Source: Azospirillaceae bacterium (GTDB lineage: Bacteria; Pseudomonadota; Alphaproteobacteria; Azospirillales; Azospirillaceae). Taken from it: DNA of 64,000 bases. Under the pieces are notes generated by a model. That model had not been told where the DNA came from and ran no database searches. It worked only from the letters and a program-made list of their open reading frames with translations. The position numbers and the translations under genes are program-made. Position 1 is the stretch's first letter. Every line of letters starts with the position of its first letter. Location of the stretch: the NCBI GenBank assembly GCA_028283825.1, contig JAPWJW010000003.1, positions 2,108,501 through 2,172,500 on the forward strand, written 5' to 3'. Of this stretch, positions 1 through 64,000 are shown piece after piece.

Positions 1-146
1 TCCTGCCACGACGCCACGAACGACGGTAAGTCCAACGCCAGCCCCCGCTTCTTAATGCACCTCAAGGTCCCGCGCCCATCGCGGGTCCGGCGGGCAGAGT
101 AGCGTTGGCCGCCGCCGCGCTTCAACCGTTCAACGGATAAGGGGAC
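1..146. other. No gene seen at left edge
   Basis: I see no supported coding region, RNA gene or repeat copy in this stretch. It lies downstream of the threonine aldolase stop codon and is cut by the window edge. Confidence 0.5.
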
Positions 147-1157
147 TTAGCGGAAGAAGGTGCCCACAATGGCCAAGGCCTGCTCCACCGCCGCGGCGTC
201 CACGTCCAGGTGGGTGACCCAGCGCTGCATACCATAGGTGCTGGTGACGGCGACGCCATTGTCCTTCAGGTGGGCGTTGAAGGCCTCGGCCACATCCGCC
301 GTCACGGCGACGAACAGGATGTTGGTGTCGGGCGGCGTGACGGTCAGGGCGGGGAAGGCAGACAGCCCCTCGGCCAGGCGGCGCGCGTTGGCATGGTCGT
401 CGGCCAGGCGGGCCACGTTATGCTCCAGCGCGTACAGGCCGGCGGCCGCCAGGATGCCCACCTGGCGCAGGCCGCCGCCCAGCATCTTGCGGATGCGGCG
501 GGCCCGCTGGATCAGGTCGGCCGGCCCCACCAGCACGCTGCCGATGGGGGCGCCCAGGCCCTTGGATAGGCAGACGGACACGCTGTCGAAGCCGGTCGCG
601 ACCTCCGCCGCCGGCACGCCCAGCGCGGTGGCGGCGTTGAACACACGGGCACCGTCCAGATGGGTGGCCAGGCCGCGGCGGCGGGCCAGGTCGGTGGCGT
701 CGCGCATGTAGGACAGGGGCAGGGCCCGGCCGCCCAGCGTGTTCTCCAGTGCCAGCAGGCGGGTGCGGGCGAAGTGCGGATCGTCCGGCTTGATGGCCGC
801 ATCGATGTCGGCCAGCGCCAGGGTGCCGTCGGCCTGGTGGGCGATGGGCTGCGGCTGGATGCTGCCCAGCACGGCGGCCCCGCCCGCCTCCCAGCGATAG
901 CAATGGGCCATCTGGCCCACGATGTATTCATCGCCCCGGCCGCAATGCGCCATCAGGGCCGCCAGGTTGGATTGCGTGCCCGACGGCAGGAAAAGCCCTG
1001 CTTCCTTGCCCAGCAGGTCCGCCGTCCGTGCTTCCAGCCTCTTCACCGTCGGATCGTCGCCGAACACGTCGTCGCCCACCTCGGCATTCGCCATGGCCTG
1101 GCGCATGGCGGGAGAGGGCCGGGTGACGGTGTCGCTGCGGAAGTCGAAACGGATCAT
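147..1157 (-). CDS. ltaE: Low-specificity L-threonine aldolase
   Basis: A 336-residue fold-type I PLP enzyme of the beta-eliminating lyase family. It cleaves L-threonine or L-allo-threonine to glycine and acetaldehyde in the cytosol. The N-terminus has the family opening FDFRSDTVTRPS, and the PLP-binding lysine sits in SVCLSKGLGAP near the middle. The length matches the family. The ATG at 1157 is preferred because AAGGGA lies about ten bases upstream and the conserved N-terminus starts directly there; the frame stays open far upstream but without any conserved sequence. It appears to be a single transcription unit. Confidence 0.93.
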   Translation of the reverse strand: MIRFDFRSDTVTRPSPAMRQAMANAEVGDDVFGDDPTVKRLEARTADLLGKEAGLFLPSGTQSNLAALMAHCGRGDEYIVGQMAHCYRWEAGGAAVLGSIQPQPIAHQADGTLALADIDAAIKPDDPHFARTRLLALENTLGGRALPLSYMRDATDLARRRGLATHLDGARVFNAATALGVPAAEVATGFDSVSVCLSKGLGAPIGSVLVGPADLIQRARRIRKMLGGGLRQVGILAAAGLYALEHNVARLADDHANARRLAEGLSAFPALTVTPPDTNILFVAVTADVAEAFNAHLKDNGVAVTSTYGMQRWVTHLDVDAAAVEQALAIVGTFFR

Positions 1158-1300
1158 GGGGATTGGTGTTCCCTTATGGTGAAGGCGATCGGTCAGTTCC
1201 GCCCACGGCGGGCGGGAAACGATCCTTACCATAAACGGGCGGGTTGCTGGACGCGACGGACCGCGCGTCAAAAGAGCCGGCGCGAAGATATCCCGAACGA

Positions 1301-1555
1301 TCAGCCGTGTTGCCGCTGTTTGGCCAGTGCGATGCCGTTTGCCACAATCTCTTCCACAGTCCTGGTGGAGAAAAGGCCCGCGTCCGCCTCGTCCGCGCCG
1401 AGTTTGACGGCGGCGCGGAACGCCTCCATCTCCAACTGTTCCAGCCGGGCTGCCAAGGCCGCGTCCAGGACCGTATCGATGTCCTGACCGGTCAGCGTCT
1501 GCAACTGGGCCAGGCGTTCGGCGGTGCTGTCCTGGATGTCGATGCGTTGGGTCAT
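1301..1555 (-). CDS. Small ribbon-helix-helix-like protein (orphan antitoxin-like)
   Basis: An 84-residue acidic protein. The first 45 residues (RIDIQDSTAERLAQLQ, then an LDAAL helix) look like a CopG/VapB ribbon-helix-helix domain. The C-terminal half, with a TVEEIVANGI segment, could be a toxin-binding tail. No toxin gene adjoins it. It lies 61 bp downstream of lysS on the same strand and could be read through from it. An alternative ATG at 1591 adds 12 residues and has a slightly better purine tract upstream. The RHH assignment is inferred from sequence pattern only. Confidence 0.6.
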   Translation of the reverse strand: MTQRIDIQDSTAERLAQLQTLTGQDIDTVLDAALAARLEQLEMEAFRAAVKLGADEADAGLFSTRTVEEIVANGIALAKQRQHG

Positions 1556-1615
1556 GGCGAAAATATGCGGGCGGGAACGGCGTTTGTCCATTCCCGCCCG
1601 ACTGCTTTACCCGTC

Positions 1616-3211
1616 TTACTTGATGCCGTCGCCCAGGGCCTGGTCGATCAGGGCCTTGGTCTCTTCCACGCCGTAAAGGGCGATGAAGCTGCCCATGCGG
1701 GGGCCCGTGCTCTGGCCCAGCAGCACCTCGTACAGGGCCAGGAACCAGGCGCGCAGTTCGGGGAAGGGATGGCGCTTGCCGATCTCGTAGACCTCGTTCT
1801 GCAGGGCCTCGGCATCGGCGGGCAGGCGGTCCAGCGCGGCCCGCAAATCCACCAGGGCGGCACGCTCCACGTCGGTGGGCGCGCGGTAGACCTTGGTCGG
1901 CTTCACCCGGTCCTGGTAATAGGCGACGGCGTAACCCACCAGCCGGTCCAGGAAGGGGCTGTTGGCGGGCGTGGCGGCGGGGGCGTAGCGGCTGATGAAG
2001 CCCCACATCACGTCCGCGTTCTCGGCATTGGCGGCACCCGCCAGGTTCAGCAGGATGCCGAAGGACAGGTTGGTCTTCAGCCGGTCGGCGGCCGTCGCCC
2101 ACTCCGGCACCTGGCCGTTGTGGATGTGCCAGGCCGGGTTCTCCAGCGCCTTGGCCGGGTCTTCCGCCTTCAGCTTGTCGACGAAGGTCAGGTAATCATC
2201 GACCGCGCGCGGGATGACGTCGAAGAACAGCTTCTTGGCGGCGCGCGGCTTCTGGAACATGTAGAGCGCCAGGCTTTCCGGCGGGGCGTAGCGCAGCCAC
2301 TCCTCCATCGTCAGGCCGTTGCCCTTGGACTTGCTGATCTTCTGGCCCTTGTCGTCCAGGAACAGCTCGTAATTGAAGCCCTCGGGCGGGGTGCCGCCCA
2401 GGATGCGGCAGATCTTGCTGGCGAGTTCGACGGACGGGATCAGATCCTTGCCCGCCATCTCATAGTCCACGCCCAGGGCGAACCAGCGCATGCCCCAGTC
2501 GGGCTTCCACTGCAGCTTCACATGCCCGCCGGTGACCGGCGTCTCGATCTTCTTCCCGTCCTCATCCTCGAACACCACGGTGCCGGCATCCGGGTTGATC
2601 TCCAGCATCGGCACCTGCAGCACGCGGCCGCTGCTGGGGCTGACGGGCAGGAAGGGGCTGTATGTGGCCCGGCGCTCCTCGCCCAGGGTCGGCAGCATCA
2701 CGCCCATGATCTCGTCATAGTGGCGCAGCACGGCCAGCAAGGCGGGATCGAAGCGGCCGGAGGTGTACCAGTCGGTGCTGCTCTGGAATTCGTACTCGAA
2801 GCCGAAGCCGTCCAGGAAGGCGCGCAGGCGCGCGTTGTTGTGGTGGCCGAAGCTTTCATGCGTGCCGAAGGGGTCCGGCACCTTGGTCAGGGGCTTGCCC
2901 AGGTGCTCCGCCACCATCTCCCGGTTGGGGATGTTGTCCGGCACCTTGCGCAGGCCGTCCATGTCGTCGGAAAAGGCGAACAGGCGGGTGGGCACGCCGG
3001 GCGCCAGGCGCTGGAAGGCCTGGCGCACCATGGTGGTGCGGGCGACCTCGCCGAAGGTGCCGATGTGCGGCAGGCCCGAGGGGCCGTAGCCGGTCTCGAA
3101 CAGGACATAGCCTTTGGGCGGGGCCTTGTCGCCGTAGCGCGCGACCAGTTTGCGCGCCTCCTCAAACGGCCAAGCCTTCGCCTCGCGTGCCAGTTCCTGT
3201 TCCGTCGCCAT
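1616..3211 (-). CDS. lysS: Lysyl-tRNA synthetase, class I
   Basis: A 531-residue class I lysyl-tRNA synthetase, the form found in archaea and most alphaproteobacteria instead of the class II enzyme. It charges tRNA-Lys with lysine in the cytosol. The HIGH-type signature appears as PHIGTF around residue 50, followed by the Rossmann catalytic core, and the KMSKS-type loop as KISKSKGNG around residue 290. The C-terminal part is the helical anticodon-binding region. A GTG nine bases upstream (3220) is an alternative start, and neither start has a strong ribosome-binding site. Confidence 0.95.
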
Positions 3212-3238
3212 CGCGGTCACTCACGTCAAATCGAATGG

Positions 3239-3301
3239 AAAAAAGGCCCGCCTCCGCACGGTATGCCGAGTCGGGGCTCGGCACCGTATGCGCTGGCGGG
3301 T
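3239..3301 (-). terminator. Rho-independent terminator of the yhhQ-tgt operon
   Basis: Read on the minus strand just after the tgt stop codon, a long imperfect stem pairs CCCGCC with GGCGGG at its base and GTGCCGAG with CTCGGCAT near the top, around a short C-rich loop. It is followed directly by six U residues (the A run at 3239-3244 on the plus strand). It separates tgt from the downstream lysS gene. Confidence 0.8.
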
Positions 3302-3319
3302 ACCCGGTCAATTCGGGGT

Positions 3320-5400
<2,081 letters not shown>

Positions 5401-5533
5401 GGATCAGAGGCCCCAACCCGCGGGGTCAAGCAGCCGGCACGGGCGATGTCGATGAGGCGTGGGCGGCACAAGGGGCCGGCCCGAGAACGCCCAAGGGAAT
5501 GACACCGTCAATGAACCTATCGACCGAGGATCA

Positions 5534-5558
5534 GGGCGGCACCCGTCTGGGGCCGCCC
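5534..5558 (-). terminator. GC-rich hairpin downstream of rpmB
   Basis: A perfect 7-bp inverted repeat (GGGCGGC / GCCGCCC) with an 11-base loop lies 24 bases past the rpmB stop codon. No U-tract follows on the minus strand, so intrinsic termination is uncertain. Rho-dependent termination or mRNA 3' end protection would also fit. Confidence 0.4.
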
Positions 5559-5581
5559 CATTCCCGGAAGGCGTGCGGTGC

Positions 5582-5878
5582 TTAGGCGGCGGCCTTGTTG
5601 GCCAGCACCTTGGCGATGCGGCGCTTCACGCGGCGCGCATCCAGCGACAGCTCGCTGTCACGCATGTCCAGCAGGGCGCTGTCCAGGCCGCCCTTGTGCT
5701 CGATCGTGCGGATGCCCTTGGTGGACAGGCGCAGACGAACCATGGTGCCCAGCGCGTCGCTCAGCAGCGAGGTCTCCTGGAGGTTGGGCAGGAAACGCCG
5801 GCGGGTCTTGTTGTTGGCATGGCTAACGTTGTTGCCGAACTGCAAACCCTTGCCGGTCACATCGCACTTGCGGGCCAT
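5582..5878 (-). CDS. rpmB: 50S ribosomal protein L28
   Basis: A 98-residue basic ribosomal protein. The N-terminus [11 protein letters not shown] and the internal [12 protein letters not shown] are the L28 signature. The alphaproteobacterial form has the extended C-terminus ending in an [10 protein letters not shown] helix. It is transcribed alone, as is usual for rpmB in this group. The ATG at 5878 is set by the conserved N-terminus; the frame upstream of it has no similarity to L28. Confidence 0.97.
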
Positions 5879-6170
5879 AGGAACACCTTCACGGAATAAC
5901 AAGAATAACGACCCCGGCGCACATCGCTCCGGAGGGAAGCGGCGATATAACCGAAGGGACGGCGGAGAGTCAAGGGCACCCCGGGGGAATTCAGGGGCCA
6001 ATGGTCGGCATCCCTGCCATGGCCGGATGTAGAATCGGGCACAGAACAGGTAAGCGACTGACGGGGCCGCTATTGATGAAGGCGCCGGACCTTCGAGTCA
6101 AATGGCGCCCGTCTCATCTTGAACAAAGGATCGGGCTATTGTCGCTGGGCGACATCCAGGGAGGGACGTG

Positions 6171-6674
6171 TCAATCCCCCGCCCGCACCATCTCCAGGTC
6201 GATGCGATGGGGCTTGCCCTTGTGGATGAAGTCACCGACGAAGCTCAGCCTGTCCTTCTCGCGGGAATAGGTGATGGCCTCGCCCGCCTGAGCGCCCTGG
6301 CCGGTGAAGCGCACCCGTCCCAGGACACACTCCGTGGCCACGAAGACCACGGGGGTGGTCTTGTCCTCCCAGGCGCGGGCCAGCGTGCCGTCGAAATGGC
6401 GCAGGCGCAGGATGACTTGGGCGCCCTGCGTCGACAGGCTCAACGCCTCGATGAAATGGGGCACGCCTTCCTTGCCGGTTTCCCAGGCGCTGCCCGCCAG
6501 GTTGCCACCGGGCAGGACGACCCAGCGTTCCTCGCCGGCCGAATCGATGGTGGCGTTGCGCCACGTGCCCTCCAGCCAATGCAGGCCGGCCAGCGTGCAG
6601 TCCTCCGCCAGAGCCGGGTGCCCGATACCGAGGGAGAGGAGCAGGGCGGTTGTCAGCCAGGGACGCATCGTCAT
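6171..6674 (-). CDS. Secreted DUF6265-like protein
   Basis: About 167 residues. A signal peptide (RPWLTTALLLSLGIG, cleavage near ALA/EDC) suggests export to the periplasm. The mature part has the pattern LHWLEGTWR near its start, a GSAWE segment and beta-rich repeats, as in the small DUF6265 beta-sandwich family of unknown function. GAGCGGA six bases upstream supports the ATG at 6674; 6668 is also possible. The upstream gene meaB ends 26 bp away on the same strand, so the two may be co-transcribed. I infer no specific role. Confidence 0.7.
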   Translation of the reverse strand: MTMRPWLTTALLLSLGIGHPALAEDCTLAGLHWLEGTWRNATIDSAGEERWVVLPGGNLAGSAWETGKEGVPHFIEALSLSTQGAQVILRLRHFDGTLARAWEDKTTPVVFVATECVLGRVRFTGQGAQAGEAITYSREKDRLSFVGDFIHKGKPHRIDLEMVRAGD

Positions 6675-6700
6675 TCCGCTCGAGGATCCCCCGCTGTTGG

Positions 6701-7720
6701 TCAAGAACCGCTGCCGCGGAATCGCGCCAGCAGGGCGTGCGCCGCCATGGCGGGCGTTTGCGTCCCGGCCGTCACCGCCGCCTCCGCCGCCGCCAGGTCG
6801 GCGCGCACGGCGGGGTCGGCCATGAAGGCGGCCATCAGGCTTTCACGAATCTCGCTCCACATCCAGGATTGCGCCTGTTCCGCCCGGCGGCGGTCCAGCC
6901 CGCCGCTGGTGGCCGTCTGGCCGTCGCGGAACTGGCCGATGGTGTCCCACACCCCCTCCACCCCCTGGCTGGTGAGGGCGGAGCAGCTCAGTACCGGCAC
7001 GCGCCAGTCGGGCACGCTTGGCCGCAGCAGGGACAGGGCGTGCCGGTATTCGGCCACGGTGTGGCGGGCCTGGGCGATCAGATCGCCATCGGCCTTGTTC
7101 ACCACCACCAGGTCGGCCAGTTCCACGATGCCCTTCTTCAGGCCCTGAAGCTCATCGCCGCCGGCCGGCAGCAGCAGCAGCAGGAACAGGTCGACCATGT
7201 CGGCCACCGCCGTTTCCGACTGCCCCACGCCCACCGTCTCCACCACGATGACATCGAAGCCGGCGGCTTCGCATAACAGCATGGCTTCCCGCGTGCGCCG
7301 GGCGACGCCGCCCAGGGTGCTGCCGGCGGGCGAGGGGCGGATGAAGGCCTCGGGCTCCCGCGACAGCTGTTCCATGCGGGTCTTGTCGCCCAGGATGGAC
7401 CCGCCGGTGCGCTGGCTGGACGGGTCGATGGCCAGCACCGCCACCTTGTGGCCGCGCCCGATGACATGCAGGCCGAAGGCCTCGATGAAGGTGGACTTGC
7501 CCACGCCCGGCACGCCGGTGATGCCCACCCGCACCGACCGCCCGCTGTGGGGCAGCAGCCGGGCCAGCAGGGCATCGGCCCGGGCGCGGTGATCGGCGCG
7601 CGTCGATTCCACCAGGGTGATGGCCCGCGCCAGGGCCCGCCGGTCGCCGGCCAGCAAGGGGGCGGCCAGGCCGGTGGCATCGGCGGGCGACTCGGGAAGA
7701 AGCGGGGTATCGGCGTTCAT
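6701..7720 (-). CDS. meaB: Methylmalonyl-CoA mutase-associated G3E GTPase MeaB
   Basis: A 339-residue P-loop GTPase of the MeaB/ArgK family, which loads and protects the B12 cofactor of methylmalonyl-CoA mutase. Walker A is GVPGVGKST near residue 69, a conserved [20 protein letters not shown] segment follows, the switch/Walker B region is [13 protein letters not shown], and the base-specificity motif is VVNKADGD. The mutase genes themselves are not in the window. The B12 link agrees loosely with the cobalt chelatase genes at 54-57 kb. The start is taken at the ATG at 7720. Confidence 0.93.
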
Positions 7721-7806
7721 GGGGGAAACCAGCCTCAGGCGAATATCCTTATGGTTGCTCCATAGCCCAGAACTTTGGTCCGGGCGATTCCCGATGTCGA
7801 GGGTGG

Positions 7807-8088
7807 CTATAGCTTTGGAGGCCACTGGCGGGCCGTGTGCAAGAGTCGCAATATCCCCACGGTGTCGCCCGTTACGGCATAAATCAGGACATAATTCCGG
7901 TGGACGACCAGTTCGCGCGTACCAACGATGCGACCAGGCCGGCCCATGTCCGGATGATTGGGCAAGGACGCCGCTTTCTTCGCGAATGTCTCATCAAGAT
8001 TCTGCGCGGCGATCACATTTTCCTGCGCGATGTATTCGTAAATCTCCTTACGGTCGATCCTTGCCGGGCGCGTCCAAACAAGTTTCAC
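7807..8088 (-). CDS. Type II toxin, RelE/ParE superfamily
   Basis: A 93-residue basic protein with the ParE fold pattern: an N-terminal beta strand ([15 protein letters not shown]), two helices, then [21 protein letters not shown] and a final strand with the [14 protein letters not shown] ending typical of ParE toxins. ParE toxins usually poison DNA gyrase, whereas RelE relatives cleave mRNA; the ARQWP ending favours ParE. It starts with GTG at 8088, overlapping the antitoxin stop codon by 4 bp (GTGA), so the two are translationally coupled. Confidence 0.9.
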
Positions 8089-8375
8089 GACGCCTGGCCG
8101 GCCAGTTTGCGGCGGGTTTCAGCGCGCCAGGTTGCTGCCTCCGCTTCCATTTCTTCGGCGGATATCACATCGCCAGCATTGGCTGCATCGATACCAATCT
8201 GAACCTGGGCGCGAAACCAAGCATCATAACCGGCCGCATCGGTCCGCTGCCGTACGAAAGCGCGCATATAGTCGCGTAGTAACTGCGCGCCCGTGCGATC
8301 ATTGGCCTTGGCAGCCTCGGCGAACTCGGCCTTCAGCGCCTCGTCCACACGAAAGGTGAAGGTCGTTTCAGTCAT
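8085..8375 (-). CDS. Type II antitoxin, ribbon-helix-helix (RelB/ParD-like)
   Basis: A 96-residue acidic protein. Its N-terminus TETTFTFRVDEALKAEF forms the strand-helix start of an RHH DNA-binding domain, followed by DRTGAQLLRDYMRAFV. The acidic C-terminal helix (SAEEMEAEAATWRAE) is the probable toxin-neutralising part. It is the first gene of a two-gene operon with the ParE-type toxin, the usual order for autoregulated type II modules. The ATG at 8375 fits the domain start. Confidence 0.88.
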   Translation of the reverse strand: MTETTFTFRVDEALKAEFAEAAKANDRTGAQLLRDYMRAFVRQRTDAAGYDAWFRAQVQIGIDAANAGDVISAEEMEAEAATWRAETRRKLAGQAS

Positions 8376-8388
8376 GAATCGCCTCTTG

Positions 8389-8414
8389 TGTTACGTGGTT
8401 TGTGCAGTGTAACG
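8389..8414. promoter_or_regulatory. Putative operator upstream of the ParE/RHH operon
   Basis: An inverted repeat GTTAC-N14-GTAAC lies 15-38 bases upstream of the antitoxin start codon, in the position expected for an autoregulatory site. The assignment is by position and symmetry only. Confidence 0.3.
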
Positions 8415-8427
8415 CATCGGCGCTATC

Positions 8428-10308
8428 TCAGATAGCATCCACTTGGGCAGCACTTAATGTCGCTGCGCCCTCCGCCACCGGATCCGCCGTCTGCTGGCGC
8501 GCCCACAGGGCGGCGTAGGCGCCGCCCAGGGCCAGCAGGTCGGCGTGGCGGCCGCGTTCGCGCACCCGGCCTTCCTCCAGCACGATGATCTCGTCGGCGT
8601 CCACCACGGTGGACAGGCGGTGGGCGATCACCAGGGTGGTGCGGCCGCGGCTGACCTCACGCAGATTGCGCTGGATCTCGCGTTCGGTGTGGGTGTCCAG
8701 CGCGCTGGTCGCCTCGTCGAACATCAGGATGGGCGGGTTCTTCAGGATGGTGCGGGCGATGGCCACGCGCTGCTTTTCGCCGCCCGACAGCTTCAGCCCG
8801 CGCTCGCCCACCGTGGTCTTCCAGCCATCGGGCAAGCCCGCGACGAAGCCGTCGATGTGGGCCAGGACGGCCGCGTGCTGCACCTCTTCCTGGGTGGCGC
8901 CGGTGCGGCCGTAGGCGACGTTGTAGCGGATGGTGTCGTTGAACAGCACGGTGTCCTGCGGGACGATGCCGATGGCGGCGCGCAGGCTGGCCTGCGTCAC
9001 GTCCGTGATGTTCTGGCCGTCGATCAGGATGCGGCCGTCGTTGGCGTCGTAGAAGCGGAACAGCAGGCGCGACAGGGTGGACTTGCCGGCGCCGCTGGGG
9101 CCCACGATGGCGACGGTGCGCCCGGCGGGCACGGTGAAGCTGACGCCCTTCAGGATGGGGCGGCGGGCATCGTAGCCGAAGGACACGTTCTCGAACCGCA
9201 CCTCGCCGCCGCTGACGGTCAGCGCCTGGGCGCCCGGCTTGTCCGCCACCTCGCGGTCCACATCCAGCAGGACGAACATCTTCTCCATATCGATCAGGGC
9301 TTCCTTCACCCCGCGATAGACGAAACCGAAGATGTTCAGCGGCTGGTACAGTTGCAGCAGATAGGTGTTCACCAGGACGAAGTCGCCCAGGCTCAGGCGC
9401 CCGGCCTCAATGCCGCTGGCGGCCATCCACATCACCACCACCAGGCCCAGGGCGATGATGAAGCTCTGCCCCACATTCAGGACGGACAGCGAGGTCTGGG
9501 TGCGCACCGCCGCCTTCTCATAGACCTGTAGCGCCTTGTCGTAGCGGTGGGCCTCATGCTCCTCATTGCCGAAATACTTGACGGTCTCGTAGTTCAGCAG
9601 GGTGTCGATGGCCCGCGCGCTGGCCTTGGTGTCGCTTTCCACCATCTGGCGGCGGATGCGGGTGCGCCAGTTGGAAATCAGGATGGTGAAGGCGATATAG
9701 CCCGCCACCGCCACGAAGGTGACCAGGGCGAACCAGACATTGAACAGCTTCCACAGGATGCCGGTGACCAGCAGGATCTCCAGCAGCGTGGGCAGGATGT
9801 TGAACAGGGCGGTGGACAGCAGGGTCTCGATCGCCTTGGTGCCGCGCTCGATGGACCGCGACAGGCCACCCGTCTGCCGTTCCAGGTGGAAGCGCAGCGA
9901 CAGGCCGTGCAGGTGGCGGAAGACGCTCAGCGCCGCCTTGCGCATGGCGCGCTGGGCCACCCGCTCGAACACGCTGTCGCGCAATTCGCCGAACGCCAGC
10001 GACAGCACGCGCGCCAGGCCGTAGGACAGGATGGCCAGCACCGGGATCACGGCGGCGTGGGCGGCGATGCCGGCGCCCAATTGGTCGACCGCATGCTTGT
10101 AGAACACCGGGATGGTGACGCTGGCGGCCTTGGCCCCCAGCAGCAGAGCCATGGAGATGATCACCCGCCCGCGCGTGCCCCAGTCGCCCTGGGGCCAGAT
10201 ATAGGGCATCAGCATGGCCAGCGCCTTGCCCTCGCCCATCTCGGGCCGGGTGGGGCGCGCCTCTGGCTGGGGCGGGACGGCGGATGGCTGTGCGGCGTTC
10301 TGGGTCAT
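8428..10308 (-). CDS. Atm1-type ABC exporter (fused permease and ATPase)
   Basis: A 626-residue half-transporter of the Atm1/HMT1 family, which exports glutathione-linked sulfur or metal species and helps maintain iron-sulfur and heavy-metal balance. About six transmembrane helices occupy residues 45-330. The family hallmark NYETVKYFGNE near residue 240 and LNVGQSF near residue 280, whose N and Q contact glutathione in the Novosphingobium enzyme, are both present. The ATPase domain has Walker A GPSGAGKST, signature LSGGEKQRVAIAR and Walker B ILMFDEATSALD. It follows a sensor kinase and a small gene on the same strand. Confidence 0.93.
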   Translation of the reverse strand: MTQNAAQPSAVPPQPEARPTRPEMGEGKALAMLMPYIWPQGDWGTRGRVIISMALLLGAKAASVTIPVFYKHAVDQLGAGIAAHAAVIPVLAILSYGLARVLSLAFGELRDSVFERVAQRAMRKAALSVFRHLHGLSLRFHLERQTGGLSRSIERGTKAIETLLSTALFNILPTLLEILLVTGILWKLFNVWFALVTFVAVAGYIAFTILISNWRTRIRRQMVESDTKASARAIDTLLNYETVKYFGNEEHEAHRYDKALQVYEKAAVRTQTSLSVLNVGQSFIIALGLVVVMWMAASGIEAGRLSLGDFVLVNTYLLQLYQPLNIFGFVYRGVKEALIDMEKMFVLLDVDREVADKPGAQALTVSGGEVRFENVSFGYDARRPILKGVSFTVPAGRTVAIVGPSGAGKSTLSRLLFRFYDANDGRILIDGQNITDVTQASLRAAIGIVPQDTVLFNDTIRYNVAYGRTGATQEEVQHAAVLAHIDGFVAGLPDGWKTTVGERGLKLSGGEKQRVAIARTILKNPPILMFDEATSALDTHTEREIQRNLREVSRGRTTLVIAHRLSTVVDADEIIVLEEGRVRERGRHADLLALGGAYAALWARQQTADPVAEGAATLSAAQVDAI

Positions 10309-10390
10309 GGGATATCAGATAGGGCGGCGGGGGCGGCGGTGATAGGGCCCAGGGGCATGGGGCCCCGCATGGGTGCCAGGATATGGGGGA

Positions 10391-10609
10391 TCAGCGGTCA
10401 CGCAGCAGGCCGCGGATGGCCTCGGCCAACAGGCGGTAGGCGCGGTCGTCGCCCTTGTCGGCATCGGCCGCCGCCTTGTCCGCCTGGGCGCGGAAACGAC
10501 CGTAGCCGTGATCGCCCTTGCGGGCACCTTCGGCCAGCACCTGGTCCAAGGTTCGGGGCGTCTCGGCGGGCGCGGTCGGTGGGGCCAGTGGTTTGGGCGG
10601 TTTGGTCAT
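10391..10609 (-). CDS. Small conserved hypothetical protein
   Basis: A 72-residue charged protein with a proline-rich first third (KPPKPLAPPTAPAETP) and an Ala/Lys/Asp-rich helical remainder. There is no signal peptide or membrane segment. It lies between the sensor kinase (9 bp upstream) and the Atm1 exporter (82 bp downstream), all on the minus strand, so it is probably co-transcribed with both. I do not recognise the family. The tight spacing on the kinase side is the main reason to believe it is real. Confidence 0.6.
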   Translation of the reverse strand: MTKPPKPLAPPTAPAETPRTLDQVLAEGARKGDHGYGRFRAQADKAAADADKGDDRAYRLLAEAIRGLLRDR

Positions 10610-10618
10610 GGCGCCCCA

Positions 10619-12367
10619 TCATGGAAGCATCGCCAGCGCCGGTCCAGGCGGCACTTGGCGGTCGGGCGGGAACACCACGGTGACGCAGGTGCCGCCGCCG
10701 GGCGGGCAATCCACCATCAGCATCCCGCCGTGCAATTCCATCAGGCGGCGCACGATGAACAGGCCCAGGCCGCTGCCGCCGTGGCGGCGGCGCAGCGACG
10801 GTTCGGCCTGCAGGAAAGGCTGGCCCAGATTCTCCAGCACATGGCGGGAGATGCCGGGGCCGGTGTCGGTGACCGACAGGGCCAGGCCGTCCGCCCGGAT
10901 GGTGGCGGCCACCGTGACCCGGCCGCCGTCGGGTGTGAACTTGGCGGCGTTGCCCAGCAGGTTCAGCAGCACCTGGCGCAGGGCGGTGGGGTCCACCATG
11001 GCGTGCAGGCCTCCGGCCCCCGGGGCCACGGTGACCTCCAGATGGCGCTGCAGGTTGCCGGCCTGGATCTGGCGCACGGCGATCGCGATCTCCGCCGCGA
11101 TGTCCACCACCTTGTCCTCCAGCTCGAACCGGCCGGCCTCCATGCGCGCCACGTCCAGGATGTCGTTCACCAGATCCAGCAGGTGCAGGCCGCTGACCCG
11201 GATGTCCTCGGCATACTCGGCATAGCGCGGGTCGCCCACGGCGCCGTAGGTCTGCTGGGTGATCAATTCGCTGAAGCCGATGATGGCGTTCAGCGGCGTG
11301 CGCAACTCATGGCTCATGCTGGCCAGGAAGGCGGTCTTGCTGAGGCTGGCCATCTCCGCGTCCTGGCGGGCGCGGGCCAGCTGGCTTTCCGTTTCCTTGC
11401 GCACGCTGATATCGACCAGGGACCCCAGGGCGCGCCGCGGCCGGCCCTGGGCGTCCTGCACCACCTGGCCCCGGGCGTGGAACCAGCGGGTGACGCCGTC
11501 GGCGCAGCGCAGGCGCAGTTCCAGGTCGAAGGGCGCCCGGGTGTCCAGGTGGTCGCGTGTCGCGCTGAACACCCGCCGGCGCTCGTCGGCGGGTAGCAGG
11601 CGCAGCAGCGCATGGCCGGTGGCGCGTTCGTTCAATGGCAGGCGCAGCAGCGCCCGCGCCTGATCCGACAGGTGCAGATCGTCGTCGGCCAGGCGCCAGT
11701 CCACGATGCCAACCGCCGATCCGGTCACCGCCAGTTCATAGCGTTCCTTGCCCAGCCGCACCTCTTCCAGGGCGACTTGGCGGTCGGTCAGGTCAATCAG
11801 GACACCGACATAGCCGGCGGGACCGGCGGCTATCGGGGCCGCCTGGCACAGCACCCAAGCCAGCCGGCCGTCGGGGCGCGCCATCCTGAATTCTTCTGAA
11901 AAGAAGCCGCCGGTGGCGATGGCGGCTTCCCAGCATGCCCGTACCCGGTCGCGGTCCTCGGCATGGACCCATCCCCGTTCCATGGGGGTGGGAACGCCGG
12001 CCAACTCACGCATCTTGTCATTATGGAAGGTGACGGTGCCGGCGCCGTCGGCCTGGAAGATGCCGACGGGCGACATCTCCGCCAGGGTGGCATAACGCGC
12101 CTCGCTGACAACCAGGGCCTGGGCCTTCTCCGCGTCCGCCCTGAAGGTGCGCGTCAGCATGCGGTGCAGCAGCAGGGCCGTGACGATGACGAAGGCCACG
12201 CCCTTGGCCGGCCCTACCCAGGGACCCACCGGATGGCCACTGAACAAGGGCGGGAAAACGTCCAACACGAAGTCGGACGTCAGGATCCAGGTGATGCCCA
12301 GCAGGGCGTATCCCAGGCAAATCCGTGTCGCGGCACCCAGCTTCACCCTTGCCCCACCCCGCCGCAC
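10619..12367 (-). CDS. PAS-domain sensor histidine kinase
   Basis: A 582-residue membrane histidine kinase. Two hydrophobic helices lie in residues 10-75 around a short periplasmic loop. PAS domains follow at about 88-205 and 210-325, the second with a PAC tail ending in GSLVDISVRKETE. The HisKA dimerisation domain has the phosphorylated His in SMSHELRTPLNAIIG, and the ATPase domain has the N box LLNLLGNAAKF, G1 DTGPGIS and G2 GGSGLGLFIV. No response regulator is adjacent. GAGGGGG seven bases upstream supports the GTG start at 12367. The gene is now separated from the gene to its right by an IS element. Confidence 0.93.
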   Translation of the reverse strand: MRRGGARVKLGAATRICLGYALLGITWILTSDFVLDVFPPLFSGHPVGPWVGPAKGVAFVIVTALLLHRMLTRTFRADAEKAQALVVSEARYATLAEMSPVGIFQADGAGTVTFHNDKMRELAGVPTPMERGWVHAEDRDRVRACWEAAIATGGFFSEEFRMARPDGRLAWVLCQAAPIAAGPAGYVGVLIDLTDRQVALEEVRLGKERYELAVTGSAVGIVDWRLADDDLHLSDQARALLRLPLNERATGHALLRLLPADERRRVFSATRDHLDTRAPFDLELRLRCADGVTRWFHARGQVVQDAQGRPRRALGSLVDISVRKETESQLARARQDAEMASLSKTAFLASMSHELRTPLNAIIGFSELITQQTYGAVGDPRYAEYAEDIRVSGLHLLDLVNDILDVARMEAGRFELEDKVVDIAAEIAIAVRQIQAGNLQRHLEVTVAPGAGGLHAMVDPTALRQVLLNLLGNAAKFTPDGGRVTVAATIRADGLALSVTDTGPGISRHVLENLGQPFLQAEPSLRRRHGGSGLGLFIVRRLMELHGGMLMVDCPPGGGTCVTVVFPPDRQVPPGPALAMLP

Positions 12368-12470
12368 GGGTCCGCCCCCTCGAAAGGTGAGGGGGTGGGC
12401 CGTTCATTTCGCCGATGGGGGTACTGTAGGCCCGGGCGAGGGCCGTGCGCAATTGGAGTGCTTGGGGACT

Positions 12471-12518
12471 TAGAGCGGAACGCGATCAGGTGGAATCACC
12501 TGATCGCATCCTGCTCTA
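12471..12518. repeat. 48-bp palindromic intergenic repeat
   Basis: A near-perfect palindrome: outer TAGAGC/GCTCTA arms, a short mismatched step, then an exact 11-bp inner arm GCGATCAGGTG/CACCTGATCGC around a 4-base loop. It lies downstream of the adhesin-head gene in the minus direction and resembles the palindromic REP-like elements scattered in alphaproteobacterial genomes. The IS5-family element is inserted at its right edge. Confidence 0.75.
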
Positions 12519-12519
12519 A

Positions 12520-13453
12520 GAGTCCGGCCCGGAATCGGATAGGTAGTTTTATGTCCTTGCCAATCTCCTGGTGAGGAGCTTGACGCTGGCAGTGAAGATC
12601 CAAGCCGTTGCGGTGTCGGTTCCCCGTTCGAAGTCCTTGGCGAGGCGGCGATTCCGGCCCAACCAGGCGAAGGTCCGTTCCACCACCCAGCGCTTGGGCA
12701 GGACGACGAAGCCCTGGGCGGTGTCGGATCGCTTGATGATCTCCAGGGTCCAATTACCCATGGTGGCCAGGGCGGTCTCCAACTTGTCGCCCGCGTAGCC
12801 GCCATCGGCGAAGACATGCCGCAGCCACGGGAACGCGGCGCGGATCGAAGCCAGTACCGAAGGAGCGCCATCGCGGTCCTGGATATCGGCGCCATGAACA
12901 ACCGCACCAACCAGTAACCCATTGGTATCCGTGATGATATGGCGTTTGCGGCCTTTCACCTTCTTGCCTGCGTCATACCCACGCACGCCACCGGCCTCCG
13001 TGGTCTTGGCCGATTGGCTGTCGATCACCCCGGCGCTGGGGCTGGCCTCGCGGCCCATCCTTTCCCGCGCACGCATCAGCAGCAGATGGTTCACCCGCTT
13101 CCACGTCCCGTCGTTCCGCCAAGTGTAGAAGTAACGCTGTACCGTTGTCCGCGGCGGAAAGCTGTCCGGCAGCATCCGCCACGCGCATCCGCCCTCCAGC
13201 ACGTAGAAAATCGCCTCCACCACCGACCGTAGCTCCACCTCACGCGGACGGCCCCGCCGGTACGCGACAGGAAGCGCCGGGCACAGGACGTCCCATTCTT
13301 CGTTCGTCAGATCGCTTGCATACTTCAGATGATCCCGCCGATACTGACGACGGGTGGTATCAGTCCACATAATCTTGGGATCCATTCTCGTCTTCGCAAA
13401 CAGAACGAATCACAAGTGACTGATATCACTCCACTTATTTATGGGCCAGGCTC
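12520..13453 (-). mobile_element. IS5-family insertion sequence, intact
   Basis: A 934-bp element carrying one transposase gene. The ends form imperfect inverted repeats (GAGTCCGGCCCGG on the left; the right end read inward gives GAGCCTGGCCCAT). It is flanked by direct TAA duplications at 12517-12519 and 13454-13456, a TNA target as expected of IS1031/IS427-like IS5 members. With both ends, the duplication and an uninterrupted transposase it looks recently inserted and possibly active. Confidence 0.88.
12549..13385 (-). CDS. IS5-family DDE transposase
   Basis: A 278-residue transposase. The N-terminal helical domain contains LTNEEWDVLCPALP, typical of the IS5 group. The DDE catalytic residues are visible: the first D in GVIDSQSAKT, the second in FADGGYAGDKLE, and the E in RWVVERTFAWLGRNRRL, which also carries the Y/R-rich C1 signature. 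The frame is uninterrupted and fills almost the whole element. It cuts and rejoins the IS ends during transposition. Confidence 0.93.
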   Translation of the reverse strand: MDPKIMWTDTTRRQYRRDHLKYASDLTNEEWDVLCPALPVAYRRGRPREVELRSVVEAIFYVLEGGCAWRMLPDSFPPRTTVQRYFYTWRNDGTWKRVNHLLLMRARERMGREASPSAGVIDSQSAKTTEAGGVRGYDAGKKVKGRKRHIITDTNGLLVGAVVHGADIQDRDGAPSVLASIRAAFPWLRHVFADGGYAGDKLETALATMGNWTLEIIKRSDTAQGFVVLPKRWVVERTFAWLGRNRRLAKDFERGTDTATAWIFTASVKLLTRRLART

Positions 13454-14652
13454 TAAGGCGCGCTCTGGTCGCCCAGGACGATATCGCCCCCGCCCGACTT
13501 GCCGATGCGCGGCGTGCCGGTGTGGTGGGCCAGGGTGATGGTGCCGCTGCCGCCCATGAACAGGCTGGGGTCCTTGGCGGTGCCGTCGAAGGTGAAGTCA
13601 CCCCGACCCAGCACCGCCACCTTCATGGCGCTGGCGCTGCCGTCGGCGATGTGGACATCGCCCTTGCCGTTGATCACCGCCTCCACCACGCCGTCCACCC
13701 GGTCGGCGGAAATGTCGCCGCTGCCATAGACGGCCAGACGCAGGGCCTTGTTGACGGCACCCAGCGAGATGTCGGCCTGGCCCATCACCCGGAATTCAGC
13801 GTCCGACACCCGGCCCACATGCAGGTCGGCACGGCCGGCCACGATGAACTTCAGCGTCTCGGCCACTTCATCCACGCTGATGTCGGCGCTTTCGGTGACG
13901 TTGACCTGCAGCGACTTGACCTTTTTCAGCGAAATGTCGGCCTTGCGCACGTCCATGGTCACGTCGCCGTCCAGCGGGCCTTCCACCGTCAGGTCGCCGC
14001 TGACGCCGGTCACCGTCAGGTTGGTGTTGGCGGGCACGGTGATGGACAGGTCCACGGCCTTGCCGCCGCCCGACACACGCAGCACGCCATCGTCGGCGGA
14101 CGCACGCACGGCACCACCGTTGCTGGTGACCGTCATGCTGGTGACGCTGGTCGACGGATGGATGACGGTGGACCCGTTGAGGCCCGACAGGCTCAAGGTC
14201 GCCTGGGCCGGGAATTCCTGCGTGGCGTTGCTGATGGCGCGGGCATCGCGGGCCGCCGATCGGGCGGCCTCGGCGGCGGCCATGGCCTCGCTCTTGATCT
14301 TGCCGATGTCCACCGACCGCATCGCCTCTTCCACGTCGCGGCGAATCTGGTCGGCGTCGGACCGGCTGATGGGGCTCACCGGTGACGGTTCCGCCAGGGG
14401 CGACGGGGCCGCCGGCGCGTCGGGGGGCATGGGCGGCATCGGGGGCATGGGCGGCATCGCGTCCGACATGCGGGACTTCGCCTTGACCATGTGGACCGAA
14501 TGCGACCGGTCCATATGCCCGCCCACCAGCAGGAAACCCAGGGACCCGACGGCGATGACAAGGGCAATGACCCCGCCGGCCGGAATGCCGGGCGTCAGGC
14601 GGGGACGGGGCGACGCGATACTGGTTTCCATGGGGCGTACCCTGCGCGACAT
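13453..14652 (-). CDS. Membrane-anchored protein with adhesin-head (GIN/DUF2807-like) domain
   Basis: About 399 residues. A single hydrophobic helix near residues 25-45 is followed by a Met/Pro repeat (PPMPPMPPMPP), a helical linker rich in Ala and Arg, and a long repetitive beta-rich domain from about residue 150 with regular GDxxV/ADIS steps. That pattern matches head-GIN/DUF2807 or DUF4097 beta-helical domains at the cell surface. The ATG at 14652 is supported by GGGGGA at the right spacing. The TAG stop uses the last base of the IS element plus the target duplication, so the insertion left the protein sequence unchanged. Function unknown. Confidence 0.75.
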   Translation of the reverse strand: MSRRVRPMETSIASPRPRLTPGIPAGGVIALVIAVGSLGFLLVGGHMDRSHSVHMVKAKSRMSDAMPPMPPMPPMPPDAPAAPSPLAEPSPVSPISRSDADQIRRDVEEAMRSVDIGKIKSEAMAAAEAARSAARDARAISNATQEFPAQATLSLSGLNGSTVIHPSTSVTSMTVTSNGGAVRASADDGVLRVSGGGKAVDLSITVPANTNLTVTGVSGDLTVEGPLDGDVTMDVRKADISLKKVKSLQVNVTESADISVDEVAETLKFIVAGRADLHVGRVSDAEFRVMGQADISLGAVNKALRLAVYGSGDISADRVDGVVEAVINGKGDVHIADGSASAMKVAVLGRGDFTFDGTAKDPSLFMGGSGTITLAHHTGTPRIGKSGGGDIVLGDQSAP

Positions 14653-14763
14653 CGTAGAATTCCCCCGACTATTAGCCACCTGAGCCGTCCTGTCCGCAGT
14701 GTTTGCCGAACCGTTACACTTTTAACCCGCCCGTTACATGACTTCCAGTAGAGCTGGTGGCGA

Positions 14764-15675
14764 TTACCAACCCAACCGGTTCATGACGCCCGCCACCCGC
14801 AGGCCCGCCTGGGCGGTCAATTCGGCCAGACGGCCCAGGTCGGGCATGTCCGTCAGCGGATCGGCCACGCCCAATTCCTCGCGGTGGATGCCGCCGGCGA
14901 TCAGCAGGCCGTCGATGCCGGCGGCGTTGGCGCCGGCCATGTCGGTGCGCAGGCTGTCACCCACCGCCAGGATGCGGCTGGGATGGATGCTACCCAGCAG
15001 ATCGAAGCAGCGGGCGTAGACGCCCGGATAGGGCTTGCCGTGCTGGCGCACGTCGCCGCCCAGTTCCTCATAGCGGCGGGCCAACTCACCGGCGCAGATC
15101 ACCAGCTGCGGGCCGACATGCACCACCAGATCCGGATTGGCGCACAGCATGGGCAGGCCGCGCGCGGCGCAGGCGGCCAGAATGGGCTCGTAATCCGCCA
15201 GGGTCTCATCAAAATCCACGATGCCGGTGTTCAGTACGAAGTCGGCCTCATTCGGCGTTTCCACCCGCACCCGGCCGGGCAAATCTCGGTAGACGCCGGC
15301 GTCGCGGTCGGGCCCGATGTGCAGCAGTTTCGGCCCCAAGGCGGCGTGCCAGGCGTCCGGAGGATCGCGCAGCGCGTCGTGCGTCGCCTCGCCCGAGGTC
15401 AGCAGCGCGTCGTAATGATCGGGCGTCAGGCCCATTTCCACCAGGCGCGCGGCGGCGGCATCCACCCGGCGCGGCGCGTTGGACAGCAGGCAGACGCGCT
15501 TGCCGGCGGCACGCAGCGTCGTCAGGCATTCCGGCACGCCGGGATAGGGCTGGATGCCGTCATGCACCACCCCCCACAGGTCCAGGATGAAGCCGTCGTA
15601 GCGGTCGGCCAGCTGCGACAGGCCCTGGTAATGCGGGATGGTCGGGATAGGCATGGGGGTCTCAAGCAGCGTCAT
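14764..15675 (-). CDS. HAD-superfamily hydrolase, class IIA (TIGR01459-like)
   Basis: A 303-residue cytosolic phosphatase of the HAD IIA subgroup. Motif I is FILDLWGVVHDG near residue 30, motif II is LLSNAPRR near residue 65, a lysine occurs in HGKPYPGVY near residue 220, and motif III is AVGDSLRTDMAGANAAG near residue 240. Close relatives act on small phosphorylated metabolites; the substrate is unknown. Its ATG overlaps the stop codon of the upstream EAL-domain gene by 4 bp (ATGA), so the two are translationally coupled. Confidence 0.88.
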   Translation of the reverse strand: MTLLETPMPIPTIPHYQGLSQLADRYDGFILDLWGVVHDGIQPYPGVPECLTTLRAAGKRVCLLSNAPRRVDAAAARLVEMGLTPDHYDALLTSGEATHDALRDPPDAWHAALGPKLLHIGPDRDAGVYRDLPGRVRVETPNEADFVLNTGIVDFDETLADYEPILAACAARGLPMLCANPDLVVHVGPQLVICAGELARRYEELGGDVRQHGKPYPGVYARCFDLLGSIHPSRILAVGDSLRTDMAGANAAGIDGLLIAGGIHREELGVADPLTDMPDLGRLAELTAQAGLRVAGVMNRLGW

Positions 15676-16934
15676 TGCGGGGCGGGGCGGCGGGCCAGGC
15701 GGGGTTCGCCGAACAGATAGCCCTGGCCGAAATCGATGTAGAGGTCCAACAGGTCCAGCAGTTGCTGGTCCGTCTCGATCTTCTCCACGATCAGGTCGAT
15801 GTTGTTGCGGTCCAGCTGGCGCTTCAGCAGCGTCACCTTGTCCGGGTTGGCGAAGCGGCCGTCGGGGTCCAGCAGGCGGGCGGCGTCCAGCTTGACGAAG
15901 CGGATCTCATGCGCCGCCAACTGGTCCCAGTCCACGTCGAAGCGGTCCACCTGATCCATGGAGAAACGGAAGCCCAGGCTGCGCAGCCCGTCCAGGAAGC
16001 CGGTGGCGAAGACGTCGCCCTGCATCAGGTCGGCCTGGCTCAGTTCGAACACGATCTTCTGCACCAGGTTGGAATGCTGGCCCATGAACTGCACGAATTC
16101 CCGCATGAAGGTGCCGTCGTTCAGGGTGGCGGCGGAGATGTTGCAGAAGAAGCCGACGTTCTGGTGCCGCTTCTCCGTCTCGCGCAGCAGCTGGACGCAG
16201 CGGAACAGCAGCAGGTTGTCGATGGGCGCCAGCAAATTGTGGCGCGCCGCCACGCCCAGGTAGCGGTCGGGCGTGAGATAGCTGCCGTCCTCCAGCCGGA
16301 TGCGGGAGAACACCTCATAATAGCGGTGCTTGCGCTGCGGCAGGCTGACGATGGGCTGCAGGAAGATGTCCACCCGGTCGGACCGCAGGGCCTCGCGGAT
16401 GCCGGCCATGACCGGGGCGTCGTCGTCCACCGGTGCGCCCACCAGCGCCTCCGCCCCCGGCAGCGGGCCATAGGCGGACCCCAGGCTGGGCAGGGGCGGG
16501 ACCGGGCGGGCGGGCGGTGGGACGGGGGCCACGGGGGCCGGAGCCGCGGCGGCGGGGGCGACCGCCATGGGTGCGGGGGCGGCGGCCTGTACCGGCATCT
16601 GGCCGGCCAGGGTGCGCAGCATGCGGGCGTCGCTGACCACGGCCGCCACGGCGTCGTCGGCCTCATCCGGGCGCATCAGGCGATCCAGCGCCGCCAGCAC
16701 GTCGCGCTGACGGTCCAGCAGGCGGTCCAGGCGATGCTCCAGCCGCTCGGCCTGCTCCATACGGGCATAGAACTCATGCAGCAGGCCGCCGAAGACGAAC
16801 ACCACCAGGCCCATCAGCAGGCCATAGGATCGGTCCACGCCCAGCCCCGCCAGCGGCAGGACCAAGGCCACGGCCAGGGCCACAGCGACGTAGCAGGCGG
16901 CGAAGATGATATGGCGCAGCACGGTCATATGCAT
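15672..16934 (-). CDS. TipF-like membrane protein with degenerate EAL domain
   Basis: A 420-residue protein with two transmembrane helices (about 7-30 and 37-55), a coiled coil (58-90), an Ala/Pro-rich linker (115-150) and a C-terminal EAL domain. The active-site EAL triplet reads EVF (residues 207-209) and the DDFG loop reads MDQVDRF, so phosphodiesterase activity is unlikely, although FELSQ, VKLD and the QGYLFGEP ending are kept. This layout is that of TipF, the c-di-GMP receptor that controls flagellum assembly in Caulobacter. It is operonic with the HAD hydrolase. No flagellar genes are in the window. Confidence 0.82.
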   Translation of the reverse strand: MHMTVLRHIIFAACYVAVALAVALVLPLAGLGVDRSYGLLMGLVVFVFGGLLHEFYARMEQAERLEHRLDRLLDRQRDVLAALDRLMRPDEADDAVAAVVSDARMLRTLAGQMPVQAAAPAPMAVAPAAAAPAPVAPVPPPARPVPPLPSLGSAYGPLPGAEALVGAPVDDDAPVMAGIREALRSDRVDIFLQPIVSLPQRKHRYYEVFSRIRLEDGSYLTPDRYLGVAARHNLLAPIDNLLLFRCVQLLRETEKRHQNVGFFCNISAATLNDGTFMREFVQFMGQHSNLVQKIVFELSQADLMQGDVFATGFLDGLRSLGFRFSMDQVDRFDVDWDQLAAHEIRFVKLDAARLLDPDGRFANPDKVTLLKRQLDRNNIDLIVEKIETDQQLLDLLDLYIDFGQGYLFGEPRLARRPAPQ

Positions 16935-16963
16935 GTCCCCTCAGGCGCCGGAGTGTTGAGTTG

Positions 16964-17060
16964 CCTCAGACGCCGGCGGGGCCTCCGCCCCTTGGCTCAT
17001 CCTCAATTTCCAGTCCGCTAACGCTACCCGGAAATCTCCGGCGGCCCCGGTCGGGGCCTA
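16964..17060 (+). repeat. Structured intergenic repeat, copy 1 (forward)
   Basis: One copy of a dispersed family. Hairpin A is GGGGC-ctcc-GCCCC, followed by the TTTCCAGTCCGC...CGGAAA stem, and hairpin C is GGCCCC-ggtc-GGGGCC. The terminal GGCAT hairpin seen in other copies is absent. A short extra fragment of the left end lies at 16939-16951. The element ends 24 bp from the pyrD stop codon. Confidence 0.85.
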
Positions 17061-17084
17061 GGAAAACTTGGTGATTGTTCCCGT

Positions 17085-18152
17085 TCAGCGATGATCCGCG
17101 CCCACGGCCTGGCCGATGCTGGTGAAACCGTCGCGGCGCAGCAGATCGACCAGGTCGCGCTTGATGACCGTCACCAGGCCCGGCCCCTGGTAGATCAGGG
17201 CGGAATAAAGCTGGATCAGGCTGGCGCCGGCGCGGATCTTGGCATAGGCCTGGGCGCCCGATCCCACGCCGCCCACGCCGATCAGCGGCAGCTTGCCCCC
17301 CGTCAGGCGATAGAAGTCGCGCAAGACCGCCGTCGCCTTTTCGAACAGCGGCTGGCCGCTAAGGCCCCCGGTTTCCGCCCGCAGGTGCGGCGGCAGACTG
17401 TCGGGCCGCTCCAGCGTGGTGTTGGTCACGATCAGGGCGTCGATGCCGCTGGCCAGCGCCACCTCCGCCACGTCCAGCTTGTCATCCTCGGTCAGGTCCG
17501 GCGCCACCTTCAGCAGCAGGGGCGTGCGGCTCGTGCCCCGCGCCTCCAGGCAGGCGGCCAGCAGGTCGGTCAGGGCCTGGCGGCCCTGCAGCGTCCGCAG
17601 GCCCGGCGTGTTGGGGGAGGAGACGTTGACCACCAGGTAATCGGCGGTGGGCGCCAGGCGGCGGATGCTGGTGACGTAGTCGGCCGCCGCGTCCTCGCTG
17701 GTCTTGTTCTTGCCGATGTTGACGCCGACGATGCCGCGCCGGCCCGCCGCCCGTCGCGCCTCGATCCGGGCGGCGAAGGCGTCCAGCCCCTCATTGTTGA
17801 AGCCGAAGCGGTTGATCACCCCCTCCGCCTCCACCGCGCGGAACAGGCGCGGCTTGGGGTTGCCGGCCTGCGGCTTGGGCGTAACCGTGCCGGCCTCCAC
17901 GAAGCCGAACCCCATGCCCAGCATGGCGTCCGGCACCACGGCGTTCTTGTCGAAGCCGGCGCCCAGGCCCACGGGGTTGGGGAAGGTCAGGCCCAGCAGG
18001 GTCTGCGCCAGTGCGGGGTCATCGGCGCCACCGGCCCCGAACAGGGCGCCGGGCATCAGGCCGGATTTCAGCAGGGTGACGGTCAGGTCGTGCGCCCGCT
18101 CCGCCTCCATGGCGAACAGGATGGGACGGGCAAGGCGATAGGCCAGGCTCAC
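17085..18152 (-). CDS. pyrD: Dihydroorotate dehydrogenase (quinone), class 2
   Basis: A 355-residue membrane-associated flavoenzyme that oxidises dihydroorotate to orotate with quinone as acceptor, the fourth step of pyrimidine synthesis. The N-terminal extension with the AHDLTVTLLK helix identifies the class 2 membrane-anchored form. GAGFDKNA, NRFGFNNEG, VNVSSPNTPGLR (with the catalytic serine) and the FMN-phosphate site IGVGGVGSG are present. It starts with GTG at 18152, overlapping the DUF952 gene stop by 4 bp. Confidence 0.95.
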   Translation of the reverse strand: MSLAYRLARPILFAMEAERAHDLTVTLLKSGLMPGALFGAGGADDPALAQTLLGLTFPNPVGLGAGFDKNAVVPDAMLGMGFGFVEAGTVTPKPQAGNPKPRLFRAVEAEGVINRFGFNNEGLDAFAARIEARRAAGRRGIVGVNIGKNKTSEDAAADYVTSIRRLAPTADYLVVNVSSPNTPGLRTLQGRQALTDLLAACLEARGTSRTPLLLKVAPDLTEDDKLDVAEVALASGIDALIVTNTTLERPDSLPPHLRAETGGLSGQPLFEKATAVLRDFYRLTGGKLPLIGVGGVGSGAQAYAKIRAGASLIQLYSALIYQGPGLVTVIKRDLVDLLRRDGFTSIGQAVGADHR

Positions 18153-18535
18153 TTCGGGGCCCCTTCAAGCACGTGGGCGGGGAAGACGTGGCGCCCGTCG
18201 GCGCCCAGCGGCAGCGGGTCGGCGCGGCGCACCGCCGCCACCGGCAGGATGCCGTAGAGATGGGGAAACAGCTGGCCGCCGCGTGACGGTTCATACTTCA
18301 GGGCGTCGCCCAGCGGGGCCGGATCCACCGTCAGCACCAGCAGGCCGGCCTGTCCGGCGCGGTGCTTGGCGGCACTCTCCACGATCTGCCCGGCCGTGGA
18401 AAAGTGGATGAAGCCGTCCGCCTGGTCCTGCGATGACCCCGGATAGCCGCCCGACACCTGGGCGGCGGCCCATTCATCCTCACGGCACATATGGAAGATC
18501 AGATCGTTTTTCGGTGTGGGCATGGGCGTCGGCAT
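18149..18535 (-). CDS. DUF952 domain protein
   Basis: A 128-residue protein of the DUF952 family. The domain signature is visible: LIFHMCREDEW near the start, then DGFIHFSTAGQI, LLVLTVDPAPL, and FPHLYGILPVAAV. The family is cytosolic and of unknown biochemical function, often found beside pyrD in alphaproteobacteria. It is the first gene of a two-gene operon with pyrD, coupled by a GTGA overlap. The N-terminal PTPMPTP run is unconserved and the true start could be a few codons later. Confidence 0.85.
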   Translation of the reverse strand: MPTPMPTPKNDLIFHMCREDEWAAAQVSGGYPGSSQDQADGFIHFSTAGQIVESAAKHRAGQAGLLVLTVDPAPLGDALKYEPSRGGQLFPHLYGILPVAAVRRADPLPLGADGRHVFPAHVLEGAPK

Positions 18536-18834
18536 GGTGTTGGTCCCCGTCTGGGCGCGACCCTAGATTATTTTTCCGCCGGGCGTGATGGGAAATGCAC
18601 GAATAGGCCCTTGAGGGGCGATGCAGGGGTGTGCGGGATGCCTTTTGGCGGGCAGGGCGAGGCAGGATGAGAATTCGCCCATTTGCAAATTGAGAAGAGT
18701 GATGGGGCGTCGTCGCAAAATGACATTACCACCGCGCTGAAATTTTATGACCGACGGTGCGCAGCAATCGCAAAGCGGCCGATTCCTTTGGTTCCGTGGG
18801 GCCCGCCGGCATGACCTTTCGATAGCTGTCGCAT

Positions 18835-18849
18835 TGGCACCCGGTTTGC
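18835..18849 (+). promoter_or_regulatory. Sigma-54 (RpoN) promoter, -24/-12
   Basis: TGGCAC-CCGGT-TTGC matches the sigma-54 consensus TGGCAC-N5-TTGC at every conserved base with exact spacing. It lies 40 bases upstream of a 70-codon gene that has a strong ribosome-binding site. No obvious NifA (TGT-N10-ACA) or NtrC site was seen in the 300 bp upstream, so the activator is unknown. Confidence 0.75.
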
Positions 18850-18888
18850 GTCTTCCCGTCCGGACTTTATCAACGGTGGAGGACGGCC

Positions 18889-19101
18889 ATGGGCCAACTG
18901 GACACGTCGCGTGTGACTGAACAGGGCGCTTTCCTGAACCTCGGGTCGGGTGAGGCCCGCATGGGCGACGCCGGCGTGGTCACCCACACCCAGGCGCCGC
19001 TGAAACCCACCACCGAGATGCTGACGGCCGGCGCGCGCGCCGGCGGGGTGAGCGTGGAGGTCGCCTGGGCGATCTACACCACCATGCTCAAGGCGATGTG
19101 A
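18889..19101 (+). CDS. Small protein of unknown function behind a sigma-54 promoter
   Basis: A 70-residue soluble protein with no signal peptide, cysteines or membrane segment. The middle is Gly/Ala-rich (LGSGEARMGDAGVV) and the last 25 residues form a likely amphipathic helix pair (TEMLTAGARAGG, then EVAWAIYTTMLKAM). GGAGG sits seven bases before the ATG. The gene stands alone, and its only upstream signal is the RpoN promoter, which suggests expression under nitrogen limitation, motility or another RpoN-controlled state. I do not recognise the family. Confidence 0.7.
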   Translation: MGQLDTSRVTEQGAFLNLGSGEARMGDAGVVTHTQAPLKPTTEMLTAGARAGGVSVEVAWAIYTTMLKAM

Positions 19102-19150
19102 TCCGCTTCGGTTTTATTGCGGAAATCCAAGATGTTGCTGGCGTCGTCGG

Positions 19151-19173
19151 GCGGTTTCCGGACAGGAAACCGC
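19151..19173 (+). terminator. Perfect hairpin downstream of the sigma-54-controlled gene
   Basis: GCGGTTTCC-ggaca-GGAAACCGC forms an exact 9-bp stem about 50 bases after the stop codon. No U-tract follows, so it is a possible terminator or 3' stabiliser rather than a clear intrinsic terminator. Confidence 0.4.
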
Positions 19174-19571
19174 ATCGATTAAGACGGATCCTGCAACATA
19201 AGGATTAACGTTAGCTCAGTCGATCCCGCACCGTTGCCCGGCCTAATCTTCCAGGAAAAGGCGATCAGGGCGGCGTGCATCCGTCCCTGCGCTGATCAGG
19301 GAGGGATATCAGGTCCAGGTGTGGGTGGTCCCGACTCGGGAGGGAGCGCTCCGCGACAGGCATGGCTCCACAAGGGTGGCGCCCAAGCATATCCGCACAT
19401 TTTGAACGTTCGCCGGCCGGTCTTCCTCCCAAGGGTTCCGGTCTCCGGCAGGTTCGCGCCTGCCCTCGGCGTCGACGAGGCCCCCCGGCGGACGGGTGGT
19501 GCCCGTGCAATGGCTTGTCATGACCGGGCACCGTGCGAAGACGCGGGCCCGGAACGGGAGGGTACCGGGTG
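19174..19571 (+). other. Long structured non-coding leader before the TonB receptor
   Basis: No coding region is supported in these roughly 400 bases. Several GC-rich hairpins are visible, among them GGCAGG-ttcgcg-CCTGCC at 19447-19464, CCTCG-gcgtcga-CGAGG just after it, and GGTGCCCG/CGGGCACC at 19498-19532, close to the receptor's ribosome-binding site. It does not match cobalamin, TPP, FMN or SRP RNA landmarks. It could be a regulatory 5' leader or a separate small RNA. Confidence 0.35.
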
Positions 19572-21799
19572 ATGGAATTAGGTGGAAAGCGCATAGGGTG
19601 GTGGATGGCGGGCACCGGCATGGTGGCGCTTTGCGCCCTCATGTGCCCGGGACGGCCGTGGCCCAGGTCCTGCCGGCGGCGCCGGCGGTCCAGCAGGGGG
19701 CGGCACCCCAGGGCGCGCCGCAGCAGGATCCCGACATGCTGAACGGCATCCAGGAAATCGTCGTCACCGCGCAAAAAAGGTCGGAAAACGCGCAGAATGT
19801 GCCCATCGCCATCACCGCCTTGAACCCGGAGGCGATGGCGGCGGCCGGCGTGACCGACACCAGCGACCTGAAGTCGCTGACCCCGGGGCTGAACTTCAAC
19901 ACCAACCTGGGCGGCTTCGGCCAGCCACGCGTGCGCGGCGTCGGCACCACCGCCACCGGTCCCGGCATTGAGAACCCGGTCGCCACATATGTGGACGGGG
20001 TCTATATCGGCTCCTCCGCCGGTGCCCTGTTCGCGCTGAACGACGTGGAACAGGTGGCGGTGCTGAAGGGGCCGCAGGGCACCCTGTTCGGCCGCAACGC
20101 CACCGGTGGCCTGATCCAGGTGACGACCAAGGAACCCACCCAGGACTTCCACGCGGATGTGGAGGGCACCTACGGCAACTACGACACCTTCCAGGGCAGC
20201 GCCTTCCTGTCCGGCGGCATCACCGACACGGTGGCGGTCAGCCTGGCGGCCTTGCGCGAGGACCAGCGCGATGGTTATGGGAAGAACCTCTACAACGGCC
20301 AGGACGTGCAGAACCACGACCAGAGCGCCGTGCGGGCCAAGATTCTGTGGAAGCCGGACGCCGACACCAAATTCCTGCTGTCGGCGGATTATGAGACCTA
20401 CCACGCCGCCGACCCCGCCATCCGCACCTACGGCCTGACCACTCTGGGCACGCCCACGCCGGGCGGCCCCTACGACATCGACCTGGACGTCCAGCCCTTC
20501 CTGCAAACCCGGCAGTGGGGCACTAGCCTGACCGCGCAGCACGACTTCGACAATGTCGAGGTGCTCAGCATCACCGCCTACCGCAACTCCTACTTCCACA
20601 CCATCTTCGACGCCGACCAGATACCGGTCACCGGCCTGGTCCTGAATGAGACCCAGCGGGACCAGCAGTTCAGCCAGGAACTGCAAGTGCAGTCCATCGG
20701 CGACGGCCCGTTCAAATGGACCGCCGGCCTTTATTATTTCTGGTCGAAGGGGCTGTACGATCCGCTCAGCACCAGCGGCGCCTTCCTGTCATCGCCCACC
20801 TTCCCGCTGACCCGCACCGACCTGTATGTGGACCAGTCGCTGAATTCCTACGCCGGGTTCGCCCAGGGGACCTACGCCCTGGACGACGCCACCAACCTGA
20901 CGGCGGGTCTGCGCTACACCGTCGACCAGCGCGCCATCACGGAAAACCAGACCCTGACCGTTGCCGGCTTCCCGGTGGCGGAGGCGCCGGTGGATGATGC
21001 CAAGACCTTCGACAAGCTGACCTGGCGCCTGTCGCTGGACCATCGCTTCTCCCCCGAACTGCTGGGCTACATCTCCTATAATCGGGGGTTCAAGAGCGGC
21101 TCGTTCGCGCCCGACACCTTCCCGGTGGAGGCGCTCAAGCCCGAGACCCTGGATGCCTATGAGGTGGGGCTGAAGTCCGACCTGTGGGACCGCCGCCTGC
21201 GGGTCAACGTGTCGGCCTTCTATTACGACCAGACCAATCTGCAGGTGAACCAGATCGTCCAGGGCGTGCTGCTGGTCTACAACGCCAGCGGTGCCACCAG
21301 CTACGGCATGGACGCCGACGTGCAGTTCCAGGCGACCAGCCATCTGACCCTGAACGCCGGCCTCAGCCTGCTGCACGCCCGGTACAAGGAATTCGAGAAC
21401 GCGTTCGAACTGTTCCCGCTGGCGACGGGCGGCAATTCCTTCGACCAGAACGGCAACGCCACCGGCAAGCAGTTGCAGAACACCCCGGCCGTCACCGTCA
21501 ATGCCGGCGCCAGCTACGACATCCCAACCGCGGTCGGCAAGTTCACGCTGGCCGGCAATTACTATTACAACGGTGGTTATTACGCGGACCCGCAGAACCG
21601 CACGCGCCAGAATTCATACAACACCCTGGACGCTTCGCTGACCTGGGCGTCGAACGACGGCCAATACACCGCGCGCCTGTGGGGCAAGAACCTGACGGAT
21701 GAGTTCTATACCCAGCAGGTCAACCCACTGAACGTGGGCGACAACTGGGTCGCGGCCCCGCCACGCACCTACGGCCTGACCCTGGGCGTGCATTTCTGA
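19572..21799 (+). CDS. TonB-dependent outer-membrane receptor, frameshifted in the signal peptide
   Basis: About 742 residues once the frame is corrected. A good ribosome-binding site (GGAGGG) and signal peptide (MELGGKRIGWW, then a hydrophobic stretch to CALMCPG) are in one frame. The mature protein from TAVAQVLPAAP onward continues in another. One missing base in the CCCGGGAC stretch near 19651 explains this exactly and restores a TAVA/Q cleavage site. The plug domain starts with the TonB-box-like EIVVTAQKR, and LKGPQGTLFGRNATGG is the plug signature. The barrel ends in a final phenylalanine (LGVHF). The receptor is of the sphingomonad/Caulobacter type; the ligand is unknown. Confidence 0.85.
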
Positions 21800-21812
21800 T
21801 CAATAAGGCGTC

Positions 21813-21944
21813 CCTCAGGCGCCGGGCGCGGCCATCCGGCCGCTGGGCTTGTCCTCCCTTTCCGGTCCGCCTGCGGTTCCCCGGAAAGGTCCGGCGGCTG
21901 CGGTCGCAGCCTACAGCGGCATGGGGTTCGTCCCATGCCGCTGG
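21813..21944 (+). repeat. Structured intergenic repeat, copy 2 (forward)
   Basis: Hairpin A is GCGGCC-atcc-GGCCGC, then the CTTTCC...GGAAAG stem, hairpin C is GGCTGC-ggtc-GCAGCC, and terminal hairpin D is an exact 11-bp stem AGCGGCATGGG/CCCATGCCGCT (21915-21942). It fills the whole gap between the convergent receptor and helicase genes. Confidence 0.9.
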
Positions 21945-21946
21945 CA

Positions 21947-24929
21947 TCAGTCGAGATCGAAGCCCTGGAGGTGGAAGGGCTCATCCCCCCAGGGATCCCG
22001 GCCATTGTCGTCCATGGGCGGACCGCCGGGCAGCATCGGCGGCGGTGGGGGCGCCAATTGCTCCGGCCCTGCATCCGGCATATGCAGGAACTCCCGCGTG
22101 ATGCGCACAGCCTCGGCCAGGCCCACGCGCTGTGGTTCCACCCCGCCGGGGAAGGCGCCCTTCAGCCGGCTGGGCATCATCGGGTCCAGCAGGACGAAGA
22201 CGCCGGTGTCGTCGGCCCGGCGCACCAGCCGGCCGAACGCCTGGCGCAGGCGCAGGCGGGTGATCATGTCGTCGTAATGCCGGCGCCGGGCGGTGCGGTC
22301 GAAATATTCCCGCCGCGCCTTGTGCAGGATGTCCGGCCGGGGCCAGGGCACGCGGTCGAACACGATCAGGCGCAGGGACCGGCCGGGCACGTCCACGCCA
22401 TCGCGCACCGCGTCGGTGCCCAGCAGGCAGGCGTTATCCTCCCCCCGGAAAATGTCCACCAGGGTGGAGACGTCCAGCCCATCCAGATGCTGGGACAGCA
22501 GGGGCAGGCCGGCGGCCTCCAAGGGCGCGCCGATGCGTTCATGCACGGCGCGCAGGCGCTGCACGGCGGTGAACAGGCCGATGGCGCCGCCGCCCGACGC
22601 CAGGAACAGCTCGCGATAAGCAGCCGCCACCTGGGCCAGATCGTCCTTGCGCACGTCGTTGACGATCAGGACGCGCGTCTGCTTGGCATAGTCGAAGGGG
22701 GACGGCACCTGGGCGCGCAAGGCCGGGCGCGGCAGGTGGATGGCGCCGGTGCGCGCCTGGGCCGCCTGCCAGTCGGCCTCCACATCGCCGGTGCCGTCCG
22801 TCAGGGTGGCGGAGGTCATGACCAGGCCGTGGGCCTGAGCCGCCAGGATCTGCGCCAACGGCCAGGTGGGGTCCACCCAATGGCGGTACATGCCCACGTC
22901 CAGGTCGCGGCCGTCCTGCCGCTCCACCCCGAACCAGTCGACGTAGCGGTTGGGCGGCTCCTCCGCCAACGCCGCCAGCATCTGGCGCCAGCCGCCGATT
23001 TCATTGGCGGAGCGGCGCTTCAGGCTGCGGGCGATGGCGTCGATGCGGCGGCGGGTGTCGCTGTCCAACTCATCCGACTCGTCATCCAGGCGTTCGCGCA
23101 GCCGGTCGGCCAGGGCTTCCAGCGGGGCCGACAGTTCCCCTAGCGCGGATGACAGCGCCTGCGCCGCCTCCAGCACCCCGTCCACCAGGGGCTGGACCTC
23201 CACCTCCAGGCTGTAGGGATTGTCCGGTCCGTGGGCGCGGGCATAGACCTGGCCGCGCACCTGCGCCAGGAAGGCCTCCGTCGGGCCCACCGGCTCGCCC
23301 CCGCCCACGCGCTGGGGCCAGGCCTCGCCCGGCAGCTTGTGGGCGGCGCGCGCGACCTCATCCAGCAGGCGGGCGGCGTGGTCATCGCCGCCGATCAGAT
23401 CCTCCACCCGGCGGCGCAGGCCGCGCGCCCGGCTGCGCCCGCCGCTTTCCGCGCCCAGCAGCCAGCGGCGCAGCTCCGCCGTCTCGAACCCTGTCAGGTG
23501 GCCGGCGAAGGCGTTGTCGGCGGCGTCGAACACATGATGGCCTTCGTCGAAGACATAACGCGTGGGCACATAGGCGTCGTCCCCGCCACCCAGGGCCGCC
23601 TGGATCATCACCAGGGCATGGTTGGCGATGACGATGTCGGCCCGGCGCGCCCGGCGCACGCTCTTCTCGATGAAGCACTTGGTGTAGTGGCTGCACGCGC
23701 TGTAGACGCATTCGCCCCGCCGGTCGGCCAGCGCCAACGTGCGGCCCTTGCCCAGCAGATCGACCAGCCAGCCGGGGAAATCGCCGCCCTGCATGTCGCC
23801 GTCGCGGGTGCTGGCCGCCCAGCGCGCCATCAGGCCGATGGCCACGGCGTATTGCTGGTTGGCGGTGGCCACCCCCGCCGCCTCCTCCAGGTTCAGCAGG
23901 CAGAGGTAGTTTTCCCGCCCCTTGCGGATCACGACCTTGCGCGCCTTGGTGGCCGGGTCCAGGTGCAGGCGGTCCATCTCCTTATCGATCTGGTGCTGCA
24001 ACTGGCGGGTATATGTCGAGATCCAGACGGGGCCCTTGTTCTTCTCCGCCCACACCGTGGCCGGCGCCAGGTAACCCAGGGTCTTGCCGACGCCGGTCCC
24101 GGCCTCCGCCAGCACCAGGTTGGGCTCACCCTCCACGTCGCGGGGGGGTGAAGGCGGTGGACACCGCACTGGCGTAGTCCGACTGCTGTGGCCGGGGTTC
24201 GGCCGCCTGGCCGCTCATCACCATGTCGGCCAGGCGGCGGCGCGCCTCGGCCTGTTCGACCGGCAAATGGCCGGGCGGCGGCTCCGGCGCGTCGGCCTGC
24301 CATTCCTTCATGCCGGCCCACACCTGGTAGGCGCGGATGGCACCGCCGCGCCAGCGTGCCTTTTCCGGCCCCGCGGGCGCGCCCAGGGCCGCCAGCACCA
24401 GGGGCGACCACAGCCAGCCACCGCCCCGGTCGTCATTGTCGCCCCCGCCCATGGCCCAGGCCAGGCCGATGGGGTCCGACCGCTCATCATGGATGGGGCC
24501 CATCAGTTCGCGCAGCAGGGCCTCGGCCGCGCGCACCAGGGTCAGGGCCTCAGCCTCCGCATCCTCGGGTCGCGGCAAACCCAGCGCCTGGGCCAGGCCG
24601 CGCGGCGTGGGCAGGCAGAAGGTGGCCGGCCGCACGAAGGCGTACAGCTCCAGCAGGTCATAACCCTGCAGCAGCCGGTCGGTGCCCAGGCGCCGCGCCG
24701 TGGCCCGCGCATGGCACAGCAGGTGGGGTTTGGCGCTGGCCCGCCGCGCCGCCTCCCCCTTGTCGATCAGTTCCACCTCGCCATCGGCGCTCAGCCACAC
24801 CGCCTGGCGCGCACCGGGGATCAGGGCCGGCGCGTCGGGTACCAGCAGGCGCCGCGGCCCGGTCGGGGCCGACACCAGGCTGGCCGGCGGGGGCTTGGAA
24901 CCGGTGGAGGAGGGGGGGGACTCGGTCAT
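21947..24929 (-). CDS. DinG-like ATP-dependent helicase, frameshifted
   Basis: About 994 residues after correcting one frameshift. The first 265 residues (24929 down to about 24145) form an N-terminal region that runs into QQSDYASAVSTAFTPP. The rest is in another frame and contains Walker A LAEAGTGVGKT, the four-cysteine iron-sulfur region starting CVYSACSHYTKC, the DEAH-type box FDEGHHV, SATL, and motif VI RLRQAFGRLVRR. This is the XPD/DinG superfamily 2 helicase architecture, acting on R-loops or forked DNA. The break is at a run of seven Gs (24142-24148 on the plus strand), where one more base would join the halves seamlessly. Confidence 0.85.
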
Positions 24930-25082
24930 GGCGGCGGAGTATAGACGGCGCCCAGCGTCATTTCATGAACAAAAGCGGTACGGCTGATGGGCGATGGCGG
25001 GAAAACGTTTGGTGATATTGTCTTGGCCGCGCCGATACCCTAAGTGGTGTGGCATTTCCGGTGGCATGTCGGGGGAAGCGTC

Positions 25083-25484
25083 ATGGGCCTGGACGAGATT
25101 GTCGCCGACGGCACGGCATGGGCGGACGGCGCCCTGGTGCTGATGGCGTTCCTGGATGATGAGATTTATTTCAACGTGACCGGCGCGTCCGACCTGCCGC
25201 CGGCCGAACTGGCGCGGGCGGCCTACGCGGGCAAGGTGGCCATCCAGACCGCCAAGCTGCCGGCCGGGGTCATGCCCGTCCTCCATACTTCCAGGCGCGA
25301 CGCGCGGTTGAAAGCGCCCTACGCCGGCCTTCCCCTGCGTGAGGCGTTGATCATGGTGCTGCGCATGTCGGGCACCGACGGCATCCTGCTGCAAAGTAGC
25401 GGCAGCAGCTGGACCATCGTCCTGCGGGACGGCATCGCGGCGCTGGATTTGGCACCCCGGCACCTCCCGCCCGCGCATGCGTGA
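25083..25484 (+). CDS. Hypothetical protein
   Basis: A 133-residue protein with no signal peptide or clear membrane helix. It begins LDEIVADGTAWADGALVLMAFLDDEIYFN and ends in a Pro/His-rich tail. The ATG at 25083 is supported by GGGGAAG seven bases upstream; an upstream in-frame start at 25044 is less likely. It converges on the GST gene with a 5-bp gap between stop codons. Codon use matches its neighbours. I do not recognise the family and infer no function. Confidence 0.6.
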   Translation: MGLDEIVADGTAWADGALVLMAFLDDEIYFNVTGASDLPPAELARAAYAGKVAIQTAKLPAGVMPVLHTSRRDARLKAPYAGLPLREALIMVLRMSGTDGILLQSSGSSWTIVLRDGIAALDLAPRHLPPAHA

Positions 25485-25489
25485 GGCGG

Positions 25490-26128
25490 TCAGATAAAGG
25501 GGGCGGCCAGTCCTTCCTGCGCGAAGGTCCGCTGCACGGCGGGGCGGGCCAGCAACTCGGCGCACAGCCGGCCCAGGTGGGGCAGGTCGCGCGGCGGGTG
25601 GGCGAAGTTGCGGCCCCAGCGCACCAGCATCAGTAGTAGGAAATCGGCGACGGTGACGTGGTCGGCGGCGATGTAGGGCCGCCCGGCCAATTCCCGGTCG
25701 ATCAGCGCGAACATTTCCCCCAGCCGCCGCTCCGCCGTGGCCTTGGCGTCGGCGGCGTTGCTGGGGTCGGTCACGTGCTGTTCCGGGTAATAATAGACGC
25801 GGTATTCCGGCTGGATGGTGTTGGTCAGGTGGAACAGCCATGTCAGGAAACGGCCGCGGCCGGGCGTTCCCGGGGCGGCGGCCAGGCGGGATTCGGGGTG
25901 TTGGTCCGCCAGGTACAGCAGGATGGCGGCGGTCTCGAACACCGTCTCGTCACCGTCCAGCAGGGTGGGGATGCGGCCGGTGGGGTTGCGGGCCAGGTAG
26001 GGGGCCGACTTATGCTCGGCATTGGTCCGGTCCAGCAGCGCCAGTTCATAGGGAACGCCCAGTTCCTCCAGCGCCATGTGCGGAGCCAGGTTGGCATTTC
26101 CCGGGAAATAGAACAGCGTATAGGCCAT
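25490..26128 (-). CDS. Glutathione S-transferase family protein
   Basis: A 212-residue cytosolic protein with the canonical two-domain GST layout. The N-terminal thioredoxin fold has NLAPHMALEELGVPYEL, the cis-proline segment GRIPTLLDGDETVFETAAILLYLADQ with the glutathione-binding E/T pair, and an all-helical C-terminal domain with the N-capping motif VTVADFLLLMLVRW. It conjugates or reduces electrophiles with glutathione; the substrate is unknown. AGGGGGA supports the ATG at 26128, which shares its CATG with the start of the divergent mtgA gene. Confidence 0.9.
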   Translation of the reverse strand: MAYTLFYFPGNANLAPHMALEELGVPYELALLDRTNAEHKSAPYLARNPTGRIPTLLDGDETVFETAAILLYLADQHPESRLAAAPGTPGRGRFLTWLFHLTNTIQPEYRVYYYPEQHVTDPSNAADAKATAERRLGEMFALIDRELAGRPYIAADHVTVADFLLLMLVRWGRNFAHPPRDLPHLGRLCAELLARPAVQRTFAQEGLAAPFI

Positions 26129-26867
26129 GGACGGATCCCCCTCAGTGAAAGCCGGCGCCCGACGCCGACCGCAGCAGCGCGCGATGCTATGGCGTGTGTT
26201 GCGCTGGGCACAATACGCGGCTCTCGCAGGGGTGGTGTTCACCTTGGCCTGGGTCGGCCTCTATGCCGTCATGGATCCGCCGGGCACGCCCCTGATGCTG
26301 ATTCGCCGCATGCAGGGCGTGCCGACCCGGGGTTGGACGCCCGTGGCCCTGGACCACATCGCCCCCTCCCTGCAACGCGCCGTCATCGGGGCGGAGGACA
26401 GCCGGTTCTGTTCCCACCACGGCGTGGACTGGGACGCGGTGGACGCGGCCCTGGATGAGGATGAGGACGGGCACAAGCTGCGCGGCGCCAGCACCATCAG
26501 CCAGCAGACGGCCAAGAACGCCTTCCTCTGGCCCGGCCGCACCTGGGTGCGCAAGGGCGTGGAATTCGGCTTCACCGAACTGATCGAACTGGTGTGGGGC
26601 AAGCGCCGCATCCTGGAGATGTATCTGAACATCGTGGAATGGGGCGACGGCATCTATGGGGCGGAGGCGGCGTCGCGCGCCTATTTCGGTGTGTCGGCCA
26701 GCGCGCTGTCGTCGTCACAGGCGGCCGCACTGGCGGCCGTGCTGCCCAGCCCCCGGAAGTGGAGCGCCAACCACCCCGGTGCCTACGTTGCCCGGCGCAT
26801 CGGCATCCTGGAACAGCGGGCGGCCCTGGTGGCGCGTGATCGCCTGGACGCATGCCTGCATCGCTGA
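26127..26867 (+). CDS. mtgA: Monofunctional peptidoglycan glycosyltransferase
   Basis: Up to 246 residues. An N-terminal membrane anchor (residues 28-50, AALAGVVFTLAWVGLYAV) is followed by a GT51 domain. The catalytic glutamate region reads VIGAEDSRFCSHHGVDWDA, followed by RGASTISQQTAKNAFLW and the second active-site segment KRRILEMYLNIVEWGDGIYG. It polymerises lipid II into glycan strands at the periplasmic face. The ATG at 26127 overlaps the divergent GST start codon, so an internal ATG at 26184 (MLWRVLRW) is a realistic alternative that would leave room for promoters. Confidence 0.92.
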   Translation: MDGSPSVKAGARRRPQQRAMLWRVLRWAQYAALAGVVFTLAWVGLYAVMDPPGTPLMLIRRMQGVPTRGWTPVALDHIAPSLQRAVIGAEDSRFCSHHGVDWDAVDAALDEDEDGHKLRGASTISQQTAKNAFLWPGRTWVRKGVEFGFTELIELVWGKRRILEMYLNIVEWGDGIYGAEAASRAYFGVSASALSSSQAAALAAVLPSPRKWSANHPGAYVARRIGILEQRAALVARDRLDACLHR

Positions 26868-26937
26868 GGTGCCCGCCCGCGTCTATGCGACGCCGTGGCG
26901 CGTGAATGGACCCTGCGGCATCCCTTGTGCCCAGGCC

Positions 26938-26958
26938 TGAGAATAACTATTAATTCGA
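26938..26958. promoter_or_regulatory. AT-rich imperfect palindrome upstream of feoA, possible iron-regulator site
   Basis: TGAGAATAACTATTAATTC is unusually AT-rich for this window and partly self-complementary, with a loose resemblance to Fur or Irr boxes. It lies about 70 bases upstream of feoA, where iron-responsive repression would be expected. The match to any consensus is weak. Confidence 0.3.
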
Positions 26959-27028
26959 GGGTGGCCCGGATATCCGGGACGATCCTCGATTCTTTGAGGG
27001 CCCCTCCAGGGGACCCAAGGCGTACGCG

Positions 27029-27400
27029 ATGCAGCCCTCACCCCGTCCCGCCTCATCCGCTTCACCGGCGGAGGACGCCATTCCCGCCGACGCCCGGCCC
27101 TTGAGCCTGGCCAAGCGGGGTGAGGTCGGCCGGGTGGTGCGGGTGGGCATCGATGGCGAAATCCACGACAGCCTGAACGCCGATGAGCTGGAGCGCCGGC
27201 TGCTGGAGATCGGCTTTGTCGAGGGCGCGCGGGTGGAAATCCTGCATGAGGGCCTGTTCGGCCGCGACCCCATCGCCGTGCGGGTGGACGACATGCGCGT
27301 GGCCCTGCGCCGCCGCGAGGCCGAGGCCATCCTGGTCACCCGCTGGACCGCTGAAGCCGCCGCCCCCCTGAAGATCATCGCCGAAGACAGCCGTTCATGA
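27029..27400 (+). CDS. feoA: Ferrous iron transport protein A
   Basis: A 123-residue cytosolic protein with the SH3-like FeoA domain in residues 25-105. The hallmarks are LERRLLEIGFVEGARVEILHEG and DPIAVRVDDMRVALRRREAEAILV. An unconserved Pro/Ser/Ala-rich extension of about 25 residues precedes the domain, so the real start could be downstream. FeoA assists the FeoB iron(II) channel. Its TGA overlaps the feoB ATG by 4 bp. Confidence 0.92.
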   Translation: MQPSPRPASSASPAEDAIPADARPLSLAKRGEVGRVVRVGIDGEIHDSLNADELERRLLEIGFVEGARVEILHEGLFGRDPIAVRVDDMRVALRRREAEAILVTRWTAEAAAPLKIIAEDSRS

Positions 27401-29275
27401 ACCTCGTCGCCACTGCGCCGCGCATCGCCCTGGTCGGGAACCCGAACTGCGGCAAGACCGCCCTTTTCAACGCGCTGACCGGCAGCCGCCAGAAGGTGGC
27501 CAACTACGCCGGCGTGACGGTGGAGCGCAAGGAAGGCAGCTTCAGCACCCCGGCCGGCCGCCGCATCCAGGTGCTGGACCTGCCCGGCACCTATTCCCTG
27601 CGCGCCCGCAGCCCGGATGAGGAGGTGACGCGCGACGTCGTGCTGGGCCGCTTCCGGGGTGAGGCGGAACCCGACGTGCTGGTCTGCGTGGCCGACGCCA
27701 CCAACCTGCGCCTGGTGCTGCGCCTGGTGCTGGAACTGAAGATGGTGGGTCGCCCGCTGGTGCTGGCGCTCAACATGTTCGACATCGCCAAGCATCGCGG
27801 CATCGAGATCGACGTTGACCGCCTGTCCCGGGAACTGGGCGTGCCGGTGGTGCCCACCGTGGCCGTGCGCAAGGCCGGCACGGTGGATTTCCTGAAGACC
27901 ATCGACAGCATGGCCGATGGCCTGGCGACGGCGACGGCCGGGACCAACACCTGGCACGAGCCTTCGGCGGAAGAGGTGCGCGCCACCCACCGCGAGGCCG
28001 ACCGCATCATCAAGCTGGCGGTGCGCCCGCCGACGCGTCCCGACACCTGGACCAGCCGGCTGGACCGGGTGCTGCTGAACCCGGTGGCGGGGCTGCTGAT
28101 CCTGCTGACCGTGCTGTTCTTCATGTTCCAGGCGGTGTTCACCTGGGCGCAGCCGGTTATGGACGCCATCAAGGCCGGGTTCGACTGGCTGGGCGCCTGG
28201 GTCAACGGCACCATGCCCGACGGCATCCTGCGCGGCCTGATCTCCGACGGCGTCATCGCCGGCGTGGGCAGCATCGTCGTCTTCCTGCCGCAGATCGTCA
28301 TCCTGTTCACCTTCATCATCCTGCTGGAAGATTTCGGCTACATGCCGCGCGCGGCCTTCCTGATGGACAAGATCATGGGCGGCGCCGGCCTGCACGGCCG
28401 CGCCTTCATCCCGCTGCTGTCCAGCTTCGCTTGCGCCATCCCCGGCATCATGGCGACGCGGGTCATCGACAATAGGCGCGACCGCCTGGCCACCATCATG
28501 GTGGCGCCGCTGATGACCTGTTCCGCCCGCATCCCGGTCTACACCCTGATCATCTCCGCCTTCGTGCCGGACCGCACGGTGGGCGGGGTGTTCGCGCTGC
28601 AGGGCCTGGTGATGTTCGGCCTCTATGCCGCCGGCATCCTCAGCGACGCTGGTGGTGGCCTTCGTCATGCGCCGCCTGGTGTGGCGGGGCACGGTGGAGC
28701 CTTTCATCATGGAACTGCCGGCCTACAAGGTGCCGGACGTGAAGAACCTGGTGATGGGCGTGTGGACGCGTGCCCGGGCCTTCCTGCAACGCGCCGGCAC
28801 CACCATCCTCAGCATCATGATCCTGATCTGGTTCCTCAGCTCCTTTCCCGGCGCGCCGGAGGGGGCGACCGAACCGGCCATCGACTATTCCATCGCCGGC
28901 ATGGTCGGCCATTGGCTCCAGCCGCTGGTGGCGCCCATCGGCTTCAACTGGCAGATCACCGTGGCGCTGATCCCCGGCATGGCCGCGCGCGAGGTGGCGG
29001 TGGCGGCCCTCGGCACCGTCTACGCCGTGGGCGGGGGGGAAGAGAACGTCACCGGCCTGATGGACACGCTGGGGCACAGCTGGTCGCTGGCCACCGCGCT
29101 ATCCTTGCTGGCCTGGTACATCTTCGCGCCACAATGCGCCGCCACCCTGGGCGTGGTGCGGCGTGAGACCAACTCGCTACGCTGGCCGGTCATCATGTTC
29201 TTCTACATGCTGACCTTGGCCTACCTGGCGTCCTTCGCCACATACCATATCGCCGCCAGCCTGGGCTGGGCGTGA
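27397..29275 (+). CDS. feoB: Ferrous iron transporter FeoB, frameshifted
   Basis: About 625 residues after frame correction. The N-terminal G domain has G1 GNPNCGKTA, G3 DLPGTYSL and G4 LNMFD. The membrane domain has the two Gate segments, the second including SSFACAIPGIMATR near residue 345. The frame that starts at 27397 fails near 28640-28648, just after GLYAAGIL, and the C-terminal third (LVVAFVMRRLVWRG to ASLGWA) continues in the next frame to the stop at 29275. One extra base or two missing bases in CTCAGCGACG would explain it. It imports Fe(II) through the inner membrane, operonic with feoA and a small Cys-rich gene. Confidence 0.88.
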
Positions 29276-29282
29276 GGAGGGC

Positions 29283-29441
29283 ATGATGCTTCAGCAAGCC
29301 GTCGTCGGGATCATCGTGGTGCTGGCCCTGGCCTGGGTCCTGCGCCCCACCGTCCTGCGTTTGGTGCGCCGCCGCCAGGTCGCCGCCGGCAAGGTGCCCG
29401 CCGGCTCCTGCGGTTCCGATAACTGTAATTGTGGTAGTTGA
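29283..29441 (+). CDS. FeoB-associated Cys-rich membrane protein
   Basis: A 52-residue protein eight bases after the feoB stop with GGAGG just before the ATG. It has one transmembrane helix (AVVGIIVVLALAWVL), a basic stretch (RLVRRRQ) and a cysteine-rich tail CGSDNCNCGS. This matches the small FeoB-associated Cys-rich membrane proteins found after feoB in many proteobacteria, which are thought to assist Fe(II) uptake, taking the place of FeoC. A second ATG directly follows the first. Confidence 0.85.
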   Translation: MMLQQAVVGIIVVLALAWVLRPTVLRLVRRRQVAAGKVPAGSCGSDNCNCGS

Positions 29442-29470
29442 AAAGGCGCACCCCTCACCAAAGGGGCGCA

Positions 29471-29590
29471 CCGGGCCGGTGATCAGCCGGCCCTAGGCCC
29501 CGACTGGGGCCGCCGCAGGTTTTCGGGGAGCGTAGCGGACTGAAAACCGAGGATAGCCAAGGGCCCGGATGGGCCCGCCGGCGCCTGAGG
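29471..29590 (-). repeat. Structured intergenic repeat, copy 3 (reverse)
   Basis: Read on the minus strand: hairpin A is GGGCCC-atcc-GGGCCC, then the GTTTTCAGTCCGC stem, hairpin C is GGCCCC-agtc-GGGGCC, and terminal hairpin D is GGGCCGG/CCGGCCC (29473-29493). It fills the gap between the convergent feo operon and the next gene, ending 8 bp from that gene's stop codon. Confidence 0.88.
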
Positions 29591-29597
29591 AACAAAA

Positions 29598-30557
29598 CTA
29601 CTTAGGCGCCGCGCGGTTGGCCAGGCGCCACTGGCTGGCCTGGCTGAAGCGCTTGGCCAGGAAGTGGTAGGTACGCTTCAGCAGGGCATCCAGTTCCGGG
29701 CTTTTCTCCACGACGACGTCGCGCCAGTCGTTCAGGATGTCTTCCCAGGGCAGCAGCGACTGGTGCAGGTCGTCGCGCATCTCGCGGATGTAGACGACGT
29801 TCTGGTCGAACTTCTTCAGCATCGCCAGGATTTCGCCGGTCTGGGCATCGATCTGGGCGAAACGCTGTTCCAGGTCGGCGATGGGCGGCAGCGACAGGGT
29901 CTGCATGCGCACGACCTCTTCCTTGACCATGCGCTCGGCCTTATACAGGCGGTGGGCGGTTTCCAGGCCGGTGCGGATCGCCTGCAGGGTGGCGGCCTTT
30001 TCCCGCAAGGCCTCGATATAGGACAGCTCGCGGGCCAGCATGTCGATGTGCATGCCGATCTCTTCCTCCGGGTCGCCGGTCAGCGACAGCCGGTTGGCGA
30101 TGACCAGGAAGGCTTCGCGCACGCGCGCCTTGGTGCTGGGGTCCTCCACCACCTGTTCCAACTGTTCCGGGCTGGAAACGACGGTTTCGCCGCCGGTCAT
30201 CCAGGTGACCAGCTGCACCGTCAGGCGGCCGCGCGCGATGTTATAGTGCCGGTCGTCCACCCGCCAGGAGGAGGTGCCGTCGATCAGCTCATTGGGGATG
30301 GTGTCGCCGGGGCGAATCTCGCGCACATACTTCAGGCCCTTGGCCGCCATGCTCAACAATTGGCCGTCGAAGGACCGGGGTTCGATGCCGAACTCGTTGC
30401 ACAGCTTTTCCAGCGGTACCTCGACATCCAGCTTGCCCAGCTTCATGCACATCACGGGCTCGTCATTGCCCTTGGACAGGATGAAACGGCACCCATCCAC
30501 CGTGAAGACCTTGTGGTCGAACAGGAAATGGGTGCTGCGGTTTGGGCTGGGCTGCAT
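29598..30557 (-). CDS. Conserved hypothetical coiled-coil protein
   Basis: A 319-residue soluble protein. The N-terminal third contains HFLFDHKVFTVDGCRFILSKG and other short beta-type segments; the remainder is strongly helical with heptad-like stretches (MHIDMLARELSYIEALREKA, then MKEE-like and LEQRFAQIDAQTGEILAML). No catalytic motif is recognisable. The ATG at 30557 is chosen because the preceding in-frame residues are low complexity and unlike the rest. It is transcribed alone, divergent from the amino-acid ABC transporter operon. Confidence 0.7.
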   Translation of the reverse strand: MQPSPNRSTHFLFDHKVFTVDGCRFILSKGNDEPVMCMKLGKLDVEVPLEKLCNEFGIEPRSFDGQLLSMAAKGLKYVREIRPGDTIPNELIDGTSSWRVDDRHYNIARGRLTVQLVTWMTGGETVVSSPEQLEQVVEDPSTKARVREAFLVIANRLSLTGDPEEEIGMHIDMLARELSYIEALREKAATLQAIRTGLETAHRLYKAERMVKEEVVRMQTLSLPPIADLEQRFAQIDAQTGEILAMLKKFDQNVVYIREMRDDLHQSLLPWEDILNDWRDVVVEKSPELDALLKRTYHFLAKRFSQASQWRLANRAAPK

Positions 30558-30845
30558 GCCGGTGCTCACGGGGCGTCGGACGGACTGGGAAGCGGACCTG
30601 GGGGACCGAATAGGCTGGAATCGGGCAGAGAGTACCACGTTTGGTGAATGCTGCATCGCCGCAGGCGGCCGTGGATGCCTGCCTTGCGCCCGCGACAGGA
30701 AACCTCTTTGCGTCCCGGGCGGCGCACGGTAGTTTTGCCGGCTTCGGGGCCGGCCTTGAAGGCATGGGGCCCCACGGGCATTTCAGGTTCCGGCGGCGCG
30801 CGGCCAACCCCGCGCCAGGGGCCTCTTGGGAATTCTTGGGGTCTT

Positions 30846-31649
30846 ATGACGCAATCGCCGGCGGTCGCCTTGGACGATCAAGCCACCAACAACGCCATCG
30901 TCGTGCGGGATCTGCACAAGCGGTTTGGCGAGACGGAGGTGCTGAAGGGCATCTCCCTGACGGCGCGGGATGGCGATGTCATCTCCCTCATCGGGTCCTC
31001 CGGTTCCGGCAAAAGCACCTTCCTGCGCTGCATCAACCTGCTGGAAACCCCGGACGAGGGGCAGGTGTGGGTCAACGGCGAACTGATACGCATGGGACGC
31101 GACCGCCAGGGCAAAGCCATCCCGGCCGACCGCCGCCAGGTGGACCGTATCCGCCAGCGGCTGGGCATGGTGTTCCAGGGGTTCAACCTGTGGACCCATA
31201 TGACCGCCCTGGAAAACGTCATCGAGGCGCCCGTCCACGTGCTGGGCGTGCCCCGGGCCGAGGCGGTGGAACGGGCGAAGGCCCTGCTGGACAAGGTGGG
31301 GCTGGGCCAGCGCCGCGACTATTACCCCAGCCAGCTGTCGGGCGGACAGCAGCAGCGCGCCGCCATCGCCCGCATGCTGGCGATGCAGCCCCGCGTCATG
31401 CTGTTCGATGAGCCGACGTCAGCCCTGGATCCCGAACTGGTGGGCGAGGTGCTGCGCGTCATCCGCCAATTGGCGGATGAGGGCAGCACCATGCTGATCG
31501 TCACGCATGAGATGGCGTTCGCCCGCGACGTCTCCTCCCACGTCATGTTCCTGCACCAGGGGCGGGTGGAGGAGGAGGGGACGCCGGCCGAAGTGTTCGG
31601 CAATCCCCGCAGCGAACGCTGCCGGCAATTCCTGGCGCACCGCGCATAG
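30846..31649 (+). CDS. Polar amino-acid ABC transporter, ATP-binding subunit
   Basis: A 267-residue ATPase of the HisP/GlnQ/ArtP group. Walker A is GSSGSGKST, the Q-loop segment MVFQGFNLWTHMTALENVIEAP is typical of basic amino-acid importers, the signature is LSGGQQQRAAIAR, Walker B is VMLFDEPTSALDP, and the switch His is in IVTHEM. It powers the importer made of the following binding protein and two permeases. The ATG at 30846 starts shortly before the conserved domain. The order ATPase, binding protein, permease, permease matches histidine/lysine/arginine systems. Confidence 0.92.
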   Translation: MTQSPAVALDDQATNNAIVVRDLHKRFGETEVLKGISLTARDGDVISLIGSSGSGKSTFLRCINLLETPDEGQVWVNGELIRMGRDRQGKAIPADRRQVDRIRQRLGMVFQGFNLWTHMTALENVIEAPVHVLGVPRAEAVERAKALLDKVGLGQRRDYYPSQLSGGQQQRAAIARMLAMQPRVMLFDEPTSALDPELVGEVLRVIRQLADEGSTMLIVTHEMAFARDVSSHVMFLHQGRVEEEGTPAEVFGNPRSERCRQFLAHRA

Positions 31650-31744
31650 GGCATACTGCACAGCAAGACGGACGGCCGAACTGGCCCCGGCCAGCGCCGG
31701 CGGGACAGCGGACCGTCCCATTCATCGGGTTTTCAGGGGGTTTC

Positions 31745-32635
31745 ATGAAGAAGGTGATCGTGGCCGTGGTGGCCGTGGCCGTCATCGCCGGCGTGGGTTT
31801 CTGGATGGCGGGGCGCAAGCCGGCCGGGACCGGCGGCGCGCCCACCATGACCGACCGGGGCGTGCCCGACCCGCTGCGCGTGGCGACGGAGGGGGCCTAC
31901 CCCCCGTTCAACGTGGCGGAGCCCGACGGCACCCTGAAGGGGTTTGAGATCGACCTGGCCAAGGATCTGTGCCACCGCCTGGGCGTGCGGTGCGAGATCA
32001 CCGCCCAGGCCTGGGACGGCATCATCCCCGGGCTGCAGGCCGGCAAGTACGACGTCATCCTGGCCGGCATGTCGGCCACGGAGGAACGGCGCCAGGCGGT
32101 GGACTTCACCATCCCCTATGCCGTCACCGCCGCCTATTTCGTGGCGCCCAAGGACAGCCCCCTGACCAAGGTGGACTACGGCCTGCAGCGCCTGGACCTG
32201 TCCAACATGGATGAGGCGTCGACCACGGCGCTGGACAAGCTGAAGGCGGCCTTGAAGGGCAAGACCGTGGGCGTGCAGGTGGCCACCATCCACGCCAACT
32301 TCCTGGACACGTATCTCGCCGACACCGTCACCATCCGCCGCTATGACACCCAGCAAAACCTGGCGCTGGATCTGGCGACCGGCCGCATCGACGCGGGCCT
32401 GGCCGACATGACCGGCTGGCAGCCCTTCCTGGAGGGCACGGATGGCCAGAACAGCGCCGTGTTCGGCCCCGGCATCGCCGGCGGCCTGTTCGGTCCCGGC
32501 ATCGCCGTGGCGCTGGCCAAGGGCGACGGCCGCCTGCTGGACGCGCTGAACGGCGCCATCACCGCCGCCAAGGAAGACGGCAGCCTGAAGAAGATGGCGG
32601 AGCAGTGGTTCCATTTTGACGCGTCGGCGCATTAA
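31745..32635 (+). CDS. Polar amino-acid ABC transporter, substrate-binding protein
   Basis: A 296-residue periplasmic binding protein (SBP_bac_3 family). The N-terminal hydrophobic segment (VIVAVVAVAVIAGVGFWMA) is a signal peptide or anchor. The mature protein opens with LRVATEGAYPPFN and GFEIDLAKDLCHRLGVRCE, then WDGIIPGLQAGKYDVILAGMSAT and RRQAVDFTIPY, the classical histidine/lysine/arginine/ornithine-binding pattern, and ends KKMAEQWFHFD. Substrate choice among basic amino acids or opines cannot be read from sequence alone. Confidence 0.92.
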   Translation: MKKVIVAVVAVAVIAGVGFWMAGRKPAGTGGAPTMTDRGVPDPLRVATEGAYPPFNVAEPDGTLKGFEIDLAKDLCHRLGVRCEITAQAWDGIIPGLQAGKYDVILAGMSATEERRQAVDFTIPYAVTAAYFVAPKDSPLTKVDYGLQRLDLSNMDEASTTALDKLKAALKGKTVGVQVATIHANFLDTYLADTVTIRRYDTQQNLALDLATGRIDAGLADMTGWQPFLEGTDGQNSAVFGPGIAGGLFGPGIAVALAKGDGRLLDALNGAITAAKEDGSLKKMAEQWFHFDASAH

Positions 32636-32674
32636 GCGCCGCCCTCAATCGCCGGGCGCGGGCTTTTTGTTTTT

Positions 32675-32761
32675 CCTCAGACGCCGGCGGGGCATCCGCC
32701 CCTTGGCTGTCCTCGCTGCGCCCTGCGGTGCTCGCTCCGGCGGCCGCGGTCGCGGCCTAGG
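32675..32761 (+). repeat. Structured intergenic repeat, copy 4a (forward)
   Basis: Hairpin A is GGGGC-atcc-GCCCC and hairpin C is GGCCGC-ggtc-GCGGCC; the central stem is diverged (CTGCGCCCTGCGGTGC). A GGGCGCGGGC segment followed by CTTTTTGTTTTT lies just before it (32652-32674) and may terminate part of the transcripts after the binding-protein gene. It faces copy 4b in inverted orientation. Confidence 0.8.
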
Positions 32762-32795
32762 ATTTGAGAAGTGCCGAGTAAGCGAGCGAAGCGAG

Positions 32796-32891
32796 TAGGC
32801 CCCGACCGGGGCCGCCGGAGATTTCCGGGGAACGCAGTGGACTGGAAATCGAGGATAAGCCAAGGGGCGGATGCCCCGCCGGCGCTTGAGG
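32796..32891 (-). repeat. Structured intergenic repeat, copy 4b (reverse)
   Basis: Read on the minus strand: hairpin A is GGGGC-atcc-GCCCC, the central stem is ATTTCCAGTCCAC...CCGGAAAT, and hairpin C is GGCCCC-ggtc-GGGGCC. Its outer end supplies GAGGA, nine to ten bases before the GTG start of the first permease gene, so the element appears to form part of that gene's ribosome-binding site. Confidence 0.85.
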
Positions 32892-32900
32892 AACTGAAAA

Positions 32901-33614
32901 GTGAACTTTGACCTGCTGGGGTTCGGGGCCAAGGGCTGGGGTTTGCAGTTGCTGCAGGGCATGGGGATGACCGTGCTGGTGGCGGTGTCGGCCTATGTCC
33001 TGGGCTTGGTGCTGGGTGGGGCGGCGGCGGCATGCAAGCTGTCGGGCCACCGGGGCGGCCGGGTGGCGGCCGACGCCTACACCACCATCGTGCGCGGCGT
33101 ACCCTCCCTGCTGGTCATCTATCTGCTGTTCTTCGGGGGCGCCAGTGCTGCCGCCTGGGTCGCCAACCTGCTGGGTTTCAACGGCCCGGTGGAATTGAGC
33201 GCCCTGCCCGTGGGCATCCTGGCGGTGGGCACGGTGTCCGGCGCCTATTCGGCGGAGGTGCTGCGCGGCGGCGCCTTGGCCGTGCCCCAGGGCCAACTTG
33301 AGGCCGCCAAGGCCCTGGGCATGGGGCGCTGGCTGACCTTCAGTCGCATCCACCTGCCCCAGACCCTGCGCTACGCCCTGCCGGGCCTGGGCAACGTCTG
33401 GCAACTGACCCTGAAGGACACTTCGCTGGTGTCCGTCGTGGCGCTGGTGGAACTGATGCGCGTGGCCTACCTGGCCCAGGGCGCCACCCGCCAGCCCTTC
33501 CTGTTCTTCACCACCGCCGGCGTGCTGTACCTGGTGCTGGCGGGGGTGTCGGGTCGTCTGTTCGCCTGGGCCGAGGCGCGGACCACGCGGGGCGTGCGGA
33601 GGGCTGCGCGATGA
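32901..33614 (+). CDS. Polar amino-acid ABC transporter, permease (HisQ-type)
   Basis: A 237-residue inner-membrane permease with about five transmembrane helices. The helix-loop that docks the ATPase reads EAAKALGMGRWLTFSRIHLPQTLRYALPG (the EAA loop), and GAYSAEVLRGG precedes it, as in HisQ/HisM proteins. It starts with GTG at 32901, with GAGGA from the adjacent repeat element as ribosome-binding site. The gap of 265 bp from the binding-protein gene is filled by two inverted repeat copies. It pairs with the next permease as a heterodimer. Confidence 0.92.
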   Translation: MNFDLLGFGAKGWGLQLLQGMGMTVLVAVSAYVLGLVLGGAAAACKLSGHRGGRVAADAYTTIVRGVPSLLVIYLLFFGGASAAAWVANLLGFNGPVELSALPVGILAVGTVSGAYSAEVLRGGALAVPQGQLEAAKALGMGRWLTFSRIHLPQTLRYALPGLGNVWQLTLKDTSLVSVVALVELMRVAYLAQGATRQPFLFFTTAGVLYLVLAGVSGRLFAWAEARTTRGVRRAAR

Positions 33615-34321
33615 ACTCCTCCCTGATCGGCGCCTTGTGGGATGCCTTGCCGCAGTTCGCCGCCGGCGCCTGGCTGACGGTGCAACTGGTGGCCCTGTCG
33701 CTGCTGGTGGGCCTGCTGCTGGCCACGGGGGTGGCGGTGATGCGCCTGTCGCACACGGCCCCCCTGGCCTGGCTGGCGCGCGGCTACATCTACATTTTCC
33801 GGTCCACGCCGCTGCTGGTTCAGATCTTCCTGATCTATTACGGCCTGGGTCAGTTCGAGGCCGTGCGGCAGAGTGTGCTGTGGCCCATCCTGCGCGAACC
33901 CTACTGGTGCGCCATCATTGCCTTTACCTTGAACACCGGCGCCTACACGGCCGAGATCATGCGCGGCGGCATCGAGGCGGTGCCCCATGGCCAGATCGAG
34001 GCGGCGAAGGCCTGCGGCATGAACGGGGTCCTGCTGTTCCGCCGCATCATCCTGCCCCAGGCCTTCCGCCTTGCGCTGCCGGCCTATGGCAATGAGATCA
34101 TCCTGATGCTGCAGGGCACGGCGCTGGCCAGCACCGTCACCCTGATGGAACTGACGGGTGTCGCCAGGGCCGTCGCCGCCCGCACTTTCCAGCCCATCGA
34201 GGTGTACTGCCTGGCGGGCGCGGTCTACCTCGCCTTGAGTTTCCTCATCACCCGGGGCGTGCAGGCGGCGGAACGGCGGCTGAACCATATGGGACGGGCA
34301 CCCAAGAAACAGGCGGCGTAG
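33611..34321 (+). CDS. Polar amino-acid ABC transporter, permease (HisM-type)
   Basis: A 236-residue inner-membrane permease. FRSTPLLVQIFLIYYG near residue 65 is the HisM-family signature, NTGAYTAEIMRGG precedes the EAA loop EAAKACGMNGVLLFRRIILPQAFR, and about five transmembrane helices are predicted by hydrophobicity. Its ATG overlaps the previous permease stop by 4 bp (ATGA). It is the last gene of the importer operon. Confidence 0.92.
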   Translation: MNSSLIGALWDALPQFAAGAWLTVQLVALSLLVGLLLATGVAVMRLSHTAPLAWLARGYIYIFRSTPLLVQIFLIYYGLGQFEAVRQSVLWPILREPYWCAIIAFTLNTGAYTAEIMRGGIEAVPHGQIEAAKACGMNGVLLFRRIILPQAFRLALPAYGNEIILMLQGTALASTVTLMELTGVARAVAARTFQPIEVYCLAGAVYLALSFLITRGVQAAERRLNHMGRAPKKQAA

Positions 34322-34475
34322 ATACCCGGCCGCGACGATTATGCGCGGCGTCGCGCGCCCCAAAAACTTGGGGGACGAGCCAGCTCATTTCCCCCCTTGA
34401 GTTGCCGTGGATTTGCTCTGCATAAGAGAGGGCATATCCCCTTATGTCCCACCGCCCTCTGACCCAAGCTGGATC

Positions 34476-35096
34476 ATGACGAAAACCCTACGCAGCGTTC
34501 TGCGCGGCCGTGCCCTGTGCGCCTCCGCTTCCTTGTTTGCCCTGGCCGTTGCCGTGATGGGGGCCGCATCCGCGCGGGCCGCCGATCGGGACCCCGATCT
34601 TCTGGCCGTGGGCGTGGGCGTCTATGACCAGTCCTGGATCGATCCGCCGGCCTTCTTCCAGGTGGACGCCGACACCCCCCATGACCGCACCCAGTTCGTC
34701 ACCGCCGAATACCGCTTCGGTTGGTCGCCGCTGAAGGTTGGCGACTGGTTCGCCGTCAAGCCGCTGGTGGGCGTCCTCACCACCTTCAAGGGCAGCGTCT
34801 ACACCTATGGCGGCTTCGGTGCGGATTTCCGTTACGGCCACCTGTTCATCACGCCCAGCGTCGCCGCCGGCTACTACGCCCATGGTGATGGCAAGGACAT
34901 GGGCTATCCCCTGGAGTTTCGCACCCAGATCGAAACCGGCTGGCGATTCGACAACGGTGACCGCTTCTCCTTCGCCCTCAGCCATATCTCAAACGCCGAG
35001 TTGGGCAAGACCGTCACCATCCCCGGCACGCCGCGCACCCGCACGGTGAACCCCGGGGCGAACAACCTGGTGGCCTATTACAGCTTCGCCCTCTGA
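34476..35096 (+). CDS. PagL-like outer-membrane acyloxyacyl hydrolase family protein
   Basis: About 206 residues. A signal peptide (ALCASASLFALAVAVMGAASARA) precedes a small beta-barrel that ends in an aromatic (AYYSFAL). The lipid A 3-O-deacylase pattern is recognisable: the His-x-Ser pair in LSHISNAELG and the later NPGANNLVAYY. In PagL the third catalytic residue is a Glu two positions after NPG; here that position is Asn, and there is an insertion between the motifs. The protein may therefore be inactive or use another residue. An upstream start at 34407 is less likely. Confidence 0.72.
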   Translation: MTKTLRSVLRGRALCASASLFALAVAVMGAASARAADRDPDLLAVGVGVYDQSWIDPPAFFQVDADTPHDRTQFVTAEYRFGWSPLKVGDWFAVKPLVGVLTTFKGSVYTYGGFGADFRYGHLFITPSVAAGYYAHGDGKDMGYPLEFRTQIETGWRFDNGDRFSFALSHISNAELGKTVTIPGTPRTRTVNPGANNLVAYYSFAL

Positions 35097-35123
35097 TCCC
35101 CAGGGATCGGCACAGGCTTGCGA

Positions 35124-35160
35124 ACGGCGCGGGGCAGGGCAACCTTCCCCGCGCCGTTTT
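35124..35160 (+). terminator. Rho-independent terminator after the PagL-like gene
   Basis: ACGGCGCGGGG and CCCCGCGCCGT form an exact 11-bp stem with a 12-base loop, followed by TTTT. It lies 28 bases after the stop codon. Confidence 0.85.
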
Positions 35161-35250
35161 CATTCGGGCCGATCTGGCAATTGGATACACCAACGCCAAA
35201 AGCCGCGCCCAAGGCGCGGCATCAAATCGTCCGACAGGAAGAAGGGGATT

Positions 35251-35326
35251 TGGTGGAGCCGAGGAGGATCGAACTCCTGGCCTACGCATTGCGAACGCGT
35301 CGCTCTCCCAGCTGAGCTACGGCCCC
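35251..35326 (-). tRNA. tRNA-Ala (anticodon CGC)
   Basis: A 76-nt cloverleaf on the minus strand. The acceptor arm starts GGGGCCG and pairs with CGGCTCC before an encoded CCA. The D arm is GCTCAGCTGGGAGAGC, the anticodon loop TTCGCAA gives anticodon CGC (reads GCG alanine codons), and the T arm contains GGTTCGATCC-type sequence (AGTTCGATCCT). GCG is a frequent alanine codon in this GC-rich genome. It stands alone between convergent genes. Confidence 0.95.
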
Positions 35327-35582
35327 ACACTCAAATCCGGCAACGGGCTGGTTGGCCCGGGCGCCTGAAGTGGGCGGGATAATGCTCAGGACGGGGGGAG
35401 GTGTCAAGCGGCCATTCTGCTGAATTAGCGGAATGCGCGTCATGCGCCCGCCGATGGCCGTCAAGCCATGGGGCCGCTTGGGCGACAACCGCCCTTGTCC
35501 AATGCCGTCCGCCTATGGACAAGGCGGTGGGGCGCCCTTAGGGTGGCGCCACACCGTTGAAACCATTAGGGACGGCGCCGCC

Positions 35583-35885
35583 ATGGATCCTGTGATCCGC
35601 ACCATCGTCGAAGTGCTGCTGACGGTCTTGAACCTGTATCAGTGGGTGTTCATCATCAGCGCGGTGATGAGCTGGCTGATCGCCTTCGGCGTCGTCAACA
35701 CCTACAACCGCTTCGTCAACACGGTGGTCGACATCACCGGCCGCCTGACGGAGCCGTTGCTGCGCCCCATCCGCCGCGTGGTGCCGGACATCGGCGGCGT
35801 CGATATCTCCTTCATCGTTGCCATCCTGATCCTGTTCGCGCTGCAGCGGCTGCTGGTCAACTTCATGGCCTACTCGGCCTTCTAA
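35583..35885 (+). CDS. YggT family membrane protein
   Basis: A 100-residue inner-membrane protein with two transmembrane helices (about 8-32 and 75-95) around the conserved NRFVNTVVDITGRLTEPLLRPIRRVVP loop. The family is linked to osmotic stress tolerance, cell division or membrane-protein organisation, without a defined activity. The ATG at 35583 lies directly after GACGGCGCC; no strong Shine-Dalgarno is seen. It precedes a DUF167 gene by 6 bp, a conserved pairing (yggT-yggU). Confidence 0.9.
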   Translation: MDPVIRTIVEVLLTVLNLYQWVFIISAVMSWLIAFGVVNTYNRFVNTVVDITGRLTEPLLRPIRRVVPDIGGVDISFIVAILILFALQRLLVNFMAYSAF

Positions 35886-35891
35886 GCCACC

Positions 35892-36215
35892 ATGACGGAT
35901 GCCAAGGCGGCGGTTGAGGCGGTGAATGGCGGCGTGCGCGTGTACCTTCGCGTCACCCCCCGCGCGTCGCGCAACGCCGTCCTGGGGCCGATGGACGGGC
36001 CTGAGGGCCGACAGCTACTGAAGGTGGCCGTCACCACCGTGCCCGAGGATGGCAAGGCCAACGAAGCCGTGCTGAAGCTGCTGTCCAAGGCCTGGCGTGT
36101 GCCCAAATCCAGCCTGACCATCGTTGCCGGCCAGACCGACCGCAACAAGGTGGTGCAGGTGGCGGGGGATGCGGGGGAATTGCTGGCGGTGATTCTCGCG
36201 CCCTGGGAAGGGTGA
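35892..36215 (+). CDS. DUF167 (YggU) family protein
   Basis: A 107-residue small soluble protein with the DUF167 pattern: VRVYLRVTPRASRNAVLGP near the start, LKVAVTTVPEDGKANEAVLKLLSKAWRV in the middle, and LTIVAGQTDRNKVVQVAG. The function is unknown. It follows yggT by 6 bp in what is clearly one operon. Confidence 0.9.
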   Translation: MTDAKAAVEAVNGGVRVYLRVTPRASRNAVLGPMDGPEGRQLLKVAVTTVPEDGKANEAVLKLLSKAWRVPKSSLTIVAGQTDRNKVVQVAGDAGELLAVILAPWEG

Positions 36216-36221
36216 CATCCC

Positions 36222-36647
36222 TCAGCCACCACGCAGCCCCACTTCAACGAGGACGCCTGCGGCCAGGCCCAGCCACCACACCCAGAAGACCTTGCGCGGC
36301 TGATTGAGACAGCTTGTTCGCCGCCAGAGGTAGGCGGGCGTCAAGAGCACCCAGAGGAAGGAAAAATTCCGTCCCAGCCGGTTCAGCGCCGGGCGGATGG
36401 CGCCCCGGTCCAGGCCTGCCAGCACCAGATAGGCGATGCCAGTGGCGAAACTTCCAACCAACTTCACGTCGTGTGGCGGTGTGCCGTGCAATTGGTGAAG
36501 CGCATGTTCGATCAATGCGCCGATTGGTGGAACGATCACCATGGCATAAGCATAGATGTCGGGGATACGGATGTCGTCTGGCTGTCCATCCGTTTCCAAT
36601 GGTGAATCGGACGAGGTGTTCGGCCCCGATAGAGTTTGGTCCGTCAT
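36222..36647 (-). CDS. Hypothetical membrane protein
   Basis: A 141-residue protein with a polar N-terminus of about 30 residues and three or four hydrophobic segments (YAYAMVIVPPIGALIEHAL, LVGSFATGIAYLVLAGL, FSFLWVLLTPAYLW, VFWVWWLGLAAGVLVEV). The pattern WVLLTPAYLWRRTSCLNQPRKVF is reminiscent of small bacterial zinc-ribbon-less membrane proteins, but I do not recognise a family. AGGGGAA supports the ATG at 36647. It converges on the DUF167 gene with 6 bp between stop codons. Confidence 0.65.
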   Translation of the reverse strand: MTDQTLSGPNTSSDSPLETDGQPDDIRIPDIYAYAMVIVPPIGALIEHALHQLHGTPPHDVKLVGSFATGIAYLVLAGLDRGAIRPALNRLGRNFSFLWVLLTPAYLWRRTSCLNQPRKVFWVWWLGLAAGVLVEVGLRGG

Positions 36648-36730
36648 CGCGTCATTCCCCTGCATTATCGCCTCAGCCCTCAAAGGCTACGCGATGGATA
36701 CGGCCCCGCAAAGGGGCGCGAAGACCCAAA

Positions 36731-36764
36731 GAAAAAGCCCCGCCCGGTTTCCCGGGACGGGGCC
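36731..36764 (-). terminator. Rho-independent terminator of argG
   Basis: On the minus strand GCCCCGTCCCGGG and CCGGGCGGGGC pair, followed by TTTTTC (the GAAAAA at 36731-36736 on the plus strand). It lies about 32 bases past the argG stop codon. Confidence 0.85.
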
Positions 36765-36796
36765 TTGTCCTTCAGCGATGGGAATGATGCCGCCGC

Positions 36797-38008
<1,212 letters not shown>

Positions 38009-38137
38009 GACGGTACGCCCGCTTTGCTGGGGGGAATTCGTCGCGGACGTTATCCGCCGGGCGCCCGGCTGGCAAGAATGCTGCGCCTGTGGCGGCCGCA
38101 TCCCCCGCCCGCGCCGGATAGTGGCGCTCACGGCTGT

Positions 38138-38257
38138 TGTTCGCCGAGCGGCGAACACGGTGTGGTCAAGCGGCCAAGGATGGGATATGTTCGCCGTACG
38201 ACGAACGGAGCGCTTTATAAAGGCAGGCCATGTCCGTTGTTAGCCGAACGCAGAACA
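38138..38257 (+). promoter_or_regulatory. Three evenly spaced palindromic operators of hipBA
   Basis: Site 1 (38138-38157) is an exact palindrome, TGTTCGCCG-AG-CGGCGAACA. Site 2 (38188-38207) is TGTTCGCCG-TA-CGACGAACG. Site 3 (38238-38257) is TGTTAGCCG-AA-CGCAGAACA. They start exactly 50 bp apart, with the third overlapping the first codons of hipB. This fits autorepression by a HipB-type regulator with cooperative binding. Confidence 0.75.
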
Positions 38258-38532
38258 GAAATCAGGCCCGAGGGGAAGCCTTGGCCCAATTCGGCGCCAT
38301 CGTTCAGGCGGTGGATGAGGCGGTTCCCTTGGATGGGCCGGATCGGTTGGGCGCCCTCATCCGGGCGCGGCGACGGGCATTGGGCATGACCCTGCGCGCC
38401 GCCGCCGCCGGCACCGGCCTCAGCTTGTCCTTTCTGTCGGCGGTGGAGAACGGCAAGCCCACGGCCGAACTGGGCAAGGTTATGAGCTATATGCAGGCGC
38501 TGGGCATAGACCTGTTCGGGGCTATCCGGTGA
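38230..38532 (+). CDS. hipB: HipB-like antitoxin/repressor (Xre family)
   Basis: A 100-residue DNA-binding protein. An N-terminal arm of about 40 residues precedes the helix-turn-helix [45 protein letters not shown], the HipB-type Xre domain. It neutralises the HipA kinase and represses the operon. AAGGCAGG five bases upstream supports the ATG at 38230, although operator 3 then overlaps the coding region. Its stop overlaps the hipA start. Confidence 0.88.
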
Positions 38533-39848
38533 TGGCCGGCGGTTCCGCGCTGGAGGTTTTCCTGGGCGAGCGGGGTGTCGGCGTGCTCGAGGCCGATGCG
38601 CAGGGGCGAATGACCTTCACCTATGCCGACCGCAGTCCCTCGTCGCGTCTGTCGATCAGCCTGCCGACCCGTGCCGAAGCCTATTCCGATGATGAATGCC
38701 GCCCCTTCTTCGCCGGCTTGCTGCCGGAAGGGGATGCCTTGCGCGCCGCCGCCGCCCAGCGCCGCCTGCAACCCTATGAAACCTTCGGTCTGCTGCGGGA
38801 ATATGGGGCGGAGTGTGCCGGGGCCGTGCGTTTGCTGCCATCCGGCAGCCGGCCGGAGATTCCGCAGGACTATGAGCCACTCGATGAGGACGGACTGGCC
38901 CGCGTCATCGATGAACTGCCGGCATCGCCAAATTTCGCCGGTGACCGGCGCGTGCGGCTGTCCGTGGCCGGTGCCCAGCCCAAGACGGCCGTGGCATTGC
39001 TGGATGGACAGTTCCACCGGCCGCTGAACGGCTCACCCTCCACCCATCTTATCAAGGTGGCGCGGCCGGACTTTTTCCCCCTGATGCATAAGGCCGAGGC
39101 GTTCTCCATGGCGCTGGCCGGCAGTTTGGGCGTGGACGTGGCGGGAACGGTGCTCCGTTCTTTTGCCGGGCGGGAATGCCTGCTGGTTGAACGTTATGAC
39201 CGGCGTGTCGAGGGCGGCCGCGTTCATGAAATTCACCAGGAGGATTTCTGCCAGGCGTTGGGTTATCCACCAGAGCGGAAATATGAGTTCTCGGACACCG
39301 GCGAGAAGATTGGCCCTGGATTAAGCGAGTGCTTCGCCCTGGTACGGCAGGCGACGGCACCATTGCTGGCGCGAACCGAGTTGATGCGTCGCATCGTCGC
39401 TTCGGTGCTGTTGGCCAACGCCGACGCCCACGCCAAGAATTTCAGCCTGCTGTACGACGTGCCTGGCGCCGCCCCTGCCCTGGCGCCGGCCTATGACATG
39501 GTGTGCACCCGTATCTTCCCGGTCACGGAAGATTTGGCCATGGCCATCGGCGGCGCTGTTCGGCCGGAGGCGATCCGCCGGGTTAATTGGCTTTCATTGG
39601 CGGCGGCGGGGACACCGGGGGCCTTGAGGGCTGTGGAAACGGCGATAAGGACCCAGGCCGAGGCCGTGCTGCCTAAGCTGGAAGACCTGAGGCAGCGACC
39701 CGAATTCACCGGCATCCAACCTTATGAGGACATTCGGCGCTGTGTGGCCGGTATGGTGCGGAGTGTTGCCGCCGCTTTCGACTGGACCATTCCGGCGGAT
39801 GCTCCGCCCTATCTGGCCAGTGCAGGTGGTTGGACGATGCCCAGCTGA
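38532..39848 (+). CDS. hipA: HipA-family serine/threonine kinase toxin
   Basis: A 438-residue full-length HipA with both the N-terminal subdomain and the kinase core. The P-loop region with the regulatory serine is LSVAGAQPKTAVAL, the lysine is in THLIKVARP, LVERYDR follows, and the catalytic and metal segments are HQEDFCQALG, NADAHAKNFSLLY and LAPAYDMVCT. All key kinase residues seem present. HipA kinases phosphorylate aminoacyl-tRNA synthetases (GltX in E. coli) and induce persistence. The ATG at 38532 overlaps the hipB stop (TGATG); a GTG at 38529 is also possible. Confidence 0.9.
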   Translation: MAGGSALEVFLGERGVGVLEADAQGRMTFTYADRSPSSRLSISLPTRAEAYSDDECRPFFAGLLPEGDALRAAAAQRRLQPYETFGLLREYGAECAGAVRLLPSGSRPEIPQDYEPLDEDGLARVIDELPASPNFAGDRRVRLSVAGAQPKTAVALLDGQFHRPLNGSPSTHLIKVARPDFFPLMHKAEAFSMALAGSLGVDVAGTVLRSFAGRECLLVERYDRRVEGGRVHEIHQEDFCQALGYPPERKYEFSDTGEKIGPGLSECFALVRQATAPLLARTELMRRIVASVLLANADAHAKNFSLLYDVPGAAPALAPAYDMVCTRIFPVTEDLAMAIGGAVRPEAIRRVNWLSLAAAGTPGALRAVETAIRTQAEAVLPKLEDLRQRPEFTGIQPYEDIRRCVAGMVRSVAAAFDWTIPADAPPYLASAGGWTMPS

Positions 39849-39852
39849 CGCC

Positions 39853-40077
39853 TCAAGCCTTCTGCCGGGGCCAGCGGGTGTAGGCCAGGTACCAGAGGGC
39901 CGGGACCCCCAGCACGGGGAAGTACAGCAGCAGGGCCCAGTAGGGATTGCGCCCCACCTTGGCCAGCACCAGGCCGGCGGCGCAGACAGCCACGGTGGCC
40001 AGGATGACGACGACCAGCAATGCCGCCCAATTGGGCAGGGCCAGGCTGAGGATGGGGGCGTAGGCCAGGGGCAGCAT
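39853..40077 (-). CDS. Small membrane protein
   Basis: A 74-residue protein with two hydrophobic helices (WAALLVVVILATVAVCAAGLVLA and YWALLLYFPVLGVPALWYLAY) and a short basic tail. The pattern resembles small phospholipase-D-nuclease-N-like or PLDc_N membrane segments, but that is only an impression. It lies 6 bp after the gene for another small membrane protein on the same strand, so the two form an operon. The function is unknown. Confidence 0.65.
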   Translation of the reverse strand: MLPLAYAPILSLALPNWAALLVVVILATVAVCAAGLVLAKVGRNPYWALLLYFPVLGVPALWYLAYTRWPRQKA

Positions 40078-40083
40078 GGGCGC

Positions 40084-40380
40084 TTACTCCGACGCGGTGG
40101 CGGTTTGCGTTGCGCGCTCCCGCTTCAGGCGTTCGCGGGGGTGCAACTTGGGTGCCCGCGCGGGCAGGGCGGGCCAGGGCGTCTTCGCCAGCAGATACAG
40201 GAAGATGACGGGGCCCAGTAGCGGCAGGACCAGCCACAGGGGCCAGGGCCGGGGCAGGCCGGCGCGGACCACCAGGCGATGGGCCGGCCACAACAGCAGC
40301 GCCGTGATCGCCAGATGGATCAGCAGGCTGTGGGCCAGGTCGGTACCGAGATCCAAAACATGTCCCCCCAAATCACCCAC
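40084..40380 (-). CDS. Small membrane protein
   Basis: A 98-residue protein with two hydrophobic helices (LLIHLAITALLLWPAH and WPLWLVLPLLGPVIFLYLL) and a strongly charged C-terminal tail (HPRERLKRERATQ). It is the first of two small membrane-protein genes in tandem. I do not recognise a family. Immediately to the right lie a short gap and then the tandem repeat array. Confidence 0.62.
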   Translation of the reverse strand: MGDLGGHVLDLGTDLAHSLLIHLAITALLLWPAHRLVVRAGLPRPWPLWLVLPLLGPVIFLYLLAKTPWPALPARAPKLHPRERLKRERATQTATASE

Positions 40381-40524
40381 GTTCTTATGGCCGGATCATA
40401 GCCAAAGGACCGCTGGGTTTACAGAGGGCAGGGTTTACCAGCGGAACCGAGCCCGGCGCCTTGAGGTCGATCAAGGCAACCGACCGCCCATCCAGCGGCC
40501 TGACAATTCTCAGGCCGCTGTAGA

Positions 40525-40840
40525 CCGCGACTGCGGTCGCCGGACCTTTTCGGGGAGCCGAAGGCGGACTGAAAAGGGAGGACAGCCAAAGGGCCGGACG
40601 GCCCTGCCGGCACCTGAGGAAATTAAAAAGTCACCGCGACTGCGGTCGCCGGACCTTTTCGGGGAGCCGAAGGCGGACTGAAAAGGGAGGACAGCCAAAG
40701 GGCCGGACGGCCCTGCCGGCACCTGAGGAAATTAAAAAGTCACCGCGACTGCGGTCGCCGGACCTTTTCGGGGAGCCGAAGGCGGACTGAAAAGGGAGGA
40801 CAGCCAAAGGGCCGGACGGCCCTGCCGGCGCCTGAGGAAC
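40525..40840 (-). repeat. Structured intergenic repeat, copy 5: three tandem 109-bp units (reverse)
   Basis: Units begin at 40525, 40634 and 40743. The first two are identical over the whole 109 bp and the third differs only in its last bases. Read on the minus strand, hairpin A is AGGGCC-gtcc-GGCCCT, the central stem is CTTTTCAGTCCGC...CGAAAAG, and hairpin C is GACCGC-agtc-GCGGTC. The array abuts the rlmN stop codon. Confidence 0.93.
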
Positions 40841-42056
40841 TTACAGGGTCCCCGTGGCCGTGAGGCTGGCTTCCTTTTCCGCCACCTGGGCGGCGTACTC
40901 GGCCTGCAAGGCCTTGTGCGCCTCCATGGCCGCCACGCGGGCCTGGACGGACGGCTTCGTGCTTTCGCTCTTCAGCTGGCCGCAGGCGGCCAGGATGTCG
41001 CGGCCGCGCGGGGTGCGCACGGGCGAGGCGTAACCGGCCTCGTTCACGAAATCCGCGAACTTGGTGATCTGCGCGTCGGTGGAGCACTCGAACGGGGCGC
41101 CGGGCCAGTAGTTGAAGGGGATCAGGTTGATCTTGGCGGGAATGCCGCGCAGCAGGCGCACCAGTTCGCGCGCGTCCGCCAGGCTGTCGTTCACGCCCTT
41201 CAGCATGACGTATTCGAAGGTGATGCGGCGCGCGTTGCTCAGGCCCGGATAGTCCCGGCAGGCCTGCATCAGTTCCTTGATGGGGTACTTGCGGTTCAGC
41301 GGCACGATGCGGTCGCGCAGCTCGTCGTTCACGGCGTGCAGGCTGACGGCCAGGTTGACGCCCAGATCGGCGCCGCACTGCTTCATCATCGGCACGACGC
41401 CGGAGGTGGACAGCGTGATGCGCCGCTTGGAAATGGCGATGCCTTCGCCGTCCATGACGATCTTCAGCGCCTTGGCGACATGCGCATAGTTAAACAGCGG
41501 CTCGCCCATGCCCATCATGACGATGTTGCTCAGCATGCGCCCGTCGGGCGGGGCCGGCCATTCGTCCAGATGGTCGCGCGCCAGCATGACCTGGCCCACG
41601 ATTTCCTTGGCGTCGAGGTTGCGCACCAGGCGCTGGGTGCCGGTGTGGGCAGAAACGGCAGGTCAGGGTGCAGCCCACCTGGGAGGAGACGCAGAGCGTG
41701 CCGCGGTCTTCCTCGGGAATGTGGACGGTCTCGATCTCCTGCCCGTCGGGCATGCGGGCCAGCCACTTGCGCGTGCCGTCCTCGCTCTTCAGATCCTTGA
41801 CGGCGGTGGGGCGCTCGATGACGTAGCGCTCGGCCAGCTTCTCGCGCACGCCCTTGGCCAGCGTGCTCATCACCGCGAAGTCGGTGGCGCCGCGATGGTA
41901 GATCCAGTGCCATAGCTGACGCGCGCGGAAGCGCTCCAGCCCGGCCTGCGCGACCTCGGCTTCCAGGTCGTCCCGCGAAAGGCCGACCAGGTTCACCCGC
42001 CCGTCCGCCTGAATCGGCGGCGGGGCGAATTCCGTCATGTGATTTTCAACGCCCAT
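40841..42056 (-). CDS. rlmN: 23S rRNA/tRNA adenine-C2 methyltransferase, frameshifted
   Basis: About 405 residues after frame correction. It is a radical-SAM enzyme that methylates A2503 of 23S rRNA and A37 of some tRNAs. The N-terminal part ends in [13 protein letters not shown], which carries the Cx3Cx2C cluster motif. The reading frame then fails, and the rest ([14 protein letters not shown] through GMGEPLFNY to AACGQLKSE with the conserved C-terminal Cys) continues in another frame. Removing one base from the GGG at 41647-41649 restores the expected [11 protein letters not shown] junction. The ATG at 42056 or 42038 is the start. Confidence 0.9.
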
Positions 42057-42146
42057 GGCGGCGATAGATGGGGCAGATCCGGCCCGGAGTCAAAGGGGAG
42101 ACTCGGGAAAAATACGCGGGGCCGGGTTGCGGTTGTTGGTCTTATG

Positions 42147-42276
42147 CCCTCAGGCGGCGGGCGGCCCCATCCGGGGCCTTGCCTTGTCCTCGGTTTTCAG
42201 TCCGCCTGCGGCTCCCCGAAAATCTCCGGCGCCCCCGGTCGGGGGCTACATCGGCATGAACAGGCTCATGCCGATG
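42147..42276 (+). repeat. Structured intergenic repeat, copy 6 (forward)
   Basis: Hairpin A is GGCCCC-atcc-GGGGCC, the central stem is GGTTTTCAGTCCGC...CGAAAATC, hairpin C is GCCCCC-ggtc-GGGGGC, and terminal hairpin D is an exact 11-bp stem CATCGGCATGA/TCATGCCGATG (42249-42276). It is a complete copy with all four hairpins, 12 bp from the stop codon of the fnr-type gene. Confidence 0.92.
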
Positions 42277-42288
42277 ACGGGGGGCGGC

Positions 42289-43059
42289 TTAAGCGCCTTC
42301 GGCCAAATCCAGCAGGTCGTCCATATCCTGGATCTGCACCTTGTTGCCTTCCAGCAGGCTGATGACGTGGCTGGTTTTCAGCTGGGTGAAGGTGCGGCTG
42401 ACCGTCTCGGTGGTCAGGCCCAGGTAATCGGCGATGTCGGCGCGGCTCATCGGCACGTGCACCGGGTTGGTCTTGTGGCCGCGCCGGCTGGCCCGCTGCG
42501 ACAGCAGCAGCAGGAAGGAGCAAATCTTCTCCTTGGCCGTCTTGCGACCCAGCAGCAGCATCTGGTCCTGCGCGGCCGCCAGCTCGTTGGACGCCATGGA
42601 GAACAGGCGCCGCTGCATCTTGGGGAATTCCTCCAGCAGCGCCTCCATCCGGCGGCGGGGGAAGCGGCAGAGCGAAACCGGCGTCACCGTCTCGGCGGTG
42701 TAGGCATAGCTGTCGTTGACCGACAGGCCGAAGAAATCGCCGGGCAGCAGGAAACCGGTAATCTGCCGGCGCCCGTCGGGCAGCAGCTTGTAGACCTTCA
42801 CGGTGCCGGAGGTGACGTTGTACAGCGTCTCCGCCGGGTCGCCCTCGCCGAACACGGTGTGGCCGCCGTCGAAGCGCGTGGTTTGCAGGATTTCGGCCAG
42901 GCGGCGCAACTCATCCGCCTCCAGTGCCGCGCAGACGGTCAGGGTGCGGACGGTGCAGGCGCTGCACGGGTGCATGTCACCGGCGGGGGCGGGCCCAGAG
43001 GACGTGGACTTGGTGTCACCATCCCGGGAATAGGCAAAATCGATATTGGCATTGGCCAT
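42289..43059 (-). CDS. fnrN: FNR/FnrN-type oxygen-sensing transcription regulator
   Basis: A 256-residue Crp/Fnr-family regulator. The N-terminal cysteines CSACTVRTLTVC have the C-x2-C-x7-C spacing of rhizobial FnrN/FixK-type [4Fe-4S] proteins, and a fourth cysteine occurs in VSLCRFPRR. The cyclic-nucleotide-type sensor fold spans residues 45-165, and the C-terminal helix-turn-helix contains SRADIADYLGLTTETVSRTFTQL, with the E/S/R residues that read TTGAT half-sites. It should activate genes for low-oxygen life. An FNR box lies in its upstream region, near the divergent gene. Confidence 0.9.
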   Translation of the reverse strand: MANANIDFAYSRDGDTKSTSSGPAPAGDMHPCSACTVRTLTVCAALEADELRRLAEILQTTRFDGGHTVFGEGDPAETLYNVTSGTVKVYKLLPDGRRQITGFLLPGDFFGLSVNDSYAYTAETVTPVSLCRFPRRRMEALLEEFPKMQRRLFSMASNELAAAQDQMLLLGRKTAKEKICSFLLLLSQRASRRGHKTNPVHVPMSRADIADYLGLTTETVSRTFTQLKTSHVISLLEGNKVQIQDMDDLLDLAEGA

Positions 43060-43345
43060 CGCCTGCGCTCCGCCCTCGGTTCATCACGGCATCACGATTC
43101 TGCGGAACTGGGGAAGCCCACGCGTGTGACGGTGATGGTGTGATCCGATCATCCCCCGGATCGTTGCCCCCGGTCCAGATCCGAATATGGCGCGGGGCGC
43201 CGATATCGATAAAGACGGGAGATCGAAAAGACGGCCGGCCCTTCATTCCCCAAGCAATGCCGTGGGATCAGCATATAGCCGCTAAACCACGGAGGGAAAG
43301 CCCGGATTGATCCGACCTGACCGTATGGGCCCAAAGGTGGGTGGT

Positions 43346-43359
43346 TTGATCCAGATCAT
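43346..43359 (+). promoter_or_regulatory. FNR/anaerobox
   Basis: TTGAT-CCAG-ATCAT differs from the TTGAT-N4-ATCAA consensus at the last base only. It lies about 70 bases upstream of the acetyltransferase-like gene and 287 bases upstream of the divergent fnr-type gene. A weaker half-similar site (TTGATCCGACCTGA) starts at 43307. The region from 43060 to 43429 holds no gene. Confidence 0.6.
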
Positions 43360-43429
43360 GGCCGCCATTGGGAATACCGATTCAGGATGCCGGTCCACCC
43401 GTCTCGGATTGCAGCGCCGGATTGCCGCC

Positions 43430-43930
43430 ATGCCCGCCACCTTCGTGACCCGCCCCCTCGACCCGCGGCAGATCGACCAAGCCTATGCCCTGATGCGCCC
43501 CTTCTATCCGGGCCTCACGGTGGAACGCTGGCGTGAGCATGCGACGGCCCTGCTGGCGCCCGTCGGCCGGGGCGCCAATGCCAACGCCCCCCTGGGCGGC
43601 ATCGTCACCGTGCAACTGGACCACCGCTACATGCACGGCCTGTTCTCCTACCTCGTGGTGCCGGATCTGGACCACCGCCGGGGTTTGCAGGTCGACGTGT
43701 TCGTGGCGCTGGACCTGTTCGATCCCGTTGCCGCGGCCGATGCCCTGCTGGCGGAGATGGACCGGTTGGCCCAGTTCCATGGCTGCGACGCCATCCACAT
43801 CACCCTGCCGGACCAGCAGGAGGCGGCGCACCCCTCGTTGGCCCGTTTCCGCGCCCGCGGCCATGTGCCGGAGGGCCGGCGCCTGTGCAAGCACCTGGTG
43901 CCGGTGGCGGCAGCCCCGCCGGCGGCTTGA
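43430..43930 (+). CDS. GNAT-like acetyltransferase family protein
   Basis: A 166-residue soluble protein. The pattern TFVTRPLDPRQIDQAYALMRPFYP followed by GGIVTVQLDHRYMHGLFSYLVVPDLDHRRGLQVDVFVALDLF suggests a GNAT fold, although the pyrophosphate-binding R/Q-x-x-G-x-G/A loop is not clear. The ATG at 43430 is chosen because the residues upstream do not look conserved and the FNR box sits between. The presence of that box suggests low-oxygen induction. The acetyltransferase assignment is tentative. Confidence 0.6.
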   Translation: MPATFVTRPLDPRQIDQAYALMRPFYPGLTVERWREHATALLAPVGRGANANAPLGGIVTVQLDHRYMHGLFSYLVVPDLDHRRGLQVDVFVALDLFDPVAAADALLAEMDRLAQFHGCDAIHITLPDQQEAAHPSLARFRARGHVPEGRRLCKHLVPVAAAPPAA

Positions 43931-43941
43931 TCTTCACCTGT

Positions 43942-44067
43942 CCTCAGGCGTCGGCAGGTCCATCCGGACCTTTGGCTATCCTCCCTTTCCAGTCCACTTC
44001 GTTTCCCGGAAAGGTCCGGCGCCCGTAGTCGCGGGCTACAGTGGCATTGAGTGGGCTCATGCCACTG
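43942..44067 (+). repeat. Structured intergenic repeat, copy 7 (forward)
   Basis: Hairpin A is AGGTCC-atcc-GGACCT, the central stem is CCTTTCCAGTCCAC...CCGGAAAGG, hairpin C is GCCCGT-agtc-GCGGGC, and terminal hairpin D is CAGTGGCAT/ATGCCACTG (44039-44067). It follows the acetyltransferase-like gene stop by 11 bp and is a complete four-hairpin copy. Confidence 0.9.
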
Positions 44068-44155
44068 GCGGCAGCGCATAGAGTTTCGGTTCGCGCCGAT
44101 GGCCCCTGCACCCTTTGCCGTTGTGCGGGGGCGGTCGCGCGCTATTCTCCGGCCC

Positions 44156-45346
44156 ATGACTGAAAAGCTCCCCACCCTGCTGTTCCAGGCGGGCCGGCAC
44201 AAGCGCGTGGCCGGTGGCCACCCCTGGGCCTATTCCAACGAAATCCAGATGGATGCCGCCGCCAAGGCCCTGCCCAAGGGCGGGCTGGTGCGGCTGGCCG
44301 ACGCCGGTGGCGGCGTGCTGGGCATCGCGACATTCAACCCGCACACCCTGATCGCGGCGCGCGTCCTGACTCGCGACCTGTCGGTGGCCATCGATGCCGG
44401 CTTCTTCGCCAGCCGCTTCCGCACGGCCGCGGCCTTGCGTGACCGGCTGATCGGCCGGCCCTTCTACCGCCTGATCCATGCCGAGGCCGACGGCCTGCCG
44501 GCGCTGATCGTCGATCGTTATGGCGACGCGCTGGTGGTGCAGGCCAATTCCGCCGGCATGGACCGCCTGCTGCCGCAAATCCTGGAAGGCCTGGACCAGG
44601 TGTTTCCCGGTGCCACCGTCATCCTGCGCAACGATAGCGCCGCCCGCGGCCTGGAAGGCGTGGGGGAAGAGGTGCGCGTGGCGGTGGGCAGCGTGGACGG
44701 CCCGCTTCAGCTTGAGGAAAACGGTACCACCTTCTTCGCCGACCCGGCGGGCGGGCAGAAGACGGGCTGGTTCTACGACCAGCGCGACAACCGCGCCTTC
44801 GTCGCCAACCTGGCCCAGGGCCGCTCCGTCATCGACTTCTACACCTATTGCGGCGGCTTCGGCGTTCTGGCCGCCGCGCGCGGTGCGGCGCGCACCGTGC
44901 TGGTCGACCGGTCGGCCGGCGCCCTGGAACTGGCGGGCAAGGCGGCGGCGGCCAACGGTGTGGCCGACAAGGTGGAGCTGCGCAAGGCCGACGCCTTCGC
45001 CGAACTGGAACGCCTGGCCGAAGCCGGCGAGACATTCGAGGTGGTGATCTGCGACCCGCCGGCCTTCGTGAAGTCCAAGAAAGACTTGGCCAACGGCGCC
45101 CGCGCCTACCGCAAGCTGGCCAAGCTGGGCGCCCAGATCACCGCCCCCGGCGGCATCCTGCTGGTCGCCAGCTGCAGCCACAACATGCCGGCCGACATGT
45201 TCGCCGACCTGGTGGCCAAGGGGCTGGGGGACGCCCGCCGCCAGGGCCGCATCCTGCGCTTCGCCGGCGCCGGTCCCGACCATCCGGTGCACCCCCTGTT
45301 GCCCGAGAGCGCTTATCTGAAGGCTGAAGTCCTGGCGCTGGACTGA
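44156..45346 (+). CDS. rlmI: RlmI-like class I rRNA large subunit methyltransferase
   Basis: A 396-residue protein with an N-terminal PUA RNA-binding domain (HPWAYSNEIQ region and GVLGIATFNPHTLIAARVL) and a C-terminal SAM-dependent Rossmann domain. Motif I reads VIDFYTYCGGFGVLAA, TGWFYDQRDNR precedes it, the catalytic-type motif is ICDPPAFVKSKKD, and LVASCSHNM lies near the end. The E. coli relative methylates C1962 of 23S rRNA. The ATG at 44156 directly precedes the PUA domain. A strong terminator follows. Confidence 0.9.
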   Translation: MTEKLPTLLFQAGRHKRVAGGHPWAYSNEIQMDAAAKALPKGGLVRLADAGGGVLGIATFNPHTLIAARVLTRDLSVAIDAGFFASRFRTAAALRDRLIGRPFYRLIHAEADGLPALIVDRYGDALVVQANSAGMDRLLPQILEGLDQVFPGATVILRNDSAARGLEGVGEEVRVAVGSVDGPLQLEENGTTFFADPAGGQKTGWFYDQRDNRAFVANLAQGRSVIDFYTYCGGFGVLAAARGAARTVLVDRSAGALELAGKAAAANGVADKVELRKADAFAELERLAEAGETFEVVICDPPAFVKSKKDLANGARAYRKLAKLGAQITAPGGILLVASCSHNMPADMFADLVAKGLGDARRQGRILRFAGAGPDHPVHPLLPESAYLKAEVLALD

Positions 45347-45384
45347 TCCGCCTCAGGCGGCCGTTAACATTAACCAATACGAGG

Positions 45385-45411
45385 AAGCGGCTGATTTCAG
45401 CCGCTTTTTTC
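45385..45411 (+). terminator. Rho-independent terminator after rlmI
   Basis: AAGCGGCT-gatttc-AGCCGCTT is an exact stem closed by a 6-base loop and followed by TTTTTC. It lies 38 bases past the stop codon. Confidence 0.92.
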
Positions 45412-45502
45412 GTCTGCCTGCGGCCCTTTCTCGCACGTGCAGCGTTGCGGCGGACCCAGATCTCCCTTGTGACGGTTACATGAATGGCCCGCAGAACCGG
45501 GC

Positions 45503-45561
45503 TTGACACCCCTTATGCTCCGAGCGAGCATTAGTCACCCTAATGCTCAAATAGAGCATAA
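45503..45561 (+). promoter_or_regulatory. nadABC promoter with two palindromic operators
   Basis: A TTGACA -35 element (45503-45508) is followed by palindrome 1, TTATGCTC-N5-GAGCATTA (45513-45533), in the spacer/-10 region, and by palindrome 2, TAATGCTC-N5-GAGCATAA (45541-45561), downstream. The two start 28 bp apart. This is a repressor site pair in the right place to control NAD synthesis; the alphaproteobacterial NadQ regulator is a candidate, but I cannot confirm its consensus. Confidence 0.7.
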
Positions 45562-45683
45562 GGGGGCCCTCACGACAGGGCAGGACAGGGAAGTTTCAAG
45601 GACCACGCCCCCGCCAGCCGCGCCGCGGGGGCCGGCCATGCGGGCCGCACGTCAGGGCGCGTTTGTTTGCCAGGTGTTTGCCC

Positions 45684-46691
<1,008 letters not shown>

Positions 46692-46779
46692 TCCCCTCAT
46701 AAGCCTCTGACCGGGGCCGGCCCCCTTCCCCTTGTTGGGGGCTGCCTCCGGCCCGTTTTCTGGAACGGAGCCTGATCCC

Positions 46780-48432
46780 ATGGATGGCGCGTCTTATCCC
46801 GCAACACCGGTGACGGTGGTGCACAGCGATGTGGTGGTTATCGGATCGGGGGCCGCCGGCATGGCGTCCGCCCTGGCGCTGGCCAAGGCCGGCCGCCGCG
46901 TGCGGCTGCTGACCAAGACCGATGATCTGCCCGGCGGTTCCAGTTTCTGGGCCCAGGGCGGGGTGGCCGTGGCGCTGGGGGCCGGCGACAGTGCCGCCGA
47001 CCATGCCGCCGACACCGTGGCCGCCGGTGCCGGCCTGACCGATCCCGCCATGGCCCGCCTGCTGGCCGAGGCCGGCATTGCCGAGATGTCGGCCCTGCTG
47101 GCTCTGGGCCTGCCCGCCGACCGGGGGCCGGATGGCCAGGTGCTGCTGGGGCGTGAGGCGGCACACGGCTGCCACCGCATCCTGCATGCCGGCGGTGACG
47201 CCACCGGCCGCACGCTGGTGCTGTTCCTGGCCGGCCTGGTGCGCAACACCCCCGCCATCACCGTGTCCGCCCGGACCATGGCCGCCGACCTGGTGGTGCG
47301 CGAGGCCGGGCGCCAGCGCCGCGCCCAGGGCGTGATGGCTTATGAGGACGGGCAGGGCTGGGTCTTTCATGTCGCCCCGCACGTGGTGCTGGCCACCGGC
47401 GGCACCGGCCAGCTATGGGCCGTGACCACCAATCCGGAAGAGGCGACGGCCGATGGCGTCGCCCTGGCCGCCCGCGCCGGCGCCCATCTGGCCGACCTGG
47501 AATTCGTGCAGTTCCACCCCACCGCCCTGGCGGTCGCGGGTCCGCCCGGCCGCCGGCCGCTGTTGACGGAGGCGCTGCGCGGTGCTGGCGCCAAGGTGCT
47601 GGACGGCCACGGCCATGCCTTCATGGCCGATGAACATCCCGATGCCGAACTGGCGCCCCGCGACGTGGTGGCCCGTGCCATCGGCCGCCGGGTGGCGCGC
47701 GGGGAAAAGGTGTTCCTGGACCTGCGGCCCCTGTGGGCCGCCGGCGGTGCCCGGAAGTTCCCCACCGTGGCCGGCATCCTGGCTGAAGCCGGCCTGGACC
47801 CGGCCGCCGCCCCGGTGCCGGTGGCGCCGGCCGCGCACTACCACATGGGCGGCGTGCTGACGGATGCCGACGGCCGCACCTCCATCCCCGGCCTGTGGGC
47901 GGCGGGTGAGGTCGCCTGCACCCATGTCCACGGCGCCAACCGCCTGGCCAGCAATTCCCTGCTGGAGGCGGTGGTGTTTGCCGGCCGCGTGGCCGCCGCC
48001 CTGGTGGCGGAGCCGGCGGTGACCCAGCCGGTCGCCATTCCCAACGCCCCCGTCGTCCCGGGCGATGCGCAGGTGGCCGCCCTGGCGGCCCAGGCGCAGG
48101 TGCTGATGGCGGAAAAGACCGGCTTGGTGCGCGACGGCGTCGGCCTGGCGGAGGCCGCCTTGGTCCTGCAAGGCCTCGGCGCCGCCGCCGACCGGCTGGC
48201 ACCCGCCGCCGATTACGCGGATATCCGCGCCGGCCTGGAACTGCGCAACCGCCTGGCCGTCTCCCGCCTGGTGGTGGAGGCGGCACGGCGGCGCCAGGAA
48301 AGCCGGGGCGCCCACACCCGTGCCGACCATCCCGACACGCTGGACGCCTGGCGCCATCACCAGATCCTGACCCTGGCCGATCTGGGCCGGGGCGGGCTTG
48401 AACCCGCCACCATCCGGGAAACCCATTCATGA
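46780..48432 (+). CDS. nadB: L-aspartate oxidase
   Basis: A 550-residue FAD flavoprotein that oxidises L-aspartate to iminoaspartate, the substrate of NadA. The FAD-binding Rossmann motif [21 protein letters not shown] is near residue 15. [46 protein letters not shown] and the C-terminal [19 protein letters not shown] segment are family hallmarks. GGAG lies nine bases before the ATG at 46780. The 3' end overlaps nadC by 4 bp. Confidence 0.95.
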
Positions 48433-49295
48433 CCCCGCCTGTGACCGCCGCCCCGCTCTATCCCGTGATGTACGAGGGGCTGGTCCGCGCCGCCTTGCTG
48501 GAGGATCTGGGCCGGGCCGGTGACATCACCGCCGATGCCTGCATCCCGGTGGAAACCCAGGCGCGCGCCCTGTTCCAGGCCCGCCACGCCGGTGTCATCG
48601 CCGGCCTGGCGCCGTCCTTGAGCGCCTTCTCCCTGCTGGACCCCAGCCTGTCGGTGCGGGCCCTGGTGCCGGACGGCACGGCGGTGCGCCCCGGCGACGT
48701 GGTGGCGGTGGTGGAAGGGGCGGCCCGCCCCATCCTGTCGGGCGAACGCACCGCCCTGAACCTGCTGGGCCGCCTCTGCGGCATCGCCAGCAAGACGGCC
48801 GAACTGGTGCAGGCGATCGAGGGCACGGGCGCCCACATCGTCTGCACCCGCAAGACCACGCCGGGCCTGCGCGCGCTGGAGAAATACGCGGTGCGGGTGG
48901 GCGGCGGCAGCAACCACCGCTTCGGCCTGGATGACGCCGTGCTGATCAAGGACAACCACCTGGTGGCGGCTGGCGGCATCCGCGCCGCGGTGGAGCGTGC
49001 CCGGGCCCATGTCGGCCACATGGTGAAGATCGAGGTGGAGGTCGACACCCTGGACCAGCTTCAGGACCTTTTGACCCTGCCGGTGGACGCCGTCCTGCTG
49101 GACAACATGGACTCGCCCACCCTGCGCCGCGCCGTGGACATGGTGGCCGGCCGCATGATCACCGAGGCCTCGGGCGGCATCACGCCCCAGACGGTGCGGG
49201 CTGTCGCCGAGTCGGGCGTCACCCTGATCTCACTGGGCTGGCTCACCCACTCCGTCACCAACTTCGACATCGGGCTGGATTTTCAGGGGATCTGA
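48429..49295 (+). CDS. nadC: Nicotinate-nucleotide pyrophosphorylase (quinolinate phosphoribosyltransferase)
   Basis: A 288-residue enzyme that converts quinolinate and PRPP to nicotinate mononucleotide. [15 protein letters not shown] near residue 20, [56 protein letters not shown] with the active-site Arg, Lys and His residues, [15 protein letters not shown] and EASGGIT are all intact. Its ATG overlaps nadB (ATGA). Together the three genes take aspartate to NaMN. The next gene on the same strand is an NAD-toxin antitoxin. Confidence 0.95.
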
Positions 49296-49330
49296 CGGGC
49301 GTCCGTTGACGAGTCGCCGTTGCGGCTCTA

Positions 49331-49371
49331 TCTTTCCATGGAAAGATTTTCCATTGAATCTTTCCATGGAG
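49331..49371 (+). promoter_or_regulatory. Palindromic operator of the Xre/RES operon
   Basis: TCTTTCCATGGAAAGA (49331-49346) is an exact 16-bp palindrome. TTTTCCATTGAA follows, and TCTTTCCATGGA (49359-49370) repeats most of it 28 bp downstream, running into the antitoxin's Shine-Dalgarno. This suggests autoregulation by the antitoxin. Confidence 0.65.
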
Positions 49372-49377
49372 GTGACG

Positions 49378-49764
49378 ATGGAACGGAAGGATGTTGTCCA
49401 ACAGCGCTCTCCGGATCGTGAGGGCGCGATGGTTGCCGAGGCGCTGTGCCGGTCGGCAGGCATCCTTGATGTCTCCGATGCCATCCTGGCCCGCGTCATC
49501 GGCGTGTCGCCCGCCTCCGTCAGCCGCCTCAGGACAGGGGCATTCAAGCTGTCCAAAAAGGACAAGGCGTTCGAACTTGCCCTCCTGTTCATCCGCATGT
49601 TCCGGGGGGTGGACGCCATCACGGGCGGCGATGACGCCAGTTCGCGATCTTGGCTGCGGGCGGAAAATCTGGCCCTTCGCGGCCGGCCCATCGACCTCGC
49701 CCAGACCATTAGCGGATTGACCTCGGTTGTGAGTTATGTGGACGCCCGCCGCGCTCGCGTCTAA
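49378..49764 (+). CDS. Xre/MbcA/ParS-type antitoxin (DUF2384)
   Basis: A 128-residue antitoxin. The N-terminal half has a Xre-like helix-turn-helix (SDAILARVIGVSPASVSRLRTGAFKL) and the C-terminal half has the DUF2384 pattern (AFELALLFIRMFRGVDAI, ASRSWLRAENLAL, and RPIDLAQTISGLTSVVSYVDARRARV). This family binds and blocks RES-domain toxins. GGAGG seven bases before the ATG at 49378 is a strong ribosome-binding site. It overlaps the toxin gene by 29 bp and lies 82 bp after nadC. Confidence 0.9.
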   Translation: MERKDVVQQRSPDREGAMVAEALCRSAGILDVSDAILARVIGVSPASVSRLRTGAFKLSKKDKAFELALLFIRMFRGVDAITGGDDASSRSWLRAENLALRGRPIDLAQTISGLTSVVSYVDARRARV

Positions 49765-50440
49765 CGCTCATCCTTATCGGCACGATCTCTGGCGCCTGGT
49801 GGAAAACCAGGCGCGTGTGTCCACCATGCGTCTGGTGGACACGCTGGAAGACCAATCCCTGCTGGAAGAGCTGCTGGAGGAAACCAAGCCGCCCATGCCG
49901 CCGGAATGCCAGGGGCTGGATTTCCTCCTGGCCACGCCGTTCCGCTACGCGCCCTATCCCTACGGCTCACGTTTCCGTCGCGCCCAGCAGCCGGAGGGTG
50001 TTTATTACGCGGCCGAACGGCCGGAGACCGCGGCGGCCGAAATGGCGCTTTACGCCGCGCTGTTCTTCATCGAGTCGCCGGACACCGTCTTGCCCAGCCG
50101 CCCGATGGAGCGCACGGGGATTGAGGTGTCCTGCGGCGTGGATCGTGCCTTGGACCTTACCGCGCCGCCGCTGGATCGCGACAAGGGGCTGTGGACAGAC
50201 AAGGCGGATTACGCCGCCTGTCAGGATTTGGCCGACGCCGCGCGTGAGGCGGCCACGGACCTGATCCGCTATCAGTCGGTGCGCGACCCGTCAGGGGGCG
50301 CCAATATCGCCTTGCTCACGCCTAAGGGTTTCGTCGGCAAGAAGCCCAAGCGGCTTTCCAGCTGGCATCTTTTCATTCGCCCGCACGCCGTTCAGGTTTG
50401 GTGCGAGTTCCCGGCCATAAAGCTTGAATTTCCCCGGTAG
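49736..50440 (+). CDS. RES-domain toxin (NAD+-degrading family)
   Basis: A 234-residue toxin. The RES domain covers about residues 70-215, and its Arg-Glu-Ser triad can be placed in YGSRFRRA, the ETAAAEMALY helix, and IRYQSVRDPSGGANIAL. VYYAAERPETA is the usual entry to the Glu helix. RES toxins such as MbcT and Res break down NAD+. An N-terminal extension of about 65 residues precedes the domain. The 29-bp overlap with the antitoxin gene couples translation. Its location directly behind the NAD synthesis operon is notable. Confidence 0.9.
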   Translation: MWTPAALASNAHPYRHDLWRLVENQARVSTMRLVDTLEDQSLLEELLEETKPPMPPECQGLDFLLATPFRYAPYPYGSRFRRAQQPEGVYYAAERPETAAAEMALYAALFFIESPDTVLPSRPMERTGIEVSCGVDRALDLTAPPLDRDKGLWTDKADYAACQDLADAAREAATDLIRYQSVRDPSGGANIALLTPKGFVGKKPKRLSSWHLFIRPHAVQVWCEFPAIKLEFPR

Positions 50441-50449
50441 AGGACGGGC

Positions 50450-51334
50450 TCAGCCCTTCAAACTGCCCGGAATCGGGTCCGGCCCCACGCCGTTGAACCG
50501 CGCCTCGCCGCCGAAGAAGCGGGTGGCTAGGCGGGTGATGGGCTCCGGCGTGCCGGTGGTGTGGAAGGCTTCCACGCCGCCCTGCTCCTTTGCCCGGCTG
50601 GGCAGGTCGAATTCCGGGTGGCGGTCCAGATAGGCGCGCAGGCTGCTGACCGTCAGGTTGGGCTGGTCCAGGATCTCCACGCCCGGCGGCAGGGCCTGGG
50701 CGAACAGGTTGGTCACCAGGGGATAGTGGGTGCAGCCCAGCACCACCGCGTCGGGCGGCACGCCGTCCATCTGGTCCATCAATTGGCCGGCATAACCCTG
50801 GATGGCGGCGCGGACGGTCTCCACCGGCGCGTCGGCCTCGATCAGGCGGACCAGGTCGGGGCAGGCCTGCTGCACCACCCGCACCTCCGGCGCACGCTTG
50901 GCGATCTCGATGGGATAGGCCCCGCTGCTGACCGTGTGCTGGGTGGCGAAGATGGCGACGGTGCGCGGCTCGCCGGCGCGCGACCCGGCGGCGACCTCGG
51001 CCATCCACGGCACGCCGGTGATGGCCTCCACCATCGGCACCAGCACGCCCAGGACGCGGCGGTCGGGGTAGGCTGAGGGCAGCCAGGTCTGTTGCAGGCG
51101 GCGCAGCGCCTGGGCGGACGCGGTGTTGCAGGCCAGGATGACCAGGGGGCAGCCCAGGCCGAACAGCCGCTCCACCCCGGCGACGGTATAACGATAGATT
51201 TCCTCCGGCGTGCGGTTGCCGTAGGGGGCGTTGGCGTGATCGCCCAGATAGACGAAGCGCCGCTCCGGCATCTGGTCGGCCAGGGCGCGCAGCACCGTCA
51301 ACCCGCCATGCCCTGAATCGAAAACGCCGATCAT
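50450..51334 (-). CDS. murI: Glutamate racemase
   Basis: A 294-residue cofactor-independent racemase that supplies D-glutamate for peptidoglycan. The substrate-binding opening GVFDSGHGGLTVLRAL is near the N-terminus, YLGDHANAPYG follows, the first catalytic cysteine is in ILACNTASA and the second in VLGCTHYPLV. The C-terminal region (HTTGTPEPITRLATRFFGG) is slightly longer than in short homologues. The ATG at 51334 directly precedes the conserved start; an upstream in-frame ATG at 51370 region adds only low-similarity residues. Confidence 0.94.
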   Translation of the reverse strand: MIGVFDSGHGGLTVLRALADQMPERRFVYLGDHANAPYGNRTPEEIYRYTVAGVERLFGLGCPLVILACNTASAQALRRLQQTWLPSAYPDRRVLGVLVPMVEAITGVPWMAEVAAGSRAGEPRTVAIFATQHTVSSGAYPIEIAKRAPEVRVVQQACPDLVRLIEADAPVETVRAAIQGYAGQLMDQMDGVPPDAVVLGCTHYPLVTNLFAQALPPGVEILDQPNLTVSSLRAYLDRHPEFDLPSRAKEQGGVEAFHTTGTPEPITRLATRFFGGEARFNGVGPDPIPGSLKG

Positions 51335-51569
51335 GCTCGCAACCGTACCGTTCCTGGCCGAACCGCCCATTTGGGCCATCGGGCGCGCCCGGCGGCGCTG
51401 CCCCGCCACCGGTTTAGCATGATCGGTGGGGCCGGCGGCAACCGCTGTTGCGGCGGGATGCCGCCCCACCTTGCCAAGCGCATAACGGCTATGCCTTAGT
51501 GCAGCGCTCCATTATCCTGTCGCCGCTTCGCATCCCGTCGCCGACCTTTTTTTTCGAGGAACCATCCCC

Positions 51570-52082
51570 GTGAGTCTGCGTGTCGCCGTTCGCCGGTCCC
51601 TGTTGATCCTGCCCGTTCTCGCCTCGGCGGCCACCGTCAGTGCCGCTTGGGCCCAGTCCGCCCCGTCGGCAGCGCCGCCCGCGACCCTGATTCCGTCGGA
51701 GGCCCGGCCGGCCGCGCCGGTCACCCCGCCCATCGGCGGCGCCAAGCCCGGCGCCTTTGACGACACCAACTGCAGCTTGCCGACGCGGGCCCCCGCCGTT
51801 CCCGACGGCAGGACGGCGCCCGAGGCGGACATCCGCAAGGCGCATGAGGACCTGCAGGCCTACGTCGCCAGCGGGCAGAGTTTTGTCCGTTGCGTCGATG
51901 ATCAGGTGGCCCTGCACCCGGACAAGCTGACGGTGGCGCGCTACCTGCAGATGAGCCGGTTGCAGGATATCGTCATCAACAACATGCAGGTCATGGCGGC
52001 GCGCTTCAACGAACAGCTGCGCGTGTTCAAGGCCCGCACCCCCGGCGCGGCTGCCCCGGCGGCCAAGCCCGCCGGCAAGTAA
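51570..52082 (+). CDS. Secreted hypothetical protein
   Basis: A 170-residue protein with a signal peptide ([25 protein letters not shown]), an Ala/Pro-rich spacer of about 50 residues, and a conserved-looking core from about residue 60 (FDDTNCSLPTRAP, then ADIRKAHEDLQAYVASGQSFVRCVDD and a long helix YLQMSRLQDIVINNMQVMAARFNEQLRVFK). The two cysteines in the core may form a disulfide. It starts with GTG and has GAGGA at a good distance. A strong terminator follows. The family is unknown to me. Confidence 0.72.
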   Translation: MSLRVAVRRSLLILPVLASAATVSAAWAQSAPSAAPPATLIPSEARPAAPVTPPIGGAKPGAFDDTNCSLPTRAPAVPDGRTAPEADIRKAHEDLQAYVASGQSFVRCVDDQVALHPDKLTVARYLQMSRLQDIVINNMQVMAARFNEQLRVFKARTPGAAAPAAKPAGK

Positions 52083-52100
52083 GCGCGGCACTTCAAAAGA

Positions 52101-52136
52101 AAACCCGGCCCCATGGATCGCGGGGCCGGGTTTTTT
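52101..52136 (+). terminator. Rho-independent terminator, target of a group II intron
   Basis: ACCCGGCCCC and GGGGCCGGGT form an exact 10-bp stem followed by TTTTTT. The group II intron begins only five bases after the T-run. Confidence 0.93.
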
Positions 52137-52140
52137 CATG

Positions 52141-53981
52141 GTGCGCCCAGCATGGGCGCGTTCTTGAGGGTGGAAGTCCCTCCGTAAGCTGATCACGGTG
52201 AACGAAGCGAAACGCAACTGCGAGAGGGCGACTGATCGTGGGGAGGAAGCGTGGAGCGAAACCACGAGCCGATGAACAAGAACCGGATAGAAGGCGGTGC
52301 CGAGCAGGGCGAGCGGGCCATGAACCGCGAAGCTCTCGTGATCAAGGGTCGGCGCCGTAGATCCGGCGGTTGTGTGGTGAAGGAGCGCGCTCTTACCTGG
52401 GGAGATCCCGCCTTATGCCTGAAAGGGTGACGGTGTCGAGCCGGAGCGGGAAGTCAGCAGAGGTCATAGTAGGGGCCGGTTCAACTGGTGCCGAAGGACC
52501 GAACGAGGAGGAGTGTTGATCCACCGTGGCGATGCGGAAGGCAGAGCGTCAGATGTCCGCGCAAGCGGGGCGGTCGGGAGGGGGGCGAGGTGAAGCCTTG
52601 CCCGGGCCCGGCAGCGACGAAGCCTTGCGCCCGCGCCCGGAAATGGAAAACACGGGGTCAGGGCTGCTGCTGGCGGCCCTGACGCGAGAGAACCTGCAAC
52701 GGGCTTGGCGACGGGTGCGGTCCAACAAGGGCGCGGCGGGGGTTGACGGTCTGGACATTGACCAGACGGCGGCCCATCTGCGCACGGTGTGGCCCGCGAT
52801 CCGGAGCCAGGTGTTGTCGGGGACGTACCGGCCTTGGCCGGTACGACGGGTGGCGATCCCGAAGCCGGACGGTGGCGAGCGTGAACTCGGCATCCCGACG
52901 GTGACGGATCGCCTGATCCAGCAGGCGCTGCTGCAGGTGTTGCAGCCGCTCCTTGATCCGAGCTTCAGCGAGTACAGCTACGGCTTCCGTCCGGGGCGAG
53001 GGGCGCACGACGCGGTGCTGAAGGCACAGTCGTACGTCCAGTCGGGCCGGCGGGTTGTGGTTGACGTGGACCTGGAGAAGTTCTTCGACCGGGTGAACCA
53101 CGACATCCTGATCGACCGTCTCTGGAAGCGCATTGGGGATGCCGGCATCGTCCGGCTGATCCGGTCGTACCTGGACAGCGGGATCATGGTGGGGGGCGTG
53201 GTCCAGGCACGGGAGAGGGGGACGCCGCAGGGCGGCCCGCTGTCGCCGCTGCTGGCCAACGTCTTGCTCGACGAGGTGGACCGGGAACTGGAGCGCCGGG
53301 GTCATCGCTTCGTGCGCTACGCTGACGATGCGAACGTTTACGTTCGCAGCCGGAAGGCGGGTGAACGGGTGATGGCGCTGTTGCGGCGGCTCTACGGCCG
53401 ACTGCGTCTCTCGGTCAACGAGACCAAGAGCGCGGTGACCAGCGTGTTCGGCCGCAAGTTCCTGGGCTACGGCTTCTGGGTGGCGCCCGGTGGCGTCATC
53501 AAGCGGCGGGTTGCCGACAAGCCGCTGGCGACCTTCAAGCATCGCATCCGGCAGCTGACCCGCCGTTCCGGCGGGAACAGTGTGCAGGAGGTGGTGATGC
53601 GCCTGCGTTCCTATGTTCTGGGATGGAAGGCCTACTTCCGCCTGGCGCAGACACCCCGGGTCTGGAACGACCTGGACAAGTGGATGCGCCATCGGCTGCG
53701 GGCCATCCAGCTCAAGCATTGGAAACGGGGCACGACCATCTACAGGGAACTGAAAGCACTCGGGGCCAAACCCAAGGTGCTCCATCAGGTGGCGGCCAAT
53801 AGCCGCCGCTGGTGGCGCAACAGCGGGATGGCCCTCAATGCCGTCCTCTCCCTGCAATGGGCGGACGCCCTGGGAATGCCCCGTCTCTCTTGACCTCAAC
53901 TCCTCGAACCGCCCGGTGCGGACCCGCATGCCGGGTGGTGTGGGAGGGGAGCGGTCCTCAAGGATCGCCCCCTATCCCGAT
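52141..53981 (+). mobile_element. Group II intron with reverse transcriptase
   Basis: It starts GTGCGCCC, the usual 5' boundary, and ends CCCTATCCCGAT. After the ORF, domain V is recognisable at about 53912-53945 (ACCGCCCGG...CCGGGTGGT with a GCGGACC cap), and domain VI pairs GGGAGGGG with CCCCTATCCC, leaving a bulged A for branching. CATGAA at 52319-52324 in domain I is the exact complement of the upstream exon end TTCATG, fitting an EBS1-IBS1 pairing. Insertion just behind a terminator hairpin is typical of class C introns. The intron is apparently complete. Confidence 0.88.
52532..53893 (+). CDS. ltrA: Group II intron reverse transcriptase/maturase
   Basis: A 453-residue intron-encoded protein. 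The reverse transcriptase domain spans about residues 50-310 with RT1-7 motifs: NKGAAGVDG, PVRRVAIPKPDGGERELGIPTVTDRLIQQALLQVL, YGFRPGRGAHDAV, VVDVDLEKFFDRVNHD, RGTPQGGPLSPLLANVLLDEVD and the catalytic FVRYADDANVYV. The maturase (X) domain follows (LRSYVLGWKAYFRLAQ). No HNH endonuclease domain is seen. It splices the intron and copies it into DNA. The frame is intact. A GTG at 52526 is an alternative start. Confidence 0.93.
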   Translation: MRKAERQMSAQAGRSGGGRGEALPGPGSDEALRPRPEMENTGSGLLLAALTRENLQRAWRRVRSNKGAAGVDGLDIDQTAAHLRTVWPAIRSQVLSGTYRPWPVRRVAIPKPDGGERELGIPTVTDRLIQQALLQVLQPLLDPSFSEYSYGFRPGRGAHDAVLKAQSYVQSGRRVVVDVDLEKFFDRVNHDILIDRLWKRIGDAGIVRLIRSYLDSGIMVGGVVQARERGTPQGGPLSPLLANVLLDEVDRELERRGHRFVRYADDANVYVRSRKAGERVMALLRRLYGRLRLSVNETKSAVTSVFGRKFLGYGFWVAPGGVIKRRVADKPLATFKHRIRQLTRRSGGNSVQEVVMRLRSYVLGWKAYFRLAQTPRVWNDLDKWMRHRLRAIQLKHWKRGTTIYRELKALGAKPKVLHQVAANSRRWWRNSGMALNAVLSLQWADALGMPRLS

Positions 53982-53999
53982 TGGGTGCGGGGAAGGGCC

Positions 54000-55886
54000 T
54001 CAGCGCCGCCCGCCGGCCCGGCGCACAGGGCGGCGGCCACCGCCCCGGCGGTCATCCTCATCGAACAGCTCGGCCAGCTTTTCCATGACGGTGCCGCCCA
54101 GCTGTTCCACGTCCACGATGGTGACGGCGCGACGGTAATAGCGGGTCACGTCATGGCCGATGCCGATGGCGATCAGTTCCACCGGGCTGCGGGTCTCGAT
54201 GTAGTCGATCACCGTGCGCAGGTGCTTTTCCAGATAGCTGCCGCTGTTGACCGACAGGGTGCTGTCATCCACCGGCGCGCCGTCGCTGATCACCATCAGG
54301 ATGCGGCGCTGTTCGGGCCGCGCGGCCAGGCGGTTGTGGGCCCACAGCAGGGCCTCGCCATCGATGTTTTCCTTCAGGATGCCTTCGCGCAGCATCAGGC
54401 CCAGGTTGCGCCGGGCCCGGCGCCACGGGGCGTCGGCCTCCTTGTAGACGATATGGCGCAGATCGTTCAGGCGGCCGGGCGCCGGCGGCTTGCCGCTGGC
54501 CAGCCAGCGCTCGCGGCTCTGCCCGCCCTTCCACGCCCGGGTGGTGAAGCCCAGGATCTCCACCTTCACGCCGCAGCGCTCCAGCGTGCGCGCCAGGATG
54601 TCGGCGCTCATGGCGGCGATGGTGATGGGCCGGCCGCGCATGGACCCGGAATTGTCGATCAGCAGGCTGACGACGGTGTCCCGGAAATCGGTGTCGTTCT
54701 CCTGCTTGAACGACAGCGGCAGGACGGGGTTGGCCACCACGCGGGCCAGGCGGGCCGCGTCCAGGATGCCTTCCTCCAGGTCGAACACCCAGGACCGGGT
54801 CTGCTTGGCCATCAGGCGGCGTTGCAGGCGGTTGGCCAGCTTTGAGATGACGCCCTGCAAATGCTGCAACTGCTGGTCCAGCATCATGCGCAGGCGGGCC
54901 AACTCATCCGGGTCGCACAGGTCGGCGGCACCCACCACCTCGTCGAACTCGGTAGTGAAGGGGCGATAGCTGCTGTTGTCCAGGCTATTGCGGCCGAATT
55001 CGGGGCGGGACGGCGCGCCGGGCTCACCGGATTGCTCCGCGCCCGCACCCTCCATCTCCTGTTCCTCGCCTTCGCCGCTTTCGGATGAGCCGGCCGATTC
55101 CTCGGTCTGGCCGCCGGCCTGTTCCTGCTCACCGGTGGGTTCAGGTTCAGCCTCGTCCGACTGGCCGCCGCCGGAATCGTCGTTCTCGGCCCCGTCCGGG
55201 CTCTGGGCGTCGCCGGTATCGGCGGTCTCATCCTCTTCGGACTTTTCCGGCTCGCCGCCCACTTCCAGGTCCAGGTCGGCCAGGATGCGGCGCGCCTCGC
55301 GGGCGTAGGCCTGCTGGTCGGCCATGGCGGCCTTCAGGCGGGCGAGATCGGCGCCCGCCTTCTCCTCGATGAACGGCCGCCACAGGTCCAGCGCCGCCCG
55401 GGTGGCGGGCGGGGTGGCCGTGCCGGTCAAGGCCTCGCGGGCCAGCAGGCGCAGGGCGTCGGACAGGGGCACCTGCTCACGCGAGGTCACCCGGTCCAGG
55501 CCCTGGCGGCGGAAGCGCTCTTCCAGCGCCGCCGACAGATTGTCGGCCACGCCGGCCATGGCGTTGGCGCCCAGGGCCTCGCACCGCGCCTGCTCCATCG
55601 CCTCGAACGCCGTGCGGGCGGTGTCGCCGGTGGGCAGCAGGCGGGCGTGCAGGCCGGCATCGTGGTGGCGCAGGCGCAGGGCCGCCGCGTCGGCGGCACC
55701 GCGCACCGGCGCCACGTCGCGCACGTTCAGGTCGCGTGTCGGCAGGGGCACCCGCACCCGCGTGCCGGTGAAGCCCGGCGGCTCGGCGGAAAACGCCACC
55801 GTCAGGTCGGCGCGCTCCGCCACCGCGCGGACGGCAGCACCGGTGGCCCGTTTGAACGCCTCCAGCGGCGATTCCCGGTCAGACAT
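54000..55886 (-). CDS. cobT: Cobaltochelatase subunit CobT
   Basis: A 628-residue AAA-associated subunit of the aerobic cobaltochelatase, which with CobS and CobN inserts cobalt into hydrogenobyrinic acid diamide. The N-terminal domain is followed by a very acidic, low-complexity linker (residues about 215-310, rich in Glu, Asp, Ser and Gly) and a C-terminal von Willebrand A domain with the MIDAS motif [30 protein letters not shown] and [14 protein letters not shown]. The ATG at 55886 lies before [14 protein letters not shown]. CobS is 17 bp upstream. CobN is not in the window. Confidence 0.95.
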
Positions 55887-55903
55887 CGCTCGGCCCCGCG
55901 GGA

Positions 55904-56896
55904 TCAGACGAGGGTGGCGCGGACGCCGCTCTCGGGCAGTTCGGTGCCGAAGCAGCGCTGGTAGTATTCCGCCACCGCCGCGCGCTCCACCTCGTCGCAC
56001 TTGTTCAGGAAGGTGACGCGGAAGGCGAAACCCACGTCGGCGAAGATGTCGGCGTTCTGCGCCCAGGTGATGACCGTGCGCGGGCTCATGACGGTGGAGA
56101 TGTCGCCGGCGATGAAACCGGCGCGGGTCAGGTCGGCCAGGCGCACCATGGCGTTGACCAGCACCCGGCGCTCCTCGGTGTCGTAGCTCGGCACCTTGGC
56201 CAGGACGATCTTCACCTCGGCGTCATGGGGCAGGTAGTTCAGGGTGGTGACGATGTTCCACCGGTCCATCTGGCCCTGGTTGATCTGCTGGGTGCCGTGG
56301 TACAGGCCCGTGGTGTCGCCCAGGCCCACCGTGTTGGCGGTGGAGAACAGGCGGAAGGCCGGGTGGGGGCGGATCACCTTGTTCTGGTCCAGCAGGGTCA
56401 GCTTGCCCTCGACCTCCAGCACGCGCTGGATGACGAACATCACGTCGGGCCGGCCGGCGTCGTATTCGTCGAACACGATGGCGCAGGGGTGCTGCAGCGC
56501 CCAGGGCAGGATGCCCTCGCGATACTCCGTCACCTGCACGCCGTCACGCAGGACGATGGCGTCCTTGCCGATCAGGTCGATACGGCTGATGTGGCTGTCC
56601 AGGTTGATGCGCAGGCAGGGCCAGTTCAGGCGGGCGGCCACCTGCTCGATATGGGTGGATTTGCCCGTGCCGTGATAACCCTGGACCATGACACGGCGGT
56701 TATGGGCGAAGCCCGCCAGGATCGCCATGGTCGTTTCGCGATCAAAACGATAGGTGTCGTCGATCTCCGGCACATGTTCCGTGGGCGCGCTGAAGCCCGG
56801 CACAGCCATGTCGCTGTCGATCCCGAAGGTCTGACGGACGGAGACTTTGATGTCGGGCAGGGCGGCGGCGTTCATCTGGGGCAAATCCTGGGACAT
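55904..56896 (-). CDS. cobS: Cobaltochelatase subunit CobS
   Basis: A 330-residue MoxR-type AAA+ ATPase that powers the aerobic cobaltochelatase. Walker A is GYHGTGKST near residue 75, Walker B is [14 protein letters not shown], sensor 1 is [12 protein letters not shown], and the arginine-finger region is [14 protein letters not shown]. The N-terminal segment with [16 protein letters not shown] is typical of CobS. The gene is followed closely by cobT in the usual cobST order. Confidence 0.96.
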
Positions 56897-56961
56897 GGGA
56901 CGGCTTTCCTACGATCAACTGTCGGTCTTGGTTTTTGTTCGGGCGGCGCGGCGTCTGGGGG

Positions 56962-57537
56962 CTAGCCGTGGTCGTTATGGGCGGCCTTCAGAAGGTTGTA
57001 GGCCTGGTTGATGCGTTTCAGCCGCTCTTCCGCGTCCTTGTCGCCGCCGTTGGCGTCGGGATGGTGGCGCTTGGCCAGTTCGCGGTAGCGCAGCTTGATT
57101 TCGGTGAATTCCACCGGCGCCCGCAGGCCCAGCACCTCCAGCGCCTCATCCTCCGGTGTGCGCGGCGGGGGCGGCGGGCGCGAGGCGGCACCGGCTTCCC
57201 AGTCGGCCCCGAAGCTGTGGCCCCGGCTCATGCTGTCCCGCAGGTCGCGCTCGCGCGTGCGCCAATCGCCCATGGGCCAGGTCGGGCGCTGCCACGTGGT
57301 GTCGTAACGCTGCGCGCGCTCGATCTCGTCCGTGCTCATGCCCTGGTAATAGTCCCAGGCCTTGTTGTAGGCCCGCACATGCTCCAGGCAGAACCAATAG
57401 TACTCGTTCAACTGGGCGCGGTTCTTGGGCGCACGGAACTCCCCCACCTCGGCGCAGCCCTCATGGTCGCAGGCCCTGACTTGGACCTGCGGCGGCTCGT
57501 CGAACGTGAAATGGAATCCGGGGCGCTGTTTCTGCAT
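56962..57537 (-). CDS. J-domain (DnaJ-like) protein
   Basis: A 191-residue protein with a C-terminal J domain: EVLGLRAPVEFTEIKLRYRELAKRHHPDANGGDKDAEERLKRINQAYNLL, where the HPD tripeptide that stimulates DnaK is intact. The N-terminal part contains CDHEGCAEVGEFRAP and YYWFCLEHVRAYNKAWDYY, a likely zinc-binding or structural module seen in the alphaproteobacterial DnaJ-like family often found beside cobS. The ATG at 57537 is preferred over an upstream start at 57573. It precedes cobS in the same direction, 65 bp away. Confidence 0.88.
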   Translation of the reverse strand: MQKQRPGFHFTFDEPPQVQVRACDHEGCAEVGEFRAPKNRAQLNEYYWFCLEHVRAYNKAWDYYQGMSTDEIERAQRYDTTWQRPTWPMGDWRTRERDLRDSMSRGHSFGADWEAGAASRPPPPPRTPEDEALEVLGLRAPVEFTEIKLRYRELAKRHHPDANGGDKDAEERLKRINQAYNLLKAAHNDHG

Positions 57538-57721
57538 GGGCGAAAGTATGGGGGCAGGCCCCCGCCGTGACAAGCGCGGCGGGCGGGTTCGTCGCGCCTC
57601 CGCGCGTCAAGGCTGGGCTGCTGCGGCCAGCGTCCGGAATCGCCGCGCCGGCATTGACAGCGCCCGCCCGGCGTCGCACCTGATGGGGATAATCACCCAC
57701 CCAGGCCAGGGGCCCTCATCC

Positions 57722-57994
57722 ATGCGCTACGCCGACCGCATCCACGCCAAACTGACCCAGGCCCTGGCGCCCTTGTCGCTGGTGGTCGATGACCAGTCCG
57801 CCCAGCATGCCGGCCACGGCGGGGCCGCCCCCGGTGGTGAGACCCATTTCGAGGTGACGGTCGTCTCCGCCGCCTTCCAGGGCAAGTCGCGCGTGGCCCG
57901 CCAGCGCCTGGTCTACGACCTGTTGAAGGACGAGTTGGCGGAACGCGTGCACGCCCTGTCGGTCAAGACCTTCACCCCGGATGAGATGGGCTAA
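57722..57994 (+). CDS. bolA: BolA family protein
   Basis: A 90-residue KH-like fold protein. IHAKLTQALAPLSLVVDDQSAQHAGH starts the domain, ETHFEVTVVSAAFQGKSRVARQRLVYDLLKDEL carries the signature FxGxxxVxRxRxVY-type segment, and HALSVKTFTPDE ends it. BolA proteins partner with monothiol glutaredoxins in iron-sulfur handling; the conserved His in HAGH is the ligand position. The ATG at 57722 is the natural start. It is divergent from the J-domain gene, as in many alphaproteobacteria. Confidence 0.92.
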   Translation: MRYADRIHAKLTQALAPLSLVVDDQSAQHAGHGGAAPGGETHFEVTVVSAAFQGKSRVARQRLVYDLLKDELAERVHALSVKTFTPDEMG

Positions 57995-58045
57995 TTCTCG
58001 TACGTCGCCAGCGCTTTAACATGATGGATGCTCATGTCGAGAAAG

Positions 58046-58090
58046 TTCGATTTCTTTAACATGTTCGCCGAACGCGTTAAAGAAATCGAA
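58046..58090. repeat. AT-rich 15-bp perfect inverted repeat between bolA and DUF2889 gene
   Basis: TTCGATTTCTTTAAC (58046-58060) and GTTAAAGAAATCGAA (58076-58090) are exact complements around a 15-base spacer. The spacer holds TGTTCGCCG, identical to a half-site of the hipBA operators. It may be a terminator shared by convergent genes or a protein-binding site; its AT content differs sharply from the surroundings. Confidence 0.7.
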
Positions 58091-58103
58091 AAATCTTAAC
58101 ACG

Positions 58104-58667
58104 TTATGCCACCCCTTCCGGCCCATCGTAATGCTCCGGGAACCAGCGGCGCACCACCGGGCCGTCGCTGGCCATGACGTGGCAGGTGTTCAGCACCGGG
58201 GGCGGGCGGTTGGTGCCGTCGCCGCCGTTCCGCTTGGCGTTCAACCGGGGAGCCAGGGTCTGGAAGGCGGTGGTGGCCACGGGGCCCAGCAGTTCCACCA
58301 GATGGGTGCAGCCTTCCGTGCCACCCAGGCGCTGGCGCACGGCGCGGGTCCAGCCGGCGGCGATGCTCAGGCCCACCAGGCGCTGGAAGTTGTCCAGGAT
58401 GGCGGGGCAGTGGGCGAAGGGCGAATTGTCGGTGGCGACGTCCACCGCCCGCACCGTCAGCGTGTCGTCCACCGTCAGGCGTATCCACATCTCATGCAGG
58501 AACTGCCCGGGCTCTATCGTGCCGCGCCATTCGTTGGCGAAGGGATAGGCCTTCTCGTCCGTGATGTGGCCTTCGATGTCCCACAGGCCGTCTTCGCGTT
58601 CATAACCCTGGCAGGTGACGCGGCGGGTGTGCAGCGGCTGGCGTGCCGCCGGAGGGGATAGGGGCAT
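58104..58667 (-). CDS. DUF2889 domain protein
   Basis: A 187-residue soluble protein of the DUF2889 family. The N-terminal pattern PLHTRRVTCQGYEREDGLWDIEGHITDEK is the family signature, followed by GQFLHEMWIRLTVDDTLTVRAVDVATDNSPF and CPAILDNFQRLVGLSIAAGWTRAVRQRLGGTEGCTHLVELLGPVATTAFQ, with conserved His and Cys residues. The function is unknown; relatives occur near aromatic or phenolic metabolism genes. The ATG at 58667 is supported by GGAGGGG-like purines in the minus direction being absent only further up; 58703 is an alternative. Confidence 0.85.
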   Translation of the reverse strand: MPLSPPAARQPLHTRRVTCQGYEREDGLWDIEGHITDEKAYPFANEWRGTIEPGQFLHEMWIRLTVDDTLTVRAVDVATDNSPFAHCPAILDNFQRLVGLSIAAGWTRAVRQRLGGTEGCTHLVELLGPVATTAFQTLAPRLNAKRNGGDGTNRPPPVLNTCHVMASDGPVVRRWFPEHYDGPEGVA

Positions 58668-58684
58668 GGGTGTGACCCAATAAA

Positions 58685-58719
58685 GAAACGGACGCCCGTT
58701 CATATTGGGCGCCCGTTTC
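58685..58719 (-). terminator. Rho-independent terminator of the aroKB operon
   Basis: On the minus strand GAAACGGGCGCCC and GGGCGTCCGTTTC pair over 13 positions with a single mismatch, around a 9-base loop, followed by TTTATT. It lies about 29 bases past the aroB stop codon. Confidence 0.82.
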
Positions 58720-58747
58720 CAAAGCGGTCAAGTGATGCGGTTTGGCC

Positions 58748-59878
58748 TTAGGCTTCCAGGGCCGCCGCCACCACGTCACGCACCGGCGCCGGGTCGATGC
58801 CGCGGGCGGTGAAGGCCTGGCCGATGCCGCGCGCCAGGATGAAGGTGATGCCGCCGTCCAGCACTTTCTTGTCCTTGGCCATGTGGGCCATCAGGGCATC
58901 CACCGTCCAGCGGCCCCGGCTCAGATGGGCGGCACCGGTGGGCAGGCCCACGGCCGCCAGGTGGCGGCGCATGCGGGCCAGGTCGTCGGGCGGGCACAGG
59001 CCCAGGCGCACCGACAGGTCGAAGGCCATGACCATGCCGATGCCGACCGCCTCGCCATGCAGCAGTTCGCCGCCGTAGCCCACCTCCGCCTCCAGCGCGT
59101 GGCCGAAGGTGTGACCCAGGTTCAGCAGGGCGCGTACGCCGCTCTCGCGCTCATCCTGGGCGACGGTGTCTGCCTTGGCGGCCACGCTTTCCTGCACGGC
59201 GCGGATGCGCAGGGCCGCGTCGCCGGCCACCAGGGCGGGGCCGTTGACTTCCAGCCAGTCGAAGAAGGCCGGCCGGTCGATCAGGCCGTATTTCACCACC
59301 TCGGCATATCCGGCCAGCACCTCGCGCCGGGGCAGGCTGTCCAACGCGGCGATGTCGGCCAGCACCAGGCGCGGCTGGTGGAAGGCGCCCACCAGGTTCT
59401 TGCCGTGGCCGGTGTTGATGCCGGTCTTGCCGCCGACACTGCTGTCCACCTGGGCCAGCAGCGTGGTGGGCACCTGGATGAAATCGATGCCGCGCAGCGC
59501 GATGGCGGCGGCAAACCCGCCCAGATCGCCGATGACCCCGCCGCCCAGCGCCACCAGCACGGTGCCGCGCTCGATCCGGCGGGACAACAGCGTCTCCATC
59601 ACCGTTTCCAGGTGGCGGAAGCTTTTGGTCGCCTCGCCTGCCGGGACCAGGATGGGATCCAGCACGCGGCAGCCGGCGGCCTCGACCGAGCGGGTGAAGG
59701 ATGCCAGGTACAGGGGCGCCACCGTCTCATCACTCAGCACCACCAGGGGCCGCTTGGTGCCGATGGCGGCGGCGACATGGGGGCCGGCGTTGGCGATCAG
59801 GCCGCTTCCGACCCGCACGTCATAGGACCGGTCACCGAGGGCGACAGGGACGGCGACCGTGGGAATGGACGCGTTCAT
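58748..59878 (-). CDS. aroB: 3-dehydroquinate synthase
   Basis: A 376-residue NAD- and metal-dependent enzyme that cyclises DAHP to 3-dehydroquinate in the shikimate pathway. [16 protein letters not shown] is the NAD-binding loop, [40 protein letters not shown] carries substrate-binding residues, [10 protein letters not shown] follows, and the metal ligands include the Glu of YAEVVK and the His residues in [11 protein letters not shown] and [11 protein letters not shown]. Its ATG overlaps the aroK stop by 4 bp. Confidence 0.96.
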
Positions 59879-60483
59879 GGTTCCACCGCGGCGGCCAGGG
59901 GCAACGCTTCCAGGGGCGAAGGGCCGTTGCCGGCCGGGGTGTCGTTGTCCAGATAGTGCTGCAGCGCCTCCACCACCCGGTCCACCGTGTCCTCGGCCGG
60001 CCGGTCGCCGCTGTCGACGATGATGTCGGCCTGGGCGTAATAGGGGTGGCGCAACTCCATCAGCTGGCGCAGGGTTTCGCGCGGGTCGCTGTCCTTCAGC
60101 AGGGGGCGGGTGCCCCGCCGCGCGGTGCGCTGGACCAGCAGGTCCAGTTCGGCGCGCAGCCAGATGGACAGGGCGCGCTGGCCCACCAGGGCGCGGGTGT
60201 CGGCGTCCATGAAGGCGCCGCCGCCGGTGGACAGGACCTGCAGCGGCTGGTCCAGCAGGCGGGAAATCACCCGGCGCTCACCCTCACGGAAGGCGGGTTC
60301 GCCATAACGGTCGAAGAATTCCGGAATACTGCATCCGGCGGCGCGCTCAATCTCCTGATCGGCGTCGACGAAGGGCAGGCCCAGGCGGCTGGCCAGGCGG
60401 CGGCCGATACTGGTCTTGCCGGCCCCCATCAGGCCCACCAGGACCAAGGTGCGCGGCGGGCGCTGGTTCAGGGTCGGCCGCAT
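59875..60483 (-). CDS. aroK: Shikimate kinase
   Basis: A 202-residue P-loop kinase that phosphorylates shikimate. Walker A is [15 protein letters not shown] near residue 20, [33 protein letters not shown] contains the shikimate-binding Asp/Arg residues, the glycine motif is LSTGGGAF, and the lid/R-rich segment is [17 protein letters not shown] seven bases upstream strongly supports the ATG at 60483 over the one at 60501. It forms an operon with aroB and faces away from the xerD cluster. Confidence 0.94.
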
Positions 60484-60911
60484 CACAGCACCCCTCCGCA
60501 TGCCGGAACCGGCGCACGGCCGCTCGGGGTGGCGTTGCGCGTCCGGGGGGTGGACGCTACAGTGCCAGGCGCTAACACCATTTTTGCCGTTTCTTCCATC
60601 ACAGCCGAGACCTGCAAAACCGTTCCCGTACCCTGGACCGCTTCCGCTTGGGCGGGGCCCCGTGCCCGGGTTTGTTCTTCATCCCTGTTACCGGCCTTCC
60701 CGCCCCGGCCCTGCGGCTTTAGGCGGACTGTCCGGTGACCGTCGCCCCGTGGGATGGCTGATGCAGCCGCCCCGGGAAACGTTTCGGGGGCACTGCATAA
60801 CACAGTCGCTTCCGCCTGTCCCCCGACTCCACCTTGGGTATGGCGCACTGCGGCCCTGCTTTTGCGACCAACCCATTCCTTTCCCTTCGTGACCCGAGTG
60901 CCGATCCCGCG
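60484..60911. other. Non-coding gap between divergent aroK and the xerD cluster
   Basis: No convincing coding region is seen in about 430 bases. It should contain the divergent promoters. A near-perfect palindrome, CCCCGGGAAACGTTTCGGGGG, lies around 60770-60791 and could be an operator or hairpin. The open frames here lack ribosome-binding sites and recognisable sequence. Confidence 0.4.
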
Positions 60912-61052
60912 ATGAAAAAGCTTCTTCTGATCCTGATCGCCCTGGTGATTCTGGCTGGTGCCGGCGCCGCCGTCGTCGTGGCCGCCACCACCTCTCCGGC
61001 GCCGTCCGCGCCCACCGAACGGGTGATCTCGAATGACCGCTTCCCGCAGTAA
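60912..61052 (+). CDS. Very small membrane or secreted protein
   Basis: A 46-residue protein with Lys-Lys after the start, one hydrophobic helix (LLLILIALVILAGAGAAVVVAAT) and a short Pro/Ser-rich tail ending DRFPQ. It overlaps the start of the next gene by 20 bp in another frame, so translation of the two is probably linked. I do not recognise a family. The helix and the overlap are the main support. Confidence 0.6.
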   Translation: MKKLLLILIALVILAGAGAAVVVAATTSPAPSAPTERVISNDRFPQ

Positions 61053-62856
61053 GAGGATGCTGGCCCGCGCTTGCATCCTTGCCGCCGGGGCCGCCGGGCT
61101 GATGACCGCTTCCGTGGCGTTGGCCCAGAGCGGCGCGCCCACGCCGTTGTGGCCCAATGCGGGCCAAGCGACGCCCGGCACCGCCGCCCCCGGCGTAGGG
61201 CCCGGCGCGATCCCGCCGGCCCAGCCCGCCTACACGCCGCCGACCCCGCGCGCCTCGTCGTTCGAGGTCTCGGCCCTGCCGGCGGTGATGCCGGATGGCG
61301 GCGGCATCCTGGACACCAACCAGGGCGGCCTGGGCCAGGCCCTGTGGTCGGACAGCCCGCGCGGCCTGATCGATCGGGCGCTGGCCTCGCTGCCGGCCTC
61401 CAGCCCCTCGCCGGCCGTGCGTGCCCTGCTGGGCCGGGTGCTGATGTCGGCCGGCACGGCCCCGCCCGCCGGCCCGAACGCCAAGGACGTGCGCAACTTC
61501 CTGGGTCTGCGTCTGGAACGCCTGGCCCTGCTGGGCGAGTCCAAGGCCGACGCCATGGCCAGCCTGCCCACAGCGCTGGAGGATGCCGGCGGGGCCGAGG
61601 CCTGGGCCCGCCTGTCGCTGCTGACCGGCGACGGGGCGGCCTGCGACCGCATGGAGGACATGCAGAAGCGCTTCACGGATGGTGAGATCCTGATGCTGGG
61701 CGTGGTCTGCCAGGTGCGCGCCGGCAACACCGACGGCATCATGCTGTCGCTGGACATGATGCGTGAGCAGGGGGTGAAGGACGACAGCTTCGCCCGCCTG
61801 GCCGAACTGGCCGCCAACGGGCAGAAGGTGGCGTTGAAGGGCCTGAACACGGTGACGCCGGAAACGTTGGCGCTGGCCCGCGCCATGTCGCGCGGCCTGC
61901 CGGCCGACCTGCCGCCGGCCCAGGTGCAGGGGCTGAACCCGGCCGCCGCCGCCGCGCTGTCGGACCTGCCCGACATGCCGGCGGCGTTGAAGCTGGTGGC
62001 GGGCGACCGCGCCGCTGCCCATGGCACCCTGCCGTCGGCGGCCCTCGCCCCCCTCTACAAGGCCGCCAAGGTGGCACCCAGCGACCTGAAGAACGCGGTG
62101 GGTGTGGCCGACAAGCGCCAGGGTGCGGACCAGCGCGCCATCCTGTACCAGGCCCTGACGGGGGAGACGATCCCGTCGCTGAAGGGCGCCATCCTGGCCA
62201 AGGCCGTGGATGTCGGCGACCCCGCCCTGCTGGCGGGTGCCTGGGGCGACCTGCTGGCCCAGGAACTGGGGCAATTGAGCCCCAGCCCGGCGCTGAAGGA
62301 CGTGGCCCCGGCGGCCGTCCGCCTGCTGCTGCTGCAGAACCGGCGCGACCTGGCCCAGCCGTGGTTCGAACTGGCCTATCAGACGGCGCAAGAGGCGAAA
62401 GAGGGCAAGCCGGTACTGGCCTACCAACGCCTGGTGCCCCTGGCCGTGCTGGGGGGCCTGCTGCCGCCCGGTGGCATCAACTGGGCGCAGTGGCTGGACG
62501 CCGTGAAGGCGGATGCCGATGTTCCGTCGCGCGTGCGGGCCGGCACCATCCTGGCCCTGCTGACCGCAGCGGGGGAAAAGGTGGACCCGGTGCTGCTGGC
62601 CCGCATGGCCACGGCGACCGAGGCGCCGGGCGTGATCCCGGACGCCGCGTCCTGGATGCGGCTGGACCAGTCGGCCGTGACCGGGCGCAAGGGTGAGGTG
62701 GCGGTGCTGGCGCTGGCCGAACTGGCTGATGCCGGTCCGGCCGCCACGCCGGCCACTGTGGCGTCGCATGCATTGAACGCCCTGTCGTCCGTCGGCCTGA
62801 AGGACGATGCCCGCCGCCTGGCGCTGGAGGCGGTGGCCGCCTTGTCTGGCGTCTGA
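61033..62856 (+). CDS. Large secreted Ala-rich helical protein of unknown function
   Basis: A 607-residue protein with a signal peptide (MLARACILAAGAAGLMTASVALA/Q), a Pro/Ala/Gly-rich spacer, and a long helical region from about residue 95 to the end. That region is rich in Ala and Leu with TPR-like or alpha-solenoid pairs (GLIDRALASLPASSP, VRALLGRVLMSAG, LLTGDGAACDRMEDMQKRF). Similar alphaproteobacterial proteins are annotated as antifreeze-type polyproteins because of composition alone, which says nothing about function. It is immediately followed by xerD, 2 bp downstream. Confidence 0.8.
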   Translation: MTASRSKRMLARACILAAGAAGLMTASVALAQSGAPTPLWPNAGQATPGTAAPGVGPGAIPPAQPAYTPPTPRASSFEVSALPAVMPDGGGILDTNQGGLGQALWSDSPRGLIDRALASLPASSPSPAVRALLGRVLMSAGTAPPAGPNAKDVRNFLGLRLERLALLGESKADAMASLPTALEDAGGAEAWARLSLLTGDGAACDRMEDMQKRFTDGEILMLGVVCQVRAGNTDGIMLSLDMMREQGVKDDSFARLAELAANGQKVALKGLNTVTPETLALARAMSRGLPADLPPAQVQGLNPAAAAALSDLPDMPAALKLVAGDRAAAHGTLPSAALAPLYKAAKVAPSDLKNAVGVADKRQGADQRAILYQALTGETIPSLKGAILAKAVDVGDPALLAGAWGDLLAQELGQLSPSPALKDVAPAAVRLLLLQNRRDLAQPWFELAYQTAQEAKEGKPVLAYQRLVPLAVLGGLLPPGGINWAQWLDAVKADADVPSRVRAGTILALLTAAGEKVDPVLLARMATATEAPGVIPDAASWMRLDQSAVTGRKGEVAVLALAELADAGPAATPATVASHALNALSSVGLKDDARRLALEAVAALSGV

Positions 62857-62858
62857 TC

Positions 62859-63917
62859 ATGGCGCCGCGCGTGGCAAAATCGGCTGAACCCGGGGCGGCG
62901 CCCAAGCGCGCCTCCCCCGGCCGGCCGCGCGCGGCGACCCTGGCCCTGCCGCCGGGGGTGGACGCCTTCCTGGACATGCTGGTGGCGGAACGCGGGGCTG
63001 CGGCGAACACCCGCGATGCCTACCGCCGCGATCTGGTGGACGTCGCCCGCTTCATCGCCGCCCAGCAGGGCGGCCAGGGGGCGGCGCTGGACCAGGCCGG
63101 CACCGACGACCTGCGGGCCTATCTGGACCATCTGGGCCGCGACGGCACCCAGGCCGCGGTCCGCACCGTGGCCCGCCGGCTGTCGGCCCTGCGCCAGTAC
63201 TACAAGTTCCTGGTGTCGGAGGGGCGGCGCGACATCGACCCAACCGCCGTGCTGGACGGTCCCCGCCTGGGCCGGCCCCTGCCCAAGATTTTGTCCGAGG
63301 CCGACGTGGGCCGCATGCTGGACACGGCGGCGCTGCAAGGCGGGGCGGAGGGCTTGCGCCTGGTGGCCCTGCTGGAACTGCTGTACGCCACCGGCCTGCG
63401 CGTATCGGAACTGGTGGGCCTGCCCCTGTCGGCCTTCAGCCGCGACGGCCGCGTGCTGGTGGTGAAGGGCAAGGGCGGCAAGGAACGCATGGTGCCGCTG
63501 TCGCCCCCGGCGCGCGATGCGCTGGCGGCATATCTTCCCCACCGCGCCGTCTTCTTTTCGCCGGGCCGGGAATCACGCCAGGCCTCGCTGCTGTTCCCCT
63601 CGCGCAGTTCCGGCGGCACGCTGACGCGCCAGCGTTTTGGCCAATTGCTGAAGGATCTGGCGCTGGCGTCCGGCCTGGATCCGGCCAAGGTCAGCCCCCA
63701 CGTGCTGCGCCACGCCTTCGCCACCCACCTGCTGGACCATGGCGCGGACTTGCGCTCCGTCCAGAAGATGCTGGGCCATGCCGACATCGGCACCACGCAG
63801 ATCTATACCCATGTGGTGGGGGAACGGTTGCGCCGCACGGTGGAGGATCACCACCCCCTGGCCCGGGGGATGAACCGGGGCCCCAAGGGGCCGAAGCCGG
63901 GCGGGGGCGAGACCTGA
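62859..63917 (+). CDS. xerD: Site-specific tyrosine recombinase XerD
   Basis: A 352-residue tyrosine recombinase. The N-terminal SAM-like core-binding domain (VDAFLDMLVAERGAAANTRDAYRRDL) is followed by the catalytic domain with Arg in LLYATGLRVSELVGL, Lys in VKGKGGKERMVPL, HVLRHAFATHLLDHGADLR, the second His in MLGHADIGTTQIYTHV and the Tyr nucleophile in the same segment. It resolves chromosome dimers at dif with XerC. Position next to aroK/aroB matches the usual alphaproteobacterial arrangement, so this is the housekeeping recombinase rather than a phage integrase. Confidence 0.93.
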   Translation: MAPRVAKSAEPGAAPKRASPGRPRAATLALPPGVDAFLDMLVAERGAAANTRDAYRRDLVDVARFIAAQQGGQGAALDQAGTDDLRAYLDHLGRDGTQAAVRTVARRLSALRQYYKFLVSEGRRDIDPTAVLDGPRLGRPLPKILSEADVGRMLDTAALQGGAEGLRLVALLELLYATGLRVSELVGLPLSAFSRDGRVLVVKGKGGKERMVPLSPPARDALAAYLPHRAVFFSPGRESRQASLLFPSRSSGGTLTRQRFGQLLKDLALASGLDPAKVSPHVLRHAFATHLLDHGADLRSVQKMLGHADIGTTQIYTHVVGERLRRTVEDHHPLARGMNRGPKGPKPGGGET

Positions 63918-64000
63918 TCCCTTGTGATAGCGCTAGCCCCCAGCCCCCGCCCATGGTAATCAGCCGCCTTCGGCCTGCGTATGGCCCCGCCTCGGCGGCA
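63918..64000. other. No gene seen at right edge
   Basis: The remaining 83 bases after xerD contain no supported feature and are cut by the window edge. Confidence 0.5.

What the first reader, a model, noticed from the sequence alone, without database searches (positions are those of the whole stretch)
16964..44067. A dispersed family of structured intergenic repeats with covarying stems and constant loops
Copies occur at 16964, 21813, 29471, 32675, 32796, 40525 (x3), 42147 and 43942. Each begins CCTCAGGCG-like and shows hairpins in the same order. In hairpin A the stem varies (GCGGCC/GGCCGC, GGCCCC/GGGGCC, AGGTCC/GGACCT, AGGGCC/GGCCCT, GGGGC/GCCCC) while the loop stays ATCC or close to it. 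In hairpin C the stem varies (GGCTGC/GCAGCC, GCCCCC/GGGGGC, GACCGC/GCGGTC, GCCCGT/GCGGGC) with a constant GGTC or AGTC loop. Several copies end in a third strong hairpin around GGCAT/ATGCC. Compensatory change means the pairing is selected or was generated by a copying process that keeps pairing. Most copies sit within 25 bp of a gene's 3' end. I recognise no described element.
Basis: seen in the sequence. Interest (0 to 1): 0.8.

Follow-up and report, generated by a model that had tools for sequence, protein, structure and literature searches.

The report
Hairpin-rich mobile repeats at gene ends
The repeats are real: they belong to a short, non-coding mobile DNA element made of several hairpins, present in hundreds of copies in this bacterium and in relatives, that tends to sit at the ends of genes and keeps its hairpins almost perfectly paired while their sequence changes.

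Summary
All ten copies are present and form one family. A covariance model finds 72 more in 980 kb of sampled genome (about 500 genome-wide) and at least 100 in each of six congeners. The covariation is real: 96% of stem cells pair, 15 of 25 pairs change on both sides, and slid controls collapse. G·U and A·C cells are both rare (17 and 31 of 1906) and orientation relative to genes is balanced, so the pairing looks like a property of DNA hairpins, not of a strand-specific RNA.

Full copies have five hairpins (0-A-B-C-D), inverted ends starting TAC or TAT, and a 3-bp TNA duplication. Filled/empty sites in Azospirillum show insertion at TCA or TTA; in the four annotated cases that triplet is a gene's stop codon. 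In another genus 38 of 40 left ends follow TNA. This helps explain the gene-end location.

Best reading: a MITE-like non-autonomous transposable element, not described in the searches made; its 38-nt hairpin core occurs in 26 of 289 alphaproteobacterial genomes sampled. No transposase was found, RAYT/REP membership fails, most copies here lack a recognisable left end, and any effect on host RNA is inferred.

The parts
16964..17060 (+). core copy (hairpins A-B-C)
   Evidence: R1 93.7 bits; full core in G003, a head fragment in G005, and a shortened form without hairpin A in G006 and G002 at the same site
21813..21913 (+). core copy
   Evidence: R1 107.6 bits
21914..21946 (+). hairpin D and right terminus (..CCGCTGGCA) of the 21813 copy; the next three bases TCA (21947-21949) are the stop codon of the facing gene
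29494..29590 (-). core copy, 7 nt after a stop codon
   Evidence: R1 103.7 bits; kept at the same site in four of five congeners compared
32675..32759 (+). core copy with a different B hairpin
   Evidence: R1 49.2 bits
32796..32891 (-). core copy; the same site has 1 copy in G004 and G005, 2 in G003, 3 in G002, 4 in G006
   Evidence: R1 97.1 bits
40739..40837 (-). core copy, first of three tandem copies
40630..40728 (-). core copy, second of three tandem copies
40521..40619 (-). core copy, third of three tandem copies; single copy at this site in G002, G003, G004, G006, none in G005
40493..40520 (-). hairpin D of the tandem array
42148..42248 (+). core copy
   Evidence: R1 120.4 bits
42249..42276 (+). 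hairpin D
43942..44038 (+). [quoted passage not shown]
   Evidence: R1 93.8 bits
44039..44067 (+). hairpin D

Best explanation
A MITE-like, non-autonomous transposable element. A complete copy is about 140-175 bp: imperfect inverted ends of about 10-12 bp starting TAC or TAT, a hairpin at each end (0 and D), and a core of three hairpins (A, B, C) whose loops and linkers are conserved and whose stems mainly need to be complementary. A transposase acting in trans moves it and duplicates a 3-bp TNA target. TGA and TAA, or TCA and TTA on the other strand, are TNA, so insertion at a stop codon duplicates the stop and leaves the protein intact; this, with removal of harmful insertions, places copies at gene 3' ends. 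Shown: copies, covariation, inverted ends, TNA duplication, filled and empty sites, stop-codon insertions, paired differences at orthologous sites. Inferred: a transposase in trans, and a DNA-level cause of the pairing (recognition of single-strand hairpins during movement, or one arm templating repair of the other). Not shown: any effect on transcripts; an orientation-independent effect on mRNA 3' ends, as proposed for REPs, is possible.
For: Copies: the 150 best candidates, all that were scored, match in the own genome, lowest 91 bits; 72 in 980 kb sampled. Insertion: five filled sites against empty sites in close relatives, e.g. empty GCGGTC-TTA-CTTCTGC, filled GCGGTC-TTA-[TATCATCGAGCG...GGCGGTA]-TTA-CTTCTGC; in the four annotated sites the right triplet is exactly the neighbour's stop codon. 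G010: left TNA 38 of 40; both ends seen in 15, right TNA 14, identical triplet 10 of 14 (chance 0.33); 473 occurrences of the left-end sequence, 0 in the reversed control. Own genome: left TNA 15 of 24, right 24 of 65 against 3.9% background; of 19 right ends with TNA, 12 are the neighbour's stop codon against 15% background. DNA-level pairing: 1830 Watson-Crick, 17 G·U, 31 A·C, 28 other cells. Same-site comparison: 107 pair comparisons differ on both sides with pairing kept, 28 on one side. Location: convergent 44, divergent 3 of 82; background gaps 70 and 129 of 439.
Against: No transposase with matching ends was found: PF01797 absent from all 7 genus genomes, PF13359 absent from the own genome; of 14 PF01609 matches in the own genome the ends of 5 were read and differ, the other 9 were read in part or not; none of 5 in G010 is bounded by these ends. 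By my strict patterns only 20 of 82 sampled own-genome copies carry hairpin 0 and 36 of 82 hairpin D, so most copies, the window's included, lack a recognisable left end; their left boundary is unexplained. 30 of 50 right ends show neither TNA at the expected place nor a stop codon there. Four of 14 two-ended G010 copies carry two different TNA triplets, and 2 of 8 in the own genome. The left triplet is unclear in the paaK site and altered (TCG) in the acdS site.
Confidence: 0.82

Rival explanations
1. A structured RNA element at mRNA 3' ends (terminator, stabiliser or protein-binding site) whose pairing is kept by selection on the transcript; mobility is ancient or incidental.
For: 79 of 82 copies border a gene 3' end, in sense copies a median of 8 nt after the stop; some sites are kept in four of five congeners with intact hairpins; both strands fold strongly.
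Against: G·U (17) is no commoner than A·C (31); sense (16) and antisense (19) copies are about equal in co-directional gaps; near-identical, recently spread copies exist in another genus; filled/empty polymorphism.
Confidence: 0.1
2. A REP/BIME-type repeat mobilised by a RAYT (Y1 tyrosine transposase).
For: Read on the other strand, hairpin C is preceded by TAG or GTAG in most copies, as GTAG-REPs are tagged; location at gene 3' ends matches REPs (PMC3733652, section 15).
Against: No PF01797 match in any of the 7 genus genomes although the control search rings in E. coli; G017 has 56 matches and no PF01797; 3-bp duplication and inverted ends are not named as REP features in the sections read.
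Confidence: 0.05
3. Stems diversify by recombination (gene conversion) between copies that swaps whole hairpins, with loops and linkers as anchors, and not by paired point changes.
For: Hairpin alleles are nearly unlinked: A-C 27 shared pairs against 20.5 expected, B-C 25 against 25.6; at one site (40619) the window copy shares hairpin A with G003 and G004 and the arms of B and C with G006 and G002.
Against: A and B are weakly linked (20 against 10, 2 of 500 shuffles); 33 different A arms in 81 copies need a source of new stems. It is compatible with the best explanation as a second process.
Confidence: 0.3

Closest known systems
Bacterial MITEs (RUP, NEMIS, ERIC, Nezha and others as listed in PMC3733652)
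   Same: Short, non-coding, inverted ends, intergenic, high copy, strong secondary structure; here also a target duplication.
   Different: Five separate hairpins with hypervariable complementary stems and constant loops; TNA target often a stop codon; inverted ends short and imperfect; no parent transposon found.
GTAG-REPs with RAYT
   Same: Palindromes with alternative complementary stem residues, gene 3' ends; TAG beside one hairpin.
   Different: REPs are single 20-40 bp palindromes; here a 100-175 bp multi-hairpin unit with 3-bp duplication and no RAYT in the genus. GT pairing is reported as often observed there (section 5), rare here.
CGTC-REPs of alphaproteobacteria (PMC3733652)
   Same: Alphaproteobacterial, no dedicated transposase known, gene 3' ends; A. 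lipoferum is among the species listed.
   Different: CGTC-REPs: one 8-9 bp stem almost always starting with AT, mostly CCA tail (section 6). Hairpins A and C here have 6-bp G/C stems. The figure with the A. lipoferum consensus is not held and was not seen.
IS element with TNA duplication in the same genome (one copy at window 12520-13453)
   Same: 3-bp TNA duplication: TTA, TAA, TCA in three copies.
   Different: Ends GAGCCTGGCCC/GAGTCCGGCCC, not TACC..; carries a PF01609 gene. Its label IS5/IS427 and the TNA habit of IS5 relatives are recalled, not from a call.

Membership tests
MITE (non-autonomous DNA transposon) | short, no coding capacity, high copy | tested here: met
   about 100-175 bp; 3 of 82 copies overlap a gene call by more than 30 nt; about 500 copies extrapolated
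MITE (non-autonomous DNA transposon) | terminal inverted repeats | tested here: met
   TATCATCGAGCG / TACCGCCGAGCG in Azospirillum (9 of 12); TACGCGCGGC / TACCAGCGGC in the own genome (8 of 10); TACCATCGGGCC / TACCGGCGAGCC in G010 (9 of 12). Imperfect, full copies only; shorter than the 15-30 bp named in PMC3733652
MITE (non-autonomous DNA transposon) | target site duplication | tested here: met
   3-bp TNA, filled/empty sites and statistics
MITE (non-autonomous DNA transposon) | related autonomous element supplies transposase | tested here: inconclusive
   none found among the PF01609, PF13359, PF01797 candidates whose ends were read; other families not searched
GTAG-REP/RAYT | RAYT (Y1 transposase) in the genome or lineage | tested here: not met
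   0 of 7 genus genomes, control positive
GTAG-REP/RAYT | 20-40 bp single palindrome with GTAG tag | tested here: not met
   multi-hairpin unit; beside hairpin C only TAG is common, the G varies
CGTC-REP | 8-9 bp stem beginning AT, CCA tail | tested here: not met
   6-bp G/C stems in A and C, no CCA tail against section 6 of PMC3733652; terminal hairpins 0 and D not compared base by base
Known structured RNA family | match to an Rfam model | tested here: not met
   none at the copies at gathering score; best E 0.66 in one copy
Strand-specific structured RNA | G·U pairs tolerated on the transcribed strand more than A·C | tested here: not met
   17 G·U against 31 A·C of 1906 cells, 12 of the A·C at one pair
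IS5 family derivative | ends related to an IS5-family element | tested here: inconclusive
   ends differ from the one IS with TNA duplication read in this genome; other IS5 members untested

The most novel reading that the evidence does not exclude
A class-wide alphaproteobacterial transposition system, with an unknown transposase that prefers stop codons (TNA) and reads DNA hairpins by loops and shape; each round of movement or repair rebuilds one stem arm from the other, so stems drift freely while staying perfectly paired. The elements are thus continually re-made palindromes, not decaying copies.
Probability: 0.25. Interest if true: 0.78.

Novelty: new variant of a known kind. Interest (0 to 1): 0.58.

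Why it matters
It accounts for hundreds of intergenic loci per genome in this genus, gives them ends, a target rule (TNA, often the stop codon) and a link to similar repeats in 20 of 219 sampled alphaproteobacterial genera. It offers a natural system for asking how covariation can arise in DNA without RNA selection, a warning for covariation-based RNA discovery. Filled and empty sites between close Azospirillum strains make the effect on neighbouring transcripts directly testable.

Tried and rejected
RAYT/REP origin: rejected on PF01797. The strong Y1 gene of G010 (L118) shows no core head pattern in its 3.4-kb locus. IS5-type parent: the IS with TNA duplication has other ends. The PF01609 gene beside a hairpin D (L191) turned out to be an IS inserted into that hairpin; the IS1182 label is recalled. 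In G010 one PF01609 locus (L270) has an ordinary element copy on each side but is not enclosed by one pair of ends. Search for longer elements bounded by the own-genome ends in 1.04 Mb: 2 pairs with unequal triplets, one of 171 bp spanning a known element and one 4.8 kb apart. Rfam at permissive threshold on one copy: 4 hits, best E 0.66. Same-strand RNA reading: no G·U excess. Ends of the short 5' form: no duplication could be read. Papers: ten searches; by the titles and abstract beginnings listed, none describes this element. Only PMC3733652 was opened (abstract, sections 5, 6, 15 and passages; its figures are not held); all other papers were seen as listings only.

Mistake: the one genome contigs pattern scan used a pattern with one base too many after the loop; its 2 hits are not informative and no second scan was possible.
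Full report
What is there. The core is about 100 nt: CCTCA, two variable bases, CGSCGGGC (or a base shorter), hairpin A (6-bp stem, loop ATCC or GTCC), TTGSCT, a linker ending TCCTC, hairpin B (AU-rich stem with a small apical stem), CCGGCG, hairpin C (6-bp stem, loop GGTC or AGTC) and CTA. Hairpin D follows in many copies (36 of 82 by a strict pattern).

Is it more than chance. I built a covariance model (R1) from 36 copies: 29 top BLAST hits to one window copy plus seven of the ten window copies; the variant 32675 and two tandem copies were left out. On that alignment 96.4% of 886 cells are standard pairs, 15 of 25 pairs have changes on both sides, and the covariation score is 0.407 against 0.115 in shuffles and at most 0.097 with partners slid by 1-3 columns. 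The S in GSC/GSC also covaries, so hairpin A has a lower stem. In the own genome the 150 candidates that were scored all match (a cap). The six congeners reach the cap of about 100 (100 or 101 each); 14 of 40 genomes, the own one counted, have matches. In 49 stretches (980 kb: 9 picked by hand, 40 at random) there are 72 matches at E of 1e-6 or better, plus 10 in the window; four weaker matches were dropped. That extrapolates to about 500 copies.

Where they sit. Gene calls came from my own hexamer-based caller (86.5% coding), so single boundaries may be off. Of 82 copies, 44 lie between convergent genes, 16 are sense and 19 antisense between co-directional genes, and 3 lie between divergent genes; among 439 gaps of 100 bp or more the counts are 70 convergent, 128 and 112 co-directional, 129 divergent. 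In sense copies CCTCA lies a median of 8 nt after the stop; in antisense copies the other end lies a median of 34 nt from the gene's 3' end, about the length of hairpin D. A gene 3' end is within 25 nt of the core in 40 of 82 copies and within 60 nt in 69.

DNA or RNA. Over 81 distinct copies and 1906 pair cells there are 1830 Watson-Crick, 17 G·U, 31 A·C and 28 other cells. Twelve of the A·C cells are at one pair, the inner end of the B stem. G·U on one strand is A·C on the other, so selection on the + strand transcript should leave more G·U than A·C; it does not. Both strands of the two copies folded fold about equally well. The 5' arms take many forms (gapped forms counted): 33 for A, 29 for B, 19 for C; A-C and B-C combinations are close to random, A-B is weakly linked.

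Evolution at one site. The PyrD gene located the syntenic regions in five congeners. The copy at 29494 is kept in G006, G002, G004 and G003 but not G005; the site at 40.5 kb has one copy in those four and three in the window; the 32891 site has 1 to 4 copies; 43942 is absent in the four compared; at 16964 G003 has a full core, G005 a fragment, and G006 and G002 a shortened form without hairpin A. Comparing sequences pairwise at the first three sites, 107 pair comparisons differ on both sides with pairing kept and 28 on one side only. These are not independent events, the choice among tandem copies at 32891 is arbitrary, and repeated insertion at one site cannot be excluded.

The full element. 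The model also matched shorter relatives in other genera. A blastn search of plasmids with one of these finds 18 records, all Azospirillum; 16 of the 18 best places lie under no annotated feature, though some records are barely annotated; two other queries found none. Five sites could be compared with relatives lacking the element. Site 4: empty GCGGTC-TTA-CTTCTGC, filled GCGGTC-TTA-TATCATCGAGCG...CGGCGGTA-TTA-CTTCTGC. Site 5 (acdS): empty GGAC-TCA-ACCG, filled GGAC-TCG-TATCATCGGGCG...CGGCGGTA-TCA-ACCG, one triplet altered. Sites 1 (mmsB) and 2 fit a TCA duplication with a left end that varies in its outer bases. Site 3 (paaK) has the right TCA but an unclear left copy. In sites 1, 3, 4 and 5 the right triplet is exactly the annotated stop codon of the neighbouring gene; site 2 is unannotated. 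One further query (L169) gave no usable empty site, and the region of H13 was fetched but not used.

The same rule in the own genome and elsewhere. Full own-genome copies start TNA|TACGCGYGGC and end GCCGCTGGTA|TNA: left TNA in 15 of 24, right in 24 of 65 against 3.9% per intergenic position. Of 8 copies with TNA at both ends, 6 carry the same triplet (counted); another copy, split by an IS in hairpin D, has TCA/TCA. Of 50 right ends, 19 show TNA where expected and 12 of these are exactly the neighbour's stop codon, against 15% of TNA sites near gene ends; 30 show neither. In G010, 38 of 40 left ends follow TNA, 14 of 15 right ends precede it and 10 of 14 match; the left-end pattern occurs 473 times with up to one mismatch, 0 times reversed. 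Palindromes of about 42 bp made of the two ends alone also occur there. Single copies from G020, G011 and, in another family, G030 show TTA on both sides (read by eye).

Spread. A 38-nt model of hairpin A with its lower stem (R2) matches 26 of 289 alphaproteobacterial genomes, 20 of 219 genera, and 51 of 82 family genomes, 8 of 13 genera, at E of 1e-4 or better with stricter filters, the own genome counted. Ten R2 loci were looked at in context; in L199 the script hit a wrong place.

Mechanism. The simplest account is a MITE: inverted ends, 3-bp duplication, no gene, high copy. Stop codons TGA and TAA are TNA, so insertion there duplicates the stop and spares the protein. The transposase is missing. 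PF01797 is absent in the genus (7 of 7 genomes), PF13359 in the own genome. Of 14 PF01609 matches in the own genome, ends were read for L185-L187 and L191-L192 and differ; L188-L190 were read in part, L193-L198 not. None of 5 in G010 is enclosed by these ends. An IS in this genome does make TNA duplications, but has other ends. Near-perfect pairing with drifting stems and few intermediates suggests that one arm is copied from the other, or that only well-paired DNA hairpins are mobilised; exchange of hairpins between copies probably adds to it. These steps are inferred.

Known or new. REPs are the nearest in habit: PMC3733652 reports alternative complementary stem residues and gene-3'-end location (sections 5 and 15), so covarying palindromes at gene ends are not new in kind. 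New here, as far as the ten paper searches and the Rfam searches show, are the family, its multi-hairpin build, its ends and TNA rule, and its spread.

Noticed in passing
window 12520-13453: IS element with PF01609 transposase and TAA on both sides; two further copies in the genome with TAA and TCA duplications.
   Followed up: partly
window 52222-52499: Rfam matches to group II intron domains.
   Followed up: no
L191, about 820-2494: An IS (PF01609, 468 aa) sits inside hairpin D of a full-length element copy, so the hairpins can serve as insertion targets.
   Followed up: partly
G010 contigs (L218-L267): Many contigs of this draft genome end within about 100 bp of a copy; the repeat probably fragments the assembly.
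   Followed up: no
L255, L256, L259, L261: Palindromes of about 42 bp consisting only of the two inverted ends occur as separate insertions.
   Followed up: partly
window 32675-32759: This copy has a different B hairpin that congeners share at the same site; G003 and G004 carry a further insert in it.
   Followed up: no
window 16939-16951: A 13-nt head of another copy (CCTCAGGCGCCGG) directly before the 16964 copy.
   Followed up: no
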